From Pohlia nutans (lineage: Eukaryota; Streptophyta; Bryopsida; Bryales; Mniaceae): a stretch of DNA of 64,000 nucleotides. Numbering within the stretch: position 1 is the stretch's first letter; every line of letters starts with the position of its first letter. The DNA lies in assembly GCA_022496805.1 (NCBI GenBank), contig CM040087.1, positions 29,040,253 to 29,104,252 on the forward strand, read 5' to 3'. The notes under the pieces are model-generated. The model was not told the DNA's origin. It did no database searches and saw only the letters and a list, made by a program, of their open reading frames with translations. Positions 1 through 64,000 of this stretch are shown here, piece by piece. Made by a program: the position numbers and the translations under genes.

Positions 1-651
1 TGGACAATTTATACATGGAATTTGATTTGATTGGTTGAAATATAATACTCCAAGTGTAATAATTTTTGGAGATTTTTTGATTGCTTAATTTTATGAGTTG
101 ACTTTTTCAAGAACACATTGAAATCTTCTAAACTTTGGGTGAATCACTATAACATGAAATGAAGCATAAAAATTTCACAAATCATTCCCTTTCTAATCAA
201 TTCTCATATGTATGAAGCCAACTTCCCAATAGAAAATTCACAATGCAAAAAGTCTGATGGATGAGAAAACTGAGATTGATTCCGTAAATTGAACCCTTGG
301 ACAGTTAGGGGTTAACCTGACTGCTCAGGTAACAGGTAATGATAAGAATTGAAAGCTACAGGTTTATTACCTTGTGAGTAAATTCTATCACTAGTGTAAC
401 TATGATGATTCAAATCAATTTGGCTGGTTGACAGTACTGCCGAAAGAATTGTATCAGCTTGACCGTTTCAGCTCTGCAATAGGGTAGATGGAGTACCAAC
501 CTATCGCTTTCAGTTTCGGTTTCAGTGCGGTCGTGTCAGGTCGTAATCAGAACGATATCAGAACGGAACCAGGGCGTAACCAGAACGATATCAGGACGGA
601 ACCAGGGCGTACCGTAATCTGAAGATTAATTATGCTGTTTGGGATTCGCAG
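1..651. other. Upstream repeat and intron-like sequence
   Basis: Positions 1-330 are AT-rich and similar to 54300-54655, so they belong to a dispersed repeat. The rest shows no jacalin coding signal and ends in a splice acceptor at 650-651. The exon that follows begins in the middle of a jacalin domain, so 331-651 is most simply the end of an intron, with earlier exons left of the window. I see no convincing promoter or start codon. Confidence 0.5.
538..612. repeat. Two-copy ~36-bp tandem repeat
   Basis: Two adjacent imperfect copies of a sequence reading roughly cgtaaycagaacgatatcag then racggaaccaggg lie just before the acceptor of the first exon. They probably arose by local duplication inside the intron. 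I see no function. Confidence 0.6.
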
Positions 652-1170
652 ATTGCGCTGCAGTACCCAGAGGAGTACGTAGTGCAGGTGAAAGGAACCA
701 CCGACACGTGGGCCACGATTCAAGGGGCGGTCGTGTCGTCGTTGACTTTCGTGACGAATAAGAAAGTGTATGGGCCCTACGGGAAGGAGAGCGGGACGCC
801 GTTCGAGAGCTTGCCGGACGGCAGAGTGGTGGGGTTCTTCGGCCGGTCCGGCACTTTGCTTGATCAGTTCGGAGTGTTGACCCAGCCCTCCGATTCTTCT
901 TTTAGTACTAGTACTACTACGACTACTACGACTACGTATACTACGACCAGTAGTTCGGGAGCCCCGGAAGACTTCAGTACTGCAGTCCAGGGTCCTTGGG
1001 GTGGTGAGCATGGCGCTCAATTTTCCAGTGCGAGCGGGGAGCTTACGGAGCTCTACGTCACGTTCACCAAAGATCACCTCGTGGGCTTGCAAGCCGGATA
1101 CTCCCTCGGCACGGGAGCGGACTTGGTTAAGAGTGATCGTTGGGGTGGCGTGACCGGCCCAACTGAGAAG
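652..1170 (+). CDS. Exon 1: jacalin half-domain, Thr-rich linker, next half-domain
   Basis: 173 codons, acceptor gattcgcag and donor gtaatt. Residues 1 to about 78 are the first-part module with Y-P-E-E-Y, S-L-T-F-V-T-N-K-K and the sugar-binding type motif G-T-L-L-D. Residues about 84-101 are a Thr/Ser tract encoded by a trinucleotide run (act/acg, 901-955). From about residue 112 the second-part module begins with G-P-W-G-G. The partner of the initial half lies upstream of the window, so this is not the true first exon of the gene. The G-x-x-x-D motif (Gly, three residues, Asp) is the known ligand loop of mannose-binding jacalins. Confidence 0.75.
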
Positions 1171-4100
1171 GTAATTATTTGTCTCGCTTACTCATTTTCC
1201 TATCAAAACAAAGTTCATTCGCATGTCAGAACATTCATTTCCATGTCGAAACAAGTTCATTTGCATGTCGAAATAAGTTCATCTGCATATCAGAATTCAT
1301 TTGCTTGTAAGTATAAATTCGTTTGCATGTCAGAACGAGGTGATGTGCATGTCAGAACAAGTTCATGTGTATATCTGAATAGGCTCATCTGCCTATCAGG
1401 GAAAGGTTATTTACATTTCAGAAATAATGACCTCAAATTCATGTCAGAACAAGTGTATGTGCATGTCAGAACAAGTGTATATCAGAACAGGTTCATGTGC
1501 CTATCAGAGAAAGGTCATGTGCATATCAGAACAAATTCATTTTCATATCAGAAAGGATGACGTCATTTGCATATCATACAAAGGTCATTTGCATATGAGA
1601 GAAGCGTGATTTACATATCAGAAAAAGCCATGATTCATTTCCATGCATATGGGAACTAGGGTTGTGACGGATGTTATGTGAAAGTGCTGTTCTCCAGATA
1701 ACTTACCAGAATGAACAAAGGCGGTGGAATAATATTAATGCAAAATGAATTCATGGATGTACATACAGATTACGTTGCGGTCTCCTGAGGAGTTTCTGAT
1801 CCAGCTGAAAGGAACATTTGATGTGGTGAATGGGACGGAGGCGGTGACATCGTTGACCTTCATCACAAACCAGAGGATTTGCGGTCCCTACGGTTCGACA
1901 TCTGGGCAAGCTTTCGAGAGCACTCCTGGCAAAATAGTGGGTTTCTGCGGGAGATCAGAATCCCTTCTGCACCAGATCGGTGTCATCACTGAGCTTTCTT
2001 CCGAAGTTCAATTACGAAAGTCTTTCGGGACGACAATCGTCGTTACCAAAAGTGGCACCGACATCCAAGAAAACATCTTACTTTCCGGTGACGGAGGCCC
2101 GGAGCAGAAGGGCCAGATCGTGCAGGGAACTTCCCCTGCACAGAAAGTTGAACATTGGTACCGCGGGATTGATGGAGGCTCCTCCCAGCAATCCACGAGG
2201 GAGGTTGTTGTTCGCCCTCGCGATGAAGGTTTGAAAGTCCATGGCCCTTGGGGAGGCTCTGGAGGGACCGTGTTCAGTGACGGCAGGGGTGAGATTGTGG
2301 AAATCCTCGTCACTTTCGACAGCAAGCAAGTGATATCGGTGCAAGTGAGCTACGCTCATGGCGAGTCCAAGTTCAAAGGCTCAATTCATGGCGGAGTTGA
2401 CGCCAGTGGTGGCAAAACTGAAAAGGTAATTAAAAAAAAGAAAACAATTACAGTCATCATCTAGATTTTCTTCGAAGAAAAATCCAGAACTTGAATCCTA
2501 TATACTAATGAATGTTGTACGTCCTGGTTTTACAGATCACCCTTCGTCATCCAGAGGAATATCTGGTTCAAGTGAAGGGAACCACAGGGAAGCTCGTGTT
2601 TGGTGAAGGAATCACGTCGCTCACCTTCGTAACAAACGAGAAATCGTATGGACCTTACGGCAATCCGACGTCTGATTCATTTGAAAGCCCCGGTGGTCAC
2701 AAGGTGACGGGCTTCTTCGGCAGGTCGGGAATGTTCCTGGATCAGCTGGGAATATTCTGCGAGACCCACACAGTCCATAGGACAGTAGAAGGTCCATGGG
2801 GAGGAGTTGGGGGAGCTTCATTCTACGATGGAGTCGGTGACATTGTTGAGATCGTTCTCACTTACACCGACACTCAAGTTGTTTCGTTCCAGACGTCTTA
2901 CGGCCTAGCTGGACTTGGCTTTACCACCGGATACCGTGGACATGACAACCAAACTCTGAACAAGGTATGTATGATTCCACTCTATTAAAATAATTACGAC
3001 TATATAATATTATCTACATTGATAAGAAGTTTCCCTTCACTTGTATACTTTCCTGTAAAAGCACAACTATATATATATATATTGGTTAACTTCCATGTGT
3101 CAATTATGTTGGAATTTTGATGTTATTTGTACAGATGAAATTGCACTTTATGAATGAACATTTGGTCCAAGTGAAGGGAACTGTGGGAAAAATAAATGGC
3201 AGTGATGAAGTTATTACATCATTGACGTTTGTGACCAACAAAAAAAGCTATGGACCTTACGGTAATGAGCAAGGGCGAGGCTTTGAGACCTCGTCCATTG
3301 GAAAGGTGGTCGGATTTTTTGGGAAGTCCGGTTTGAACCTCAACCAAATTGGTGTCATTAAAGAACCTGTAGTTGAGGAAAAAACCTTTACTGTAGAAGG
3401 AGGCCATTGGGAAAGTGCAACTTGGAATGAATTTTTCTTCGAGAATGCTAGACGAGACACTGTTGATTTAATAGTTGCTCAAGGGCCTTGGGGAGGCCAA
3501 GGAGGTGCTCCCTTTTATGATGGTAGAGGTGACATGTATGAAATCGTCATCACTCACAACGAAAGCCAAATTGTTTCATTGAGAGCTAGTTATGACCAAG
3601 GAGGTGTTGATTTTCAGGCTGACAGTCATGGTGGGCGAACTGGTGCTGTAGAAACTGTAAGTCTCATTTTATTTCTTGCACTCGTCCTTCTCATGTTTTT
3701 GTGTACATGGTGTTTAATACTCCTAAAACCTAAACATTGGACTGTTGGTTTTCACAGATTACATTAGATTTTCCAGAGGAGTATCTGGTTCAAGTCCGAG
3801 GAACGATGAAAACTATTCAACAGGAAAGTGTTATTACCTCTTTGACTTTTATCACCAACAAGAAGACGTATGGACCTTATGGTTCTACTTCTGGACGAGG
3901 ATTTGAAACCTCTCCGGAAGGAGTTGTAGTGGGATTCTATGGACGAGCTTCGGTGACGTCACTAGATCAGATAGGTTGCATAGTAAAATTGCCTCATCAA
4001 CCTCATCAACCCAGCTATGATACGAAATACCTAATTCCCTCCGAGGTTTTGGTTATTCCACAAGGCCCATGGGGAGCTACGCACGGTGAAGAATTCTACG

Positions 4101-7100
4101 ATGGAAGAGGTGACATTGTTGAATTGAACATCACCTACACCAAAACTCACATCACCTCGATTCAAGTCAGTTATGAGCAAGGAGGCACCAGTTTTCCAGC
4201 TCCCCTCCATGGCGGAGAAGGCCCTGAACATGTCAAGGTCTGTAACGAATCCATACTCTCAAAGTAGTTTTCTTCATTATCCGAACACAAAAACTGAGTG
4301 ATAACAAAATTTGAGAAGAATTAAGCAAAACAGATAGTCACTATCTAAGGAGATTCCTGATACAAGTAATTGACATGACTTCTTAACTGACTCTGCAGAT
4401 CCAATTGGATTCAAGTACCGAGCATGTGCTTCAAGTGAAGGGCACTAGTGGAGTAGTGGACGGCAAGCCAGTAATAACTTCCCTCACAGTGGTGACGAGC
4501 AAAACCACGTACGGGCCATATGGTAGAGTGAAGGGCAAGAGGTTTCAGAGCACTCGGGAGGGGAAGGTGGTTGGATTTTTCGGCACAGCAAGTACAGTTG
4601 TGCATCAGCTCGGAGTAATCACATTGATCTTTGCACCACCAGGCAATGGACAATGCATTCGCTGTACAACGCCATATCTGTACTGCTGCAATTGCACTGT
4701 GCAGCATTCGCCGGTACCCAGACCATTCGGACAAAGCTCAGTGATCACTACTTATGAGCAAACAACGTACCCACTGCCAGGCACATCCAAAACTCCAGGA
4801 ACACAAGAACCGAAGGACTTCAAACCTGTCCCTGGGGTGCCAACAAGGCCCAGCGGCACCGTGCCGACCGGCCAGCATCCGGGAGTGCCACAATTTCCCC
4901 AGGTATGACCTAAACCTCGTGCTGGCATTGATCTCCTTCATGAAAATGTTGTCCGTGACTGTAAGAGCGTGGTGGTAAAGCTTAAGAGAGGCTCGCAAGT
5001 GCAACAACATGTCCATAGAGCACCAAAATTAGGGTTCGGGGTAGATAAAACTTCTGTGACTCAGCTGACTGTGAAAGTTGGTAGCAGGAACATGAGACAA
5101 CCACAACGCCCGCGCGCCCTTCGTCGGTCACTCCCTCAGTCTACCCTGCTCCTCCGGGAAAATTCCAAATTCATGACACCCCCACGGCTCCGCCGTCGAA
5201 GGAGAAGGACACGAAGCCAGACCCGGCGCCGGGCCACTCCACGACGAGCACGGGCAGCGGCCAGTTTGAGGATGTCGTGTCCGGTGTCACGAAGGAGGTG
5301 GTGCCCGGGAAGCCCGCGCAACCGAGCAAGCCGGTGACGATGGAGGCGAAGCCGGGGAAGCCCGTGCAGGTGAGCAAGCCGGACACGGATGTGGAGAAGC
5401 CCACTTCTGGCTTGGTGCGGCCGGGCCAGAGCACGAGCACGACCACATCCACGACGAGCACGGGCAGCGGCCAGTTTGAGGATGTCGTGTCCGGTGTCAC
5501 GAAGGAGGTGGTGCCCGGGAAGCCCGCGCAACCGAGCAAGCCGGTGACGATGGAGGCGAAGCCGGGGAAGCCCGTGCAGGTGAGCAAGCCGGACACGGAT
5601 GTGGAGAAGCCCACTTCTGGCTTGGTGCGGCCGGGCCAGAGCACGACCACGACCACCTCGACGACGAGCAGCACGGGCAGCCGCACGTTTGAAGATGTCC
5701 CGTCCGGTGTCACGAAGGACGTGAAGGATCCGGGGCACTTGAAGCCTGTGGAACCGAGCAAGCCCCAACCTGGGTCGATCAAGGTGACCCCTGGCAACTT
5801 GCAGCCGGGCGAGCCCGGTGTAGTGGCAGGCACTCCCAAGGTATGTTGCAGGCCGCTTGCTAGGTCCGGTGGATGTGTAGATTGAGTCATGAGATGTTGA
5901 AGGAACTTGTTGCCTTGCATGTGTGGTGGGGATGCTGGGAATCAGTGAGTCCTGGAGTCGTGGGGTGCACAACGGCTGGCAAGAGCGATAGCTGGTGGAT
6001 GGTCTGGCAGACGCTTTGGGATGCTTTGTAATTGACTTGGTTGCTGTGGGTGGTGTTGGTGGCAGGCCGAGGAGCCGGTGACGAGCACAGTCAGCACATT
6101 TGGGTGGTTTGATTGGATTCGTGGAACTCATGTCGATACTGTTTCCAGCGTTCAAGGACCGTGGGGATCGAAGCAGGAGACCACGTTCTATGATGGGAGT
6201 GGCGACATCACTGAGATCGAGGTTGCGTACAACAGAGATTACATCGTGCGTATTCAGACAACCTATGTTCTGAACGGAATGGTGTTCAAGCAAGCTCCAC
6301 AAGGTGGCCGTGGGGGCGACGTATCCAAGGTTTGTGACCTGTACTGTTGTGTGCGGTTGGATCGGTGTTTGTAGAATTGGCGAGTGTGGTGGTTAGTGGC
6401 GTTGAGAAATGTGGTGGGGATTTGATGCTGAGGCATTCCTGGACGTCTTTTGAGCGTGGATGACTGTGCATGTAGATTTTCTTTTGCTCAAAGTTATTTG
6501 TTATTCCTGAAGCATATGTTGTATTTTTCACTAATTCCAGTGCTAGCATGGATAGCAGACATGGCGACGAGCAGGGGATTGATGGTGGCTGACATATCTT
6601 TGCGGTGGGTGCATTGTGCAGATCACGTTCCAAGAGCCGGATGAGTATCTGGTCCAAGTTCGGGGAACCACCAGGCAGGTCGCATCCGTGGGTGTTGTGG
6701 TGACATCCCTGACATTCGTTTCCAACAAGAAGACATACGGGCCGTACGGGCCGGCGACTGGAGGCTCGCGTTTTGAGACAACCGTGCACGGAAAAGTGAC
6801 GGGCTTCTACGGCAGCGCGACGACTTGCGTGCACAGCATTGGAGTGCTGACTGGCAAAGTGGAAGATCTTCGGGACACTGAGACGGTCCTTGTGCAAGAG
6901 GCATGGGGTGGTCAAGGTGGAGTATCGTTCTATGAAGGCAGCGGTGATGTGGTGGAGGTGTTGGTGTCGTACAGCGACCGCCATGTTGTGTCTGTGCAGA
7001 CAACGTACAAACGTGGAGGGAAGACCTTCAAATCAACCCAGCATGGCGGCGAGAACGGCCGCGGGCCCAAGGAAGCCAAGGTGAGGGGATGCTCTGCTGA

Positions 7101-10100
7101 GTGGTGGGGCGTTGGTGGCTTGGGTTGGCAGGAAAGCAGGCGGCGGGCATGTGCATTTGTTTGACGAGGGTTGTGGGCCTGCATGCGTGATGGAATGATG
7201 AGTTTGGGAACGGGGTGTGCGTGGGGAAGGAGGGATGGAACGCAGGGACTAATGGTTGGTGTGCGTTGTGTTTGGCAGATCACTTTGAACCATCCTGACG
7301 AGTACTTGGTGCAAGTCAAGGGCAGCAGCCACCGGATCAACGGGATCCACATCATAGAGAGCCTGGAGTTCATCACGAACAAGCAGAGCTATGGGCCTTA
7401 CGGTGCAGCGAAGCCACAGGGGCAAGTGAGGTCCACCCAGAAGGGCGGCAAGATTGTTGGTTTCTTCGGGAAGTCAGGGTATTTCGTGGATCAGCTTGGC
7501 GTGATCATCAGCTTCCCGTCGAAGAGGGATGATTTGCTGGTATGCCAGGGATCTTGGGGAGGCCCGGGCGGGAGCCCGTTCAGCGACGGAAGGGGCGAGA
7601 TTGTTGAGCTCGTTGTCAAGTACAACAAGACGCAAATCATCTCGGTCGTGGTGACGTATGAACAAGCGGGCACCCGATTCACATCGCAAGTGCGCGGCGG
7701 GCCGGACAGCGGGGAAACGAAGAAGGTCGGGCTCGTGAAGTTCGAAGCTTGAGATTTTTGGTGTGGCAGTTGTTTTGGGAATTGCAGGGCAGGTGGTCGT
7801 GGACATGGTGGTCGAAATACGAAGGTTGTGGTTGCTGACATGTGGGAGTTGGTGGGAATGTGCAGATTTCTTTCGACGCTGGTGAGTATCTGGTCCAAGT
7901 GAAGGGAAGAACAGGAACCATCGTCCCCGGTGGAACGATGGTGACGTCGCTGACCTTCATCACCAACAAGCAGACATACGGACCATTCGGCCCAGTGACG
8001 GGCAGTGCATTTGAGACCAAGCCGCACGGGAAAGTGGTGGGGATTTTCGGGAGATCAGGGACGTTCCTGGACTCGATTGGTTTCGTCACGGAGCTGCGTC
8101 CGGGCAAGGCCTTGCCGGCGACGGTGAAGCTGGGCCCATGGGGAGGCGACGGCGGGCGTGACTTCTATGGCGGGCAGGGTGACATTGTGAGGATAGTGGT
8201 GTACCACTCCCAGAGCCAAATCCACGGAATCCAGACCACGTACGAACAAGGTGGAGTGACATTCGAGCCGGTGACGTACGGTGGCACCGGGGGCGAGACA
8301 TCCACGGTGCGTTTCCCATTGGCTGACTCTTGTTGACGTTGCAGGAAGCATTGCAGGATGTGGTCAAGTCGGGGCATGGCATGTTGAGAAATGTGTTCAC
8401 GTGAGGAGCAGGATGGGCTGCAGGGTGGGATTGTTTCACCGCATTGTGCACACCTGGAATCTCCAAGTATAAGTAACGAGGCATGAGCCCGTGCATAAGT
8501 GATTGCACAAGTGTTGGTTGCTGAGACAATGAGAGGAAGTGAAGAGAGCATGTGGTGGAGAGAAGCGTGGTACTGACGGAGTGGTGTATGTGGTGAACCG
8601 TGTGGATGCAGATATCTCTGGACTTCCCGAATGAGTACGTGACTCAGGTGACGGGAACCACGGCGAAGGTGGGTTTCCTGGGATCGAAGCAGGTGATCAC
8701 TTCGTTGACGTTCGTGACCAACAAGAAGACATACGGTCCTTACGGTGTGGTGAAGGGATCGGAGTTTGGAAGTCCCGCACGTCGGTTGGTGACTGGAATC
8801 TTTGGCAAGGCGGGCGATAGTCTGGACCAATTTGGAATCTTCACCACGGTGGACTGGGAGACCACCTACACGTACCTGCAAACTCACCGCGTAGACTGGA
8901 CGACGAGCACGACGATCACCACGACCACCAAGACAATTGGGGGCAAGACCGAGACCACGACGACGACGAGCACGGGCAGCATCCAGCACGATGCCGTCCC
9001 GACCGTTGACACGAAGGAGGTGGTGCCCGGGAAGCCGGTGCAGCCGAGCAAGCCGGACACGGATGAGGAGAAGCCCAGTTCTGGCTTGGTGCGGCCGCGC
9101 CCGAGCACGGGCATGTTGGGGTCGGAGAGCACGACCACGATCACCTCGACGACGAGCAGCACGGGCAGCAGCAAGTTTGAAGGCGTCCCGTCCGGTGTCA
9201 CGAAGGAGGTGGTGCCCGGGAAGCCCGCGCAACCGAGCAAGCCGGGCACGAAGGAGGTGGTGCCCGGGAAGCCGGCGCAGCCGAGCAAGCCGGACACGGA
9301 TGAGGAGAAGCCCAGTTCTGGCTTGGTGCGGCCGGGCCAGAGCACGGACATAACGGGGTCGGGGAGCTGGACCACGATCACCTCGACGACGAGCAGCACG
9401 GGCAGCGGCAAGTTTGAAGGCGTCCCGTCCGGTGTCACAAAGGAGGTGGTGCCCGGGAAGCCCGCGCAACCGAGCAAGCCGGACACGAAGGAGGTGGTGC
9501 CCGGGAAGCCCGCGCAGGCGAGCAAGCCGGACACGGATGAGGAGAAGCCCAGTTCTGGCTTGGTGCGGCCGGGCCAGAGCACGGACATAACGGGGTCGGG
9601 GAGCTGGACCACGATCACCTCGACGACGAGCAGCACGGGCAGCGGCAAGTTTGAAGGCGTCCCGTCCGGTGTCACAAAGGAGGTGGTGCCCGGGAAGCCC
9701 GCGCAACCGAGCAAGCCGGACACGAAGGAGGTGGTGCCCGGGAAGCCGGCGCAGCCGAGCAAGCCGGACACGGATGAGGAGAAGCCCAGTTCTGGCTTGG
9801 TGCGGCCGGGCCAGAGCACGGACATAACGGGGTCGGGGAGCTGGACCACGATCACCTCGACGACGAGCAGCACGGGCAGCGGCAAGTTTGAAGGCGTCCC
9901 GTCCGGTGTCACAAAGGAGGTGGTGCCCGGGAAGCCCGCGCAACCGAGCAAGCCGGACACGAAGGAGGTGGTGCCCGGGAAGCCCGCGCAGGCGAGCAAG
10001 CCGGACACGGATGAGGAGAAGCCCACTTCTGGCTTGGTGCGGCCGGGCCAGAGCACGAGCACGATCACATCCACGACGAGCACGGGCAGCGGCCAGTTTG

Positions 10101-13100
10101 AGGATGTCGTGTCCGGTGTCACGAAGGAGGTGGTGCCCGGGAAGCCCGCGCAACCGAGCAAGCCGGTGACGATGGAGGCGAAGCCGGGGAAGCCCGTGCA
10201 GGTGAGCAAGCCGGACACGGATGTGGAGAAGCCCACTTCTGGCTTGGTGCGGCCGGGCCAGAGCACGAGCACGACCACATCCACGACGAGCACGGGCAGC
10301 GGCCAGTTTGAGGATGTCGTGTCCGGTGTCACGAAGGAGGTGGTGCCCGGGAAGCCCGCGCAACCGAGCAAGCCGGTGACGATGGAGGCGAAGCCGGGGA
10401 AGCCCGTGCAGGTGAGCAAGCCGGACACGGATGTGGAGAAGCCCACTTCTGGCTTGGTGCGGCCGGGCCAGAGCACGACCACGACCACCTCGACGACGAG
10501 CAGCACGGGCAGCCGCACGTTTGAAGATGTCCCGTCCGGTGTCACGAAGGACGTGAAGGATCCGGGGCACTTGAAGCCTGTGGAACCGAGCAAGCCCCAA
10601 CCTGGGTCGATCAAGGTGACCCCTGGCAACTTGCAGCCGGGCGAGCCCGGTGTAGTGGCAGGCACTCCCAAGGTATGTTGCAGGCCGCTTGCTAGGTCCG
10701 GTGGATGTGTAGATTGAGTCATGAGATGTTGAAGGAACTTGTTGCCTTGCATGTGTGGTGGGGATGCTGGGAATCAGTGAGTCCTGGAGTCGTGGGGTGC
10801 ACAACGGCTGGCAAGAGCGATAGCTGGTGGATGGTCTGGCAGACGCTTTGGGATGCTTTGTAATTGACTTGGTTGCTGTGGGTGGTGTTGGTGGCAGGCC
10901 GAGGAGCCGGTGACGAGCACAGTCAGCACATTTGGGTGGTTTGATTGGATTCGTGGAACTCATGTCGATACTGTTTCCAGCGTTCAAGGACCGTGGGGAT
11001 CGAAGCAGGAGACCACGTTCTATGATGGGAGTGGCGACATCACTGAGATCGAGGTTGCGTACAACAGAGATTACATCGTGCGTATTCAGACAACCTATGT
11101 TCTGAACGGAATGGTGTTCAAGCAAGCTCCACAAGGTGGCCGTGGGGGCGACGTATCCAAGGTTTGTGACCTGTACTGTTGTGTGCGGTTGGATCGGTGT
11201 TTGTAGAATTGGCGAGTGTGGTGGTTAGTGGCGTTGAGAAATGTGGTGGGGATTTGATGCTGAGGCATTCCTGGACGTCTTTTGAGCGTGGATGACTGTG
11301 CATGTAGATTTTCTTTTGCTCAAAGTTATTTGTTATTCCTGAAGCATATGTTGTATTTTTCACTAATTCCAGTGCTAGCATGGATAGCAGACATGGCGAC
11401 GAGCAGGGGATTGATGGTGGCTGACATATCTTTGCGGTGGGTGCATTGTGCAGATCACGTTCCAAGAGCCGGATGAGTATCTGGTCCAAGTTCGGGGAAC
11501 CACCAGGCAGGTCGCATCCGTGGGTGTTGTGGTGACATCCCTGACATTCGTTTCCAACAAGAAGACATACGGGCCGTACGGGCCGGCGACTGGAGGCTCG
11601 CGTTTTGAGACAACCGTGCACGGAAAAGTGACGGGCTTCTACGGCAGCGCGACGACTTGCGTGCACAGCATTGGAGTGCTGACTGGCAAAGTGGAAGATC
11701 TTCGGGACACTGAGACGGTCCTTGTGCAAGAGGCATGGGGTGGTCAAGGTGGAGTATCGTTCTATGAAGGCAGCGGTGATGTGGTGGAGGTGTTGGTGTC
11801 GTACAGCGACCGCCATGTTGTGTCTGTGCAGACAACGTACAAACGTGGAGGGAAGACCTTCAAATCAACCCAGCATGGCGGCGAGAACGGCCGCGGGCCC
11901 AAGGAAGCCAAGGTGAGGGGATGCTCTGCTGAGTGGTGGGGCGTTGGTGGCTTGGGTTGGCAGGAAAGCAGGCGGCGGGCATGTGCATTTGTTTGACGAG
12001 GGTTGTGGGCCTGCATGCGTGATGGAATGATGAGTTTGGGAACGGGGTGTGCGTGGGGAAGGAGGGATGGAACGCAGGGACTAATGGTTGGTGTGCGTTG
12101 TGTTTGGCAGATCACTTTGAACCATCCTGACGAGTACTTGGTGCAAGTCAAGGGCAGCAGCCACCGGATCAACGGGATCCACATCATAGAGAGCCTGGAG
12201 TTCATCACGAACAAGCAGAGCTATGGGCCTTACGGTGCAGCGAAGCCACAGGGGCAAGTGAGGTCCACCCAGAAGGGCGGCAAGATTGTTGGTTTCTTCG
12301 GGAAGTCAGGGTATTTCGTGGATCAGCTTGGCGTGATCATCAGCTTCCCGTCGAAGAGGGATGATTTGCTGGTATGCCAGGGATCTTGGGGAGGCCCGGG
12401 CGGGAGCCCGTTCAGCGACGGAAGGGGCGAGATTGTTGAGCTCGTTGTCAAGTACAACAAGACGCAAATCATCTCGGTCGTGGTGACGTATGAACAAGCG
12501 GGCACCCGATTCACATCGCAAGTGCGCGGCGGGCCGGACAGCGGGGAAACGAAGAAGGTCGGGCTCGTGAAGTTCGAAGCTTGAGATTTTTGGTGTGGCA
12601 GTTGTTTTGGGAATTGCAGGGCAGGTGGTCGTGGACATGGTGGTCGAAATACGAAGGTTGTGGTTGCTGACATGTGGGAGTTGGTGGGAATGTGCAGATT
12701 TCTTTCGACGCTGGTGAGTATCTGGTCCAAGTGAAGGGAAGAACAGGAACCATCGTCCCCGGTGGAACGATGGTGACGTCGCTGACCTTCATCACCAACA
12801 AGCAGACATACGGACCATTCGGCCAGTGACGGGCAGTGCATTTGAGACCAAGCCGCACGGGAAAGTGGTGGGGATTTTCGGGAGATCAGGGACGTTCCTG
12901 GACTCGATTGGTTTCGTCACGGAGCTGCGTCCGGGCAAGGCCTTGCCGGCGACGGTGAAGCTGGGCCCATGGGGAGGCGACGGCGGGCGTGACTTCTATG
13001 GCGGGCAGGGTGACATTGTGAGGATAGTGGTGTACCACTCCCAGAGCCAAATCCACGGAATCCAGACCACGTACGAACAAGGTGGAGTGACATTCGAGCC

Positions 13101-16100
13101 GGTGACGTACGGTGGCACCGGGGGCGAGACATCCACGGTGCGTTTCCCATTGGCTGACTCTTGTTGACGTTGCAGGAAGCATTGCAGGATGTGGTCAAGT
13201 CGGGGCATGGCATGTTGAGAAATGTGTTCACGTGAGGAGCAGGATGGGCTGCAGGGTGGGATTGTTTCACCGCATTGTGCACACCTGGAATCTCCAAGTA
13301 TAAGTAACGAGGCATGAGCCCGTGCATAAGTGATTGCACAAGTGTTGGTTGCTGAGACAATGAGAGGAAGTGAAGAGAGCATGTGGTGGAGAGAAGCGTG
13401 GTACTGACGGAGTGGTGTATGTGGTGAACCGTGTGGATGCAGATATCTCTGGACTTCCCGAATGAGTACGTGACTCAGGTGACGGGAACCACGGCGAAGG
13501 TGGGTTTCCTGGGATCGAAGCAGGTGATCACTTCGTTGACGTTCGTGACCAACAAGAAGACATACGGTCCTTACGGTGTGGTGAAGGGATCGGAGTTTGG
13601 AAGTCCCGCACGTCGGTTGGTGACTGGAATCTTTGGCAAGGCGGGCGATAGTCTGGACCAATTTGGAATCTTCACCACGGTGGACTGGGAGACCACCTAC
13701 ACGTACCTGCAAACTCACCGCGTAGACTGGACGACGAGCACGACGATCACCACGACCACCAAGACAATTGGGGGCAAGACCGAGACCACGACGACGACGA
13801 GCACGGGCAGCATCCAGCACGATGCCGTCCCGACCGTTGACACGAAGGAGGTGGTGCCCGGGAAGCCGGTGCAGCCGAGCAAGCCGGACACGGATGAGGA
13901 GAAGCCCAGTTCTGGCTTGGTGCGGCCGCGCCCGAGCACGGGCATGTTGGGGTCGGAGAGCACGACCACGATCACCTCGACGACGAGCAGCACGGGCAGC
14001 AGCAAGTTTGAAGGCGTCCCGTCCGGTGTCACGAAGGAGGTGGTGCCCGGGAAGCCCGCGCAACCGAGCAAGCCGGGCACGAAGGAGGTGGTGCCCGGGA
14101 AGCCGGCGCAGCCGAGCAAGCCGGACACGGATGAGGAGAAGCCCAGTTCTGGCTTGGTGCGGCCGGGCCAGAGCACGGACATAACGGGGTCGGGGAGCTG
14201 GACCACGATCACCTCGACGACGAGCAGCACGGGCAGCGGCAAGTTTGAAGGCGTCCCGTCCGGTGTCACAAAGGAGGTGGTGCCCGGGAAGCCCGCGCAA
14301 CCGAGCAAGCCGGACACGAAGGAGGTGGTGCCCGGGAAGCCCGCGCAGGCGAGCAAGCCGGACACGGATGAGGAGAAGCCCAGTTCTGGCTTGGTGCGGC
14401 CGGGCCAGAGCACGGACATAACGGGGTCGGGGAGCTGGACCACGATCACCTCGACGACGAGCAGCACGGGCAGCGGCAAGTTTGAAGGCGTCCCGTCCGG
14501 TGTCACAAAGGAGGTGGTGCCCGGGAAGCCCGCGCAACCGAGCAAGCCGGACACGAAGGAGGTGGTGCCCGGGAAGCCGGCGCAGCCGAGCAAGCCGGAC
14601 ACGGATGAGGAGAAGCCCAGTTCTGGCTTGGTGCGGCCGGGCCAGAGCACGGACATAACGGGGTCGGGGAGCTGGACCACGATCACCTCGACGACGAGCA
14701 GCACGGGCAGCGGCAAGTTTGAAGGCGTCCCGTCCGGTGTCACAAAGGAGGTGGTGCCCGGGAAGCCCGCGCAACCGAGCAAGCCGGACACGAAGGAGGT
14801 GGTGCCCGGGAAGCCGGCGCAGCCGAGCAAGCCGGACACGGATGAGGAGAAGCCCACTTCTGGCTTGGTGCGGCCGGGCCAGAGCACGAGCACGATCACA
14901 TCCACGACGAGCACGGGCAGCGGCCAGTTTGAGGATGTCGTGTCCGGTGTCACGAAGGAGGTGGTGCCCGGGAAGCCCGCGCAACCGAGCAAGCCGGTGA
15001 CGATGGAGGCGAAGCCGGGGAAGCCCGTGCAGGTGAGCAAGCCGGACACGGATGTGGAGAAGCCCACTTCTGGCTTGGTGCGGCCGGGCCAGAGCACGAG
15101 CACGACCACATCCACGACGAGCACGGGCAGCGGCCAGTTTGAGGATGTCGTGTCCGGTGTCACGAAGGAGGTGGTGCCCGGGAAGCCCGCGCAACCGAGC
15201 AAGCCGGTGACGATGGAGGCGAAGCCGGGGAAGCCCGTGCAGGTGAGCAAGCCGGACACGGATGTGGAGAAGCCCACTTCTGGCTTGGTGCGGCCGGGCC
15301 AGAGCACGACCACGACCACCTCGACGACGAGCAGCACGGGCAGCCGCACGTTTGAAGATGTCCCGTCCGGTGTCACGAAGGACGTGAAGGATCCGGGGCA
15401 CTTGAAGCCTGTGGAACCGAGCAAGCCCCAACCTGGGTCGATCAAGGTGACCCCTGGCAACTTGCAGCCGGGCGAGCCCGGTGTAGTGGCAGGCACTCCC
15501 AAGGTATGTTGCAGGCCGCTTGCTAGGTCCGGTGGATGTGTAGATTGAGTCATGAGATGTTGAAGGAACTTGTTGCCTTGCATGTGTGGTGGGGATGCTG
15601 GGAATCAGTGAGTCCTGGAGTCGTGGGGTGCACAACGGCTGGCAAGAGCGATAGCTGGTGGATGGTCTGGCAGACGCTTTGGGATGCTTTGTAATTGACT
15701 TGGTTGCTGTGGGTGGTGTTGGTGGCAGGCCGAGGAGCCGGTGACGAGCACAGTCAGCACATTTGGGTGGTTTGATTGGATTCGTGGAACTCATGTCGAT
15801 ACTGTTTCCAGCGTTCAAGGACCGTGGGGATCGAAGCAGGAGACCACGTTCTATGATGGGAGTGGCGACATCACTGAGATCGAGGTTGCGTACAACAGAG
15901 ATTACATCGTGCGTATTCAGACAACCTATGTTCTGAACGGAATGGTGTTCAAGCAAGCTCCACAAGGTGGCCGTGGGGGCGACGTATCCAAGGTTTGTGA
16001 CCTGTACTGTTGTGTGCGGTTGGATCGGTGTTTGTAGAATTGGCGAGTGTGGTGGTTAGTGGCGTTGAGAAATGTGGTGGGGATTTGATGCTGAGGCATT

Positions 16101-19100
16101 CCTGGACGTCTTTTGAGCGTGGATGACTGTGCATGTAGATTTTCTTTTGCTCAAAGTTATTTGTTATTCCTGAAGCATATGTTGTATTTTTCACTAATTC
16201 CAGTGCTAGCATGGATAGCAGACATGGCGACGAGCAGGGGATTGATGGTGGCTGACATATCTTTGCGGTGGGTGCATTGTGCAGATCACGTTCCAAGAGC
16301 CGGATGAGTATCTGGTCCAAGTTCGGGGAACCACCAGGCAGGTCGCATCCGTGGGTGTTGTGGTGACATCCCTGACATTCGTTTCCAACAAGAAGACATA
16401 CGGGCCGTACGGGCCGGCGACTGGAGGCTCGCGTTTTGAGACAACCGTGCACGGAAAAGTGACGGGCTTCTACGGCAGCGCGACGACTTGCGTGCACAGC
16501 ATTGGAGTGCTGACTGGCAAAGTGGAAGATCTTCGGGACACTGAGACGGTCCTTGTGCAAGAGGCATGGGGTGGTCAAGGTGGAGTATCGTTCTATGAAG
16601 GCAGCGGTGATGTGGTGGAGGTGTTGGTGTCGTACAGCGACCGCCATGTTGTGTCTGTGCAGACAACGTACAAACGTGGAGGGAAGACCTTCAAATCAAC
16701 CCAGCATGGCGGCGAGAACGGCCGCGGGCCCAAGGAAGCCAAGGTGAGGGGATGCTCTGCTGAGTGGTGGGGCGTTGGTGGCTTGGGTTGGCAGGAAAGC
16801 AGGCGGCGGGCATGTGCATTTGTTTGACGAGGGTTGTGGGCCTGCATGCGTGATGGAATGATGAGTTTGGGAACGGGGTGTGCGTGGGGAAGGAGGGATG
16901 GAACGCAGGGACTAATGGTTGGTGTGCGTTGTGTTTGGCAGATCACTTTGAACCATCCTGACGAGTACTTGGTGCAAGTCAAGGGCAGCAGCCACCGGAT
17001 CAACGGGATCCACATCATAGAGAGCCTGGAGTTCATCACGAACAAGCAGAGCTATGGGCCTTACGGTGCAGCGAAGCCACAGGGGCAAGTGAGGTCCACC
17101 CAGAAGGGCGGCAAGATTGTTGGTTTCTTCGGGAAGTCAGGGTATTTCGTGGATCAGCTTGGCGTGATCATCAGCTTCCCGTCGAAGAGGGATGATTTGC
17201 TGGTATGCCAGGGATCTTGGGGAGGCCCGGGCGGGAGCCCGTTCAGCGACGGAAGGGGCGAGATTGTTGAGCTCGTTGTCAAGTACAACAAGACGCAAAT
17301 CATCTCGGTCGTGGTGACGTATGAACAAGCGGGCACCCGATTCACATCGCAAGTGCGCGGCGGGCCGGACAGCGGGGAAACGAAGAAGGTCGGGCTCGTG
17401 AAGTTCGAAGCTTGAGATTTTTGGTGTGGCAGTTGTTTTGGGAATTGCAGGGCAGGTGGTCGTGGACATGGTGGTCGAAATACGAAGGTTGTGGTTGCTG
17501 ACATGTGGGAGTTGGTGGGAATGTGCAGATTTCTTTCGACGCTGGTGAGTATCTGGTCCAAGTGAAGGGAAGAACAGGAACCATCGTCCCCGGTGGAACG
17601 ATGGTGACGTCGCTGACCTTCATCACCAACAAGCAGACATACGGACCATTCGGCCCAGTGACGGGCAGTGCATTTGAGACCAAGCCGCACGGGAAAGTGG
17701 TGGGGATTTTCGGGAGATCAGGGACGTTCCTGGACTCGATTGGTTTCGTCACGGAGCTGCGTCCGGGCAAGGCCTTGCCGGCGACGGTGAAGCTGGGCCC
17801 ATGGGGAGGCGACGGCGGGCGTGACTTCTATGGCGGGCAGGGTGACATTGTGAGGATAGTGGTGTACCACTCCCAGAGCCAAATCCACGGAATCCAGACC
17901 ACGTACGAACAAGGTGGAGTGACATTCGAGCCGGTGACGTACGGTGGCACCGGGGGCGAGACATCCACGGTGCGTTTCCCATTGGCTGACTCTTGTTGAC
18001 GTTGCAGGAAGCATTGCAGGATGTGGTCAAGTCGGGGCATGGCATGTTGAGAAATGTGTTCACGTGAGGAGCAGGATGGGCTGCAGGGTGGGATTGTTTC
18101 ACCGCATTGTGCACACCTGGAATCTCCAAGTATAAGTAACGAGGCATGAGCCCGTGCATAAGTGATTGCACAAGTGTTGGTTGCTGAGACAATGAGAGGA
18201 AGTGAAGAGAGCATGTGGTGGAGAGAAGCGTGGTACTGACGGAGTGGTGTATGTGGTGAACCGTGTGGATGCAGATATCTCTGGACTTCCCGAATGAGTA
18301 CGTGACTCAGGTGACGGGAACCACGGCGAAGGTGGGTTTCCTGGGATCGAAGCAGGTGATCACTTCGTTGACGTTCGTGACCAACAAGAAGACATACGGT
18401 CCTTACGGTGTGGTGAAGGGATCGGAGTTTGGAAGTCCCGCACGTCGGTTGGTGACTGGAATCTTTGGCAAGGCGGGCGATAGTCTGGACCAATTTGGAA
18501 TCTTCACCACGGTGGACTGGGAGACCACCTACACGTACCTGCAAACTCACCGCGTAGACTGGACGACGAGCACGACGATCACCACGACCACCAAGACAAT
18601 TGGGGGCAAGACCGAGACCACGACGACGACGAGCACGGGCAGCATCCAGCACGATGCCGTCCCGACCGTTGACACGAAGGAGGTGGTGCCCGGGAAGCCG
18701 GTGCAGCCGAGCAAGCCGGACACGGATGAGGAGAAGCCCAGTTCTGGCTTGGTGCGGCCGCGCCCGAGCACGGGCATGTTGGGGTCGGAGAGCACGACCA
18801 CGATCACCTCGACGACGAGCAGCACGGGCAGCAGCAAGTTTGAAGGCGTCCCGTCCGGTGTCACGAAGGAGGTGGTGCCCGGGAAGCCCGCGCAACCGAG
18901 CAAGCCGGGCACGAAGGAGGTGGTGCCCGGGAAGCCGGCGCAGCCGAGCAAGCCGGACACGGATGAGGAGAAGCCCAGTTCTGGCTTGGTGCGGCCGGGC
19001 CAGAGCACGGACATAACGGGGTTGGGGAGCTGGACCACGATCACCTCGACGACGAGCAGCACGGGCAGCGGCAAGTTTGAAGGCGTCCCGTCCGGTGTCA

Positions 19101-22100
19101 CAAAGGAGGTGGTGCCCGGGAAGCCCGCGCAACCGAGCAAGCCGGACACGAAGGAGGTGGTGCCCGGGAAGCCCGCGCAGGCGAGCAAGCCGGACACGGA
19201 TGAGGAGAAGCCCAGTTCTGGCTTGGTGCGGCCGGGCCAGAGCACGGACATAACGGGGTCGGGGAGCTGGACCACGATCACCTCGACGACGAGCAGCACG
19301 GGCAGCGGCAAGTTTGAAGGCGTCCCGTCCGGTGTCACAAAGGAGGTGGTGCCCGGGAAGCCCGCGCAACCGAGCAAGCCGGACACGAAGGAGGTGGTGC
19401 CCGGGAAGCCGGCGCAGCCGAGCAAGCCGGACACGGATGAGGAGAAGCCCAGTTCTGGCTTGGTGCGGCCGGGCCAGAGCACGGACATAACGGGGTCGGG
19501 GAGCTGGACCACGATCACCTCGACGACGAGCAGCACGGGCAGCGGCAAGTTTGAAGGCGTCCCGTCCGGTGTCACAAAGGAGGTGGTGCCCGGGAAGCCC
19601 GCGCAACCGAGCAAGCCGGACACGAAGGAGGTGGTGCCCGGGAAGCCCGCGCAGGCGAGCAAGCCGGACACGGATGAGGAGAAGCCCACTTCTGGCTTGG
19701 TGCGGCCGGGCCAGAGCACGGACATAACGGGGTCGGGGAGCTGGACCACGATCACCTCGACGACGAGCAGCACGGGCAGCGGCAAGTTTGAAGGCGTCCC
19801 GTCCGGTGTCACAAAGGAGGTGGTGCCCGGGAAGCCCGCGCAACCGAGCAAGCCGGACACGAAGGAGGTGGTGCCCGGGAAGCCCGCGCAGGCGAGCAAG
19901 CCGGACACGGATGAGGAGAAGCCCACTTCTGGCTTGGTGCGGCCGGGCCAGAGCACGAGCACGATCACATCCACGACGAGCACGGGCAGCGGCCAGTTTG
20001 AGGATGTCGTGTCCGGTGTCACGAAGGAGGTGGTGCCCGGGAAGCCCGCGCAACCGAGCAAGCCGGTGACGATGGAGGCGAAGCCGGGGAAGCCCGTGCA
20101 GGTGAGCAAGCCGGACACGGATGTGGAGAAGCCCACTTCTGGCTTGGTGCGGCCGGGCCAGAGCACGAGCACGACCACATCCACGACGAGCACGGGCAGC
20201 GGCCAGTTTGAGGATGTCGTGTCCGGTGTCACGAAGGAGGTGGTGCCCGGGAAGCCCGCGCAACCGAGCAAGCCGGTGACGATGGAGGCGAAGCCGGGGA
20301 AGCCCGTGCAGGTGAGCAAGCCGGACACGGATGTGGAGAAGCCCACTTCTGGCTTGGTGCGGCCGGGCCAGAGCACGACCACGACCACCTCGACGACGAG
20401 CAGCACGGGCAGCCGCACGTTTGAAGATGTCCCGTCCGGTGTCACGAAGGACGTGAAGGATCCGGGGCACTTGAAGCCTGTGGAACCGAGCAAGCCCCAA
20501 CCTGGGTCGATCAAGGTGACCCCTGGCAACTTGCAGCCGGGCGAGCCCGGTGTAGTGGCAGGCACTCCCAAGGTATGTTGCAGGCCGCTTGCTAGGTCCG
20601 GTGGATGTGTAGATTGAGTCATGAGATGTTGAAGGAACTTGTTGCCTTGCATGTGTGGTGGGGATGCTGGGAATCAGTGAGTCCTGGAGTCGTGGGGTGC
20701 ACAACGGCTGGCAAGAGCGATAGCTGGTGGATGGTCTGGCAGACGCTTTGGGATGCTTTGTAATTGACTTGGTTGCTGTGGGTGGTGTTGGTGGCAGGCC
20801 GAGGAGCCGGTGACGAGCACAGTCAGCACATTTGGGTGGTTTGATTGGATTCGTGGAACTCATGTCGATACTGTTTCCAGCGTTCAAGGACCGTGGGGAT
20901 CGAAGCAGGAGACCACGTTCTATGATGGGAGTGGCGACATCACTGAGATCGAGGTTGCGTACAACAGAGATTACATCGTGCGTATTCAGACAACCTATGT
21001 TCTGAACGGAATGGTGTTCAAGCAAGCTCCACAAGGTGGCCGTGGGGGCGACGTATCCAAGGTTTGTGACCTGTACTGTTGTGTGCGGTTGGATCGGTGT
21101 TTGTAGAATTGGCGAGTGTGGTGGTTAGTGGCGTTGAGAAATGTGGTGGGGATTTGATGCTGAGGCATTCCTGGACGTCTTTTGAGCGTGGATGACTGTG
21201 CATGTAGATTTTCTTTTGCTCAAAGTTATTTGTTATTCCTGAAGCATATGTTGTATTTTTCACTAATTCCAGTGCTAGCATGGATAGCAGACATGGCGAC
21301 GAGCAGGGGATTGATGGTGGCTGACATATCTTTGCGGTGGGTGCATTGTGCAGATCACGTTCCAAGAGCCGGATGAGTATCTGGTCCAAGTTCGGGGAAC
21401 CACCAGGCAGGTCGCATCCGTGGGTGTTGTGGTGACATCCCTGACATTCGTTTCCAACAAGAAGACATACGGGCCGTACGGGCCGGCGACTGGAGGCTCG
21501 CGTTTTGAGACAACCGTGCACGGAAAAGTGACGGGCTTCTACGGCAGCGCGACGACTTGCGTGCACAGCATTGGAGTGCTGACTGGCAAAGTGGAAGATC
21601 TTCGGGACACTGAGACGGTCCTTGTGCAAGAGGCATGGGGTGGTCAAGGTGGAGTATCGTTCTATGAAGGCAGCGGTGATGTGGTGGAGGTGTTGGTGTC
21701 GTACAGCGACCGCCATGTTGTGTCTGTGCAGACAACGTACAAACGTGGAGGGAAGACCTTCAAATCAACCCAGCATGGCGGCGAGAACGGCCGCGGGCCC
21801 AAGGAAGCCAAGGTGAGGGGATGCTCTGCTGAGTGGTGGGGCGTTGGTGGCTTGGGTTGGCAGGAAAGCAGGCGGCGGGCATGTGCATTTGTTTGACGAG
21901 GGTTGTGGGCCTGCATGCGTGATGGAATGATGAGTTTGGGAACGGGGTGTGCGTGGGGAAGGAGGGATGGAACGCAGGGACTAATGGTTGGTGTGCGTTG
22001 TGTTTGGCAGATCACTTTGAACCATCCTGACGAGTACTTGGTGCAAGTCAAGGGCAGCAGCCACCGGATCAACGGGATCCACATCATAGAGAGCCTGGAG

Positions 22101-25100
22101 TTCATCACGAACAAGCAGAGCTATGGGCCTTACGGTGCAGCGAAGCCACAGGGGCAAGTGAGGTCCACCCAGAAGGGCGGCAAGATTGTTGGTTTCTTCG
22201 GGAAGTCAGGGTATTTCGTGGATCAGCTTGGCGTGATCATCAGCTTCCCGTCGAAGAGGGATGATTTGCTGGTATGCCAGGGATCTTGGGGAGGCCCGGG
22301 CGGGAGCCCGTTCAGCGACGGAAGGGGCGAGATTGTTGAGCTCGTTGTCAAGTACAACAAGACGCAAATCATCTCGGTCGTGGTGACGTATGAACAAGCG
22401 GGCACCCGATTCACATCGCAAGTGCGCGGCGGGCCGGACAGCGGGGAAACGAAGAAGGTCGGGCTCGTGAAGTTCGAAGCTTGAGATTTTTGGTGTGGCA
22501 GTTGTTTTGGGAATTGCAGGGCAGGTGGTCGTGGACATGGTGGTCGAAATACGAAGGTTGTGGTTGCTGACATGTGGGAGTTGGTGGGAATGTGCAGATT
22601 TCTTTCGACGCTGGTGAGTATCTGGTCCAAGTGAAGGGAAGAACAGGAACCATCGTCCCCGGTGGAACGATGGTGACGTCGCTGACCTTCATCACCAACA
22701 AGCAGACATACGGACCATTCGGCCCAGTGACGGGCAGTGCATTTGAGACCAAGCCGCACGGGAAAGTGGTGGGGATTTTCGGGAGATCAGGGACGTTCCT
22801 GGACTCGATTGGTTTCGTCACGGAGCTGCGTCCGGGCAAGGCCTTGCCGGCGACGGTGAAGCTGGGCCCATGGGGAGGCGACGGCGGGCGTGACTTCTAT
22901 GGCGGGCAGGGTGACATTGTGAGGATAGTGGTGTACCACTCCCAGAGCCAAATCCACGGAATCCAGACCACGTACGAACAAGGTGGAGTGACATTCGAGC
23001 CGGTGACGTACGGTGGCACCGGGGGCGAGACATCCACGGTGCGTTTCCCATTGGCTGACTCTTGTTGACGTTGCAGGAAGCATTGCAGGATGTGGTCAAG
23101 TCGGGGCATGGCATGTTGAGAAATGTGTTCACGTGAGGAGCAGGATGGGCTGCAGGGTGGGATTGTTTCACCGCATTGTGCACACCTGGAATCTCCAAGT
23201 ATAAGTAACGAGGCATGAGCCCGTGCATAAGTGATTGCACAAGTGTTGGTTGCTGAGACAATGAGAGGAAGTGAAGAGAGCATGTGGTGGAGAGAAGCGT
23301 GGTACTGACGGAGTGGTGTATGTGGTGAACCGTGTGGATGCAGATATCTCTGGACTTCCCGAATGAGTACGTGACTCAGGTGACGGGAACCACGGCGAAG
23401 GTGGGTTTCCTGGGATCGAAGCAGGTGATCACTTCGTTGACGTTCGTGACCAACAAGAAGACATACGGTCCTTACGGTGTGGTGAAGGGATCGGAGTTTG
23501 GAAGTCCCGCACGTCGGTTGGTGACTGGAATCTTTGGCAAGGCGGGCGATAGTCTGGACCAATTTGGAATCTTCACCACGGTGGACTGGGAGACCACCTA
23601 CACGTACCTGCAAACTCACCGCGTAGACTGGACGACGAGCACGACGATCACCACGACCACCAAGACAATTGGGGGCAAGACCGAGACCACGACGACGACG
23701 AGCACGGGCAGCATCCAGCACGATGCCGTCCCGACCGTTGACACGAAGGAGGTGGTGCCCGGGAAGCCGGTGCAGCCGAGCAAGCCGGACACGGATGAGG
23801 AGAAGCCCAGTTCTGGCTTGGTGCGGCCGCGCCCGAGCACGGGCATGTTGGGGTCGGAGAGCACGACCACGATCACCTCGACGACGAGCAGCACGGGCAG
23901 CAGCAAGTTTGAAGGCGTCCCGTCCGGTGTCACGAAGGAGGTGGTGCCCGGGAAGCCCGCGCAACCGAGCAAGCCGGGCACGAAGGAGGTGGTGCCCGGG
24001 AAGCCGGCGCAGCCGAGCAAGCCGGACACGGATGAGGAGAAGCCCAGTTCTGGCTTGGTGCGGCCGGGCCAGAGCACGGACATAACGGGGTCGGGGAGCT
24101 GGACCACGATCACCTCGACGACGAGCAGCACGGGCAGCGGCAAGTTTGAAGGCGTCCCGTCCGGTGTCACAAAGGAGGTGGTGCCCGGGAAGCCCGCGCA
24201 ACCGAGCAAGCCGGACACGAAAGGAGGTGGTGCCCGGGAAGCCCGCGCAGGCGAGCAAGCCGGACACGGATGAGGAGAAGCCCAGTTCTGGCTTGGTGCG
24301 GCCGGGCCAGAGCACGGACATAACGGGGTCGGGGAGCTGGACCACGATCACCTCGACGACGAGCAGCACGGGCAGCGGCAAGTTTGAAGGCGTCCGTCCG
24401 GTGTCACAAAGGAGGTGGTGCCCGGGAAGCCCGCGCAACCGAGCAAGCCGGACACGAAGGAGGTGGTGCCCGGGAAGCCGGCGCAGCCGAGCAAGCCGGA
24501 CACGGATGAGGAGAAGCCCAGTTCTGGCTTGGTGCGGCCGGGCCAGAGCACGGACATAACGGGGTCGGGGAGCTGGACCACGATCACCTCGACGACGAGC
24601 AGCACGGGCAGCGGCAAGTTTGAAGGCGTCCCGTCCGGTGTCACAAAGGAGGTGGTGCCCGGGAAGCCCCGCGCAACCGAGCAAGCCGGACACGAAGGAG
24701 GTGGTGCCCGGGAAGCCGGCGCAGCCGAGCAAGCCGGACACGGATGAGGAGAAGCCCACTTCTGGCTTGGTGCGGCCGGGCCAGAGCACGAGCACGATCA
24801 CATCCACGACGAGCACGGGCAGCGGCCAGTTTGAGGATGTCGTGTCCGGTGTCACGAAGGAGGTGGTGCCCGGGAAGCCCGCGCAACCGAGCAAGCCGGT
24901 GACGATGGAGGCGAAGCCGGGGAAGCCCGTGCAGGTGAGCAAGCCGGACACGGATGTGGAGAAGCCCACTTCTGGCTTGGTGCGGCCGGGCCAGAGCACG
25001 AGCACGACCACATCCACGACGAGCACGGGCAGCGGCCAGTTTGAGGATGTCGTGTCCGGTGTCACGAAGGAGGTGGTGCCCGGGAAGCCCGCGCAACCGA

Positions 25101-28100
25101 GCAAGCCGGGTGACGATGGAGGCGAAGCCGGGGAAGCCCGTGCAGGTGAGCAAGCCGGACACGGATGTGGAGAAGCCCACTTCTGGCTTGGTGCGGCCGG
25201 GCCAGAGCACGACCACGACCACCTCGACGACGAGCAGCACGGGCAGCCGCACGTTTGAAGATGTCCCGTCCGGTGTCACGAAGGACGTGAAGGATCCGGG
25301 GCACTTGAAGCCTGTGGAACCGAGCAAGCCCCAACCTGGGTCGATCAAGGTGACCCCTGGCAACTTGCAGCCGGGCGAGCCCGGTGTAGTGGCAGGCACT
25401 CCCAAGGTATGTTGCAGGCCGCTTGCTAGGTCCGGTGGATGTGTAGATTGAGTCATGAGATGTTGAAGGAACTTGTTGCCTTGCATGTGTGGTGGGGATG
25501 CTGGGAATCAGTGAGTCCTGGAGTCGTGGGGTGCACAACGGCTGGCAAGAGCGATAGCTGGTGGATGGTCTGGCAGACGCTTTGGGATGCTTTGTAATTG
25601 ACTTGGTTGCTGTGGGTGGTGTTGGTGGCAGGCCGAGGAGCCGGTGACGAGCACAGTCAGCACATTTGGGTGGTTTGATTGGATTCGTGGAACTCATGTC
25701 GATACTGTTTCCAGCGTTCAAGGACCGTGGGGATCGAAGCAGGAGACCACGTTCTATGATGGGAGTGGCGACATCACTGAGATCGAGGTTGCGTACAACA
25801 GAGATTACATCGTGCGTATTCAGACAACCTATGTTCTGAACGGAATGGTGTTCAAGCAAGCTCCACAAGGTGGCCGTGGGGGCGACGTATCCAAGGTTTG
25901 TGACCTGTACTGTTGTGTGCGGTTGGATCGGTGTTTGTAGAATTGGCGAGTGTGGTGGTTAGTGGCGTTGAGAAATGTGGTGGGGATTTGATGCTGAGGC
26001 ATTCCTGGACGTCTTTTGAGCGTGGATGACTGTGCATGTAGATTTTCTTTTGCTCAAAGTTATTTGTTATTCCTGAAGCATATGTTGTATTTTTCACTAA
26101 TTCCAGTGCTAGCATGGATAGCAGACATGGCGACGAGCAGGGGATTGATGGTGGCTGACATATCTTTGCGGTGGGTGCATTGTGCAGATCACGTTCCAAG
26201 AGCCGGATGAGTATCTGGTCCAAGTTCGGGGAACCACCAGGCAGGTCGCATCCGTGGGTGTTGTGGTGACATCCCTGACATTCGTTTCCAACAAGAAGAC
26301 ATACGGGCCGTACGGGCCGGCGACTGGAGGCTCGCGTTTTGAGACAACCGTGCACGGAAAAGTGACGGGCTTCTACGGCAGCGCGACGACTTGCGTGCAC
26401 AGCATTGGAGTGCTGACTGGCAAAGTGGAAGATCTTCGGGACACTGAGACGGTCCTTGTGCAAGAGGCATGGGGTGGTCAAGGTGGAGTATCGTTCTATG
26501 AAGGCAGCGGTGATGTGGTGGAGGTGTTGGTGTCGTACAGCGACCGCCATGTTGTGTCTGTGCAGACAACGTACAAACGTGGAGGGAAGACCTTCAAATC
26601 AACCCAGCATGGCGGCGAGAACGGCCGCGGGCCCAAGGAAGCCAAGGTGAGGGGATGCTCTGCTGAGTGGTGGGGCGTTGGTGGCTTGGGTTGGCAGGAA
26701 AGCAGGCGGCGGGCATGTGCATTTGTTTGACGAGGGTTGTGGGCCTGCATGCGTGATGGAATGATGAGTTTGGGAACGGGGTGTGCGTGGGGAAGGAGGG
26801 ATGGAACGCAGGGACTAATGGTTGGTGTGCGTTGTGTTTGGCAGATCACTTTGAACCATCCTGACGAGTACTTGGTGCAAGTCAAGGGCAGCAGCCACCG
26901 GATCAACGGGATCCACATCATAGAGAGCCTGGAGTTCATCACGAACAAGCAGAGCTATGGGCCTTACGGTGCAGCGAAGCCACAGGGGCAAGTGAGGTCC
27001 ACCCAGAAGGGCGGCAAGATTGTTGGTTTCTTCGGGAAGTCAGGGTATTTCGTGGATCAGCTTGGCGTGATCATCAGCTTCCCGTCGAAGAGGGATGATT
27101 TGCTGGTATGCCAGGGATCTTGGGGAGGCCCGGGCGGGAGCCCGTTCAGCGACGGAAGGGGCGAGATTGTTGAGCTCGTTGTCAAGTACAACAAGACGCA
27201 AATCATCTCGGTCGTGGTGACGTATGAACAAGCGGGCACCCGATTCACATCGCAAGTGCGCGGCGGGCCGGACAGCGGGGAAACGAAGAAGGTCGGGCTC
27301 GTGAAGTTCGAAGCTTGAGATTTTTGGTGTGGCAGTTGTTTTGGGAATTGCAGGGCAGGTGGTCGTGGACATGGTGGTCGAAATACGAAGGTTGTGGTTG
27401 CTGACATGTGGGAGTTGGTGGGAATGTGCAGATTTCTTTCGACGCTGGTGAGTATCTGGTCCAAGTGAAGGGAAGAACAGGAACCATCGTCCCCGGTGGA
27501 ACGATGGTGACGTCGCTGACCTTCATCACCAACAAGCAGACATACGGACCATTCGGCCCAGTGACGGGCAGTGCATTTGAGACCAAGCCGCACGGGAAAG
27601 TGGTGGGGATTTTCGGGAGATCAGGGACGTTCCTGGACTCGATTGGTTTCGTCACGGAGCTGCGTCCGGGCAAGGCCTTGCCGGCGACGGTGAAGCTGGG
27701 CCCATGGGGAGGCGACGGCGGGCGTGACTTCTATGGCGGGCAGGGTGACATTGTGAGGATAGTGGTGTACCACTCCCAGAGCCAAATCCACGGAATCCAG
27801 ACCACGTACGAACAAGGTGGAGTGACATTCGAGCCGGTGACGTACGGTGGCACCGGGGGCGAGACATCCACGGTGCGTTTCCCATTGGCTGACTCTTGTT
27901 GACGTTGCAGGAAGCATTGCAGGATGTGGTCAAGTCGGGGCATGGCATGTTGAGAAATGTGTTCACGTGAGGAGCAGGATGGGCTGCAGGGTGGGATTGT
28001 TTCACCGCATTGTGCACACCTGGAATCTCCAAGTATAAGTAACGAGGCATGAGCCCGTGCATAAGTGATTGCACAAGTGTTGGTTGCTGAGACAATGAGA

Positions 28101-31100
28101 GGAAGTGAAGAGAGCATGTGGTGGAGAGAAGCGTGGTACTGACGGAGTGGTGTATGTGGTGAACCGTGTGGATGCAGATATCTCTGGACTTCCCGAATGA
28201 GTACGTGACTCAGGTGACGGGAACCACGGCGAAGGTGGGTTTCCTGGGATCGAAGCAGGTGATCACTTCGTTGACGTTCGTGACCAACAAGAAGACATAC
28301 GGTCCTTACGGTGTGGTGAAGGGATCGGAGTTTGGAAGTCCCGCACGTCGGTTGGTGACTGGAATCTTTGGCAAGGCGGGCGATAGTCTGGACCAATTTG
28401 GAATCTTCACCACGGTGGACTGGGAGACCACCTACACGTACCTGCAAACTCACCGCGTAGACTGGACGACGAGCACGACGATCACCACGACCACCAAGAC
28501 AATTGGGGGCAAGACCGAGACCACGACGACGACGAGCACGGGCAGCATCCAGCACGATGCCGTCCCGACCGTTGACACGAAGGAGGTGGTGCCCGGGAAG
28601 CCGGTGCAGCCGAGCAAGCCGGACACGGATGAGGAGAAGCCCAGTTCTGGCTTGGTGCGGCCGCGCCCGAGCACGGGCATGTTGGGGTCGGAGAGCACGA
28701 CCACGATCACCTCGACGACGAGCAGCACGGGCAGCAGCAAGTTTGAAGGCGTCCCGTCCGGTGTCACGAAGGAGGTGGTGCCCGGGAAGCCCGCGCAACC
28801 GAGCAAGCCGGGCACGAAGGAGGTGGTGCCCGGGAAGCCGGCGCAGCCGAGCAAGCCGGACACGGATGAGGAGAAGCCCAGTTCTGGCTTGGTGCGGCCG
28901 GGCCAGAGCACGGACATAACGGGGTCGGGGAGCTGGACCACGATCACCTCGACGACGAGCAGCACGGGCAGCGGCAAGTTTGAAGGCGTCCCGTCCGGTG
29001 TCACAAAGGAGGTGGTGCCCGGGAAGCCCGCGCAACCGAGCAAGCCGGACACGAAGGAGGTGGTGCCCGGGAAGCCCGCGCAGGCGAGCAAGCCGGACAC
29101 GGATGAGGAGAAGCCCAGTTCTGGCTTGGTGCGGCCGGGCCAGAGCACGGACATAACGGGGTCGGGGAGCTGGACCACGATCACCTCGACGACGAGCAGC
29201 ACGGGCAGCGGCAAGTTTGAAGGCGTCCCGTCCGGTGTCACAAAGGAGGTGGTGCCCGGGAAGCCCGTGCAACCGAGCAAGCCGGACACGAAGGAGGTGG
29301 TGCCCGGGAAGCCGGCGCAGCCGAGCAAGCCGGACACGGATGAGGAGAAGCCCAGTTCTGGCTTGGTGCGGCCGGGCCAGAGCACGGACATAACGGGGTC
29401 GGGGAGCTGGACCACGATCACCTCGACGACGAGCAGCACGGGCAGCGGCAAGTTTGAAGGCGTCCCGTCCGGTGTCACAAAGGAGGTGGTGCCCGGGAAG
29501 CCCGCGCAACCGAGCAAGCCGGACACGAAGGAGGTGGTGCCCGGGAAGCCCGCGCAGGCGAGCAAGCCGGACACGGATGAGGAGAAGCCCACTTCTGGCT
29601 TGGTGCGGCCGGGCCAGAGCACGAGCACGATCACATCCACGACGAGCACGGGCAGCGGCCAGTTTGAGGATGTCGTGTCCGGTGTCACGAAGGAGGTGGT
29701 GCCCGGGAAGCCCGCGCAACCGAGCAAGCCGGTGACGATGGAGGCGAAGCCGGGGAAGCCCGTGCAGGTGAGCAAGCCGGACACGGATGTGGAGAAGCCC
29801 ACTTCTGGCTTGGTGCGGCCGGGCCAGAGCACGAGCACGACCACATCCACGACGAGCACGGGCAGCGGCCAGTTTGAGGATGTCGTGTCCGGTGTCACGA
29901 AGGAGGTGGTGCCCGGGAAGCCCGCGCAACCGAGCAAGCCGGTGACGATGGAGGCGAAGCCGGGGAAGCCCGTGCAGGTGAGCAAGCCGGACACGGATGT
30001 GGAGAAGCCCACTTCTGGCTTGGTGCGGCCGGGCCAGAGCACGACCACGACCACCTCGACGACGAGCAGCACGGGCAGCCGCACGTTTGAAGATGTCCCG
30101 TCCGGTGTCACGAAGGACGTGAAGGATCCGGGGCACTTGAAGCCTGTGGAACCGAGCAAGCCCCAACCTGGGTCGATCAAGGTGACCCCTGGCAACTTGC
30201 AGCCGGGCGAGCCCGGTGTAGTGGCAGGCACTCCCAAGGTATGTTGCAGGCCGCTTGCTAGGTCCGGTGGATGTGTAGATTGAGTCATGAGATGTTGAAG
30301 GAACTTGTTGCCTTGCATGTGTGGTGGGGATGCTGGGAATCAGTGAGTCCTGGAGTCGTGGGGTGCACAACGGCTGGCAAGAGCGATAGCTGGTGGATGG
30401 TCTGGCAGACGCTTTGGGATGCTTTGTAATTGACTTGGTTGCTGTGGGTGGTGTTGGTGGCAGGCCGAGGAGCCGGTGACGAGCACAGTCAGCACATTTG
30501 GGTGGTTTGATTGGATTCGTGGAACTCATGTCGATACTGTTTCCAGCGTTCAAGGACCGTGGGGATCGAAGCAGGAGACCACGTTCTATGATGGGAGTGG
30601 CGACATCACTGAGATCGAGGTTGCGTACAACAGAGATTACATCGTGCGTATTCAGACAACCTATGTTCTGAACGGAATGGTGTTCAAGCAAGCTCCACAA
30701 GGTGGCCGTGGGGGCGACGTATCCAAGGTTTGTGACCTGTACTGTTGTGTGCGGTTGGATCGGTGTTTGTAGAATTGGCGAGTGTGGTGGTTAGTGGCGT
30801 TGAGAAATGTGGTGGGGATTTGATGCTGAGGCATTCCTGGACGTCTTTTGAGCGTGGATGACTGTGCATGTAGATTTTCTTTTGCTCAAAGTTATTTGTT
30901 ATTCCTGAAGCATATGTTGTATTTTTCACTAATTCCAGTGCTAGCATGGATAGCAGACATGGCGACGAGCAGGGGATTGATGGTGGCTGACATATCTTTG
31001 CGGTGGGTGCATTGTGCAGATCACGTTCCAAGAGCCGGATGAGTATCTGGTCCAAGTTCGGGGAACCACCAGGCAGGTCGCATCCGTGGGTGTTGTGGTG

Positions 31101-34100
31101 ACATCCCTGACATTCGTTTCCAACAAGAAGACATACGGGCCGTACGGGCCGGCGACTGGAGGCTCGCGTTTTGAGACAACCGTGCACGGAAAAGTGACGG
31201 GCTTCTACGGCAGCGCGACGACTTGCGTGCACAGCATTGGAGTGCTGACTGGCAAAGTGGAAGATCTTCGGGACACTGAGACGGTCCTTGTGCAAGAGGC
31301 ATGGGGTGGTCAAGGTGGAGTATCGTTCTATGAAGGCAGCGGTGATGTGGTGGAGGTGTTGGTGTCGTACAGCGACCGCCATGTTGTGTCTGTGCAGACA
31401 ACGTACAAACGTGGAGGGAAGACCTTCAAATCAACCCAGCATGGCGGCGAGAACGGCCGCGGGCCCAAGGAAGCCAAGGTGAGGGGATGCTCTGCTGAGT
31501 GGTGGGGCGTTGGTGGCTTGGGTTGGCAGGAAAGCAGGCGGCGGGCATGTGCATTTGTTTGACGAGGGTTGTGGGCCTGCATGCGTGATGGAATGATGAG
31601 TTTGGGAACGGGGTGTGCGTGGGGAAGGAGGGATGGAACGCAGGGACTAATGGTTGGTGTGCGTTGTGTTTGGCAGATCACTTTGAACCATCCTGACGAG
31701 TACTTGGTGCAAGTCAAGGGCAGCAGCCACCGGATCAACGGGATCCACATCATAGAGAGCCTGGAGTTCATCACGAACAAGCAGAGCTATGGGCCTTACG
31801 GTGCAGCGAAGCCACAGGGGCAAGTGAGGTCCACCCAGAAGGGCGGCAAGATTGTTGGTTTCTTCGGGAAGTCAGGGTATTTCGTGGATCAGCTTGGCGT
31901 GATCATCAGCTTCCCGTCGAAGAGGGATGATTTGCTGGTATGCCAGGGATCTTGGGGAGGCCCGGGCGGGAGCCCGTTCAGCGACGGAAGGGGCGAGATT
32001 GTTGAGCTCGTTGTCAAGTACAACAAGACGCAAATCATCTCGGTCGTGGTGACGTATGAACAAGCGGGCACCCGATTCACATCGCAAGTGCGCGGCGGGC
32101 CGGACAGCGGGGAAACGAAGAAGGTCGGGCTCGTGAAGTTCGAAGCTTGAGATTTTTGGTGTGGCAGTTGTTTTGGGAATTGCAGGGCAGGTGGTCGTGG
32201 ACATGGTGGTCGAAATACGAAGGTTGTGGTTGCTGACATGTGGGAGTTGGTGGGAATGTGCAGATTTCTTTCGACGCTGGTGAGTATCTGGTCCAAGTGA
32301 AGGGAAGAACAGGAACCATCGTCCCCGGTGGAACGATGGTGACGTCGCTGACCTTCATCACCAACAAGCAGACATACGGACCATTCGGCCCAGTGACGGG
32401 CAGTGCATTTGAGACCAAGCCGCACGGGAAAGTGGTGGGGATTTTCGGGAGATCAGGGACGTTCCTGGACTCGATTGGTTTCGTCACGGAGCTGCGTCCG
32501 GGCAAGGCCTTGCCGGCGACGGTGAAGCTGGGCCCATGGGGAGGCGACGGCGGGCGTGACTTCTATGGCGGGCAGGGTGACATTGTGAGGATAGTGGTGT
32601 ACCACTCCCAGAGCCAAATCCACGGAATCCAGACCACGTACGAACAAGGTGGAGTGACATTCGAGCCGGTGACGTACGGTGGCACCGGGGGCGAGACATC
32701 CACGGTGCGTTTCCCATTGGCTGACTCTTGTTGACGTTGCAGGAGGCATTGCAGGATGTGGTCAAGTCGGGGCATGGCATGTTGAGAAATGTGTTCACGT
32801 GAGGAGCAGGATGGGCTGCAGGGTGGGATTGTTTCACCGCATTGTGCACACCTGGAATCTCCAAGTATAAGTAACGAGGCATGAGCCCGTGCATAAGTGA
32901 TTGCACAAGTGTTGGTTGCTGAGACAATGAGAGGAAGTGAAGAGAGCATGTGGTGGAGAGAAGCGTGGTACTGACGGAGTGGTGTATGTGGTGAACCGTG
33001 TGGATGCAGATATCTCTGGACTTCCCGAATGAGTACGTGACTCAGGTGACGGGAACCACGGCGAAGGTGGGTTTCCTGGGATCGAAGCAGGTGATCACTT
33101 CGTTGACGTTCGTGACCAACAAGAAGACATACGGTCCTTACGGTGTGGTGAAGGGATCGGAGTTTGGAAGTCCCGCACGTCGGTTGGTGACTGGAATCTT
33201 TGGCAAGGCGGGCGATAGTCTGGACCAATTTGGAATCTTCACCACGGTGGACTGGGAGACCACCTACACGTACCTGCAAACTCACCGCGTAGACTGGACG
33301 ACGAGCACGACGATCACCACGACCACCAAGACAATTGGGGGCAAGACCGAGACCACGACGACGACGAGCACGGGCAGCATCCAGCACGATGCCGTCCCGA
33401 CCGTTGACACGAAGGAGGTGGTGCCCGGGAAGCCGGTGCAGCCGAGCAAGCCGGACACGGATGAGGAGAAGCCCAGTTCTGGCTTGGTGCGGCCGCGCCC
33501 GAGCACGGGCATGTTGGGGTCGGAGAGCACGACCACGATCACCTCGACGACGAGCAGCACGGGCAGCAGCAAGTTTGAAGGCGTCCCGTCCGGTGTCACG
33601 AAGGAGGTGGTGCCCGGGAAGCCCGCGCAACCGAGCAAGCCGGGCACGAAGGAGGTGGTGCCCGGGAAGCCGGCGCAGCCGAGCAAGCCGGACACGGATG
33701 AGGAGAAGCCCAGTTCTGGCTTGGTGCGGCCGGGCCAGAGCACGGACATAACGGGGTCGGGGAGCTGGACCACGATCACCTCGACGACGAGCAGCACGGG
33801 CAGCGGCAAGTTTGAAGGCGTCCCGTCCGGTGTCACAAAGGAGGTGGTGCCCGGGAAGCCCGTGCAACCGAGCAAGCCGGACACGAAGGAGGTGGTGCCC
33901 GGGAAGCCGGCGCAGCCGAGCAAGCCGGACACGGATGAGGAGAAGCCCAGTTCTGGCTTGGTGCGGCCGGGCCAGAGCACGGACATAACGGGGTCGGGGA
34001 GCTGGACCACGATCACCTCGACGACGAGCAGCACGGGCAGCGGCAAGTTTGAAGGCGTCCCGTCCGGTGTCACAAAGGAGGTGGTGCCCGGGAAGCCCGC

Positions 34101-37100
34101 GCAACCGAGCAAGCCGGACACGAAGGAGGTGGTGCCCGGGAAGCCCGCGCAGGCGAGCAAGCCGGACACGGATGAGGAGAAGCCCACTTCTGGCTTGGTG
34201 CGGCCGGGCCAGAGCACGAGCACGATCACATCCACGACGAGCACGGGCAGCGGCCAGTTTGAGGATGTCGTGTCCGGTGTCACGAAGGAGGTGGTGCCCG
34301 GGAAGCCCGCGCAACCGAGCAAGCCGGTGACGATGGAGGCGAAGCCGGGGAAGCCCGTGCAGGTGAGCAAGCCGGACACGGATGTGGAGAAGCCCACTTC
34401 TGGCTTGGTGCGGCCGGGCCAGAGCACGAGCACGACCACATCCACGACGAGCACGGGCAGCGGCCAGTTTGAGGATGTCGTGTCCGGTGTCACGAAGGAG
34501 GTGGTGCCCGGGAAGCCCGCGCAACCGAGCAAGCCGGTGACGATGGAGGCGAAGCCGGGGAAGCCCGTGCAGGTGAGCAAGCCGGACACGGATGTGGAGA
34601 AGCCCACTTCTGGCTTGGTGCGGCCGGGCCAGAGCACGACCACGACCACCTCGACGACGAGCAGCACGGGCAGCCGCACGTTTGAAGATGTCCCGTCCGG
34701 TGTCACGAAGGACGTGAAGGATCCGGGGCACTTGAAGCCTGTGGAACCGAGCAAGCCCCAACCTGGGTCGATCAAGGTGACCCCTGGCAACTTGCAGCCG
34801 GGCGAGCCCGGTGTAGTGGCAGGCACTCCCAAGGTATGTTGCAGGCCGCTTGCTAGGTCCGGTGGATGTGTAGATTGAGTCATGAGATGTTGAAGGAACT
34901 TGTTGCCTTGCATGTGTGGTGGGGATGCTGGGAATCAGTGAGTCCTGGAGTCGTGGGGTGCACAACGGCTGGCAAGAGCGATAGCTGGTGGATGGTCTGG
35001 CAGACGCTTTGGGATGCTTTGTAATTGACTTGGTTGCTGTGGGTGGTGTTGGTGGCAGGCCGAGGAGCCGGTGACGAGCACAGTCAGCACATTTGGGTGG
35101 TTTGATTGGATTCGTGGAACTCATGTCGATACTGTTTCCAGCGTTCAAGGACCGTGGGGATCGAAGCAGGAGACCACGTTCTATGATGGGAGTGGCGACA
35201 TCACTGAGATCGAGGTTGCGTACAACAGAGATTACATCGTGCGTATTCAGACAACCTATGTTCTGAACGGAATGGTGTTCAAGCAAGCTCCACAAGGTGG
35301 CCGTGGGGGCGACGTATCCAAGGTTTGTGACCTGTACTGTTGTGTGCGGTTGGATCGGTGTTTGTAGAATTGGCGAGTGTGGTGGTTAGTGGCGTTGAGA
35401 AATGTGGTGGGGATTTGATGCTGAGGCATTCCTGGACGTCTTTTGAGCGTGGATGACTGTGCATGTAGATTTTCTTTTGCTCAAAGTTATTTGTTATTCC
35501 TGAAGCATATGTTGTATTTTTCACTAATTCCAGTGCTAGCATGGATAGCAGACATGGCGACGAGCAGGGGATTGATGGTGGCTGACATATCTTTGCGGTG
35601 GGTGCATTGTGCAGATCACGTTCCAAGAGCCGGATGAGTATCTGGTCCAAGTTCGGGGAACCACCAGGCAGGTCGCATCCGTGGGTGTTGTGGTGACATC
35701 CCTGACATTCGTTTCCAACAAGAAGACATACGGGCCGTACGGGCCGGCGACTGGAGGCTCGCGTTTTGAGACAACCGTGCACGGAAAAGTGACGGGCTTC
35801 TACGGCAGCGCGACGACTTGCGTGCACAGCATTGGAGTGCTGACTGGCAAAGTGGAAGATCTTCGGGACACTGAGACGGTCCTTGTGCAAGAGGCATGGG
35901 GTGGTCAAGGTGGAGTATCGTTCTATGAAGGCAGCGGTGATGTGGTGGAGGTGTTGGTGTCGTACAGCGACCGCCATGTTGTGTCTGTGCAGACAACGTA
36001 CAAACGTGGAGGGAAGACCTTCAAATCAACCCAGCATGGCGGCGAGAACGGCCGCGGGCCCAAGGAAGCCAAGGTGAGGGGATGCTCTGCTGAGTGGTGG
36101 GGCGTTGGTGGCTTGGGTTGGCAGGAAAGCAGGCGGCGGGCATGTGCATTTGTTTGACGAGGGTTGTGGGCCTGCATGCGTGATGGAATGATGAGTTTGG
36201 GAACGGGGTGTGCGTGGGGAAGGAGGGATGGAACGCAGGGACTAATGGTTGGTGTGCGTTGTGTTTGGCAGATCACTTTGAACCATCCTGACGAGTACTT
36301 GGTGCAAGTCAAGGGCAGCAGCCACCGGATCAACGGGATCCACATCATAGAGAGCCTGGAGTTCATCACGAACAAGCAGAGCTATGGGCCTTACGGTGCA
36401 GCGAAGCCACAGGGGCAAGTGAGGTCCACCCAGAAGGGCGGCAAGATTGTTGGTTTCTTCGGGAAGTCAGGGTATTTCGTGGATCAGCTTGGCGTGATCA
36501 TCAGCTTCCCGTCGAAGAGGGATGATTTGCTGGTATGCCAGGGATCTTGGGGAGGCCCGGGCGGGAGCCCGTTCAGCGACGGAAGGGGCGAGATTGTTGA
36601 GCTCGTTGTCAAGTACAACAAGACGCAAATCATCTCGGTCGTGGTGACGTATGAACAAGCGGGCACCCGATTCACATCGCAAGTGCGCGGCGGGCCGGAC
36701 AGCGGGGAAACGAAGAAGGTCGGGCTCGTGAAGTTCGAAGCTTGAGATTTTTGGTGTGGCAGTTGTTTTGGGAATTGCAGGGCAGGTGGTCGTGGACATG
36801 GTGGTCGAAATACGAAGGTTGTGGTTGCTGACATGTGGGAGTTGGTGGGAATGTGCAGATTTCTTTCGACGCTGGTGAGTATCTGGTCCAAGTGAAGGGA
36901 AGAACAGGAACCATCGTCCCCGGTGGAACGATGGTGACGTCGCTGACCTTCATCACCAACAAGCAGACATACGGACCATTCGGCCCAGTGACGGGCAGTG
37001 CATTTGAGACCAAGCCGCACGGGAAAGTGGTGGGGATTTTCGGGAGATCAGGGACGTTCCTGGACTCGATTGGTTTCGTCACGGAGCTGCGTCCGGGCAA

Positions 37101-40100
37101 GGCCTTGCCGGCGACGGTGAAGCTGGGCCCATGGGGAGGCGACGGCGGGCGTGACTTCTATGGCGGGCAGGGTGACATTGTGAGGATAGTGGTGTACCAC
37201 TCCCAGAGCCAAATCCACGGAATCCAGACCACGTACGAACAAGGTGGAGTGACATTCGAGCCGGTGACGTACGGTGGCACCGGGGGCGAGACATCCACGG
37301 TGCGTTTCCCATTGGCTGACTCTTGTTGACGTTGCAGGAAGCATTGCAGGATGTGGTCAAGTCGGGGCATGGCATGTTGAGAAATGTGTTCACGTGAGGA
37401 GCAGGATGGGCTGCAGGGTGGGATTGTTTCACCGCATTGTGCACACCTGGAATCTCCAAGTATAAGTAACGAGGCATGAGCCCGTGCATAAGTGATTGCA
37501 CAAGTGTTGGTTGCTGAGACAATGAGAGGAAGTGAAGAGAGCATGTGGTGGAGAGAAGCGTGGTACTGACGGAGTGGTGTATGTGGTGAACCGTGTGGAT
37601 GCAGATATCTCTGGACTTCCCGAATGAGTACGTGACTCAGGTGACGGGAACCACGGCGAAGGTGGGTTTCCTGGGATCGAAGCAGGTGATCACTTCGTTG
37701 ACGTTCGTGACCAACAAGAAGACATACGGTCCTTACGGTGTGGTGAAGGGATCGGAGTTTGGAAGTCCCGCACGTCGGTTGGTGACTGGAATCTTTGGCA
37801 AGGCGGGCGATAGTCTGGACCAATTTGGAATCTTCACCACGGTGGACTGGGAGACCACCTACACGTACCTGCAAACTCACCGCGTAGACTGGACGACGAG
37901 CACGACGATCACCACGACCACCAAGACAATTGGGGGCAAGACCGAGACCACGACGACGACGAGCACGGGCAGCATCCAGCACGATGCCGTCCCGACCGTT
38001 GACACGAAGGAGGTGGTGCCCGGGAAGCCGGTGCAGCCGAGCAAGCCGGACACGGATGAGGAGAAGCCCAGTTCTGGCTTGGTGCGGCCGCGCCCGAGCA
38101 CGGGCATGTTGGGGTCGGAGAGCACGACCACGATCACCTCGACGACGAGCAGCACGGGCAGCAGCAAGTTTGAAGGCGTCCCGTCCGGTGTCACGAAGGA
38201 GGTGGTGCCCGGGAAGCCCGCGCAACCGAGCAAGCCGGGCACGAAGGAGGTGGTGCCCGGGAAGCCGGCGCAGCCGAGCAAGCCGGACACGGATGAGGAG
38301 AAGCCCAGTTCTGGCTTGGTGCGGCCGGGCCAGAGCACGGACATAACGGGGTCGGGGAGCTGGACCACGATCACCTCGACGACGAGCAGCACGGGCAGCG
38401 GCAAGTTTGAAGGCGTCCCGTCCGGTGTCACAAAGGAGGTGGTGCCCGGGAAGCCCGTGCAACCGAGCAAGCCGGACACGAAGGAGGTGGTGCCCGGGAA
38501 GCCGGCGCAGCCGAGCAAGCCGGACACGGATGAGGAGAAGCCCAGTTCTGGCTTGGTGCGGCCGGGCCAGAGCACGGACATAACGGGGTCGGGGAGCTGG
38601 ACCACGATCACCTCGACGACGAGCAGCACGGGCAGCGGCAAGTTTGAAGGCGTCCCGTCCGGTGTCACAAAGGAGGTGGTGCCCGGGAAGCCCGCGCAAC
38701 CGAGCAAGCCGGACACGAAGGAGGTGGTGCCCGGGAAGCCCGCGCAGGCGAGCAAGCCGGACACGGATGAGGAGAAGCCCACTTCTGGCTTGGTGCGGCC
38801 GGGCCAGAGCACGAGCACGATCACATCCACGACGAGCACGGGCAGCGGCCAGTTTGAGGATGTCGTGTCCGGTGTCACGAAGGAGGTGGTGCCCGGGAAG
38901 CCCGCGCAACCGAGCAAGCCGGTGACGATGGAGGCGAAGCCGGGGAAGCCCGTGCAGGTGAGCAAGCCGGACACGGATGTGGAGAAGCCCACTTCTGGCT
39001 TGGTGCGGCCGGGCCAGAGCACGAGCACGACCACATCCACGACGAGCACGGGCAGCGGCCAGTTTGAGGATGTCGTGTCCGGTGTCACGAAGGAGGTGGT
39101 GCCCGGGAAGCCCGCGCAACCGAGCAAGCCGGTGACGATGGAGGCGAAGCCGGGGAAGCCCGTGCAGGTGAGCAAGCCGGACACGGATGTGGAGAAGCCC
39201 ACTTCTGGCTTGGTGCGGCCGGGCCAGAGCACGAGCACGACCACATCCACGACGAGCACGGGCAGCGGCCAGTTTGAGGATGTCGTGTCCGGTGTCACGA
39301 AGGAGGTGGTGCCCGGGAAGCCCGCGCAACCGAGCAAGCCGGTGACGATGGAGGCGAAGCCGGGGAAGCCCGTGCAGGTGAGCAAGCCGGACACGGATGT
39401 GGAGAAGCCCACTTCTGGCTTGGTGCGGCCGGGCCAGAGCACGACCACGACCACCTCGACGACGAGCAGCACGGGCAGCCGCACGTTTGAAGATGTCCCG
39501 TCCGGTGTCACGAAGGACGTGAAGGATCCGGGGCACTTGAAGCCTGTGGAACCGAGCAAGCCCCAACCTGGGTCGATCAAGGTGACCCCTGGCAACTTGC
39601 AGCCGGGCGAGCCCGGTGTAGTGGCAGGCACTCCCAAGGTATGTTGCAGGCCGCTTGCTAGGTCCGGTGGATGTGTAGATTGAGTCATGAGATGTTGAAG
39701 GAACTTGTTGCCTTGCATGTGTGGTGGGGATGCTGGGAATCAGTGAGTCCTGGAGTCGTGGGGTGCACAACGGCTGGCAAGAGCGATAGCTGGTGGATGG
39801 TCTGGCAGACGCTTTGGGATGCTTTGTAATTGACTTGGTTGCTGTGGGTGGTGTTGGTGGCAGGCCGAGGAGCCGGTGACGAGCACAGTCAGCACATTTG
39901 GGTGGTTTGATTGGATTCGTGGAACTCATGTCGATACTGTTTCCAGCGTTCAAGGACCGTGGGGATCGAAGCAGGAGACCACGTTCTATGATGGGAGTGG
40001 CGACATCACTGAGATCGAGGTTGCGTACAACAGAGATTACATCGTGCGTATTCAGACAACCTATGTTCTGAACGGAATGGTGTTCAAGCAAGCTCCACAA

Positions 40101-43100
40101 GGTGGCCGTGGGGGCGACGTATCCAAGGTTTGTGACCTGTACTGTTGTGTGCGGTTGGATCGGTGTTTGTAGAATTGGCGAGTGTGGTGGTTAGTGGCGT
40201 TGAGAAATGTGGTGGGGATTTGATGCTGAGGCATTCCTGGACGTCTTTTGAGCGTGGATGACTGTGCATGTAGATTTTCTTTTGCTCAAAGTTATTTGTT
40301 ATTCCTGAAGCATATGTTGTATTTTTCACTAATTCCAGTGCTAGCATGGATAGCAGACATGGCGACGAGCAGGGGATTGATGGTGGCTGACATATCTTTG
40401 CGGTGGGTGCATTGTGCAGATCACGTTCCAAGAGCCGGATGAGTATCTGGTCCAAGTTCGGGGAACCACCAGGCAGGTCGCATCCGTGGGTGTTGTGGTG
40501 ACATCCCTGACATTCGTTTCCAACAAGAAGACATACGGGCCGTACGGGCCGGCGACTGGAGGCTCGCGTTTTGAGACAACCGTGCACGGAAAAGTGACGG
40601 GCTTCTACGGCAGCGCGACGACTTGCGTGCACAGCATTGGAGTGCTGACTGGCAAAGTGGAAGATCTTCGGGACACTGAGACGGTCCTTGTGCAAGAGGC
40701 ATGGGGTGGTCAAGGTGGAGTATCGTTCTATGAAGGCAGCGGTGATGTGGTGGAGGTGTTGGTGTCGTACAGCGACCGCCATGTTGTGTCTGTGCAGACA
40801 ACGTACAAACGTGGAGGGAAGACCTTCAAATCAACCCAGCATGGCGGCGAGAACGGCCGCGGGCCCAAGGAAGCCAAGGTGAGGGGATGCTCTGCTGAGT
40901 GGTGGGGCGTTGGTGGCTTGGGTTGGCAGGAAAGCAGGCGGCGGGCATGTGCATTTGTTTGACGAGGGTTGTGGGCCTGCATGCGTGATGGAATGATGAG
41001 TTTGGGAACGGGGTGTGCGTGGGGAAGGAGGGATGGAACGCAGGGACTAATGGTTGGTGTGCGTTGTGTTTGGCAGATCACTTTGAACCATCCTGACGAG
41101 TACTTGGTGCAAGTCAAGGGCAGCAGCCACCGGATCAACGGGATCCACATCATAGAGAGCCTGGAGTTCATCACGAACAAGCAGAGCTATGGGCCTTACG
41201 GTGCAGCGAAGCCACAGGGGCAAGTGAGGTCCACCCAGAAGGGCGGCAAGATTGTTGGTTTCTTCGGGAAGTCAGGGTATTTCGTGGATCAGCTTGGCGT
41301 GATCATCAGCTTCCCGTCGAAGAGGGATGATTTGCTGGTATGCCAGGGATCTTGGGGAGGCCCGGGCGGGAGCCCGTTCAGCGACGGAAGGGGCGAGATT
41401 GTTGAGCTCGTTGTCAAGTACAACAAGACGCAAATCATCTCGGTCGTGGTGACGTATGAACAAGCGGGCACCCGATTCACATCGCAAGTGCGCGGCGGGC
41501 CGGACAGCGGGGAAACGAAGAAGGTCGGGCTCGTGAAGTTCGAAGCTTGAGATTTTTGGTGTGGCAGTTGTTTTGGGAATTGCAGGGCAGGTGGTCGTGG
41601 ACATGGTGGTCGAAATACGAAGGTTGTGGTTGCTGACATGTGGGAGTTGGTGGGAATGTGCAGATTTCTTTCGACGCTGGTGAGTATCTGGTCCAAGTGA
41701 AGGGAAGAACAGGAACCATCGTCCCCGGTGGAACGATGGTGACGTCGCTGACCTTCATCACCAACAAGCAGACATACGGACCATTCGGCCCAGTGACGGG
41801 CAGTGCATTTGAGACCAAGCCGCACGGGAAAGTGGTGGGGATTTTCGGGAGATCAGGGACGTTCCTGGACTCGATTGGTTTCGTCACGGAGCTGCGTCCG
41901 GGCAAGGCCTTGCCGGCGACGGTGAAGCTGGGCCCATGGGGAGGCGACGGCGGGCGTGACTTCTATGGCGGGCAGGGTGACATTGTGAGGATAGTGGTGT
42001 ACCACTCCCAGAGCCAAATCCACGGAATCCAGACCACGTACGAACAAGGTGGAGTGACATTCGAGCCGGTGACGTACGGTGGCACCGGGGGCGAGACATC
42101 CACGGTGCGTTTCCCATTGGCTGACTCTTGTTGACGTTGCAGGAAGCATTGCAGGATGTGGTCAAGTCGGGGCATGGCATGTTGAGAAATGTGTTCACGT
42201 GAGGAGCAGGATGGGCTGCAGGGTGGGATTGTTTCACCGCATTGTGCACACCTGGAATCTCCAAGTATAAGTAACGAGGCATGAGCCCGTGCATAAGTGA
42301 TTGCACAAGTGTTGGTTGCTGAGACAATGAGAGGAAGTGAAGAGAGCATGTGGTGGAGAGAAGCGTGGTACTGACGGAGTGGTGTATGTGGTGAACCGTG
42401 TGGATGCAGATATCTCTGGACTTCCCGAATGAGTACGTGACTCAGGTGACGGGAACCACGGCGAAGGTGGGTTTCCTGGGATCGAAGCAGGTGATCACTT
42501 CGTTGACGTTCGTGACCAACAAGAAGACATACGGTCCTTACGGTGTGGTGAAGGGATCGGAGTTTGGAAGTCCCGCACGTCGGTTGGTGACTGGAATCTT
42601 TGGCAAGGCGGGCGATAGTCTGGACCAATTTGGAATCTTCACCACGGTGGACTGGGAGACCACCTACACGTACCTGCAAACTCACCGCGTAGACTGGACG
42701 ACGAGCACGACGATCACCACGACCACCACGACACCTGGGGGCAAGAAGGAGACCACGACGACGACGAGCTCGGGCAGCATCAAGCAGGATGGCGTCCCGT
42801 CAGTTGACACGAAGGAGTTGAAGCCCGGGAAGCCCGCGCTAGCGAGCAAGCCGGACACGGATGAGAAGAAGCCCAGTTCTGGCTTGGTGAGGCCGGGCGA
42901 GAGCACGACCACATCGGAGGGCACGAGCACTATCATCACCTCGACGACGGGCTCTGGCAGCTTTCAGACTGATGACGGCCCATCTGTTGTTTCCAGGGAG
43001 GTGGTGCCTGGGATGCCAGCGGAGCCGAGCAAGCTGGACTCGAAGGGGGTGGCGTCTCTCCCGGGAGTGCCCTCAACGGGTGCTGCTTCCGTGGTGGGTA

Positions 43101-46100
43101 CGAGCTCTGTGAGTTCTGTTACTAGTTCTGGGCACTTGGTTTATGATGATGTCTTGTCTTGGGGTGCAATGGTGCCCTCGGATATGAAGAAGGCTGTTTC
43201 GGGATTGCCTGGGAAAGGTGCTCAACCTGGGTTGCCTGGCCTTCTGGTCAAGGAGGCTGCGAAGGTTGATGAGCCTGTGACACCAAGTTCTGTCTCAAGT
43301 GTTCCAAGCTCTCCTGGGTCTGATCATTCTTCTTCCTCCCGGTCCTCCAGCTCTTCAAGATCCTCCTATGGTTCTGCTTCTGCAGGATCTGGGGGTTCTC
43401 AGAAGTCGGCTTCTGATTCAGTACCTGGCCTTATGGAGAAAATGTCTAGTTTGACTCCGGTGTTTGGAGTATTGCATGAGTCTTCTATTCCAGGGAGCGA
43501 ATGTATTGGTTTGGATCATGTGACTGGAACCACTAATGTCGAAGGGCCATGGGGTGGTGAAGGTGGTAGTGTATTTTATGATGGGGTAGGGGATCTTGTT
43601 GAAATCCGGATTGCACACACTGAGAAACAGGTCATATCCTTACAATTTGTTTATAGTTCTGATGGCGTGGTTATGGAGGGAACGAAAGTTGGTGGAAGCC
43701 CTGGAGACAAATTTACCAAGGTATGGTTTGTAATCTTGATGTGGATTTTAATTTTAGTTGTACTTGGTATGTCCTGCTTTTGTTGGATTAGTCTGTTGTC
43801 TTGCTTTCGTATGTTTAATTGTTTAATGAAGCGGGTATTCTTTAGATTTTTATTCAGACTTGTTTTTGTGTCCTTGTGTAGGTGGTTCTGAAGTCTGGTG
43901 TGGAGCACATCATTCGCATCAAAGGGACATTTGGTTCTGTTTCTGGTCTCAAAATCATCACGTCGATTACTTTCATTACCAACATAGCTGTCTACGGTCC
44001 TTATGGTTTGAATGACGGGGAAGAATTTTCAAGTTCTGGAATTGGGAAGGTGGTGGGCTTCTTTGGCAAAGCGGGGTCATATATTGACCAGCTTGGAGTG
44101 TTTTCCACCACAATTGAACCTGTTTCATCAACTATTGAAGGTGCTTGGGGTGGAGACGGGGGCAAAGTATTTTCTGATGGAAGAGGTGATATCGTGGAAG
44201 TTAAGGTCAACTACAATAGTCACCATGTTGTATCTGTACAAGCAACTTACAATCAGAATGGAGCTCACTTCCCAGGTCGTCTTCATGGTGGTGATGGTGG
44301 AAAGAGTCAGAGCCAAACGGTACATATGTCTCAACTACTCTATACATGATCGTTATCTCAAGTTTGGAAAATATTTTACATTTTGCGTAATTGATTTTCC
44401 TACACATCCTTGGAATGTTGATTGTGTCATGTCAAATGGTTTTCAATTTTTTTCTGGATGTCAGTTGAATTCCAAACATTACAATAAATTTTAATTCATT
44501 TATGGTGTGTGCAGATTGTCCTAAATTTCCCAGAGGAATATCTTATCCAAGTCCAGGGTACTTATGGACGTGTCCCTTCAGTTGGTGAAATTATTACTTC
44601 CTTGACTTTCATCACTAACGTGAAGACGTATGGCCCATTCGGTGCCGTGAGCGGAAAAGAATTTAAGAGCACTGAAGGAGCACGAGTGTTGGGTTTCCAT
44701 GGTCGATCTGGTGATGCCCTTGATCGCTTTGGAGTTATTACCACCAAAGAATGGCAACATGGTGGCAAGAAGCAAATTAGACAAGTGCTTGCTCAAGGAC
44801 CATGGGGAGGACCAGGAGGGTCAGCATTCTATGATGGAAGAGGTGACATTGTTGAAATTTTGGTCGAGTATACGGAGGAGTGCATTGTTTCCTTGCAAGC
44901 ATCATACGAGCAAGGTGGTGGTGTTTTTAAGACAACTGCTCGTTTTGGTCCTGGAGGAGAGACAGCCAAGGTAATGTATTGTATTGTTTTGCAACATATG
45001 ACACTATGGTTTGTAGTGATAGTTTCCCAGTATAGTCACATACATCTATTATTGTATTTGAGTTCTAAAACCTCCTTCAAGGCACCCTCGAAAGTCAATG
45101 ATTGAATCCTAATATTCTAATATCAATTGTTTTTCAATTTGTGTGTTCAAGTTTTTCATTTTTTGGGTCTTAATATATGACAAATGTTTACACGATGTAT
45201 TGTTTGTCTGAATTTTATCTTCTTATTGCTATTTGTAGATCAAATTCAAACAAGACGAAGAGTACCTTCTTCAAATTCAAGGTACCTTGGGAGACGCGTA
45301 TGACACTGATATGGTTACATCATTGACCTTCATCACCAACAAGAAAGTCTATGGACCATACGGAACTGAAACGGCCAGAAAGTTTGAGAGTAAGTTGCAT
45401 GGGAAGGTCGTTGGATTCTTTGGAAGAAGTGATGAGTTTCTAGACCAAATTGGTGTTATAACAGAAATAACACCAAAGGACTATGAAGTCATCCTCTCAC
45501 AGGGCCCATGGGGAGGGAAGAATGGAAACGTTTTCTATGATGGGAAAGGTACTGTGGTTGGAATCATAGTGACCTACAACAAGAAGCAAATCATCTCTTT
45601 ACAGGCCATATATAACCAGGGTGCTGCCATTTTCAAGGCTGATTTCCATGGAGGACCTGGTGGAAAGACTGCCAAGGTATGCAACATACTAAATTTCCTT
45701 TGGTACACGATTGCCTTGGATAGATCACCTAATCAAAATAAATACAAATGGAACATTCATACGTATTAATCTTGATGTATTGGATATTTTTTTAGTTTAA
45801 GGTTATTAATCCTCAAGAAAATGTATCTTTTTTGCATTTGAAATTATGATTTAGTGTTTGCACAATAGACTAATGATTAATGTCGATGGAAACAGATCTT
45901 CTTCACTGGATCAGATGAAGAACTTCTTCAGGTAAAGGGAACAACAGGCAAGGTTGGTGGGGAGCTTGTGGTCACTTCACTCTCATTCCACAGTAACAAG
46001 AAGGTCTATGGGCCTTATGGATGTGAGAAGGAAAATAAGGGAGACCGCTTCGAGAGTTCTCCAAGTGGCAAAGTGAATGGATTCTACGGAAAAGCTGGAG

Positions 46101-49100
46101 TTTGCCTTGATCAGATTGGTTTTATCACCCAATTTTCTTCCAGCAAATTATCTGATGCGGTTGTTGCTCAAGGACCTTGGGGAGGTCCTAAAGGCAATGA
46201 TTTTTGCACTGGTAGAGGAGAGCTTGTTGACATCACTGTTTCCTACAGCAAGGCTCAGATTATATCATTGCAAATGACATATGAGCACAACGGAACATTG
46301 TACAAGGGAGAGAGGTTTGGAGCGGATGGTGGAGAGATGACGAAGGTGCAAACATTATCTCTACCCACTACTCCTTCCTGAAGGTATTTTCTTGTTTTAT
46401 AATTACCGAAGATATCATTTTTTGTACTGTAGACTAAACTCGTAATAAATCTTTGATATACAGATCTCCCTGAAGGATACCGACTCGTACTTGGTCTATG
46501 TCAAGGGTACGTTTGGTAAGGTGGCGGGTACCTTAACCATAACCTCCTTAACATTTGTCACAAGTAAGGGCAGCTTTGGTCCTTTTGGATCTGCTCGTGG
46601 AACACATTTCCAATCCTACCAACATGGAAAAATTGTCGGTTTCTTTGGAAAGTTTTCCACACAAATCGACCAGGTTGGAGTGATCACACAAATTCGTGCT
46701 GAAAGCCAAGCACCCAAGACTCAAATGAAGAACATCGGCCCTTGGGGTGGACAAGGAGGTGTGGAATTCCATGACGGGCACGGTGAGATCCGTGAGATAG
46801 TTGTCCACTACAACAAGCATCAAGTTGTTTCACTACAAGCTGTTTATGATCAAGGTGGCATGGAGCTTCGCGGTAGAAGTCATGGTGCACCGTCGAAAGG
46901 AAACCATGTCCATCATGCCACGGTGATCATCTTTTGAATCTTTATTCATACTTGAAAAGCTCTAGTGATTTGTTTGGTACACATAAAAATAGTAATTACT
47001 TGCCATCATCTTTGTGGCTTATTATATATTAGTGAATATAATTGTAAACTAACAACAACAGTAAGGAGCACCCTTCTTAGTAGAATAAATATCTGAACAT
47101 GCACAAATAATGAAACTTCAAATTGCACAATTTGTTCTACAGGGAAGGCTACATTTATTCTCATACAATTACTTGTGCTTTTGTCAGATTTCATTTAAAG
47201 GCTCAGATGAGTATTTGACACAAATCACTGGTACATATGGTCAAATCTCTGGTGGAGTTATGATAACATCAATATCGTTCATCACCACCAAGCAAAAGTA
47301 TGGACCATTTGGGCACGAAACAGGTGAATCTTTTAGTACTTCAAGCGGAAAGAAGATCATGGGATTTTTCGGAAGAGCTGCAGACTATCTTGATCAGATT
47401 GGCATTGTGGTTGCTGAAGAACCTCCACACCAGTCACTGATCACCCCAACAACCTTCAAGCCTATTGAAAATGAAGAATGGGTCCATGTAGAAGGACCAT
47501 GGGGTGTGTCAGAGGAGACCAATTTCTATGATGGGCGAGGCAACATCGTTGAAATTGAGGTTGCCTACAACAAGGATTGCATCTTGCGTATTCAGACAAC
47601 CTATCAGCAAAATGGAATTCACTTCAAGCAACCAGCACAAGGTGGTCCAGGTGGAGAAGTAGCCAAGGTAAGAGAATTACACTTCTAGTCAGCTTCAGTT
47701 TCTTCTGTTTGAGACTTTCAATAATTCTAAGATTATATCATCTTCATAAATCCAATTCCAACATCATGCTCCCATTCTCAAATTCTTAAAGCTGCAAAGA
47801 AAACATCCGCAGTGATCATTAGCCTCTTAAGAAATTATCCTTATTGTGGATGTTCTCTGCAGATCACATTCGAATACCCTGATGAGTATCTGGTCCAAGT
47901 GAAGGGAACCACTAGGGAGGTCGCATCCGTGGGTGTTGCAGTGACATCCCTCACGTTTGTTTCCAACAAGAAGACGTACGGACCGTATGGGCCGGTGACT
48001 GGAGGATCGAGTTTTGAAACAGTTCGGCATGGAAAAGTGATGGGCTTCTACGGCAAAGCAACATCTTGCGTGCATAGTATTGGAGTCCTTGCGGAAGTTG
48101 AAGATCTTCCAGACACCGAAACTGTCACGGTCCAAGAGGCCTGGGGTGGTCAAGGTGGAGTACCATTCTATGATGGCAGAGGTGATGTGATCGAGGTGGT
48201 TGTAACCTACAATGATCTCCATATGGTTTCCTTGCAAGCAACTTATCGACACGGAGGGAAGACCTTCAAAGCAAATCTGCATGGTGGCGAGAATGGACGT
48301 GGCCCCAAGGAAGCCAAGGTGAGAGTGCTTTCTTCATTAGTTGCTCGTCCCTTCTCTTGGCAAGATAGAAGGCCGCCTGCATGGCTTGACGAGATTAATG
48401 GGTGTTGTTTGCCGGTTTTGCATTAGTGATGGAATGTGGAATCTTCCAGCGTGCTATGAAGTGCGGTAACTAAGCTCTGTGCAATATGTTTGGCAGATCA
48501 CTTTGAACTATCCTGATGAGTACTTGGTGCAAGTCAAGGGCAGTAGCCACGAGTTCAACGGGTTTAAGCTCCTAGAGAGCCTGGAGTTCATCACGAACAA
48601 GCAGAGCTATGGGCCTTATGGTGCAGTGAAGCCACAAGGACAATTGAGGTCCACTCAGAAGAACGGCAAGATTGTTGGTTTCTTCGGCAAGGCAGGGTAT
48701 TTCGTGGATCAACTTGGCGTGATCATCAGCTTCCCATCCGACAGAGAAGATTTACTCCTCTGCCAAGGACCTTGGGGAGGTCCGGGAGGGAGCCCGTTCT
48801 CCGATGGAAGGGGCGAGATTGCTGAACTCGTTGTGAAATACAACAAGACACAAATCATCTCGCTTCATATGACATATGAACACGGGGGCACCCAATATAA
48901 ATCCCAAGTGCACGGTGGATCTGACAGCGGTGAAACAAAGAAGGTTCGACTTGTGAAGTTTGAAGCTTTTGTATCATAGCATTGGGAATGGCATGCCAGG
49001 TCGATAAGAATATGGTTGTTCTTTTGTGATTGCAATATTAGGAACATAATTCCTATGTTATGTTCTGACTTTGGTGGGAATGTGCAGATTTCTTTCAAAT

Positions 49101-50220
49101 CTGGCGAGTATCTCGTCCAAGTGAAGGGAACAACAGGAACCATAGTCCCTGGTGGAACAATGGTGACCTCCCTCACCTTCATCACCAACAAGCAGACGCA
49201 CGGACCTTTCGGCCCGATTACTGGTATTGCATTTGAGACCAAGGCGAATGGAAAAGTGGTTGGCTTCTTCGGGAGATCAGCGACTTACCTTGATTCGATT
49301 GGTTTCATCACGGAGCTTCATCCGGGCAAGGCCTTACCACCCACAGTAAAGTTCGGCCCATGGGGTGGTGATGGAGGGCATGAGTTCTATGGTGGACAGG
49401 GAGACATTGTGAAGATAGTGGTGTACCACACCCACAGCCAAGTCAACGGAATCCTGACCACGTACGAACAAGGTGGAGTTGCATTCGAGCCGGTGCTCTT
49501 CGGTAGCACCACTGGCGAGGCATCCACGGTACTTCTCCCATTCACTTACTTTCTGAGGTTGCACCAAAAATATATATAAATCTGTCCAGCTGATGTATTC
49601 TGTTACTCTGGAACTCTTGGATATTCTATCACATTGTACATAAGCAGAAGCATGACCCCATCCGCTCGTCTATAACATTGTTAGAATAGTCACAAGAAGT
49701 GATCAACGAAAGCGTAGTACTGACATGGTGCTGACTGTGAATGCAGATATCACTTGACTTCCCGCATGAATACCTGACTCAAGTGAGAGGAACCACCGGA
49801 AAGGTGGGTGGTTTATTTGGTTCGATCAAGTTGATCACTTCCTTGACATTCATCACCAACAAGCACACATACGGTTCTTATGGACACCACAAGGGATCTG
49901 AGTTCGGAAGTCAAGCACATCGGTTGGTGACTGGATTCTATGGCAAGGCGGGTGATGCTCTAGACCAGATTGGATTCTTTGCCACCGCTAGTTCGGAAGC
50001 CACGGACAACTACTTGCACGTTCACCGCGTGGGCTGGAAGAATCCCTGGGGAGAGTTCATCAGGAGGGAGGTCTCTTCAGCTGGGAAGTTCATCAAGGAA
50101 GAGATGGGCTCCTTTGGGAAATTGCCGTCCCTCGGGTTTCACTTGAGCCTCGGCCATCAAGGGGAGGGAAGCAAGTCTCACAAGAAGTCCCCAAAGGGCT
50201 TGAAGGCGTGGAAACCTTAG
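652..50220 (+). CDS. Giant multi-domain jacalin-related lectin gene (57 exons in window, 5' end missing)
   Basis: Consecutive exons share the jacalin signature: a first part like P-E-E-Y-L-V-Q-V-K-G, S-L-T-F-x-T-N-K, Y-G-P-Y-G, G-F-F-G-R-S-G-x-x-L-D-Q-I-G, and a second part like G-P-W-G-G-x-G-G-x-x-F-Y-D-G-R-G-D-I-V-E-I. Every exon is flanked by AG and GT, is a multiple of three (except two disrupted exons) and joins its neighbours in phase 0. No exon except the last has an in-frame stop. The sum is about 12,300 codons, about 47 complete jacalin domains and nine linker stretches. Jacalin-related lectins bind mannose or galactose sugars; most plant members have one to a few domains, so this size is exceptional. 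No signal peptide or start codon is visible because the 5' end is outside the window or in unrecognised sequence. Alternative: several shorter transcripts from internal promoters. The exon calls are strong; the single-transcript claim is inference. Confidence 0.7.
1195..1640. repeat. Degenerate ~23-bp minisatellite in intron 1
   Basis: The intron between exons 1 and 2 is almost filled by imperfect copies of a unit close to catgtcagaacaagttcatt, roughly 18 to 20 of them. They happen to leave a reading frame open past exon 1, so a gene finder could wrongly extend that exon. The spliced reading is supported by the donor gtaatt and by the acceptor at 1767-1768. Confidence 0.75.
1769..2425 (+). 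CDS. Exon 2: jacalin exon with long central linker
   Basis: 219 codons, the longest of the early exons. The first-part module (about residues 1-74) ends S-E-S-L-L-H-Q-I-G, so the G-x-x-x-D ligand loop is lost (His replaces Asp). A poorly conserved, charged linker of about 80 residues follows, then H-G-P-W-G-G-S-G-G with F-S-D-G-R-G-E-I-V-E. The domain formed with exon 1 is therefore probably not able to bind sugar in the usual way, while its second half is intact. Donor gtaatt, acceptor acatacag. Confidence 0.75.
2536..2964 (+). CDS. Exon 3: compact jacalin exon
   Basis: 143 codons, the shortest two-half exon. The first half carries S-L-T-F-V-T-N and an intact ligand loop G-M-F-L-D. Only a short spacer separates it from E-G-P-W-G-G-V-G-G and F-Y-D-G-V-G-D-I-V-E-I. 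Its end departs from the usual H-G-G-x-G-G (it reads Y-R-G-H-D-N-Q). Donor gtatgt, acceptor ttttacag, both good. Confidence 0.8.
3135..3656 (+). CDS. Exon 4: jacalin exon with a remnant extra half-domain
   Basis: 174 codons. It begins M-K-L-H-F-M-N-E-H in place of I-T-L-x-x-P-E-E-Y; the first Met is simply the first exon codon, not a start. The ligand loop is G-L-N-L-N, with Asp changed to Asn. Between the two halves, about residues 84-114 read like a decayed copy of the G-P-W-G-G...F-Y-D-G...D-I-V-E-I stretch, followed by a well-kept copy. This suggests an internal partial duplication. Donor gtaagt; a (ta)n run lies in the upstream intron near 3071. Confidence 0.75.
3758..4237 (+). CDS. Exon 5: jacalin exon
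   Basis: 160 codons. First half I-T-L-D-F-P-E-E-Y-L-V-Q-V-R-G; the ligand loop reads V-T-S-L-D, keeping Asp but losing Gly. A short spacer with repeated H-Q-P precedes G-P-W-G-A-T-H-G, where the second Gly pair is lost. It ends H-G-G-E-G-P-E-H-V-K. The donor gtctgt is weak, the acceptor ttttcacag is good. Confidence 0.75.
4399..4902 (+). CDS. Exon 6: jacalin half-domain, Cys-rich patch and Pro-rich linker
   Basis: 168 codons. Only the first-part module is present (about residues 1-76), with a dead ligand loop S-T-V-V-H. It is followed by an unusual patch of five Cys in 14 residues (C-x2-C-x6-C-C-x-C) and then a Pro/Thr/Gly-rich stretch ending F-P-Q before the donor gtatga. It closes the fifth complete domain and opens the first linker. 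The Cys patch is not seen in any other exon of the window and could form local disulfides or bind metal; that is inference. Confidence 0.75.
5088..5840 (+). CDS. Exon 7: Thr/Ser/Pro/Lys linker exon, left end of the array
   Basis: 251 codons, no jacalin fold. The acceptor is taken as gtagcag (5081-5087); gtag three bases earlier also keeps phase 0. The first 50 or so codons are unique and Pro-rich. From about 5235 the sequence becomes that of the amplified array, with one partial and one complete 210-bp repeat and the common linker end (G-T-P-K before gtatgt). Repeated K-E-V-V-P-G-K-P-A-Q-P-S-K-P blocks alternate with Thr/Ser clusters suited to O-glycosylation. Confidence 0.65.
6066..6329 (+). 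CDS. Unit 1 exon b (exon 8): linker tail plus second-part half-domain
   Basis: 88 codons. It opens A-E-E-P-V-T-S-T, finishing the linker, then Q-G-P-W-G-S-K-Q-E-T-T-F-Y-D-G-S-G-D-I-T-E-I and ends Q-G-G-R-G-G-D-V-S-K. The usual G-P-W-G-G-x-G-G loop is replaced by G-P-W-G-S-K-Q-E, so this half lacks the glycine-rich ligand loop. Intron a-b (5841-6065) is G-rich; donor gtttgt. Confidence 0.8.
6622..7080 (+). CDS. Unit 1 exon c (exon 9): jacalin exon, degenerate ligand loop
   Basis: 153 codons. The first half has P-D-E-Y-L-V-Q-V-R-G-T-T and S-L-T-F-V-S-N-K-K-T-Y-G-P-Y-G, but ends A-T-T-C-V-H-S-I-G, so the G-x-x-x-D loop is absent. With exon b this gives a domain lacking both ligand loops, probably structural. 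The second half, E-A-W-G-G-Q-G-G...F-Y-E-G-S-G-D-V-V-E-V, is intact. Acceptor tgtgcag, donor gtgagg. Confidence 0.85.
7279..7725 (+). CDS. Unit 1 exon d (exon 10): jacalin exon
   Basis: 149 codons. P-D-E-Y-L-V-Q-V-K-G-S-S, then S-L-E-F-I-T-N-K-Q-S-Y-G-P-Y-G, and an intact ligand loop G-Y-F-V-D-Q-L-G. The second half starts G-S-W-G-G-P-G-G and ends G-P-D-S-G-E-T-K-K before the weak donor gtcggg. The diverged homologue at 48497-48943 ends at the equivalent codon with gttcga, which supports this boundary. Confidence 0.8.
7866..8306 (+). CDS. Unit 1 exon e (exon 11): jacalin exon
   Basis: 147 codons. I-S-F-D-A-G-E-Y-L-V-Q-V-K-G, S-L-T-F-I-T-N-K-Q-T-Y-G-P-F-G and ligand loop G-T-F-L-D-S-I-G. The second half has G-P-W-G-G-D-G-G, F-Y-G-G-Q-G-D-I-V-R-I and ends G-G-T-G-G-E-T-S-T before gtgcgt. 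All features of a sugar-competent half-domain pair are present. Confidence 0.85.
8612..10672 (+). CDS. Unit 1 exon a (exon 12): jacalin half-domain plus mucin-like repeat linker
   Basis: 687 codons. About residues 1-80 are the first-part module (P-N-E-Y-V-T-Q-V-T-G, S-L-T-F-V-T-N-K-K, ligand loop G-D-S-L-D). The rest is a linker of Thr/Ser clusters and K-E-V-V-P-G-K-P-A-Q-P-S-K-P-D-T-D-E-E-K-P blocks. It holds three 79-residue repeats (9347-10057) and two 70-residue repeats (10058-10477). It ends G-T-P-K at donor gtatgt. The linker is predicted disordered, extended and heavily O-glycosylated if secreted (inference). Confidence 0.85.
9347..10477 (+). repeat. Nested linker repeats, unit 1: three 237-bp and two 210-bp copies
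   Basis: 237-bp copies start at 9347, 9584 and 9821, each coding D-I-T-G-S-G-S-W-T-T-I-T-S onward. 210-bp copies start at 10058 and 10268, coding S-T-(I/T)-T-S-T-T onward. Both end with the same L-V-R-P-G-Q-S-T. All are in frame, so copy changes alter length but not frame. Confidence 0.95.
10898..15503 (+). CDS. Unit 2 (exons 13-17): four jacalin domains plus linker, exon e frameshifted
   Basis: Exons b 10898-11161, c 11454-11912, d 12111-12557, e 12698-13137, a 13443-15503. It is almost identical to unit 1 except that exon e lacks one C in the run at about 12823 (ggccagtg instead of ggcccagtg), so the phase-0 chain breaks inside the Y-G-P-F-G region. The last 237-bp linker repeat codes K-P-A-Q-P-S-K-P-D before the P-T-S-G variant, a combination shared with unit 4 only. 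Either a real disabling deletion or a base-calling error in a C run. Confidence 0.8.
14178..15308 (+). repeat. Nested linker repeats, unit 2: three 237-bp and two 210-bp copies
   Basis: 237-bp copies begin at 14178, 14415 and 14652; 210-bp copies at 14889 and 15099. Same count as unit 1, but the third 237-bp copy carries the P-S-K variant rather than A-S-K. Confidence 0.95.
15729..20572 (+). CDS. Unit 3 (exons 18-22): intact unit with the longest linker
   Basis: Exons b 15729-15992, c 16285-16743, d 16942-17388, e 17529-17969, a 18275-20572 (766 codons). All are in phase with no disruptions. Four 237-bp linker repeats are present instead of three, the last two being identical A-S-K/P-T-S-G variants. 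One private change, Ser to Leu, sits in the first 237-bp repeat (gttggg at 19021-19026). Confidence 0.85.
19010..20377 (+). repeat. Nested linker repeats, unit 3: four 237-bp and two 210-bp copies
   Basis: 237-bp copies begin at 19010, 19247, 19484 and 19721; 210-bp copies at 19958 and 20168. The extra 237-bp copy fully explains why this unit is 5069 bp long. Confidence 0.95.
20798..25406 (+). CDS. Unit 4 (exons 23-27): linker exon carries four single-base indels
   Basis: Exons b 20798-21061, c 21354-21812, d 22011-22457, e 22598-23038, a 23344-25406. Exons b to e are intact. Exon a, compared with other units, has an extra A near 24220 (cgaaagg), a missing C near 24394 (gtccgtcc), an extra C near 24668 (gccccgcg) and an extra G near 25110 (cgggtgac). 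The net change is +2, so the frame is lost from about 24220 and does not recover by the exon end. All four lie in short homopolymers, which favours consensus errors over decay, but decay is possible. Confidence 0.8.
24079..25211 (+). repeat. Nested linker repeats, unit 4: three 237-bp and two 210-bp copies with indels
   Basis: The copies align with those of unit 2, including the P-S-K/P-T-S-G combination in the third 237-bp copy, but are interrupted by the four single-base indels described for this unit's exon a. Confidence 0.9.
25632..30238 (+). CDS. Unit 5 (exons 28-32): intact unit with the K-P-V-Q marker
   Basis: Exons b 25632-25895, c 26188-26646, d 26845-27291, e 27432-27872, a 28178-30238 (687 codons). 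All are in phase. In the second 237-bp linker repeat GCG is changed to GTG (29269-29271), giving K-P-V-Q-P-S-K-P instead of K-P-A-Q-P-S-K-P. This change is also in units 6 and 7 and nowhere else at this position. Confidence 0.85.
28913..30043 (+). repeat. Nested linker repeats, unit 5: three 237-bp and two 210-bp copies
   Basis: 237-bp copies begin at 28913, 29150 and 29387; 210-bp copies at 29624 and 29834. The second 237-bp copy holds the K-P-V-Q marker. Confidence 0.95.
30464..34833 (+). CDS. Unit 6 (exons 33-37): intact unit with the shortest linker
   Basis: Exons b 30464-30727, c 31020-31478, d 31677-32123, e 32264-32704, a 33010-34833 (608 codons). Only two 237-bp repeats remain; the first carries the K-P-V-Q marker, so the copy that precedes it in unit 5 has been lost. 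One private intron substitution (gaggca for gaagca, about 32744) distinguishes it. All exons are open and in phase. Confidence 0.85.
33745..34638 (+). repeat. Nested linker repeats, unit 6: two 237-bp and two 210-bp copies
   Basis: 237-bp copies begin at 33745 and 33982; 210-bp copies at 34219 and 34429. Loss of one 237-bp copy explains the 4595-bp period of this unit. Confidence 0.95.
35059..39638 (+). CDS. Unit 7 (exons 38-42): intact unit with an extra 70-residue repeat
   Basis: Exons b 35059-35322, c 35615-36073, d 36272-36718, e 36859-37299, a 37605-39638 (678 codons). It shares the two-copy 237-bp arrangement and the K-P-V-Q marker with unit 6, but has three 210-bp repeats instead of two. 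All exons are open and in phase. Confidence 0.85.
38340..39443 (+). repeat. Nested linker repeats, unit 7: two 237-bp and three 210-bp copies
   Basis: 237-bp copies begin at 38340 and 38577; 210-bp copies at 38814, 39024 and 39234. The added 210-bp copy shows that both repeat classes vary in number independently. Confidence 0.95.
39864..43720 (+). CDS. Unit 8 (exons 43-47): last unit, with diverged fused linker exon
   Basis: Exons b 39864-40127, c 40420-40878, d 41077-41523, e 41664-42104 match the array. The last exon (42410-43720, 437 codons) starts as exon a, but after 42728 it diverges. It has single, unamplified linker blocks, a Ser-rich tract (codons near 43325-43410), and then runs straight into a second-part half-domain (E-G-P-W-G-G-E-G-G, F-Y-D-G-V-G-D-L-V-E-I) ending F-T-K at gtatgg. 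The a-b intron of other units is thus missing here. This probably shows the pre-amplification form of the linker. Confidence 0.85.
43882..44319 (+). CDS. Exon 48: jacalin exon
   Basis: 146 codons. It starts V-V-L-K-S-G-V-E-H-I-I-R-I-K-G rather than I-T-L-x-x-P-E-E-Y, has an intact ligand loop G-S-Y-I-D, and a second half G-A-W-G-G-D-G-G...F-S-D-G-R-G-D-I-V-E-V ending H-G-G-D-G-G-K-S-Q-S-Q-T. Codon use is more A+T-rich than in the array. Acceptor tgtgtag, donor gtacat. Confidence 0.8.
44515..44970 (+). CDS. Exon 49: jacalin exon
   Basis: 152 codons. I-V-L-N-F-P-E-E-Y-L-I-Q-V-Q-G, S-L-T-F-I-T-N, ligand loop G-D-A-L-D, then G-P-W-G-G-P-G-G, F-Y-D-G-R-G-D-I-V-E-I and G-P-G-G-E-T-A-K. Both ligand loops are intact. 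Acceptor gtgtgcag, donor gtaatg. Confidence 0.85.
45239..45676 (+). CDS. Exon 50: jacalin exon, ligand loop altered
   Basis: 146 codons. I-K-F-K-Q-D-E-E-Y-L-L-Q-I-Q-G lacks the usual Pro. The ligand loop is D-E-F-L-D, Gly replaced by Asp. Second half G-P-W-G-G-K-N-G-N, F-Y-D-G-K-G-T-V-V-G-I, ending H-G-G-P-G-G-K-T-A-K. Acceptor atttgtag, donor gtatgc. Confidence 0.8.
45896..46345 (+). CDS. Exon 51: jacalin exon
   Basis: 150 codons. I-F-F-T-G-S-D-E-E-L-L-Q-V-K-G start, ligand loop G-V-C-L-D intact, second half G-P-W-G-G-P-K-G-N and F-C-T-G-R-G-E-L-V-D-I, ending G-A-D-G-G-E-M-T-K. Acceptor gaaacag, donor gtgcaa (weak). Confidence 0.75.
46464..46922 (+). CDS. Exon 52: jacalin exon, ligand loop altered
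   Basis: 153 codons. I-S-L-K-D-T-D-S-Y-L-V-Y-V-K-G, ligand loop S-T-Q-I-D (Gly lost), second half G-P-W-G-G-Q-G-G-V-E-F-H-D-G-H-G-E-I-R-E-I. The end is His-rich (H-V-H-H-A-T before gtgatc) and lacks the normal G-G-x-x-x-K, so this donor is the least certain of the group. Confidence 0.7.
47188..47667 (+). CDS. Exon 53: jacalin exon, diverged counterpart of exon b
   Basis: 160 codons. The first half is a normal module (ligand loop A-D-Y-L-D). Its second half, G-P-W-G-V-S-E-E-T-N-F-Y-D-G-R-G-N-I-V-E-I ending Q-G-G-P-G-G-E-V-A-K, is clearly homologous to exon b of the array, sharing the lost glycine loop and R-I-Q-T-T-Y. It starts the old b-c-d-e-a block that runs to the gene end. Acceptor ttttgtcag, donor gtaaga. 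Confidence 0.85.
47863..48318 (+). CDS. Exon 54: diverged counterpart of exon c
   Basis: 152 codons, highly similar to exon c, including P-D-E-Y-L-V-Q-V-K-G-T-T-R, the dead ligand loop A-T-S-C-V-H-S-I-G and the end G-E-N-G-R-G-P-K-E-A-K. The shared loss of the loop predates the separation of this copy from the array. The following intron (48319-48496) also aligns with the array's c-d intron. Confidence 0.9.
48497..48943 (+). CDS. Exon 55: diverged counterpart of exon d
   Basis: 149 codons, the same length as exon d. P-D-E-Y-L-V-Q-V-K-G-S-S, S-L-E-F-I-T-N-K-Q-S-Y-G-P-Y-G, intact loop G-Y-F-V-D, G-P-W-G-G-P-G-G and the end S-D-S-G-E-T-K-K at gttcga. Confidence 0.9.
49088..49528 (+). CDS. Exon 56: diverged counterpart of exon e
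   Basis: 147 codons, the same length as exon e. G-E-Y-L-V-Q-V-K-G-T-T-G, S-L-T-F-I-T-N-K-Q-T, ligand loop A-T-Y-L-D (array copies have G-T-F-L-D), G-P-W-G-G-D-G-G and F-Y-G-G-Q-G-D-I-V-K-I, ending G-E-A-S-T at gtactt. Confidence 0.9.
49747..50220 (+). CDS. Exon 57: terminal exon, counterpart of exon a with a basic tail
   Basis: 157 codons plus stop. The first 80 or so residues match the exon a module (ligand loop G-D-A-L-D). The T-T-S-T linker seen in the array is absent. Instead a tail of about 60 residues rich in Lys, Gly and Ser follows (ending G-L-K-A-W-K-P) and stops. This closes the last jacalin domain and the protein. A possible polyadenylation signal, aataat, lies at 50272. Confidence 0.85.
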   Translation: MSLDFPHEYLTQVRGTTGKVGGLFGSIKLITSLTFITNKHTYGSYGHHKGSEFGSQAHRLVTGFYGKAGDALDQIGFFATASSEATDNYLHVHRVGWKNPWGEFIRREVSSAGKFIKEEMGSFGKLPSLGFHLSLGHQGEGSKSHKKSPKGLKAWKP

Positions 50221-50454
50221 GAACTTCCAGGCTTGAATTTTAATTATTTGTGACCATAGGTTGCAATATAGAATAATACACTTCATGCAGCGTATCATAG
50301 ACGTAGGCTTACTATTTTGTGTTGTCTTGTTATCATGGACAAGTAGGCTCATGTATTGTGGCTATTTATAATTATACAGAGGAGCAAATATAAGGCTCTA
50401 TTTCTGATTCCAGACTTGTGTCATCTTTTGTCTTTGAATGATCCATCTAAGAGC

Positions 50455-50680
50455 CCATGAATTTTAGAGCTACAACATGATGGGAGCTTGGTTGCATTCA
50501 ATTTTTCTTTCAGGACGTTGATCTTTTTGCACGTCAGCCACAGAAAAAAGTAGAAAACATGAGACTAAGTGGTCCTTGTCAGAAGGGAGAGTAATTGGAT
50601 GAAGCGACCTCCTGAGTCATAATGTGTACCAAATCTGTCACTCGTCATATTTGAAGCTCAGTTTTAAGGTGATAAAATAT
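50455..50680 (+). repeat. Segment of the lectin 3' flank, duplicated at 55245-55468
   Basis: Shared landmarks in the same order and orientation are catgaattttagagc, gggagcttggttgcattc, gatgaagcgacctcctgagt and accaaatctgtcactc, then ttgaagctcagtt. Part of the middle (about 50540-50600) is shorter in the other copy. Confidence 0.85.
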
Positions 50681-51813
50681 AAATGTACGGTTCAACGGTT
50701 GTCTACTTAGCTAGGGATGTCAGTTCATTACCATTTGATTCATTGTGGACAAGAGATGAAACGCTTCTTCTCTTGCTATTCCGTAACAAAAACTCGTGAA
50801 CGGGCAAGGGAAATTGAAGGCGTGGTGCAACCTTCCACTCCGAGTCATTCGGCCAACATGCTCCATCCACACGTAGCAAGCTCAATTCAGAGTCCAAGAT
50901 GAATCTGGGTTTCCTGCATGAAAGCTTCCACGCAGAGCTCAACCCTAACTGAGTGCAGAAGTTTCCAGATTCGTAGTGCACACTCGGATAGTTGACCATG
51001 ATAGGAGCTTTCTTAATCCTTTACCGCCCAGAGTGGTTTCTTTGGGGTGATGTTTCTTTCAAACTCTCTTTGTTGAAATTAAGGATACTATTAATAGTAT
51101 CCAACGGTATGAATGTAAGTATAGCTTAATGAAACAAGTGTCGATTAAATCTTGGTAAGATCGGACCGTTGGATTGAAAGATTATAGTATGTCTTCGAAC
51201 CGTATAATGCACACTCAAAAATGAGATTTTTGGGGGTCTGTGACTTCTAGGCTAAATAGAATTTGGGTTAAATTTTCAAGATTAAAAATGAAGATGTTCA
51301 GCAATCGCCTGTGTCAACACCTCTTCATTGCAATTTTTCATGTCAAGAACGGACTCATACATAATTATTGTGAATTTTATAAGTGAGAGTGACTTATCAA
51401 TGTACGGTTTAGGACAAAATTTATACGTTAAAATAAGAAAGGAGTTGGTACATTGATGAAGATTAGACTACATACACTAATGGAACATGAATAAGAGAAC
51501 ACAATCCAAAAAAAAATACAAGATAACAAACTTGCAAACACAAGAAATACCACATAGTACGTGTGTTGTATTTGTAAGTATTTGCAGTATTTTGAGGCAT
51601 TGCAGTATTTTGGTGTTTTGTACATAGGTATTTGGATAGTTAAGAAAGTCAAATTCCAAATTTTCTTTTTGCATCATCTACAGTATCAAAAGTTACACAT
51701 TTGTACTTTAGACATCGAATTGAGATGGTTCACGGATTCTCCAGCATTTCATTTTCTAGTGATTTAGTAACCACTTAGTGGTTACTTGGGCACTAAAGGG
51801 TTAAACCCCAGAA

Positions 51814-51867
51814 AAATTAGTTTAGCCGTTAAGAAAGATGTCCGAGGAAAGATGGCTAAACTAGTTT
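51814..51867. other. Imperfect inverted repeat (hairpin-forming)
   Basis: aaattagtttagcc and ggctaaactagttt are complementary at 13 of 14 positions with a 26-base loop. It may be the trace of a small inverted-repeat element. No terminator-like U tract in the bacterial sense applies here. Confidence 0.5.
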
Positions 51868-52093
51868 TTCATGAGTTTGAAGACCACCAAGCTCTTACAC
51901 ACCTATTAATCACAGACCACTAAGCTCTTCCCTACTTTTTAACTATTTTGGGTGACCTAATAAGAGTACATTAATGCAATATTCACAGTTTTTTTATTCA
52001 AACACAAGGTGACTTTAAGGATAACTCTAATATCCCATGTAATATTCACCTCTTTTAAAAAAAAACTACAAATTTATTGAGATTTTTATATAT

Positions 52094-52558
52094 TACTCCC
52101 TTTGTCCCAATATAAAGAACACCTCCTAAAATTCAACTTATCGTTTTCAACATTAGAGTTATCTATAAAATCGAGTAAAAGTTTCCTAGAATAGGAAAGA
52201 CAAGGTAGATTTGGTTATTTAACTTAAAAGGCAGCAAAAATGAGTTTTGGTCCTTTTTCCAACCAATCACAACACAATGTGGTGTTAGAGAGATTCAAAC
52301 CTTGCACCGTCCCAATGCTAGAGAAGCTTCTCTAAGTCGCACTCGAATTCCCATAGTGGAATCTTTAAATGCCTCCACACCAACCTCATGCTCTTCCAAA
52401 GCAAGAAGCTTGGTGGCTTGTGGTGAAAGGTGTCAAAAAAATATACCTAAAGAACAAAAACATAGCTCAACAGATAAGGTACAAGTAGTTTACTTTGCGG
52501 ATAACTCAATTTTGTTGAATTTTAGGTGGTGCTCTTTGTATTGGGACAAAAAGGAGTA
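52094..52558. mobile_element. Stowaway-like MITE with TA target duplication
   Basis: The left end is TA then ctccctttgtcccaatataa. The right end, read on the minus strand, is tactcctttttgtcccaata. The ends match over about 30 bases with few differences, and TA flanks both sides (52094-52095 and 52557-52558). This is the pattern of Stowaway elements mobilised by mariner-type transposases. The 461-bp body has no transposase. Confidence 0.85.
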
Positions 52559-52669
52559 ATATACTACTTTAATAGTATTTGATCTTGAATTATGATTTTA
52601 TTTTAAAACTATATATCTTGTAAATAGATTTTTGTTTTATTTTAAATTTATTTTATTTTTTATATACAC

Positions 52670-53610
52670 TGAGGAACAAAATTGAGTATTGATTTGAAAC
52701 TTTTTCATCCAAACAACCATACCATGAGTATGAATGGGCAAAGTCCAAAAGTGGATATACGAAAGTTGTAGTATGCAACATATAACACATTACTATGGAA
52801 GTTTGAAGAAAAACTCAATTGTGATTTGAATAAAAATTAATTTCAAAGTTAGCCATGTCTCAAACGTGGTTTAGTGCGGTATAATTTGGAACTAAGTCTT
52901 TAAATTTTGTCATTATTTTCTTAGAGCTTCAAAAAAGCATTTTATGCCTTGGTATATTGGAATACATCATTTGGATTGTTGTACACAAATTTGAAGGAAG
53001 TTGAAAAATATAGAATTAAAATGCTCACAATTTGAGAAACATGCAAATGATGTTGGTTTCATGATATTTGAATATTTTGTTGGAATTAAGAGCATGGGAC
53101 TCTATTGGCCATTGTATAGAGAGCATAGATTGTAACATGAACCATTGTTGCATCTTAACCCTTAAACGTCAAAGCAAGCCCCACGGGCTTATTACAAAGG
53201 AATAATTGAGGAAAAAAGTAGTTATTCTCAACCAAATCAAGAGAGAATTGCTGCATTAGAAAGCTACTGAAAAAGCAATTCAGATTCTTGCTTTGTGCCT
53301 CATTTGAGAGCTTGTGGAATCATCCAGAAGCAACCAAACTAGTCGGAGTGAACATAAGTTGAAGTTAGGCAATATGGGTCGTTTTTTAAAAAGGGCTGCA
53401 GTGCAACAATACCGCAGCATTGACTAGCCCACAAAGTCATTTTTTTGTTTTTTTTGTTTTTTTATTTCTTCCAAAAATATTTAGATACCTTCCGGGCTGC
53501 CTCGCCCGGACCCTCTTGACGTTTAGAGATTAATATCCTTGCATTCGAAATACTTGTTGAATAGGCCGATGCATTCAATTTATATTCGTGACGCACGTAA
53601 TTGATTCAAC
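52670..53610 (+). repeat. Dispersed repeat, left copy, split by a MITE-like insertion
   Basis: It begins ctgaggaacaaaattgagta, runs through caaatgatgttggtttc and is similar to 53745-54165 in the same orientation and to 54655-55175 in reverse complement. A 371-bp insertion interrupts it at 53159-53529. No protein coding seen. Confidence 0.8.
53159..53529. mobile_element. MITE-like insertion flanked by TTAA
   Basis: Comparison with the sister copy at 54020-54045 shows an insertion at TTAA, with TTAA on both sides (53155-53158 and 53530-53533). The ends are imperfect inverted repeats: ccttaaacgtcaa on the left and ttgacgtttagag on the right. Hairpins aagccc-cac-gggctt and tccgggc-tgcctc-gcccgga lie just inside the ends. 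TTAA duplication is typical of piggyBac-like elements; the assignment is tentative. Confidence 0.6.
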
Positions 53611-53706
53611 CAATCGAACAATTTGTTTTTGTCGTTTTTAGTATCATCAAAAATTTGTAAATTTTATGAAATTCAGTGTAATTTCTGGTAGCTTTGAACT
53701 TTTTGA

Positions 53707-53717
53707 TGATGATGATG

Positions 53718-53749
<32 letters not shown>

Positions 53750-53754
53750 AATTT
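53707..53754. repeat. (gat)n/(ta)n microsatellite
   Basis: gatgatgatgat is followed by about fifteen ta repeats, placed exactly between two members of the dispersed repeat family. Confidence 0.9.
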
Positions 53755-54170
53755 AGAACTACTTTAAATTTTGTCATTCTTTTCTTGGAGCTTCATGAAA
53801 GCATTTTGTGCTTTGGTATATTGGAATACATCATTTTAGATTGTTGTACACAAAAATTGAAGGAAGTTGACATTTATAGGATTAAAATATTCACAATTTG
53901 ATAAACATGCAAATGATGTTGGTTTTCACAATATTTGAATATTTTGTTGGAACTGAGAGCAAGGGACTCTATTGGTCATTGTAGAGAATGCATAGTGTGC
54001 AACATGAACCATTGTTAAATCTTAATGCCCTTGCATTTGAAATACTTGTTGAATGGGAGAATGTGTTCAATTATATATTAGAGTTGTATAATGCAAATTT
54101 TTGGTCTAACATTTTCGTTCAAAGACTAGAGTTCTTATCGCACATAATTAATTCAACGAATCAATAAATT
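53745..54170 (+). repeat. Dispersed repeat, middle copy
   Basis: Similar to the left copy from about 52885 onward and a near-perfect reverse complement of about 54655-54972. It lacks the TTAA insertion and so gives the empty-site sequence for it. Confidence 0.85.
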
Positions 54171-54299
54171 ATATATGATATATAAATCATAAATTTAGAT
54201 TCTATCTATACGGTTAGATCTATAATTGCTATCACTAATCTTTTTCTATAAATTTTGAAACATAAAATAAAAAATTATTTTGTAATTCAATTACGAATA

Positions 54300-55175
54300 A
54301 GATATTGACAATATGTGGATGAAATTTGTTGTGATGGGTTATAATGTAGCTCTCTAGGTGTAGTGATTTTTGGAGATTTTTTGGATGCTTGATTTTACGA
54401 GTTTTTTTTTTCAAGCACACTTTTAGACCAAAATCTTCAAAATTTTGGGTGAAACACTGCAATACAAAATGCGGCATAATTTTTTCAGAAATTGTTTCCT
54501 TTTCAATTGGATCACACATACATGAAGCTAACTTCCCATAAAAAATTCAGTAAAAAAATCACACTACAAAAAGTGCATGACGGATGAGAAACTACGGATG
54601 AAATCTGTACATCAAGCAAAATATGCATGGTTGGGCAGTTAGGGGATAATTGAACGCATTCTCCCATTCAACAAGTATTTCAAATGCAAGGGCATTAAGA
54701 TTTAACAATGGTTCATGTTGCACACTATGCATTCTCTACAATGACCAATAGAGTCCCTTGCTCTCAGTTCCAACAAAATACTCAAATATTGTGAAAACCA
54801 ACATCATTTGCATGTTTCTCAAATTGTGAATATTTTAATCCTATAAATGTCAACTTCCTTCAATTTTTGTGTACAACAATCTAAAATGATGTATTCCAAT
54901 ATACCAAAGCACAAAATGCTTTCATGAAGCTCCAAGAAAAGAATGACAAAATTTAAAGTAGTTCCAAATTATACCGCGCAAGACCGAGTTTGAGACATGG
55001 ATAACTTTGTAATTCGTTTTCTTCAAATCACAATTGAGTTTTTCTTCAAACTTCCATAGTAATGTGTCATATGTCGCATACTACAACTTTCATATATCCA
55101 CTTTGCCCATTCATGCTCATGGTATGGTTGCTTGAATGGAAAAATTTCAAATCCACACTCAGTTTTGTTTGTAGC
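54300..55175 (-). repeat. Dispersed repeat, inverted right copy, including the part shared with the window start
   Basis: 54655-55175 is the reverse complement of the left and middle copies. 54300-54655 is similar, in direct orientation, to positions 1-330 (shared words gatttttggagatttttt, tgaagc-aacttccca, gatgagaaac, gggcagttagggg). The family therefore has at least two parts and several copies on both sides of the lectin gene. Confidence 0.75.
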
Positions 55176-55244
55176 TGTATGCAATAAACACTCAAATAAA
55201 TGCGTAAATATTTGATTAAATACCCTTTAAATTAGGAAATAGTG

Positions 55245-55468
55245 ATCATGAATTTTAGAGCATGCTGGGAACTTGCTGGGAGCTTGGTTGCATTCAATTT
55301 TTCTTTCAGGATGTTGATCTCTTGCGACAGCAATAGTAGAAAACATGGATGAAGCGACCTCCTGAGTCATAATACGTAAGCAGGTTGAGTACCAAATCTG
55401 TCACTCATGTGTACCAAATCTGTCACTCATGTGTACCAAATCTGTCACTCATCAGAGTTGAAGCTCAG
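55245..55468 (+). repeat. Second copy of the lectin 3'-flank segment with a 22-bp triplication
   Basis: Matches 50455-50680. The word accaaatctgtcactcat occurs three times in tandem here (55390-55453, 22-bp period) against one in the other copy. The LINE poly-A end is inserted immediately after aagctcag. Confidence 0.85.
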
Positions 55469-55793
55469 TTTTTTTTTTTTTTTTTTTTGAAGCAACAGGA
55501 CGTTTTATTCCAATTGAAAAACAAAACATCACAGAGAAGACCAAGGGCCGAGACCCCGGCGAGAGAGCATTTTTTTTTAATTTTCAGTAAAAACCACTTG
55601 CAGAACACTAATAGCAAGCCACCACAGACCACCACGAATCATCCAGCACTCATGGCTAGAAGAATGACCCCAATACCGGGCGCTTGAGCGTCCAGGTGAG
55701 TTGAGTGGCCACCCTTGTGGCGAAGAAATCTGTTTGGAGCCAGGTGTTGTCAAACTTGTTCATGAACGTCAAAGCCTTCGTAGGATAGCGCTC

Positions 55794-56322
55794 TCAAAGC
55801 TGCTGTGTTTTATACCATGCAATCCTCACATGATCGGTGAGAGCATCCCAAAGAATAACTTCCAGTTTCTGAGGGGTCCAGCAATCGTTACTGAAACACT
55901 GAGCATTCCTGTTAAGCCAACTCGTCCAAATGACCGAGCCGCGAAAGACGGACCACACGGTTGTGCCCTTCTTCAACCGACATGGGAGCTTAGAACCCAA
56001 CACGCATTGTTGCCATGTGAGCGCCGGCCACCTCCCATTTTCCTGCGGCAGGTTCAAGGCCATGTAGAGCACCGTCAGAGCAAAATCCCATGCATGCTTG
56101 GTCTTCGCGCAGTGATGGAAACGATGTAAAATGGATTCGTCAAGTCCTGCCGGGCAGCTCTCACAGGTAGTGGAAATCCCCGGGAATGCCTGGGCACGCC
56201 AACAATTAACAGCAACAGCACAATGATAAATGGACCAAATGAATGCGGCTTCTTTGTGAGGCCGGTTAGGGTGCCACACTTCGCTCCACCGTGGCTTGTA
56301 GTTTTCCAGGAGAATGCCATGC
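55794..56322 (-). pseudogene. LINE ORF2, C-terminal part with zf-RVT region
   Basis: On the minus strand this reads W-S-E-V-W, then C-E-S-C-P-A-G and H-R-F-H-H-C-A-K-T-K-H-A-W, the C-x2-C ... H ... C pattern of the reverse-transcriptase zinc-binding domain (zf-RVT), and stops at 55794. It is the direct continuation of the frame at 60822-62082: removing the inserted element and one copy of the 5-bp duplication rejoins the two parts in frame. Confidence 0.85.
56318..56322. other. Target-site duplication, left copy (catgc)
   Basis: catgc here and at 60822-60826 flank an insert that begins tgtc and ends gaca. One copy is needed to keep the LINE frame open. Confidence 0.85.
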
Positions 56323-57037
56323 TGTCAAACCTCGTTTTACCAAAAGCGGCTAGTTAGGGTTTTTAGGGCAACTAGGAGTAGTCTTTCCGCCATAAATAGG
56401 AGAAGTAATGGCCATAACGGCCCAGTTATTTATTTAGAGAGAGAGTGGGATCCGGATGCGGACTAGAGGAATTATTACGGGACTAGACCGACAGTAGATT
56501 CCGGTGGGAAACCGGATGGGAGACCGGATAGGTGAAGACGGGTCTCCGATGGACTCGGCCACGGTCCGAGCATTGAAGTGGGCCGCTCTAAACTGGGCGA
56601 CCCACTGTTCATTCACTCTCTGTAGTTCCGGTTGTCCCTGCCAGCAGAACTTCGAGCTTCCGGGTAGCAGTAAAATTGATAGTGTGGGACCGGAAGTAGA
56701 GAGCATTGAGCGACCGTCTTGTGCGGGTTCTGAGCGTCCGGGAGTGAGGGAAACTGAACGCCCGGTGAGAGACAGCGACGCAAGGTTCGAATTTGAAACA
56801 GGCGAGCCTCCGGACAGTGCGCACCGCCATTTCCGGCGGAGTTTGAGGAAGAAAGTAAGTGCAAAGCCGGGAAGAGAGGCGCGGGGACTCCGGGAGGTCA
56901 GGCGCACGCTACAGAGGCGGAAAGGGAAGCGTCCGGAGCGAGAGGAGCGCAGTTTACCGGAGAAGAAGAGAGCGTTTCCGGAGAAGGAGCTGCGCCATTC
57001 TCGGAGGAGTAAAGAAGTGCGTCCGGAGTCTGCAGCC

Positions 57038-59427
57038 ATGGCGCGGAGGGAAACCGGAGCGAAAATTACGGAGAAGCGCATCTGCCCGGACATCCCGCCG
57101 CACTATGGAGACTTGGACGAATTGATGAAGGACCTAGAGAAGATGGGGTGCGCGGGGCTCTTTGGGAAAGTGTGGGATGTGCAGGATTCCCGGATGCTGG
57201 AAGAAATTGAGGGCGGGACTATGTTGAGCGCCTTCCGGACGACCATCCGGGTGAAGTATGGGAGCTGGACCCGGGAGATGTGGAGGGAGCTATACGGCTT
57301 AACGGACACAAGTGTAGATCTGGAACCGGGAGGCAAGGGCGACTCGGTTTGGGTGAAGGCGCGATTCACTCATATTTCGGACCACGACGGGTTCAAGGTG
57401 GCGGACTGCATTATACCCCGGGAGCAACGGCTGCTCCAGTATGTGGTGCCTATCCTCAATCCGGAGAAGCCCACCACCCTCACCGTAACGCTGGCCCGGG
57501 CATCTATTCAGCTCTGCTCCGGGGGAGAAGGATCAACCGGACAATCCTGCTACACTGGAATACACAGAAGAGGGCGGCGAATCTGGACAGTAAAAAGGGG
57601 TGTCCGTTGGCCCCATTTCTCCACCACCTGTACGAGAGACATGGGTGCCTCATAGAGAAAGAACGGAAGAGATTGGAGGTAATGCCCATTCCGGGACTGA
57701 AAAGCCCGACCAAGAGGAGGGCAGTTCTTCCGGGTGGAGGAGCACGGACCAGCAGACCCGGGTCGTCGTCACGACCGGATGAAAGGAGAATGGCTCCCCC
57801 AATCTCCCAATCGGACAGGAGCAGTATCCGGGGAGAGGAGCGCAGGACGGACAAGGAAGACCGCCCGGAGAGGGGTCAACCCTGTGGGGCCAGCGCTGAT
57901 TCGGAGCAGAGGACGAAGAGGAGAGAAGACAGGCCAGAGAGGGGCCAACAGGGTGGCACCCGACTGCGTCATGATGAGCAGCAGAGGAAGAAGGACCCAG
58001 AAACGGACCGACCGGGTGAGGCAAGGTTGCAGCAGGAGCTGAGAACGAAGAGGAGGGAGGATCCGGAAGAGGAGAAGGATTCCCCACAGCCGAGGTTAAC
58101 CCGGAAGAAGCCGGCGAGAGGACAAGAGGCAATTCCTCAACCGGAGATAGGCGGTCCTTCCCAGACACAACTTCGGGTGGATCCGGTCGAGGGGTCCAGG
58201 CCAGAGGAGGAGACAAGGCCTTCTCCACCCCAACCGGTAGAGGGACCCGGACCAATGGAGGAGGATTCTACCTCGGCGGCTCCACAGGAACGTATGGAAG
58301 AAGAGAACCGGACAGACCAGGAGGGAGGTCCGTCTCAGCCGCGATCCCAGGGACGGAAGAGGAAGTTAGTCCTCCCGGTTGAAGGAGAGGAAGAACCGGA
58401 AGGACCGGATACCACACCTGGAAAGAAGAAGGGACTGGTCCGGAGGAAGGTGACCCCACTCAACAAACGTCCCAAGGAAGCAGGGGAGGACGAAGAGGAA
58501 ACAGGAGATGAGGGGGACCAGGAGCAGGAAATGCCAGAGGGAGCAGAACCGGTCCAGGAGGCAGGCCCATCCGGAAATGTGCCAGCGGAACGAAGAGAAC
58601 TGCTCCGAAGGGAGGACATGTTACTGCAGACACGGGTGGCACTGGACCTGGTTACGGAGCAGTACAACCCCATGTTCGCTGCTCTCCGGGAGACAGGGAC
58701 CCTTCTCCGGACAAACGACGTTCTGGAGTATCCGGCGCGAATTAGGAAACTCCAGAGGAAACTCATCCGGAGCAGGGAGAGGGAGAATGAGCTAACCGGA
58801 CAACTGCAAGGTATCCGAGAGGCAGAGAGCGAATCTGCGGCCCTCTTGAGGGGATTAGAGGAGGAGCTGCAACGAAAGGTAGCCTACATTAACGAGATGG
58901 AGGCCTACGTACAGAGGAAGGAGTTGCAGATCAGGGAGCAAGAGGATACCATCCGGAATGTAGCAGAGACAAGCCGGCAGTGCGTCTCCAAACTATCCGG
59001 GTTGTTCCAGTCGAATGGGGAGGCACAAACGAAGGCCCGGTTGTACGACGAGCGGGTACTTCAACCGGGATTGGAGGGAGCAGCCCGGATGAAGAATGTA
59101 GTCCGGGAGTACTCGGACAAGGTAGAAGCATATCTGGTGGAGTTCCGGGTACTGGCGGAATGCATCAGGGAGAGCTCTTCGGAGGAGGAGTCGGAACAGG
59201 AGGGACCTACCTCCCGGACCGTGGTGGATGTGGAACCAATCCACATGGCCCGACCCGCGGGAGTAAGCTCAGAAGAAGTCCGAGATTTGAGCGAAGGTAT
59301 GGAGGCAATTGATGTCCAACCGGACAAGGCGGAAGAGCGACAGGAGGGACAGTCGGCAGGGCGCGGAACTCGGGGAGATAGGCCGGCGGATCCGATCTTG
59401 GTGGGAAGCCCGGAAGATGAGGAATAG
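57038..59427 (+). CDS. Uncharacterised element protein, two overlapping frames
   Basis: From the ATG at 57038 (good context, gcagccatgg) frame 2 is open to 57655. Frame 1 is open to the stop at 59425-59427. The sensible protein seems to pass from frame 2 (ending T-L-A-R-A) to frame 1 (I-Y-S-A-L-L-R-G-R-R) near 57500-57530, meaning a one-base deletion or a -1 ribosomal shift. After the shift come P-L-A-P-F-L-H-H-L-Y-E-R-H-G, a long Glu/Arg/Pro-rich disordered part, and from about 58590 to 59170 a heptad-rich coiled coil. The first block vaguely recalls capsid-like or plant transposon proteins; I cannot assign a family. Confidence 0.55.
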
Positions 59428-59459
59428 CAGCCGCAAGTAGGCCAGTAGCTGCCCGGAAT

Positions 59460-60821
59460 CATCGGAGTCCCGGAATCGGTGGCCCGGACTTAGTGGATCC
59501 GATCACTTTGAAGGGGCCCTTTTTGCAGCAGTAGGGTAGGACTCTGTTTGGGAGTTAGTTTTTAGGATTCTAATGTTAGTTGCAGTGTAGGAAGAGAACT
59601 AAATCGTGGGGTAGTCCCCCTGTTTTTCCGGATCTGCGGGTTTCCCGGATCTGGTCGGCTTTGTGTTTTCTTTTTATCCAGGGATGTTCTTCATTCCTGG
59701 GGTCTTCTCTTGTACCATTTTCTCTTTGTAAATGATCATAAGCATACTCTTCTACGGACCGGAGCGTTTGTGTGTGTGTGTGTGTGGTTGTTGATTGAGA
59801 TCGTGGTCCAATTAAGTCCCTTGGTAACCGGAAAAGTTGTAGATCTAGTTGTTCCGCACTCGGTCGCAAGGTGTGATCCGGGTTAGTGGCTGAGTGGATA
59901 GGAGGGGGTACTCCAGCCTTCTCAGAACTCCTGGACGGTTAGTCCGGTTGAGGTGCCAGCACCTGGGAAGATCATGTGACAGAAAGGTACGGAATAGCTA
60001 GAGTAACCGGGTTCTGTTGTAGATCCAGTTAAGAGTCTGGGTATTGGGAAAACTCAGGGATTGTTTGAAGGTGGGTTGTTCTGTGCTCGGTTGCAAGGTA
60101 TAATCTGGGTTAGTGGCTGAGTGGATAGGAGGGGGGTATTCCGGTCCTTTCAGAACTCCTGGACGGGTAATCCGGTTGAGGTACCAGCACCTGGGTAGAC
60201 CATGTGATAAGAAGAGTCGGAATGATCAGAGTAAAATGAACTGTTAGGAGTCGAACCAATTCCGGATACCCCGGGTAAATGTCCATCCCGGTTATCAAGT
60301 CGTTGTAGTAATTTGTAAAAGGGGGAAACCCGGGTTGCGCTTAAGTGACCGGCTGTGGGTTTGGGATGAATCTGCAGCTGAAGTGCAGTACGGGAATTAC
60401 CCGGATCGAGGAGTTTTGTGAGGATAACCAGAAGGTAGTGAATTTCCCATCACTTGAATCAGTAGGGAAGGGTGTGTCTTTCAATCCAGCACCACTAATG
60501 TGAATGGAGAACCCTCTGAGGGAAAACAGAGGTTAAACGAAACCGGATCAGGTCATAACGGTAGACCGGGAGAGAGGAAGATTAGTAGAAGTCCTCCCCG
60601 GAGAGATACCGGATCTAGTTGTAACCGGGTCAGTCAGTAGGAGGAGACCCGGTTTGGTAGGAAAGAGGAATTCAGCTGGTGACAGAAAGGGAGAGATCAC
60701 CAGTCCGGGACCATCTCCGGAAGCTTTCCACTTCACAGAATCCCTGCGGAATGATAACCCGGAAATTACCTCTACGAAAAAGTGCGTTCTAGGGGAATAT
60801 CCGGTATCACGTGCTACGACA
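59460..60821 (+). other. Non-coding 3' part of the inserted element with an internal duplication
   Basis: Two diverged tandem copies of about 190 bp lie at about 59825-60000 and 60035-60225. They share words such as gtgatccgggttagtggctg/ataatctgggttagtggctg, gagtggatagga and cagaactcctggacgg. A (tg)n run lies at 59768-59786. No further open frame of note. Confidence 0.7.
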
Positions 60822-60826
60822 CATGC
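60822..60826. other. Target-site duplication, right copy (catgc)
   Basis: Direct repeat of 56318-56322, immediately after the gaca end of the inserted element. Confidence 0.85.
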
Positions 60827-63800
60827 CACTTGGCAAGAATCGATCGCAAGAGTTGTGTCCACTTGTTGATGAGTTTCCGTCCCTTCTTAACTGTGTACGA
60901 GTGAATGGCGCCAGCGTCAGCAAAGGAAAATCTGCCTGGATCAAAGTGTAGTTCTACAAGGATGCCGACGAACATCATGCAACTTCCAGTTTGAATGATG
61001 CGAACACGTTTGAGCTGGCCATCGAACAACTCATCTTCTGGAGGCTCAGCAGGTAGCCTTCGACGCAGAATAAGAGACTGATGGCCAACTGTGAAGGTTG
61101 GGAGGTCAGCCGGTACAAAGGTCCGGATCTGAGCACCTCTCAATTGAGGCATGAATTGTGGTTCCATCTGGAAGATCACCACTGGAATCACGTCCTCTAT
61201 GTTGGTGAAGATCCCGAGGTACTCCCCGCAATTTGAGTAAATCCTATCGCGTGTGAGCATATCGGTCCACCGACGAGGTACGCTGGTAATGAGACGTTCA
61301 TAATGGGGTCGGTCTGCCAGGTTAAGATCGAATTTTTGTTGTACTTCGAGCCATGGTAAAAAGTTGTGATCCCTGTCAGACCAAATGTCATGAATCTGAT
61401 TCATGTCCTTGTGCATCAGTTGAGCGGCGCGTTGAAGGGAGAAGCCAAAAGAACCACTAATAAAGTGTGTCGACCACCATAAATTTGTGGTGAGCACTTC
61501 ATCCGCGTTTACGGGTGCCGCCATCTCCACCTTTGCGACTATTTTACGCCATGCTTTGACAATTCGGTCCCACACCTGAGACTCGCGAGTGGCACGAAAC
61601 TTGTGAAGCAAGATCCACTGCGAGGATGGCGGCCAGTTGCCGCGAGCTTGAGGCCTCACAAGAAGCAGTCTAAATCGTAACAAGATCTGAAGAGCGGAAG
61701 TTCCCGGTGTCATGGCTCGTAGTACCCATTTTGCCAACATGGCGTGGAGAGCTTCTTCCGGGTCGACGAGATGAAGGCCACCAATGTTCTTTGGGGCGCA
61801 GCAGTCAGTCCACCGAACTCGTGCGCGGCTGCGTTGTGCCGTGCCAGCCCAAAGGAAGTTCCGCATACTACCTCGCAGTTGTCTAATCATCTTCAAAGAT
61901 CCACTCCAAACATTGAAAAAATACCAAAGAGATGAGAGGTGGACTGAGTTGACAATAACCGCTCGTCCGGCTAATGAGAGGTGAACAGTTGACCAATATT
62001 CCAGCTTTTTCCGAACCTTAGCTGCCAAAAACTCGTCCACGTCCGCGGTGTCGACGTTGATTCCAAAAGGAGTGCCCAGCAACTTTGATAGCTGACGCTC
62101 AACGGCCCACGGACATGGAATATGCTGGAGCCATGGTGGAGCGGGTTGGATAGAGAGCCAGTAAGCAAGAGATTTCGGTCAATTTGGAATCAGGCCGGAT
62201 GCCAAGCTAAAGTGCGTGATCAGGCGGAGCAATCTGTTGAAGCTTCGCTCCGTTCCATGACACGTAAAGTGCGTGTCATCTGCATATTGGATGAGTAACT
62301 GCTCATGAGAATTGCCTGGGAGCATAATGCCGTCCAATTCGCCAGCAGCTAAGGCGGCTTTGGATGCAATATTCAAGGCCTCACCCACAAATAAAAATAA
62401 ATACGGTGCAAGTGGGCAGCCTTGGCGCACCCCGCGGAGTACCGGGAAGGATTCTGATTCTCTCCCATTCACACAAATGGATGCCTCGGCGTTGGTGAAG
62501 AGAGTGCGGACCATTTGTAAGAATTGGGGAGGAATGCCCAGCGCCTGCATCACTTGGAAAAGGAAAGGTAGATGCACAGTGTTATAAGCCTTCTTGAAAT
62601 CAAGGTTCAGTAAAATCATGTCTTGCCCGGAATCTTTCGCCCATTCGATAGTTTCATGTTGAATGAGCACGTTATCCAAGATGTAATGAGCCGGGATAAA
62701 TGTTGTCTGTTTAGAGCTTATCACATCAGCAAGCAAAGGCTGCAGGCGGCGCTGCAAGGCTTTCGCCATGATTTTGTATGCGACGTTAAGTAAGCTAATG
62801 GGGCGCCAATTGGTGATATCTTCTTTTGGTCCGCCCTTGTGAAGGAGAGCAATCAGTCCACGGTTGACTCCTGGCGGCAGGCTGCCACGTTGAATGGAAT
62901 CTCGTATCATCAGAGTGAATTCGGGCCCAATGAGATCCCAATACTCCGTGTAGAATTCGATAATAAATCCGTCAGGACCCGGGCATTTGTTGGTTGCCAT
63001 GGCTAAAGCTGCCTCTCTCAGTTCACGCTCTTCAAGTGGTTGATTGAGGATTTCTCGAGCATCCGGCGAGAATCGTTGTGGTATCAAGTCAATGAATTCA
63101 CGCAAGGCAGCTTCTTGCTCAAGAGACGTCGCAGTGTTGCAGTAAAGATCCCTGTAGAACGTGGAGCAGATGTTGCTCAATGCTGCGGGCTCCGTGACCA
63201 CGTCGCCCACACTGTTGCGTAGCCGAGTGATTGCTGTAGATGTGGACTTTTCTCGCACTACGCGGAAGAATTCGCTGGAAATCATATCACCTCGAAATTT
63301 CCATCGAATGTGGGATCGGACACGTCGGCCACTCACCACCCGAGTTTCAATTTGTTGTAACTGTTGCCGCAATTGAGATTGGCGTCTTTGGAGTTGGGGG
63401 TCATCTGGGAGGGCCTGAAGGTCAATGCTGGCGGCCATGAATGCGTCACGAGTCGATTTTTCATCGGCCCGGAATTCCATGGCTTTTTGTTTGCAGAACG
63501 CACGGTACGTGCGCGAGACGGCTTTGATCTTGGCCATAAATGGTGTCTCAGGAGGAAATCGTTGCCAGGTATGTTCAATGGCCGTCCTTGCTGCCTTGAG
63601 CCAAAATGAACTCATCTGCCACCGTGAGCGTCGATTGGGGCCGTCTTGAAGTTGCACCGAAAGTTCTACCGGTTGGTGATCTGACCACGGGTTGTCCCCC
63701 CGGATTTTGTATGTCAGTAGTTTCCTGTAGGCAGAGCCTGGCTCGTTTTTGAAGAGATAGATCCTGTCTAAACGAGCCAGGACACGAATGCCGTCCACTC

Positions 63801-64000
63801 GCCAGTTGTCCCATGAAAACCGCAAGCTGTCAGAAGAACGAGGGTAGTCGTCGACACCAAGAAATTGTAACATGTTTTGGAACATGAGGCGCTCGTTATA
63901 AGGTACCGTTCGGCCGCAAGGATTGTTCTTGTCATGGCGGGCTTCAACCATGTTGAAGTCTCCGGCGAGGATCCATCTGCGGCGCAAAAGGGAGCTGCCG
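60822..64000 (-). pseudogene. LINE ORF2: endonuclease C-terminus and reverse transcriptase, with one stop
   Basis: The frame is open to the window end at 64000 and continues outside. The endonuclease part shows A-G-D-F-N-M and W-S-D-H-Q-P-V (EEP family). The reverse transcriptase shows C-P-G-P-D-G, N-W-R-P-I-S-L-L-N, L-D-F-K-K-A-Y-N-T-V and the catalytic Y-A-D-D-T (at 62275-62286). A single in-frame TGA at 62179-62181 splits the frame; the two sides are in the same frame, so it is a simple nonsense change. A 400-residue region typical of plant LINEs follows until the inserted element. Confidence 0.9.

Follow-up and report, generated by a model that had tools for sequence, protein, structure and literature searches.

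We asked whether a long run of jacalin-type exons in the moss Pohlia nutans belongs to a single gene, and how such a gene could have reached its size. The window, the whole stretch of 64,000 nucleotides that we analysed, corresponds to C3:29,040,253-29,104,252 within the 697.8-Mb genome. We delimited 57 exons in the window, from position 652 to 50,220, all of them phase 0 and all separated by GT-AG introns (56/56). Together they comprise 37,003 nt of coding sequence, or 12,333 residues. Length is divisible by three and internal stops are absent in 55 of the 57, the exceptions being exons D2 (module 2) and E4 (module 4). Across 23 distinct exons (x1-x7, those of module 1, E8 and d1-d10), the true frame contains no stop, compared with 176 and 204 in the other two frames. 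The exons and modules are as follows, in window positions.

652 to 1170, plus strand: exon x1, C-half of domain 1, Thr-rich linker and N-half of domain 2
1769 to 2425, plus strand: exon x2, C-half and N-half
2536 to 2964, plus strand: exon x3, C-half and N-half
3135 to 3656, plus strand: exon x4, C-half and N-half
3758 to 4237, plus strand: exon x5, C-half and N-half
4399 to 4902, plus strand: exon x6, C-half and linker
5088 to 5840, plus strand: exon x7, linker only, with 70-residue repeats
6066 to 10672, plus strand: module 1, exons A 6066-6329, B 6622-7080, C 7279-7725, D 7866-8306, E 8612-10672
10898 to 15503, plus strand: module 2, exons A 10898-11161, B 11454-11912, C 12111-12557, D 12698-13137 (frame-broken), E 13443-15503
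12698 to 13137, plus strand: frame-broken exon D of module 2, 440 nt, with a stop in frame at about 12827
15729 to 20572, plus strand: module 3, exons A 15729-15992, B 16285-16743, C 16942-17388, D 17529-17969, E 18275-20572, the linker of E having one additional 237-nt repeat
20798 to 25406, plus strand: module 4, exons A 20798-21061, B 21354-21812, C 22011-22457, D 22598-23038, E 23344-25406 (frame-broken)
23344 to 25406, plus strand: frame-broken exon E of module 4, with four single-base length changes relative to module 1, in the linker only
25632 to 30238, plus strand: module 5, exons A 25632-25895, B 26188-26646, C 26845-27291, D 27432-27872, E 28178-30238
30464 to 34833, plus strand: module 6, exons A 30464-30727, B 31020-31478, C 31677-32123, D 32264-32704, E 33010-34833, E having one 237-nt repeat fewer than in module 1
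35059 to 39638, plus strand: module 7, exons A 35059-35322, B 35615-36073, C 36272-36718, D 36859-37299, E 37605-39638, E having one 210-nt repeat more than in module 6
39864 to 43720, plus strand: module 8, exons A 39864-40127, B 40420-40878, C 41077-41523, D 41664-42104, E8 42410-43720, E8 having a linker unlike that of other modules and ending with an N-half
43882 to 44319, plus strand: exon d1, C-half and N-half
44515 to 44970, plus strand: exon d2, C-half and N-half
45239 to 45676, plus strand: exon d3, C-half and N-half
45896 to 46345, plus strand: exon d4, C-half and N-half
46464 to 46922, plus strand: exon d5, C-half and N-half
47188 to 47667, plus strand: exon d6, whose N-half is homologous to the N-half of module exon A
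47863 to 48318, plus strand: exon d7, diverged homolog of module exon B
48497 to 48943, plus strand: exon d8, diverged homolog of module exon C
49088 to 49528, plus strand: exon d9, diverged homolog of module exon D
49747 to 50220, plus strand: exon d10, the last, with the C-half of the final domain (homologous to the start of module exon E), a basic tail and the stop at 50218-50220

The intron after x1 consists mostly of 22-bp tandem repeats between window positions 1192 and 1627. Among three frames scanned outside the gene, a single reverse transcriptase frame (RVT_1) lies at 62182-63999 on the minus strand; the long frames at 57211-59424 (plus) and 60817-62178 (minus) have no Pfam match.

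The usual internal exon joins the C-half of one domain to the N-half of the next, with the intron falling about 60 residues into the domain. Exceptions are the linker-bearing exons x6, A, E1-E7 and E8, the linker exon x7, and d10. Specifically, A is a linker followed by an N-half, E1-E7 are a C-half followed by a linker, and E8 is a C-half, a long linker and an N-half. When spliced across introns, all 20 distinct domains match the Pfam Jacalin family (PF01419), one of them (x0/x1) taking its N-half from the left flank. Within the module, the four spliced domains span profile positions 1-2 to 135-136 of 136, profile ends having been checked for five domains. As in a holojacalin, jacalin is the sole Pfam family in six exon ORFs (x1, x4, D1, E8, d6 and d10) and the 20 spliced domains, with x7 and the linkers of E1-E7 outside the scan; no Ig or FnIII domains of the titin kind were found in the same ORFs and domains. 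The window holds 47 complete jacalin domains (5 upstream, 32 in the array and 10 downstream) plus one C-half, where the 32 include one that runs through the frame-broken D2 and one pair of halves beside the frame-broken E4. These counts bear out the single frame of about 12,300 residues and about 47 jacalin domains in the original prediction. Its map of 57 phase-0 exons likewise holds for the phases, the stops and the two frame-broken exons, but not for one fold repeated throughout, as exon x7 and more than half of E1-E7 are low-complexity linker.

The gene does not start at 652, as had been proposed, because exon x1 opens with a C-half; the matching N-half is located in the left flank. An N-half profile search of 20 kb of this flank returned one strong N-half (E 2.3e-26) ending at C3:29,039,607, and the corresponding position of the homeolog on C4 also carries one. 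The first exon has an N-half on both homeologs, and on C3 the missing N-half and a plausible start are found about 1 kb left of the window. We infer that translation would begin at the ATG at C3:29,039,410 or in a short upstream exon with a similar counterpart in C17/C18. Such a short first exon (MAFGIAKLLGRSS..., resembling GIALGKMLGRSS... in C17/C18) is likely. With the left flank included, the predicted product of the whole gene has 48 domains, some 12,400 residues and a mass of about 1.3 MDa; by themselves, the 55 intact exons encode 11,499 residues (1,211 kDa).

The 32 array domains are eight tandem copies of one 4.8-kb, five-exon (A-E), four-domain module. Modules start at 6066, 10898, 15729, 20798, 25632, 30464, 35059 and 39864 (spacings 4832, 4831, 5069, 4834, 4832, 4595 and 4805) and are separated by an intron of only 225 bp. 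Outside the linkers, the eight copies (about 3 kb each) are identical except for two differences: module 6 has one substitution in its D-E intron, and exon D of module 2 lacks one base, the only indel. The main difference among modules is the number of 79- and 70-residue linker repeats. Not counting indels, pairs of modules show a diversity of about 8e-5 across 3,041 bases, versus a synonymous divergence of 0.058 between homeologs, indicating that the modules are far younger than the homeolog split or are under homogenisation.

The junctions of the array suggest how it grew. The last 603 nt of x7 are identical to the 3' end of the six intact exons E1-E3 and E5-E7; this identity extends over 298 nt in the frame-broken E4 and only 5 nt in E8. 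Moreover, the intron and exon A that follow x7 are identical to those that follow E1-E7. E8 alone keeps the 3' linker leading into d1, and the single module on C4 has an E of the E8 kind. E1-E7 thus start like E and end like x7 while E8 differs, as expected from unequal exchange between the linkers of x7 and E followed by more rounds of exchange. The repeat periods (48, 210 and 237 bases) and the lengths of the 55 intact exons are all multiples of three, so the frame is kept at each growth step. Because all introns are phase 0 and most internal exons pair a C-half with an N-half, exons can be duplicated, lost or skipped by whole domains without a frame shift. Hybrid domains formed by exon skipping (n = 7) score 157-192 bits, compared with 150-197 bits for native domains (n = 9), using a profile built from downstream domains of the same gene and leaving out hybrids among the downstream exons. 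We propose that an ancestor with about 20 domains, as suggested by the homeolog, had two flanks around a disordered linker zone, and that unequal exchange between the similar coding minisatellites of the x7 and E linkers duplicated the A-E block on C3. This block would then have spread and been homogenised to give eight copies, a mechanism that we deduce from the junction anatomy observed. The locus is thus probably a poly-jacalin gene in which in-frame amplification of exons enlarges the middle.

Amplification as the source of the GC richness of the module was mostly rejected, since the single-copy homeologous module is nearly as GC-rich. Between C3 and C4, module exons A-D with their three introns (6066-8306) have 45 sites that are G/C on C3 and A/T on C4 and 19 of the reverse kind, versus 75 and 62 in single-copy exons (Fisher P 0.045). 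GC-biased gene conversion in the array might produce such a bias.

We used the homeolog on C4 (about 30,467,100-30,488,160) to look for constraint. It contains 20 N-halves alternating with 20 C-halves, making 20 domains with one A-E module, and between x6 and A it carries seven 377-bp cassettes, each with a phase-0 mini-exon. AG and GT edges are preserved in all 20 exons compared (d10 ends at its stop). Across 19 exons, with x1 dropped because it is frame-broken on C4 and x0, x7 and E outside the set, we counted 114 synonymous changes in 2,037 sites and 125 nonsynonymous changes in 6,699 (dS 0.058, dN 0.019, dN/dS 0.33). These exons contain a single 3-base indel, whereas 17 introns have a divergence of 0.071 and 143 gap bases. 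Taken one at a time, the exons have small counts, and a few are weakly constrained: A has 4/59 synonymous versus 12/205 nonsynonymous changes, and x3 and x5 are alike. We also sought codon constraint in the repeat-bearing 5' linkers, and a third-position excess is absent from x7, E1 and E8, where changes by codon position are 5/4/5 in the 5' part of x7, 8/9/9 in 120 nt of the E1 linker and 13/10/11 in 198 nt of the E8 5' linker. These linkers have diverged further than the introns. Counts for the lectin part of E are 5/3/5 over 270 nt. In E8, the Ser-rich 3' linker does show constraint (16/10/30 over 393 nt). A recent genome duplication with synteny between adjacent chromosomes is described for P. 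nutans (PMC9247546), which agrees with the C3/C4 and C17/C18 pairs. The homeolog dS of 0.058, from one gene, lies below the Ks cut-off of 0.1 that the same paper applied before its 0.11 peak (PMC9247546); judging from this one gene's dS, that duplication peak could be truncated.

In the assembled sequence, the reading frame runs for 3,011 residues and 12 complete domains before it meets a stop in exon D of module 2. The gene may therefore have worked before amplification, its amplified copy now being broken and yielding a truncated product of about 12 domains or none, a reading that the frame breaks in D of module 2, E of module 4 and x1 of the C4 homeolog would suit. We consider such decay rather unlikely. 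Exon D is intact and identical, at 441 nt, in the other seven modules, which makes a local consensus error our first guess for the break in D2. Exon E of module 4, which has intact copies in other modules, differs from that of module 1 by four length changes yet only two substitutions, and resembles local sequence error more than decay. Degeneration also fits poorly with eight copies that outside their linkers have accumulated one substitution and one indel, with the dN/dS of 0.33 between homeologs, and with an exon anatomy in which the frame survives skipping of the broken D.

The number eight itself calls for caution. The assembly of this Antarctic moss (698.20 Mb, 22 chromosomes) was built from PacBio HiFi reads with hifiasm and Pilon (PMC9247546). 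These reads average 13.73 kb (PMC9247546), compared with 38 kb of near-identical modules, so the copy number of eight is approximate. It is nonetheless unlikely that eight is an assembly guess within an otherwise real array, because unequal spacings, linker repeat numbers and the few substitutions mark the modules compared, and reads spanning two modules could order them.

We then turned to a more diverged paralog pair on C17 and C18, each with a left flank of seven domains and a right flank of five. These flanks are largely collinear with x0-x6 and E8-d6 and are joined by tandem phase-0 mini-exons with shared splice sites. In the left flank, six of seven best matches follow the order x0/x1 to x5/x6, the second being ambiguous; in the right flank of C17, the order is E8/d1, d2/d3, d3/d4, d4/d5, d5/d6, the first being ambiguous on C18. 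The right-flank entry exon starts at the mini-exon acceptor on both C17 and C18. The middle of C18 has five cassettes with 201-nt mini-exons, one copy having a stop ahead of that donor. In the middle of C17, a start motif recurs about every 401 bp, in 98 copies, of which 97 mark mini-exons of 222 nt, all open (97/97), with a CAG acceptor and an ACTGAG|GTGAGC donor. The last motif copy is the beginning of the entry exon, and one variant copy fills the sole double-length gap, bringing the total to 98 mini-exons. The C17 entry exon uses the mini-exon acceptor and has six Met codons before its N-half. The 98 cassettes lie between jacalin blocks at C17:19,941,596-19,981,000 and, if all were spliced, would add about 7,250 residues of low-complexity linker. 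At C19:18,551,000-18,586,000, three tandem 15-kb repeats each carry an incomplete run of jacalin halves (C N C, then N C).

These comparisons bear on whether the C3 array is one gene, which we regard as well supported, though unproven. Introns between lectin exons cut through domains, exon A has no Met ahead of its N-half, every intact module stays open up to its donor, and the order of flank, expandable linker zone and flank is retained at three paralogous loci. Of the single transcript originally proposed, the single gene is thus well supported by anatomy and paralogous loci, while the full 12,300-residue chain is not, given two frame-broken exons. The linkers of E, x7 and E8, like the C17 entry exon, do contain in-frame Met codons, so a start within a linker is possible. 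Together with the stops soon after the x6 and E donors, which would allow a protein from an unspliced end, and the short three-domain jacalin series on C7 (one) and C8 (two), they could point to two or more adjacent genes, with an upstream x part, a downstream d part and module transcripts. Such a division is improbable in view of the Met-less exon A, modules only a 225-bp intron apart, the recurrence of the flanked linker zone at C4, C17 and C18, and entry exons that begin at a mini-exon acceptor. Even less probable is an array of the Dscam kind, with modules or mini-exons used in place of one another so that chain length varies: the intact exons are all symmetrical and the seven skip hybrids score like native domains, but copies identical outside their linkers would make the choice yield length and almost no diversity. 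From sequence, the moss gene drawn as a 48-lectin-domain chain looks genuine, and the giant protein is its predicted product.

Comparison of the middles on C3, C4, C17 and C18 indicates that four paralogous loci have each expanded the middle, by different cassettes. These loci may form a megagene family with an "exon amplifier" centre of symmetrical phase-0 cassettes (on C3, eight copies of the module; on C4, C18 and C17, seven, five and 98 mini-exons, respectively). Growing by in-frame unequal exchange, very recently on C3, they would encode megadalton, length-variable polyvalent fibres that bind sugars, are translated whole and probably differ between individuals in length. We hold this broader reading only tentatively and think it doubtful in its entirety.

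If translated, the C3 gene would give a long and flexible chain, with up to 48 beta-prism lectin domains set apart by disordered spacers rich in Pro, Glu, Val, Lys and Thr. The description of these spacers as "mucin-like" fits their Thr/Ser/Pro-rich composition only, the repeated part being nearer to a Pro/Glu/Val/Lys-rich disordered spacer. The GxxxD sugar-binding loop, reported for banana lectin (PMC7804308), occurs in 10 of the 20 distinct domains and, by module copy number and counting the frame-broken D2, in 31 of 48, with 17 of 48 having no strict loop. Its presence in three of four module domains versus seven of the remaining 16 makes selection for valency a testable idea. By hydropathy, we found no clear signal peptide or membrane span in two candidate N-termini and the 55 intact exons: neither candidate has a strong hydrophobic core, the N-terminus itself being uncertain, and the strongest 19-residue window over the intact exons averages 1.5, at the end of a domain. 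The first exon of C17/C18 holds a short hydrophobic stretch near its N-terminus. Mannose-type jacalin-related lectins are classed as nucleocytoplasmic (PMC5485960). With the hydropathy result, this leaves a "secreted or wall-bound" protein without support, and likewise a "glycan trap" in the sense of a secreted product. Beyond the domain identity, domain order, loop motif and constraint observed, binding, location and role can be proposed from the lectin family. The protein is probably intracellular, either cytoplasmic or vacuolar, and its most likely function is that of a multivalent cross-linker of mannose/glucose-type glycans, which would act by avidity upon its release or on wounding, stress or microbial attack.

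We compared the predicted chain with known proteins. Searched without its linkers against 5.8 billion predicted proteins (7,989 candidates scored), it gave one match, a 4,344-residue jacalin-bearing protein with 30% identity over 13% cover; this collection is seemingly poor in plants, so absence there would be silent on other mosses. The best solved matches to the B/C domain are PDB 1zgr, a mannose/glucose-specific lectin, and 4mq0, a Parkia biglobosa lectin, with three matching stretches each. We take 1zgr to be a Parkia lectin as well. Both have three domains, whereas the moss chain has 48 with disordered repeat linkers. No jacalin protein with tens of domains was found among the top matches listed from one open-licence literature library. 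Brassica specifier proteins are described with up to five jacalin domains (PMC12894210), and 3 of 32 barley jacalin genes are classed as holojacalins (PMC10706597). In a survey of 145 species, the largest higher-plant protein named is 806 kDa, with algae reaching 2,237 kDa (PMC6681478). If made, the 48-domain chain of about 1.3 MDa would top that higher-plant figure (PMC6681478); it would be a lectin that raises avidity through gene-internal copy number, and a plant example of frame-safe exon amplification with four forms in one genome.

Like plant holojacalins and mannose-type jacalin-related lectins, the predicted protein carries PF01419 domains in tandem in one chain, and by its domains it is a jacalin-related holojacalin with an extreme domain number and an unusual exon-amplifying middle. 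Giant repeat proteins such as titin and nebulin resemble it only in how they work, with many copies of one fold, symmetrical exons and a PEVK-like spacer; their fold is unrelated and their muscle role has no counterpart here, so the moss gene is not a member of that group. Dscam-type arrays (PMC1397879) also have duplicated exons in tandem within one gene. In contrast, the moss copies are nearly identical, which makes inclusion of all of them likelier than a Dscam-type choice.
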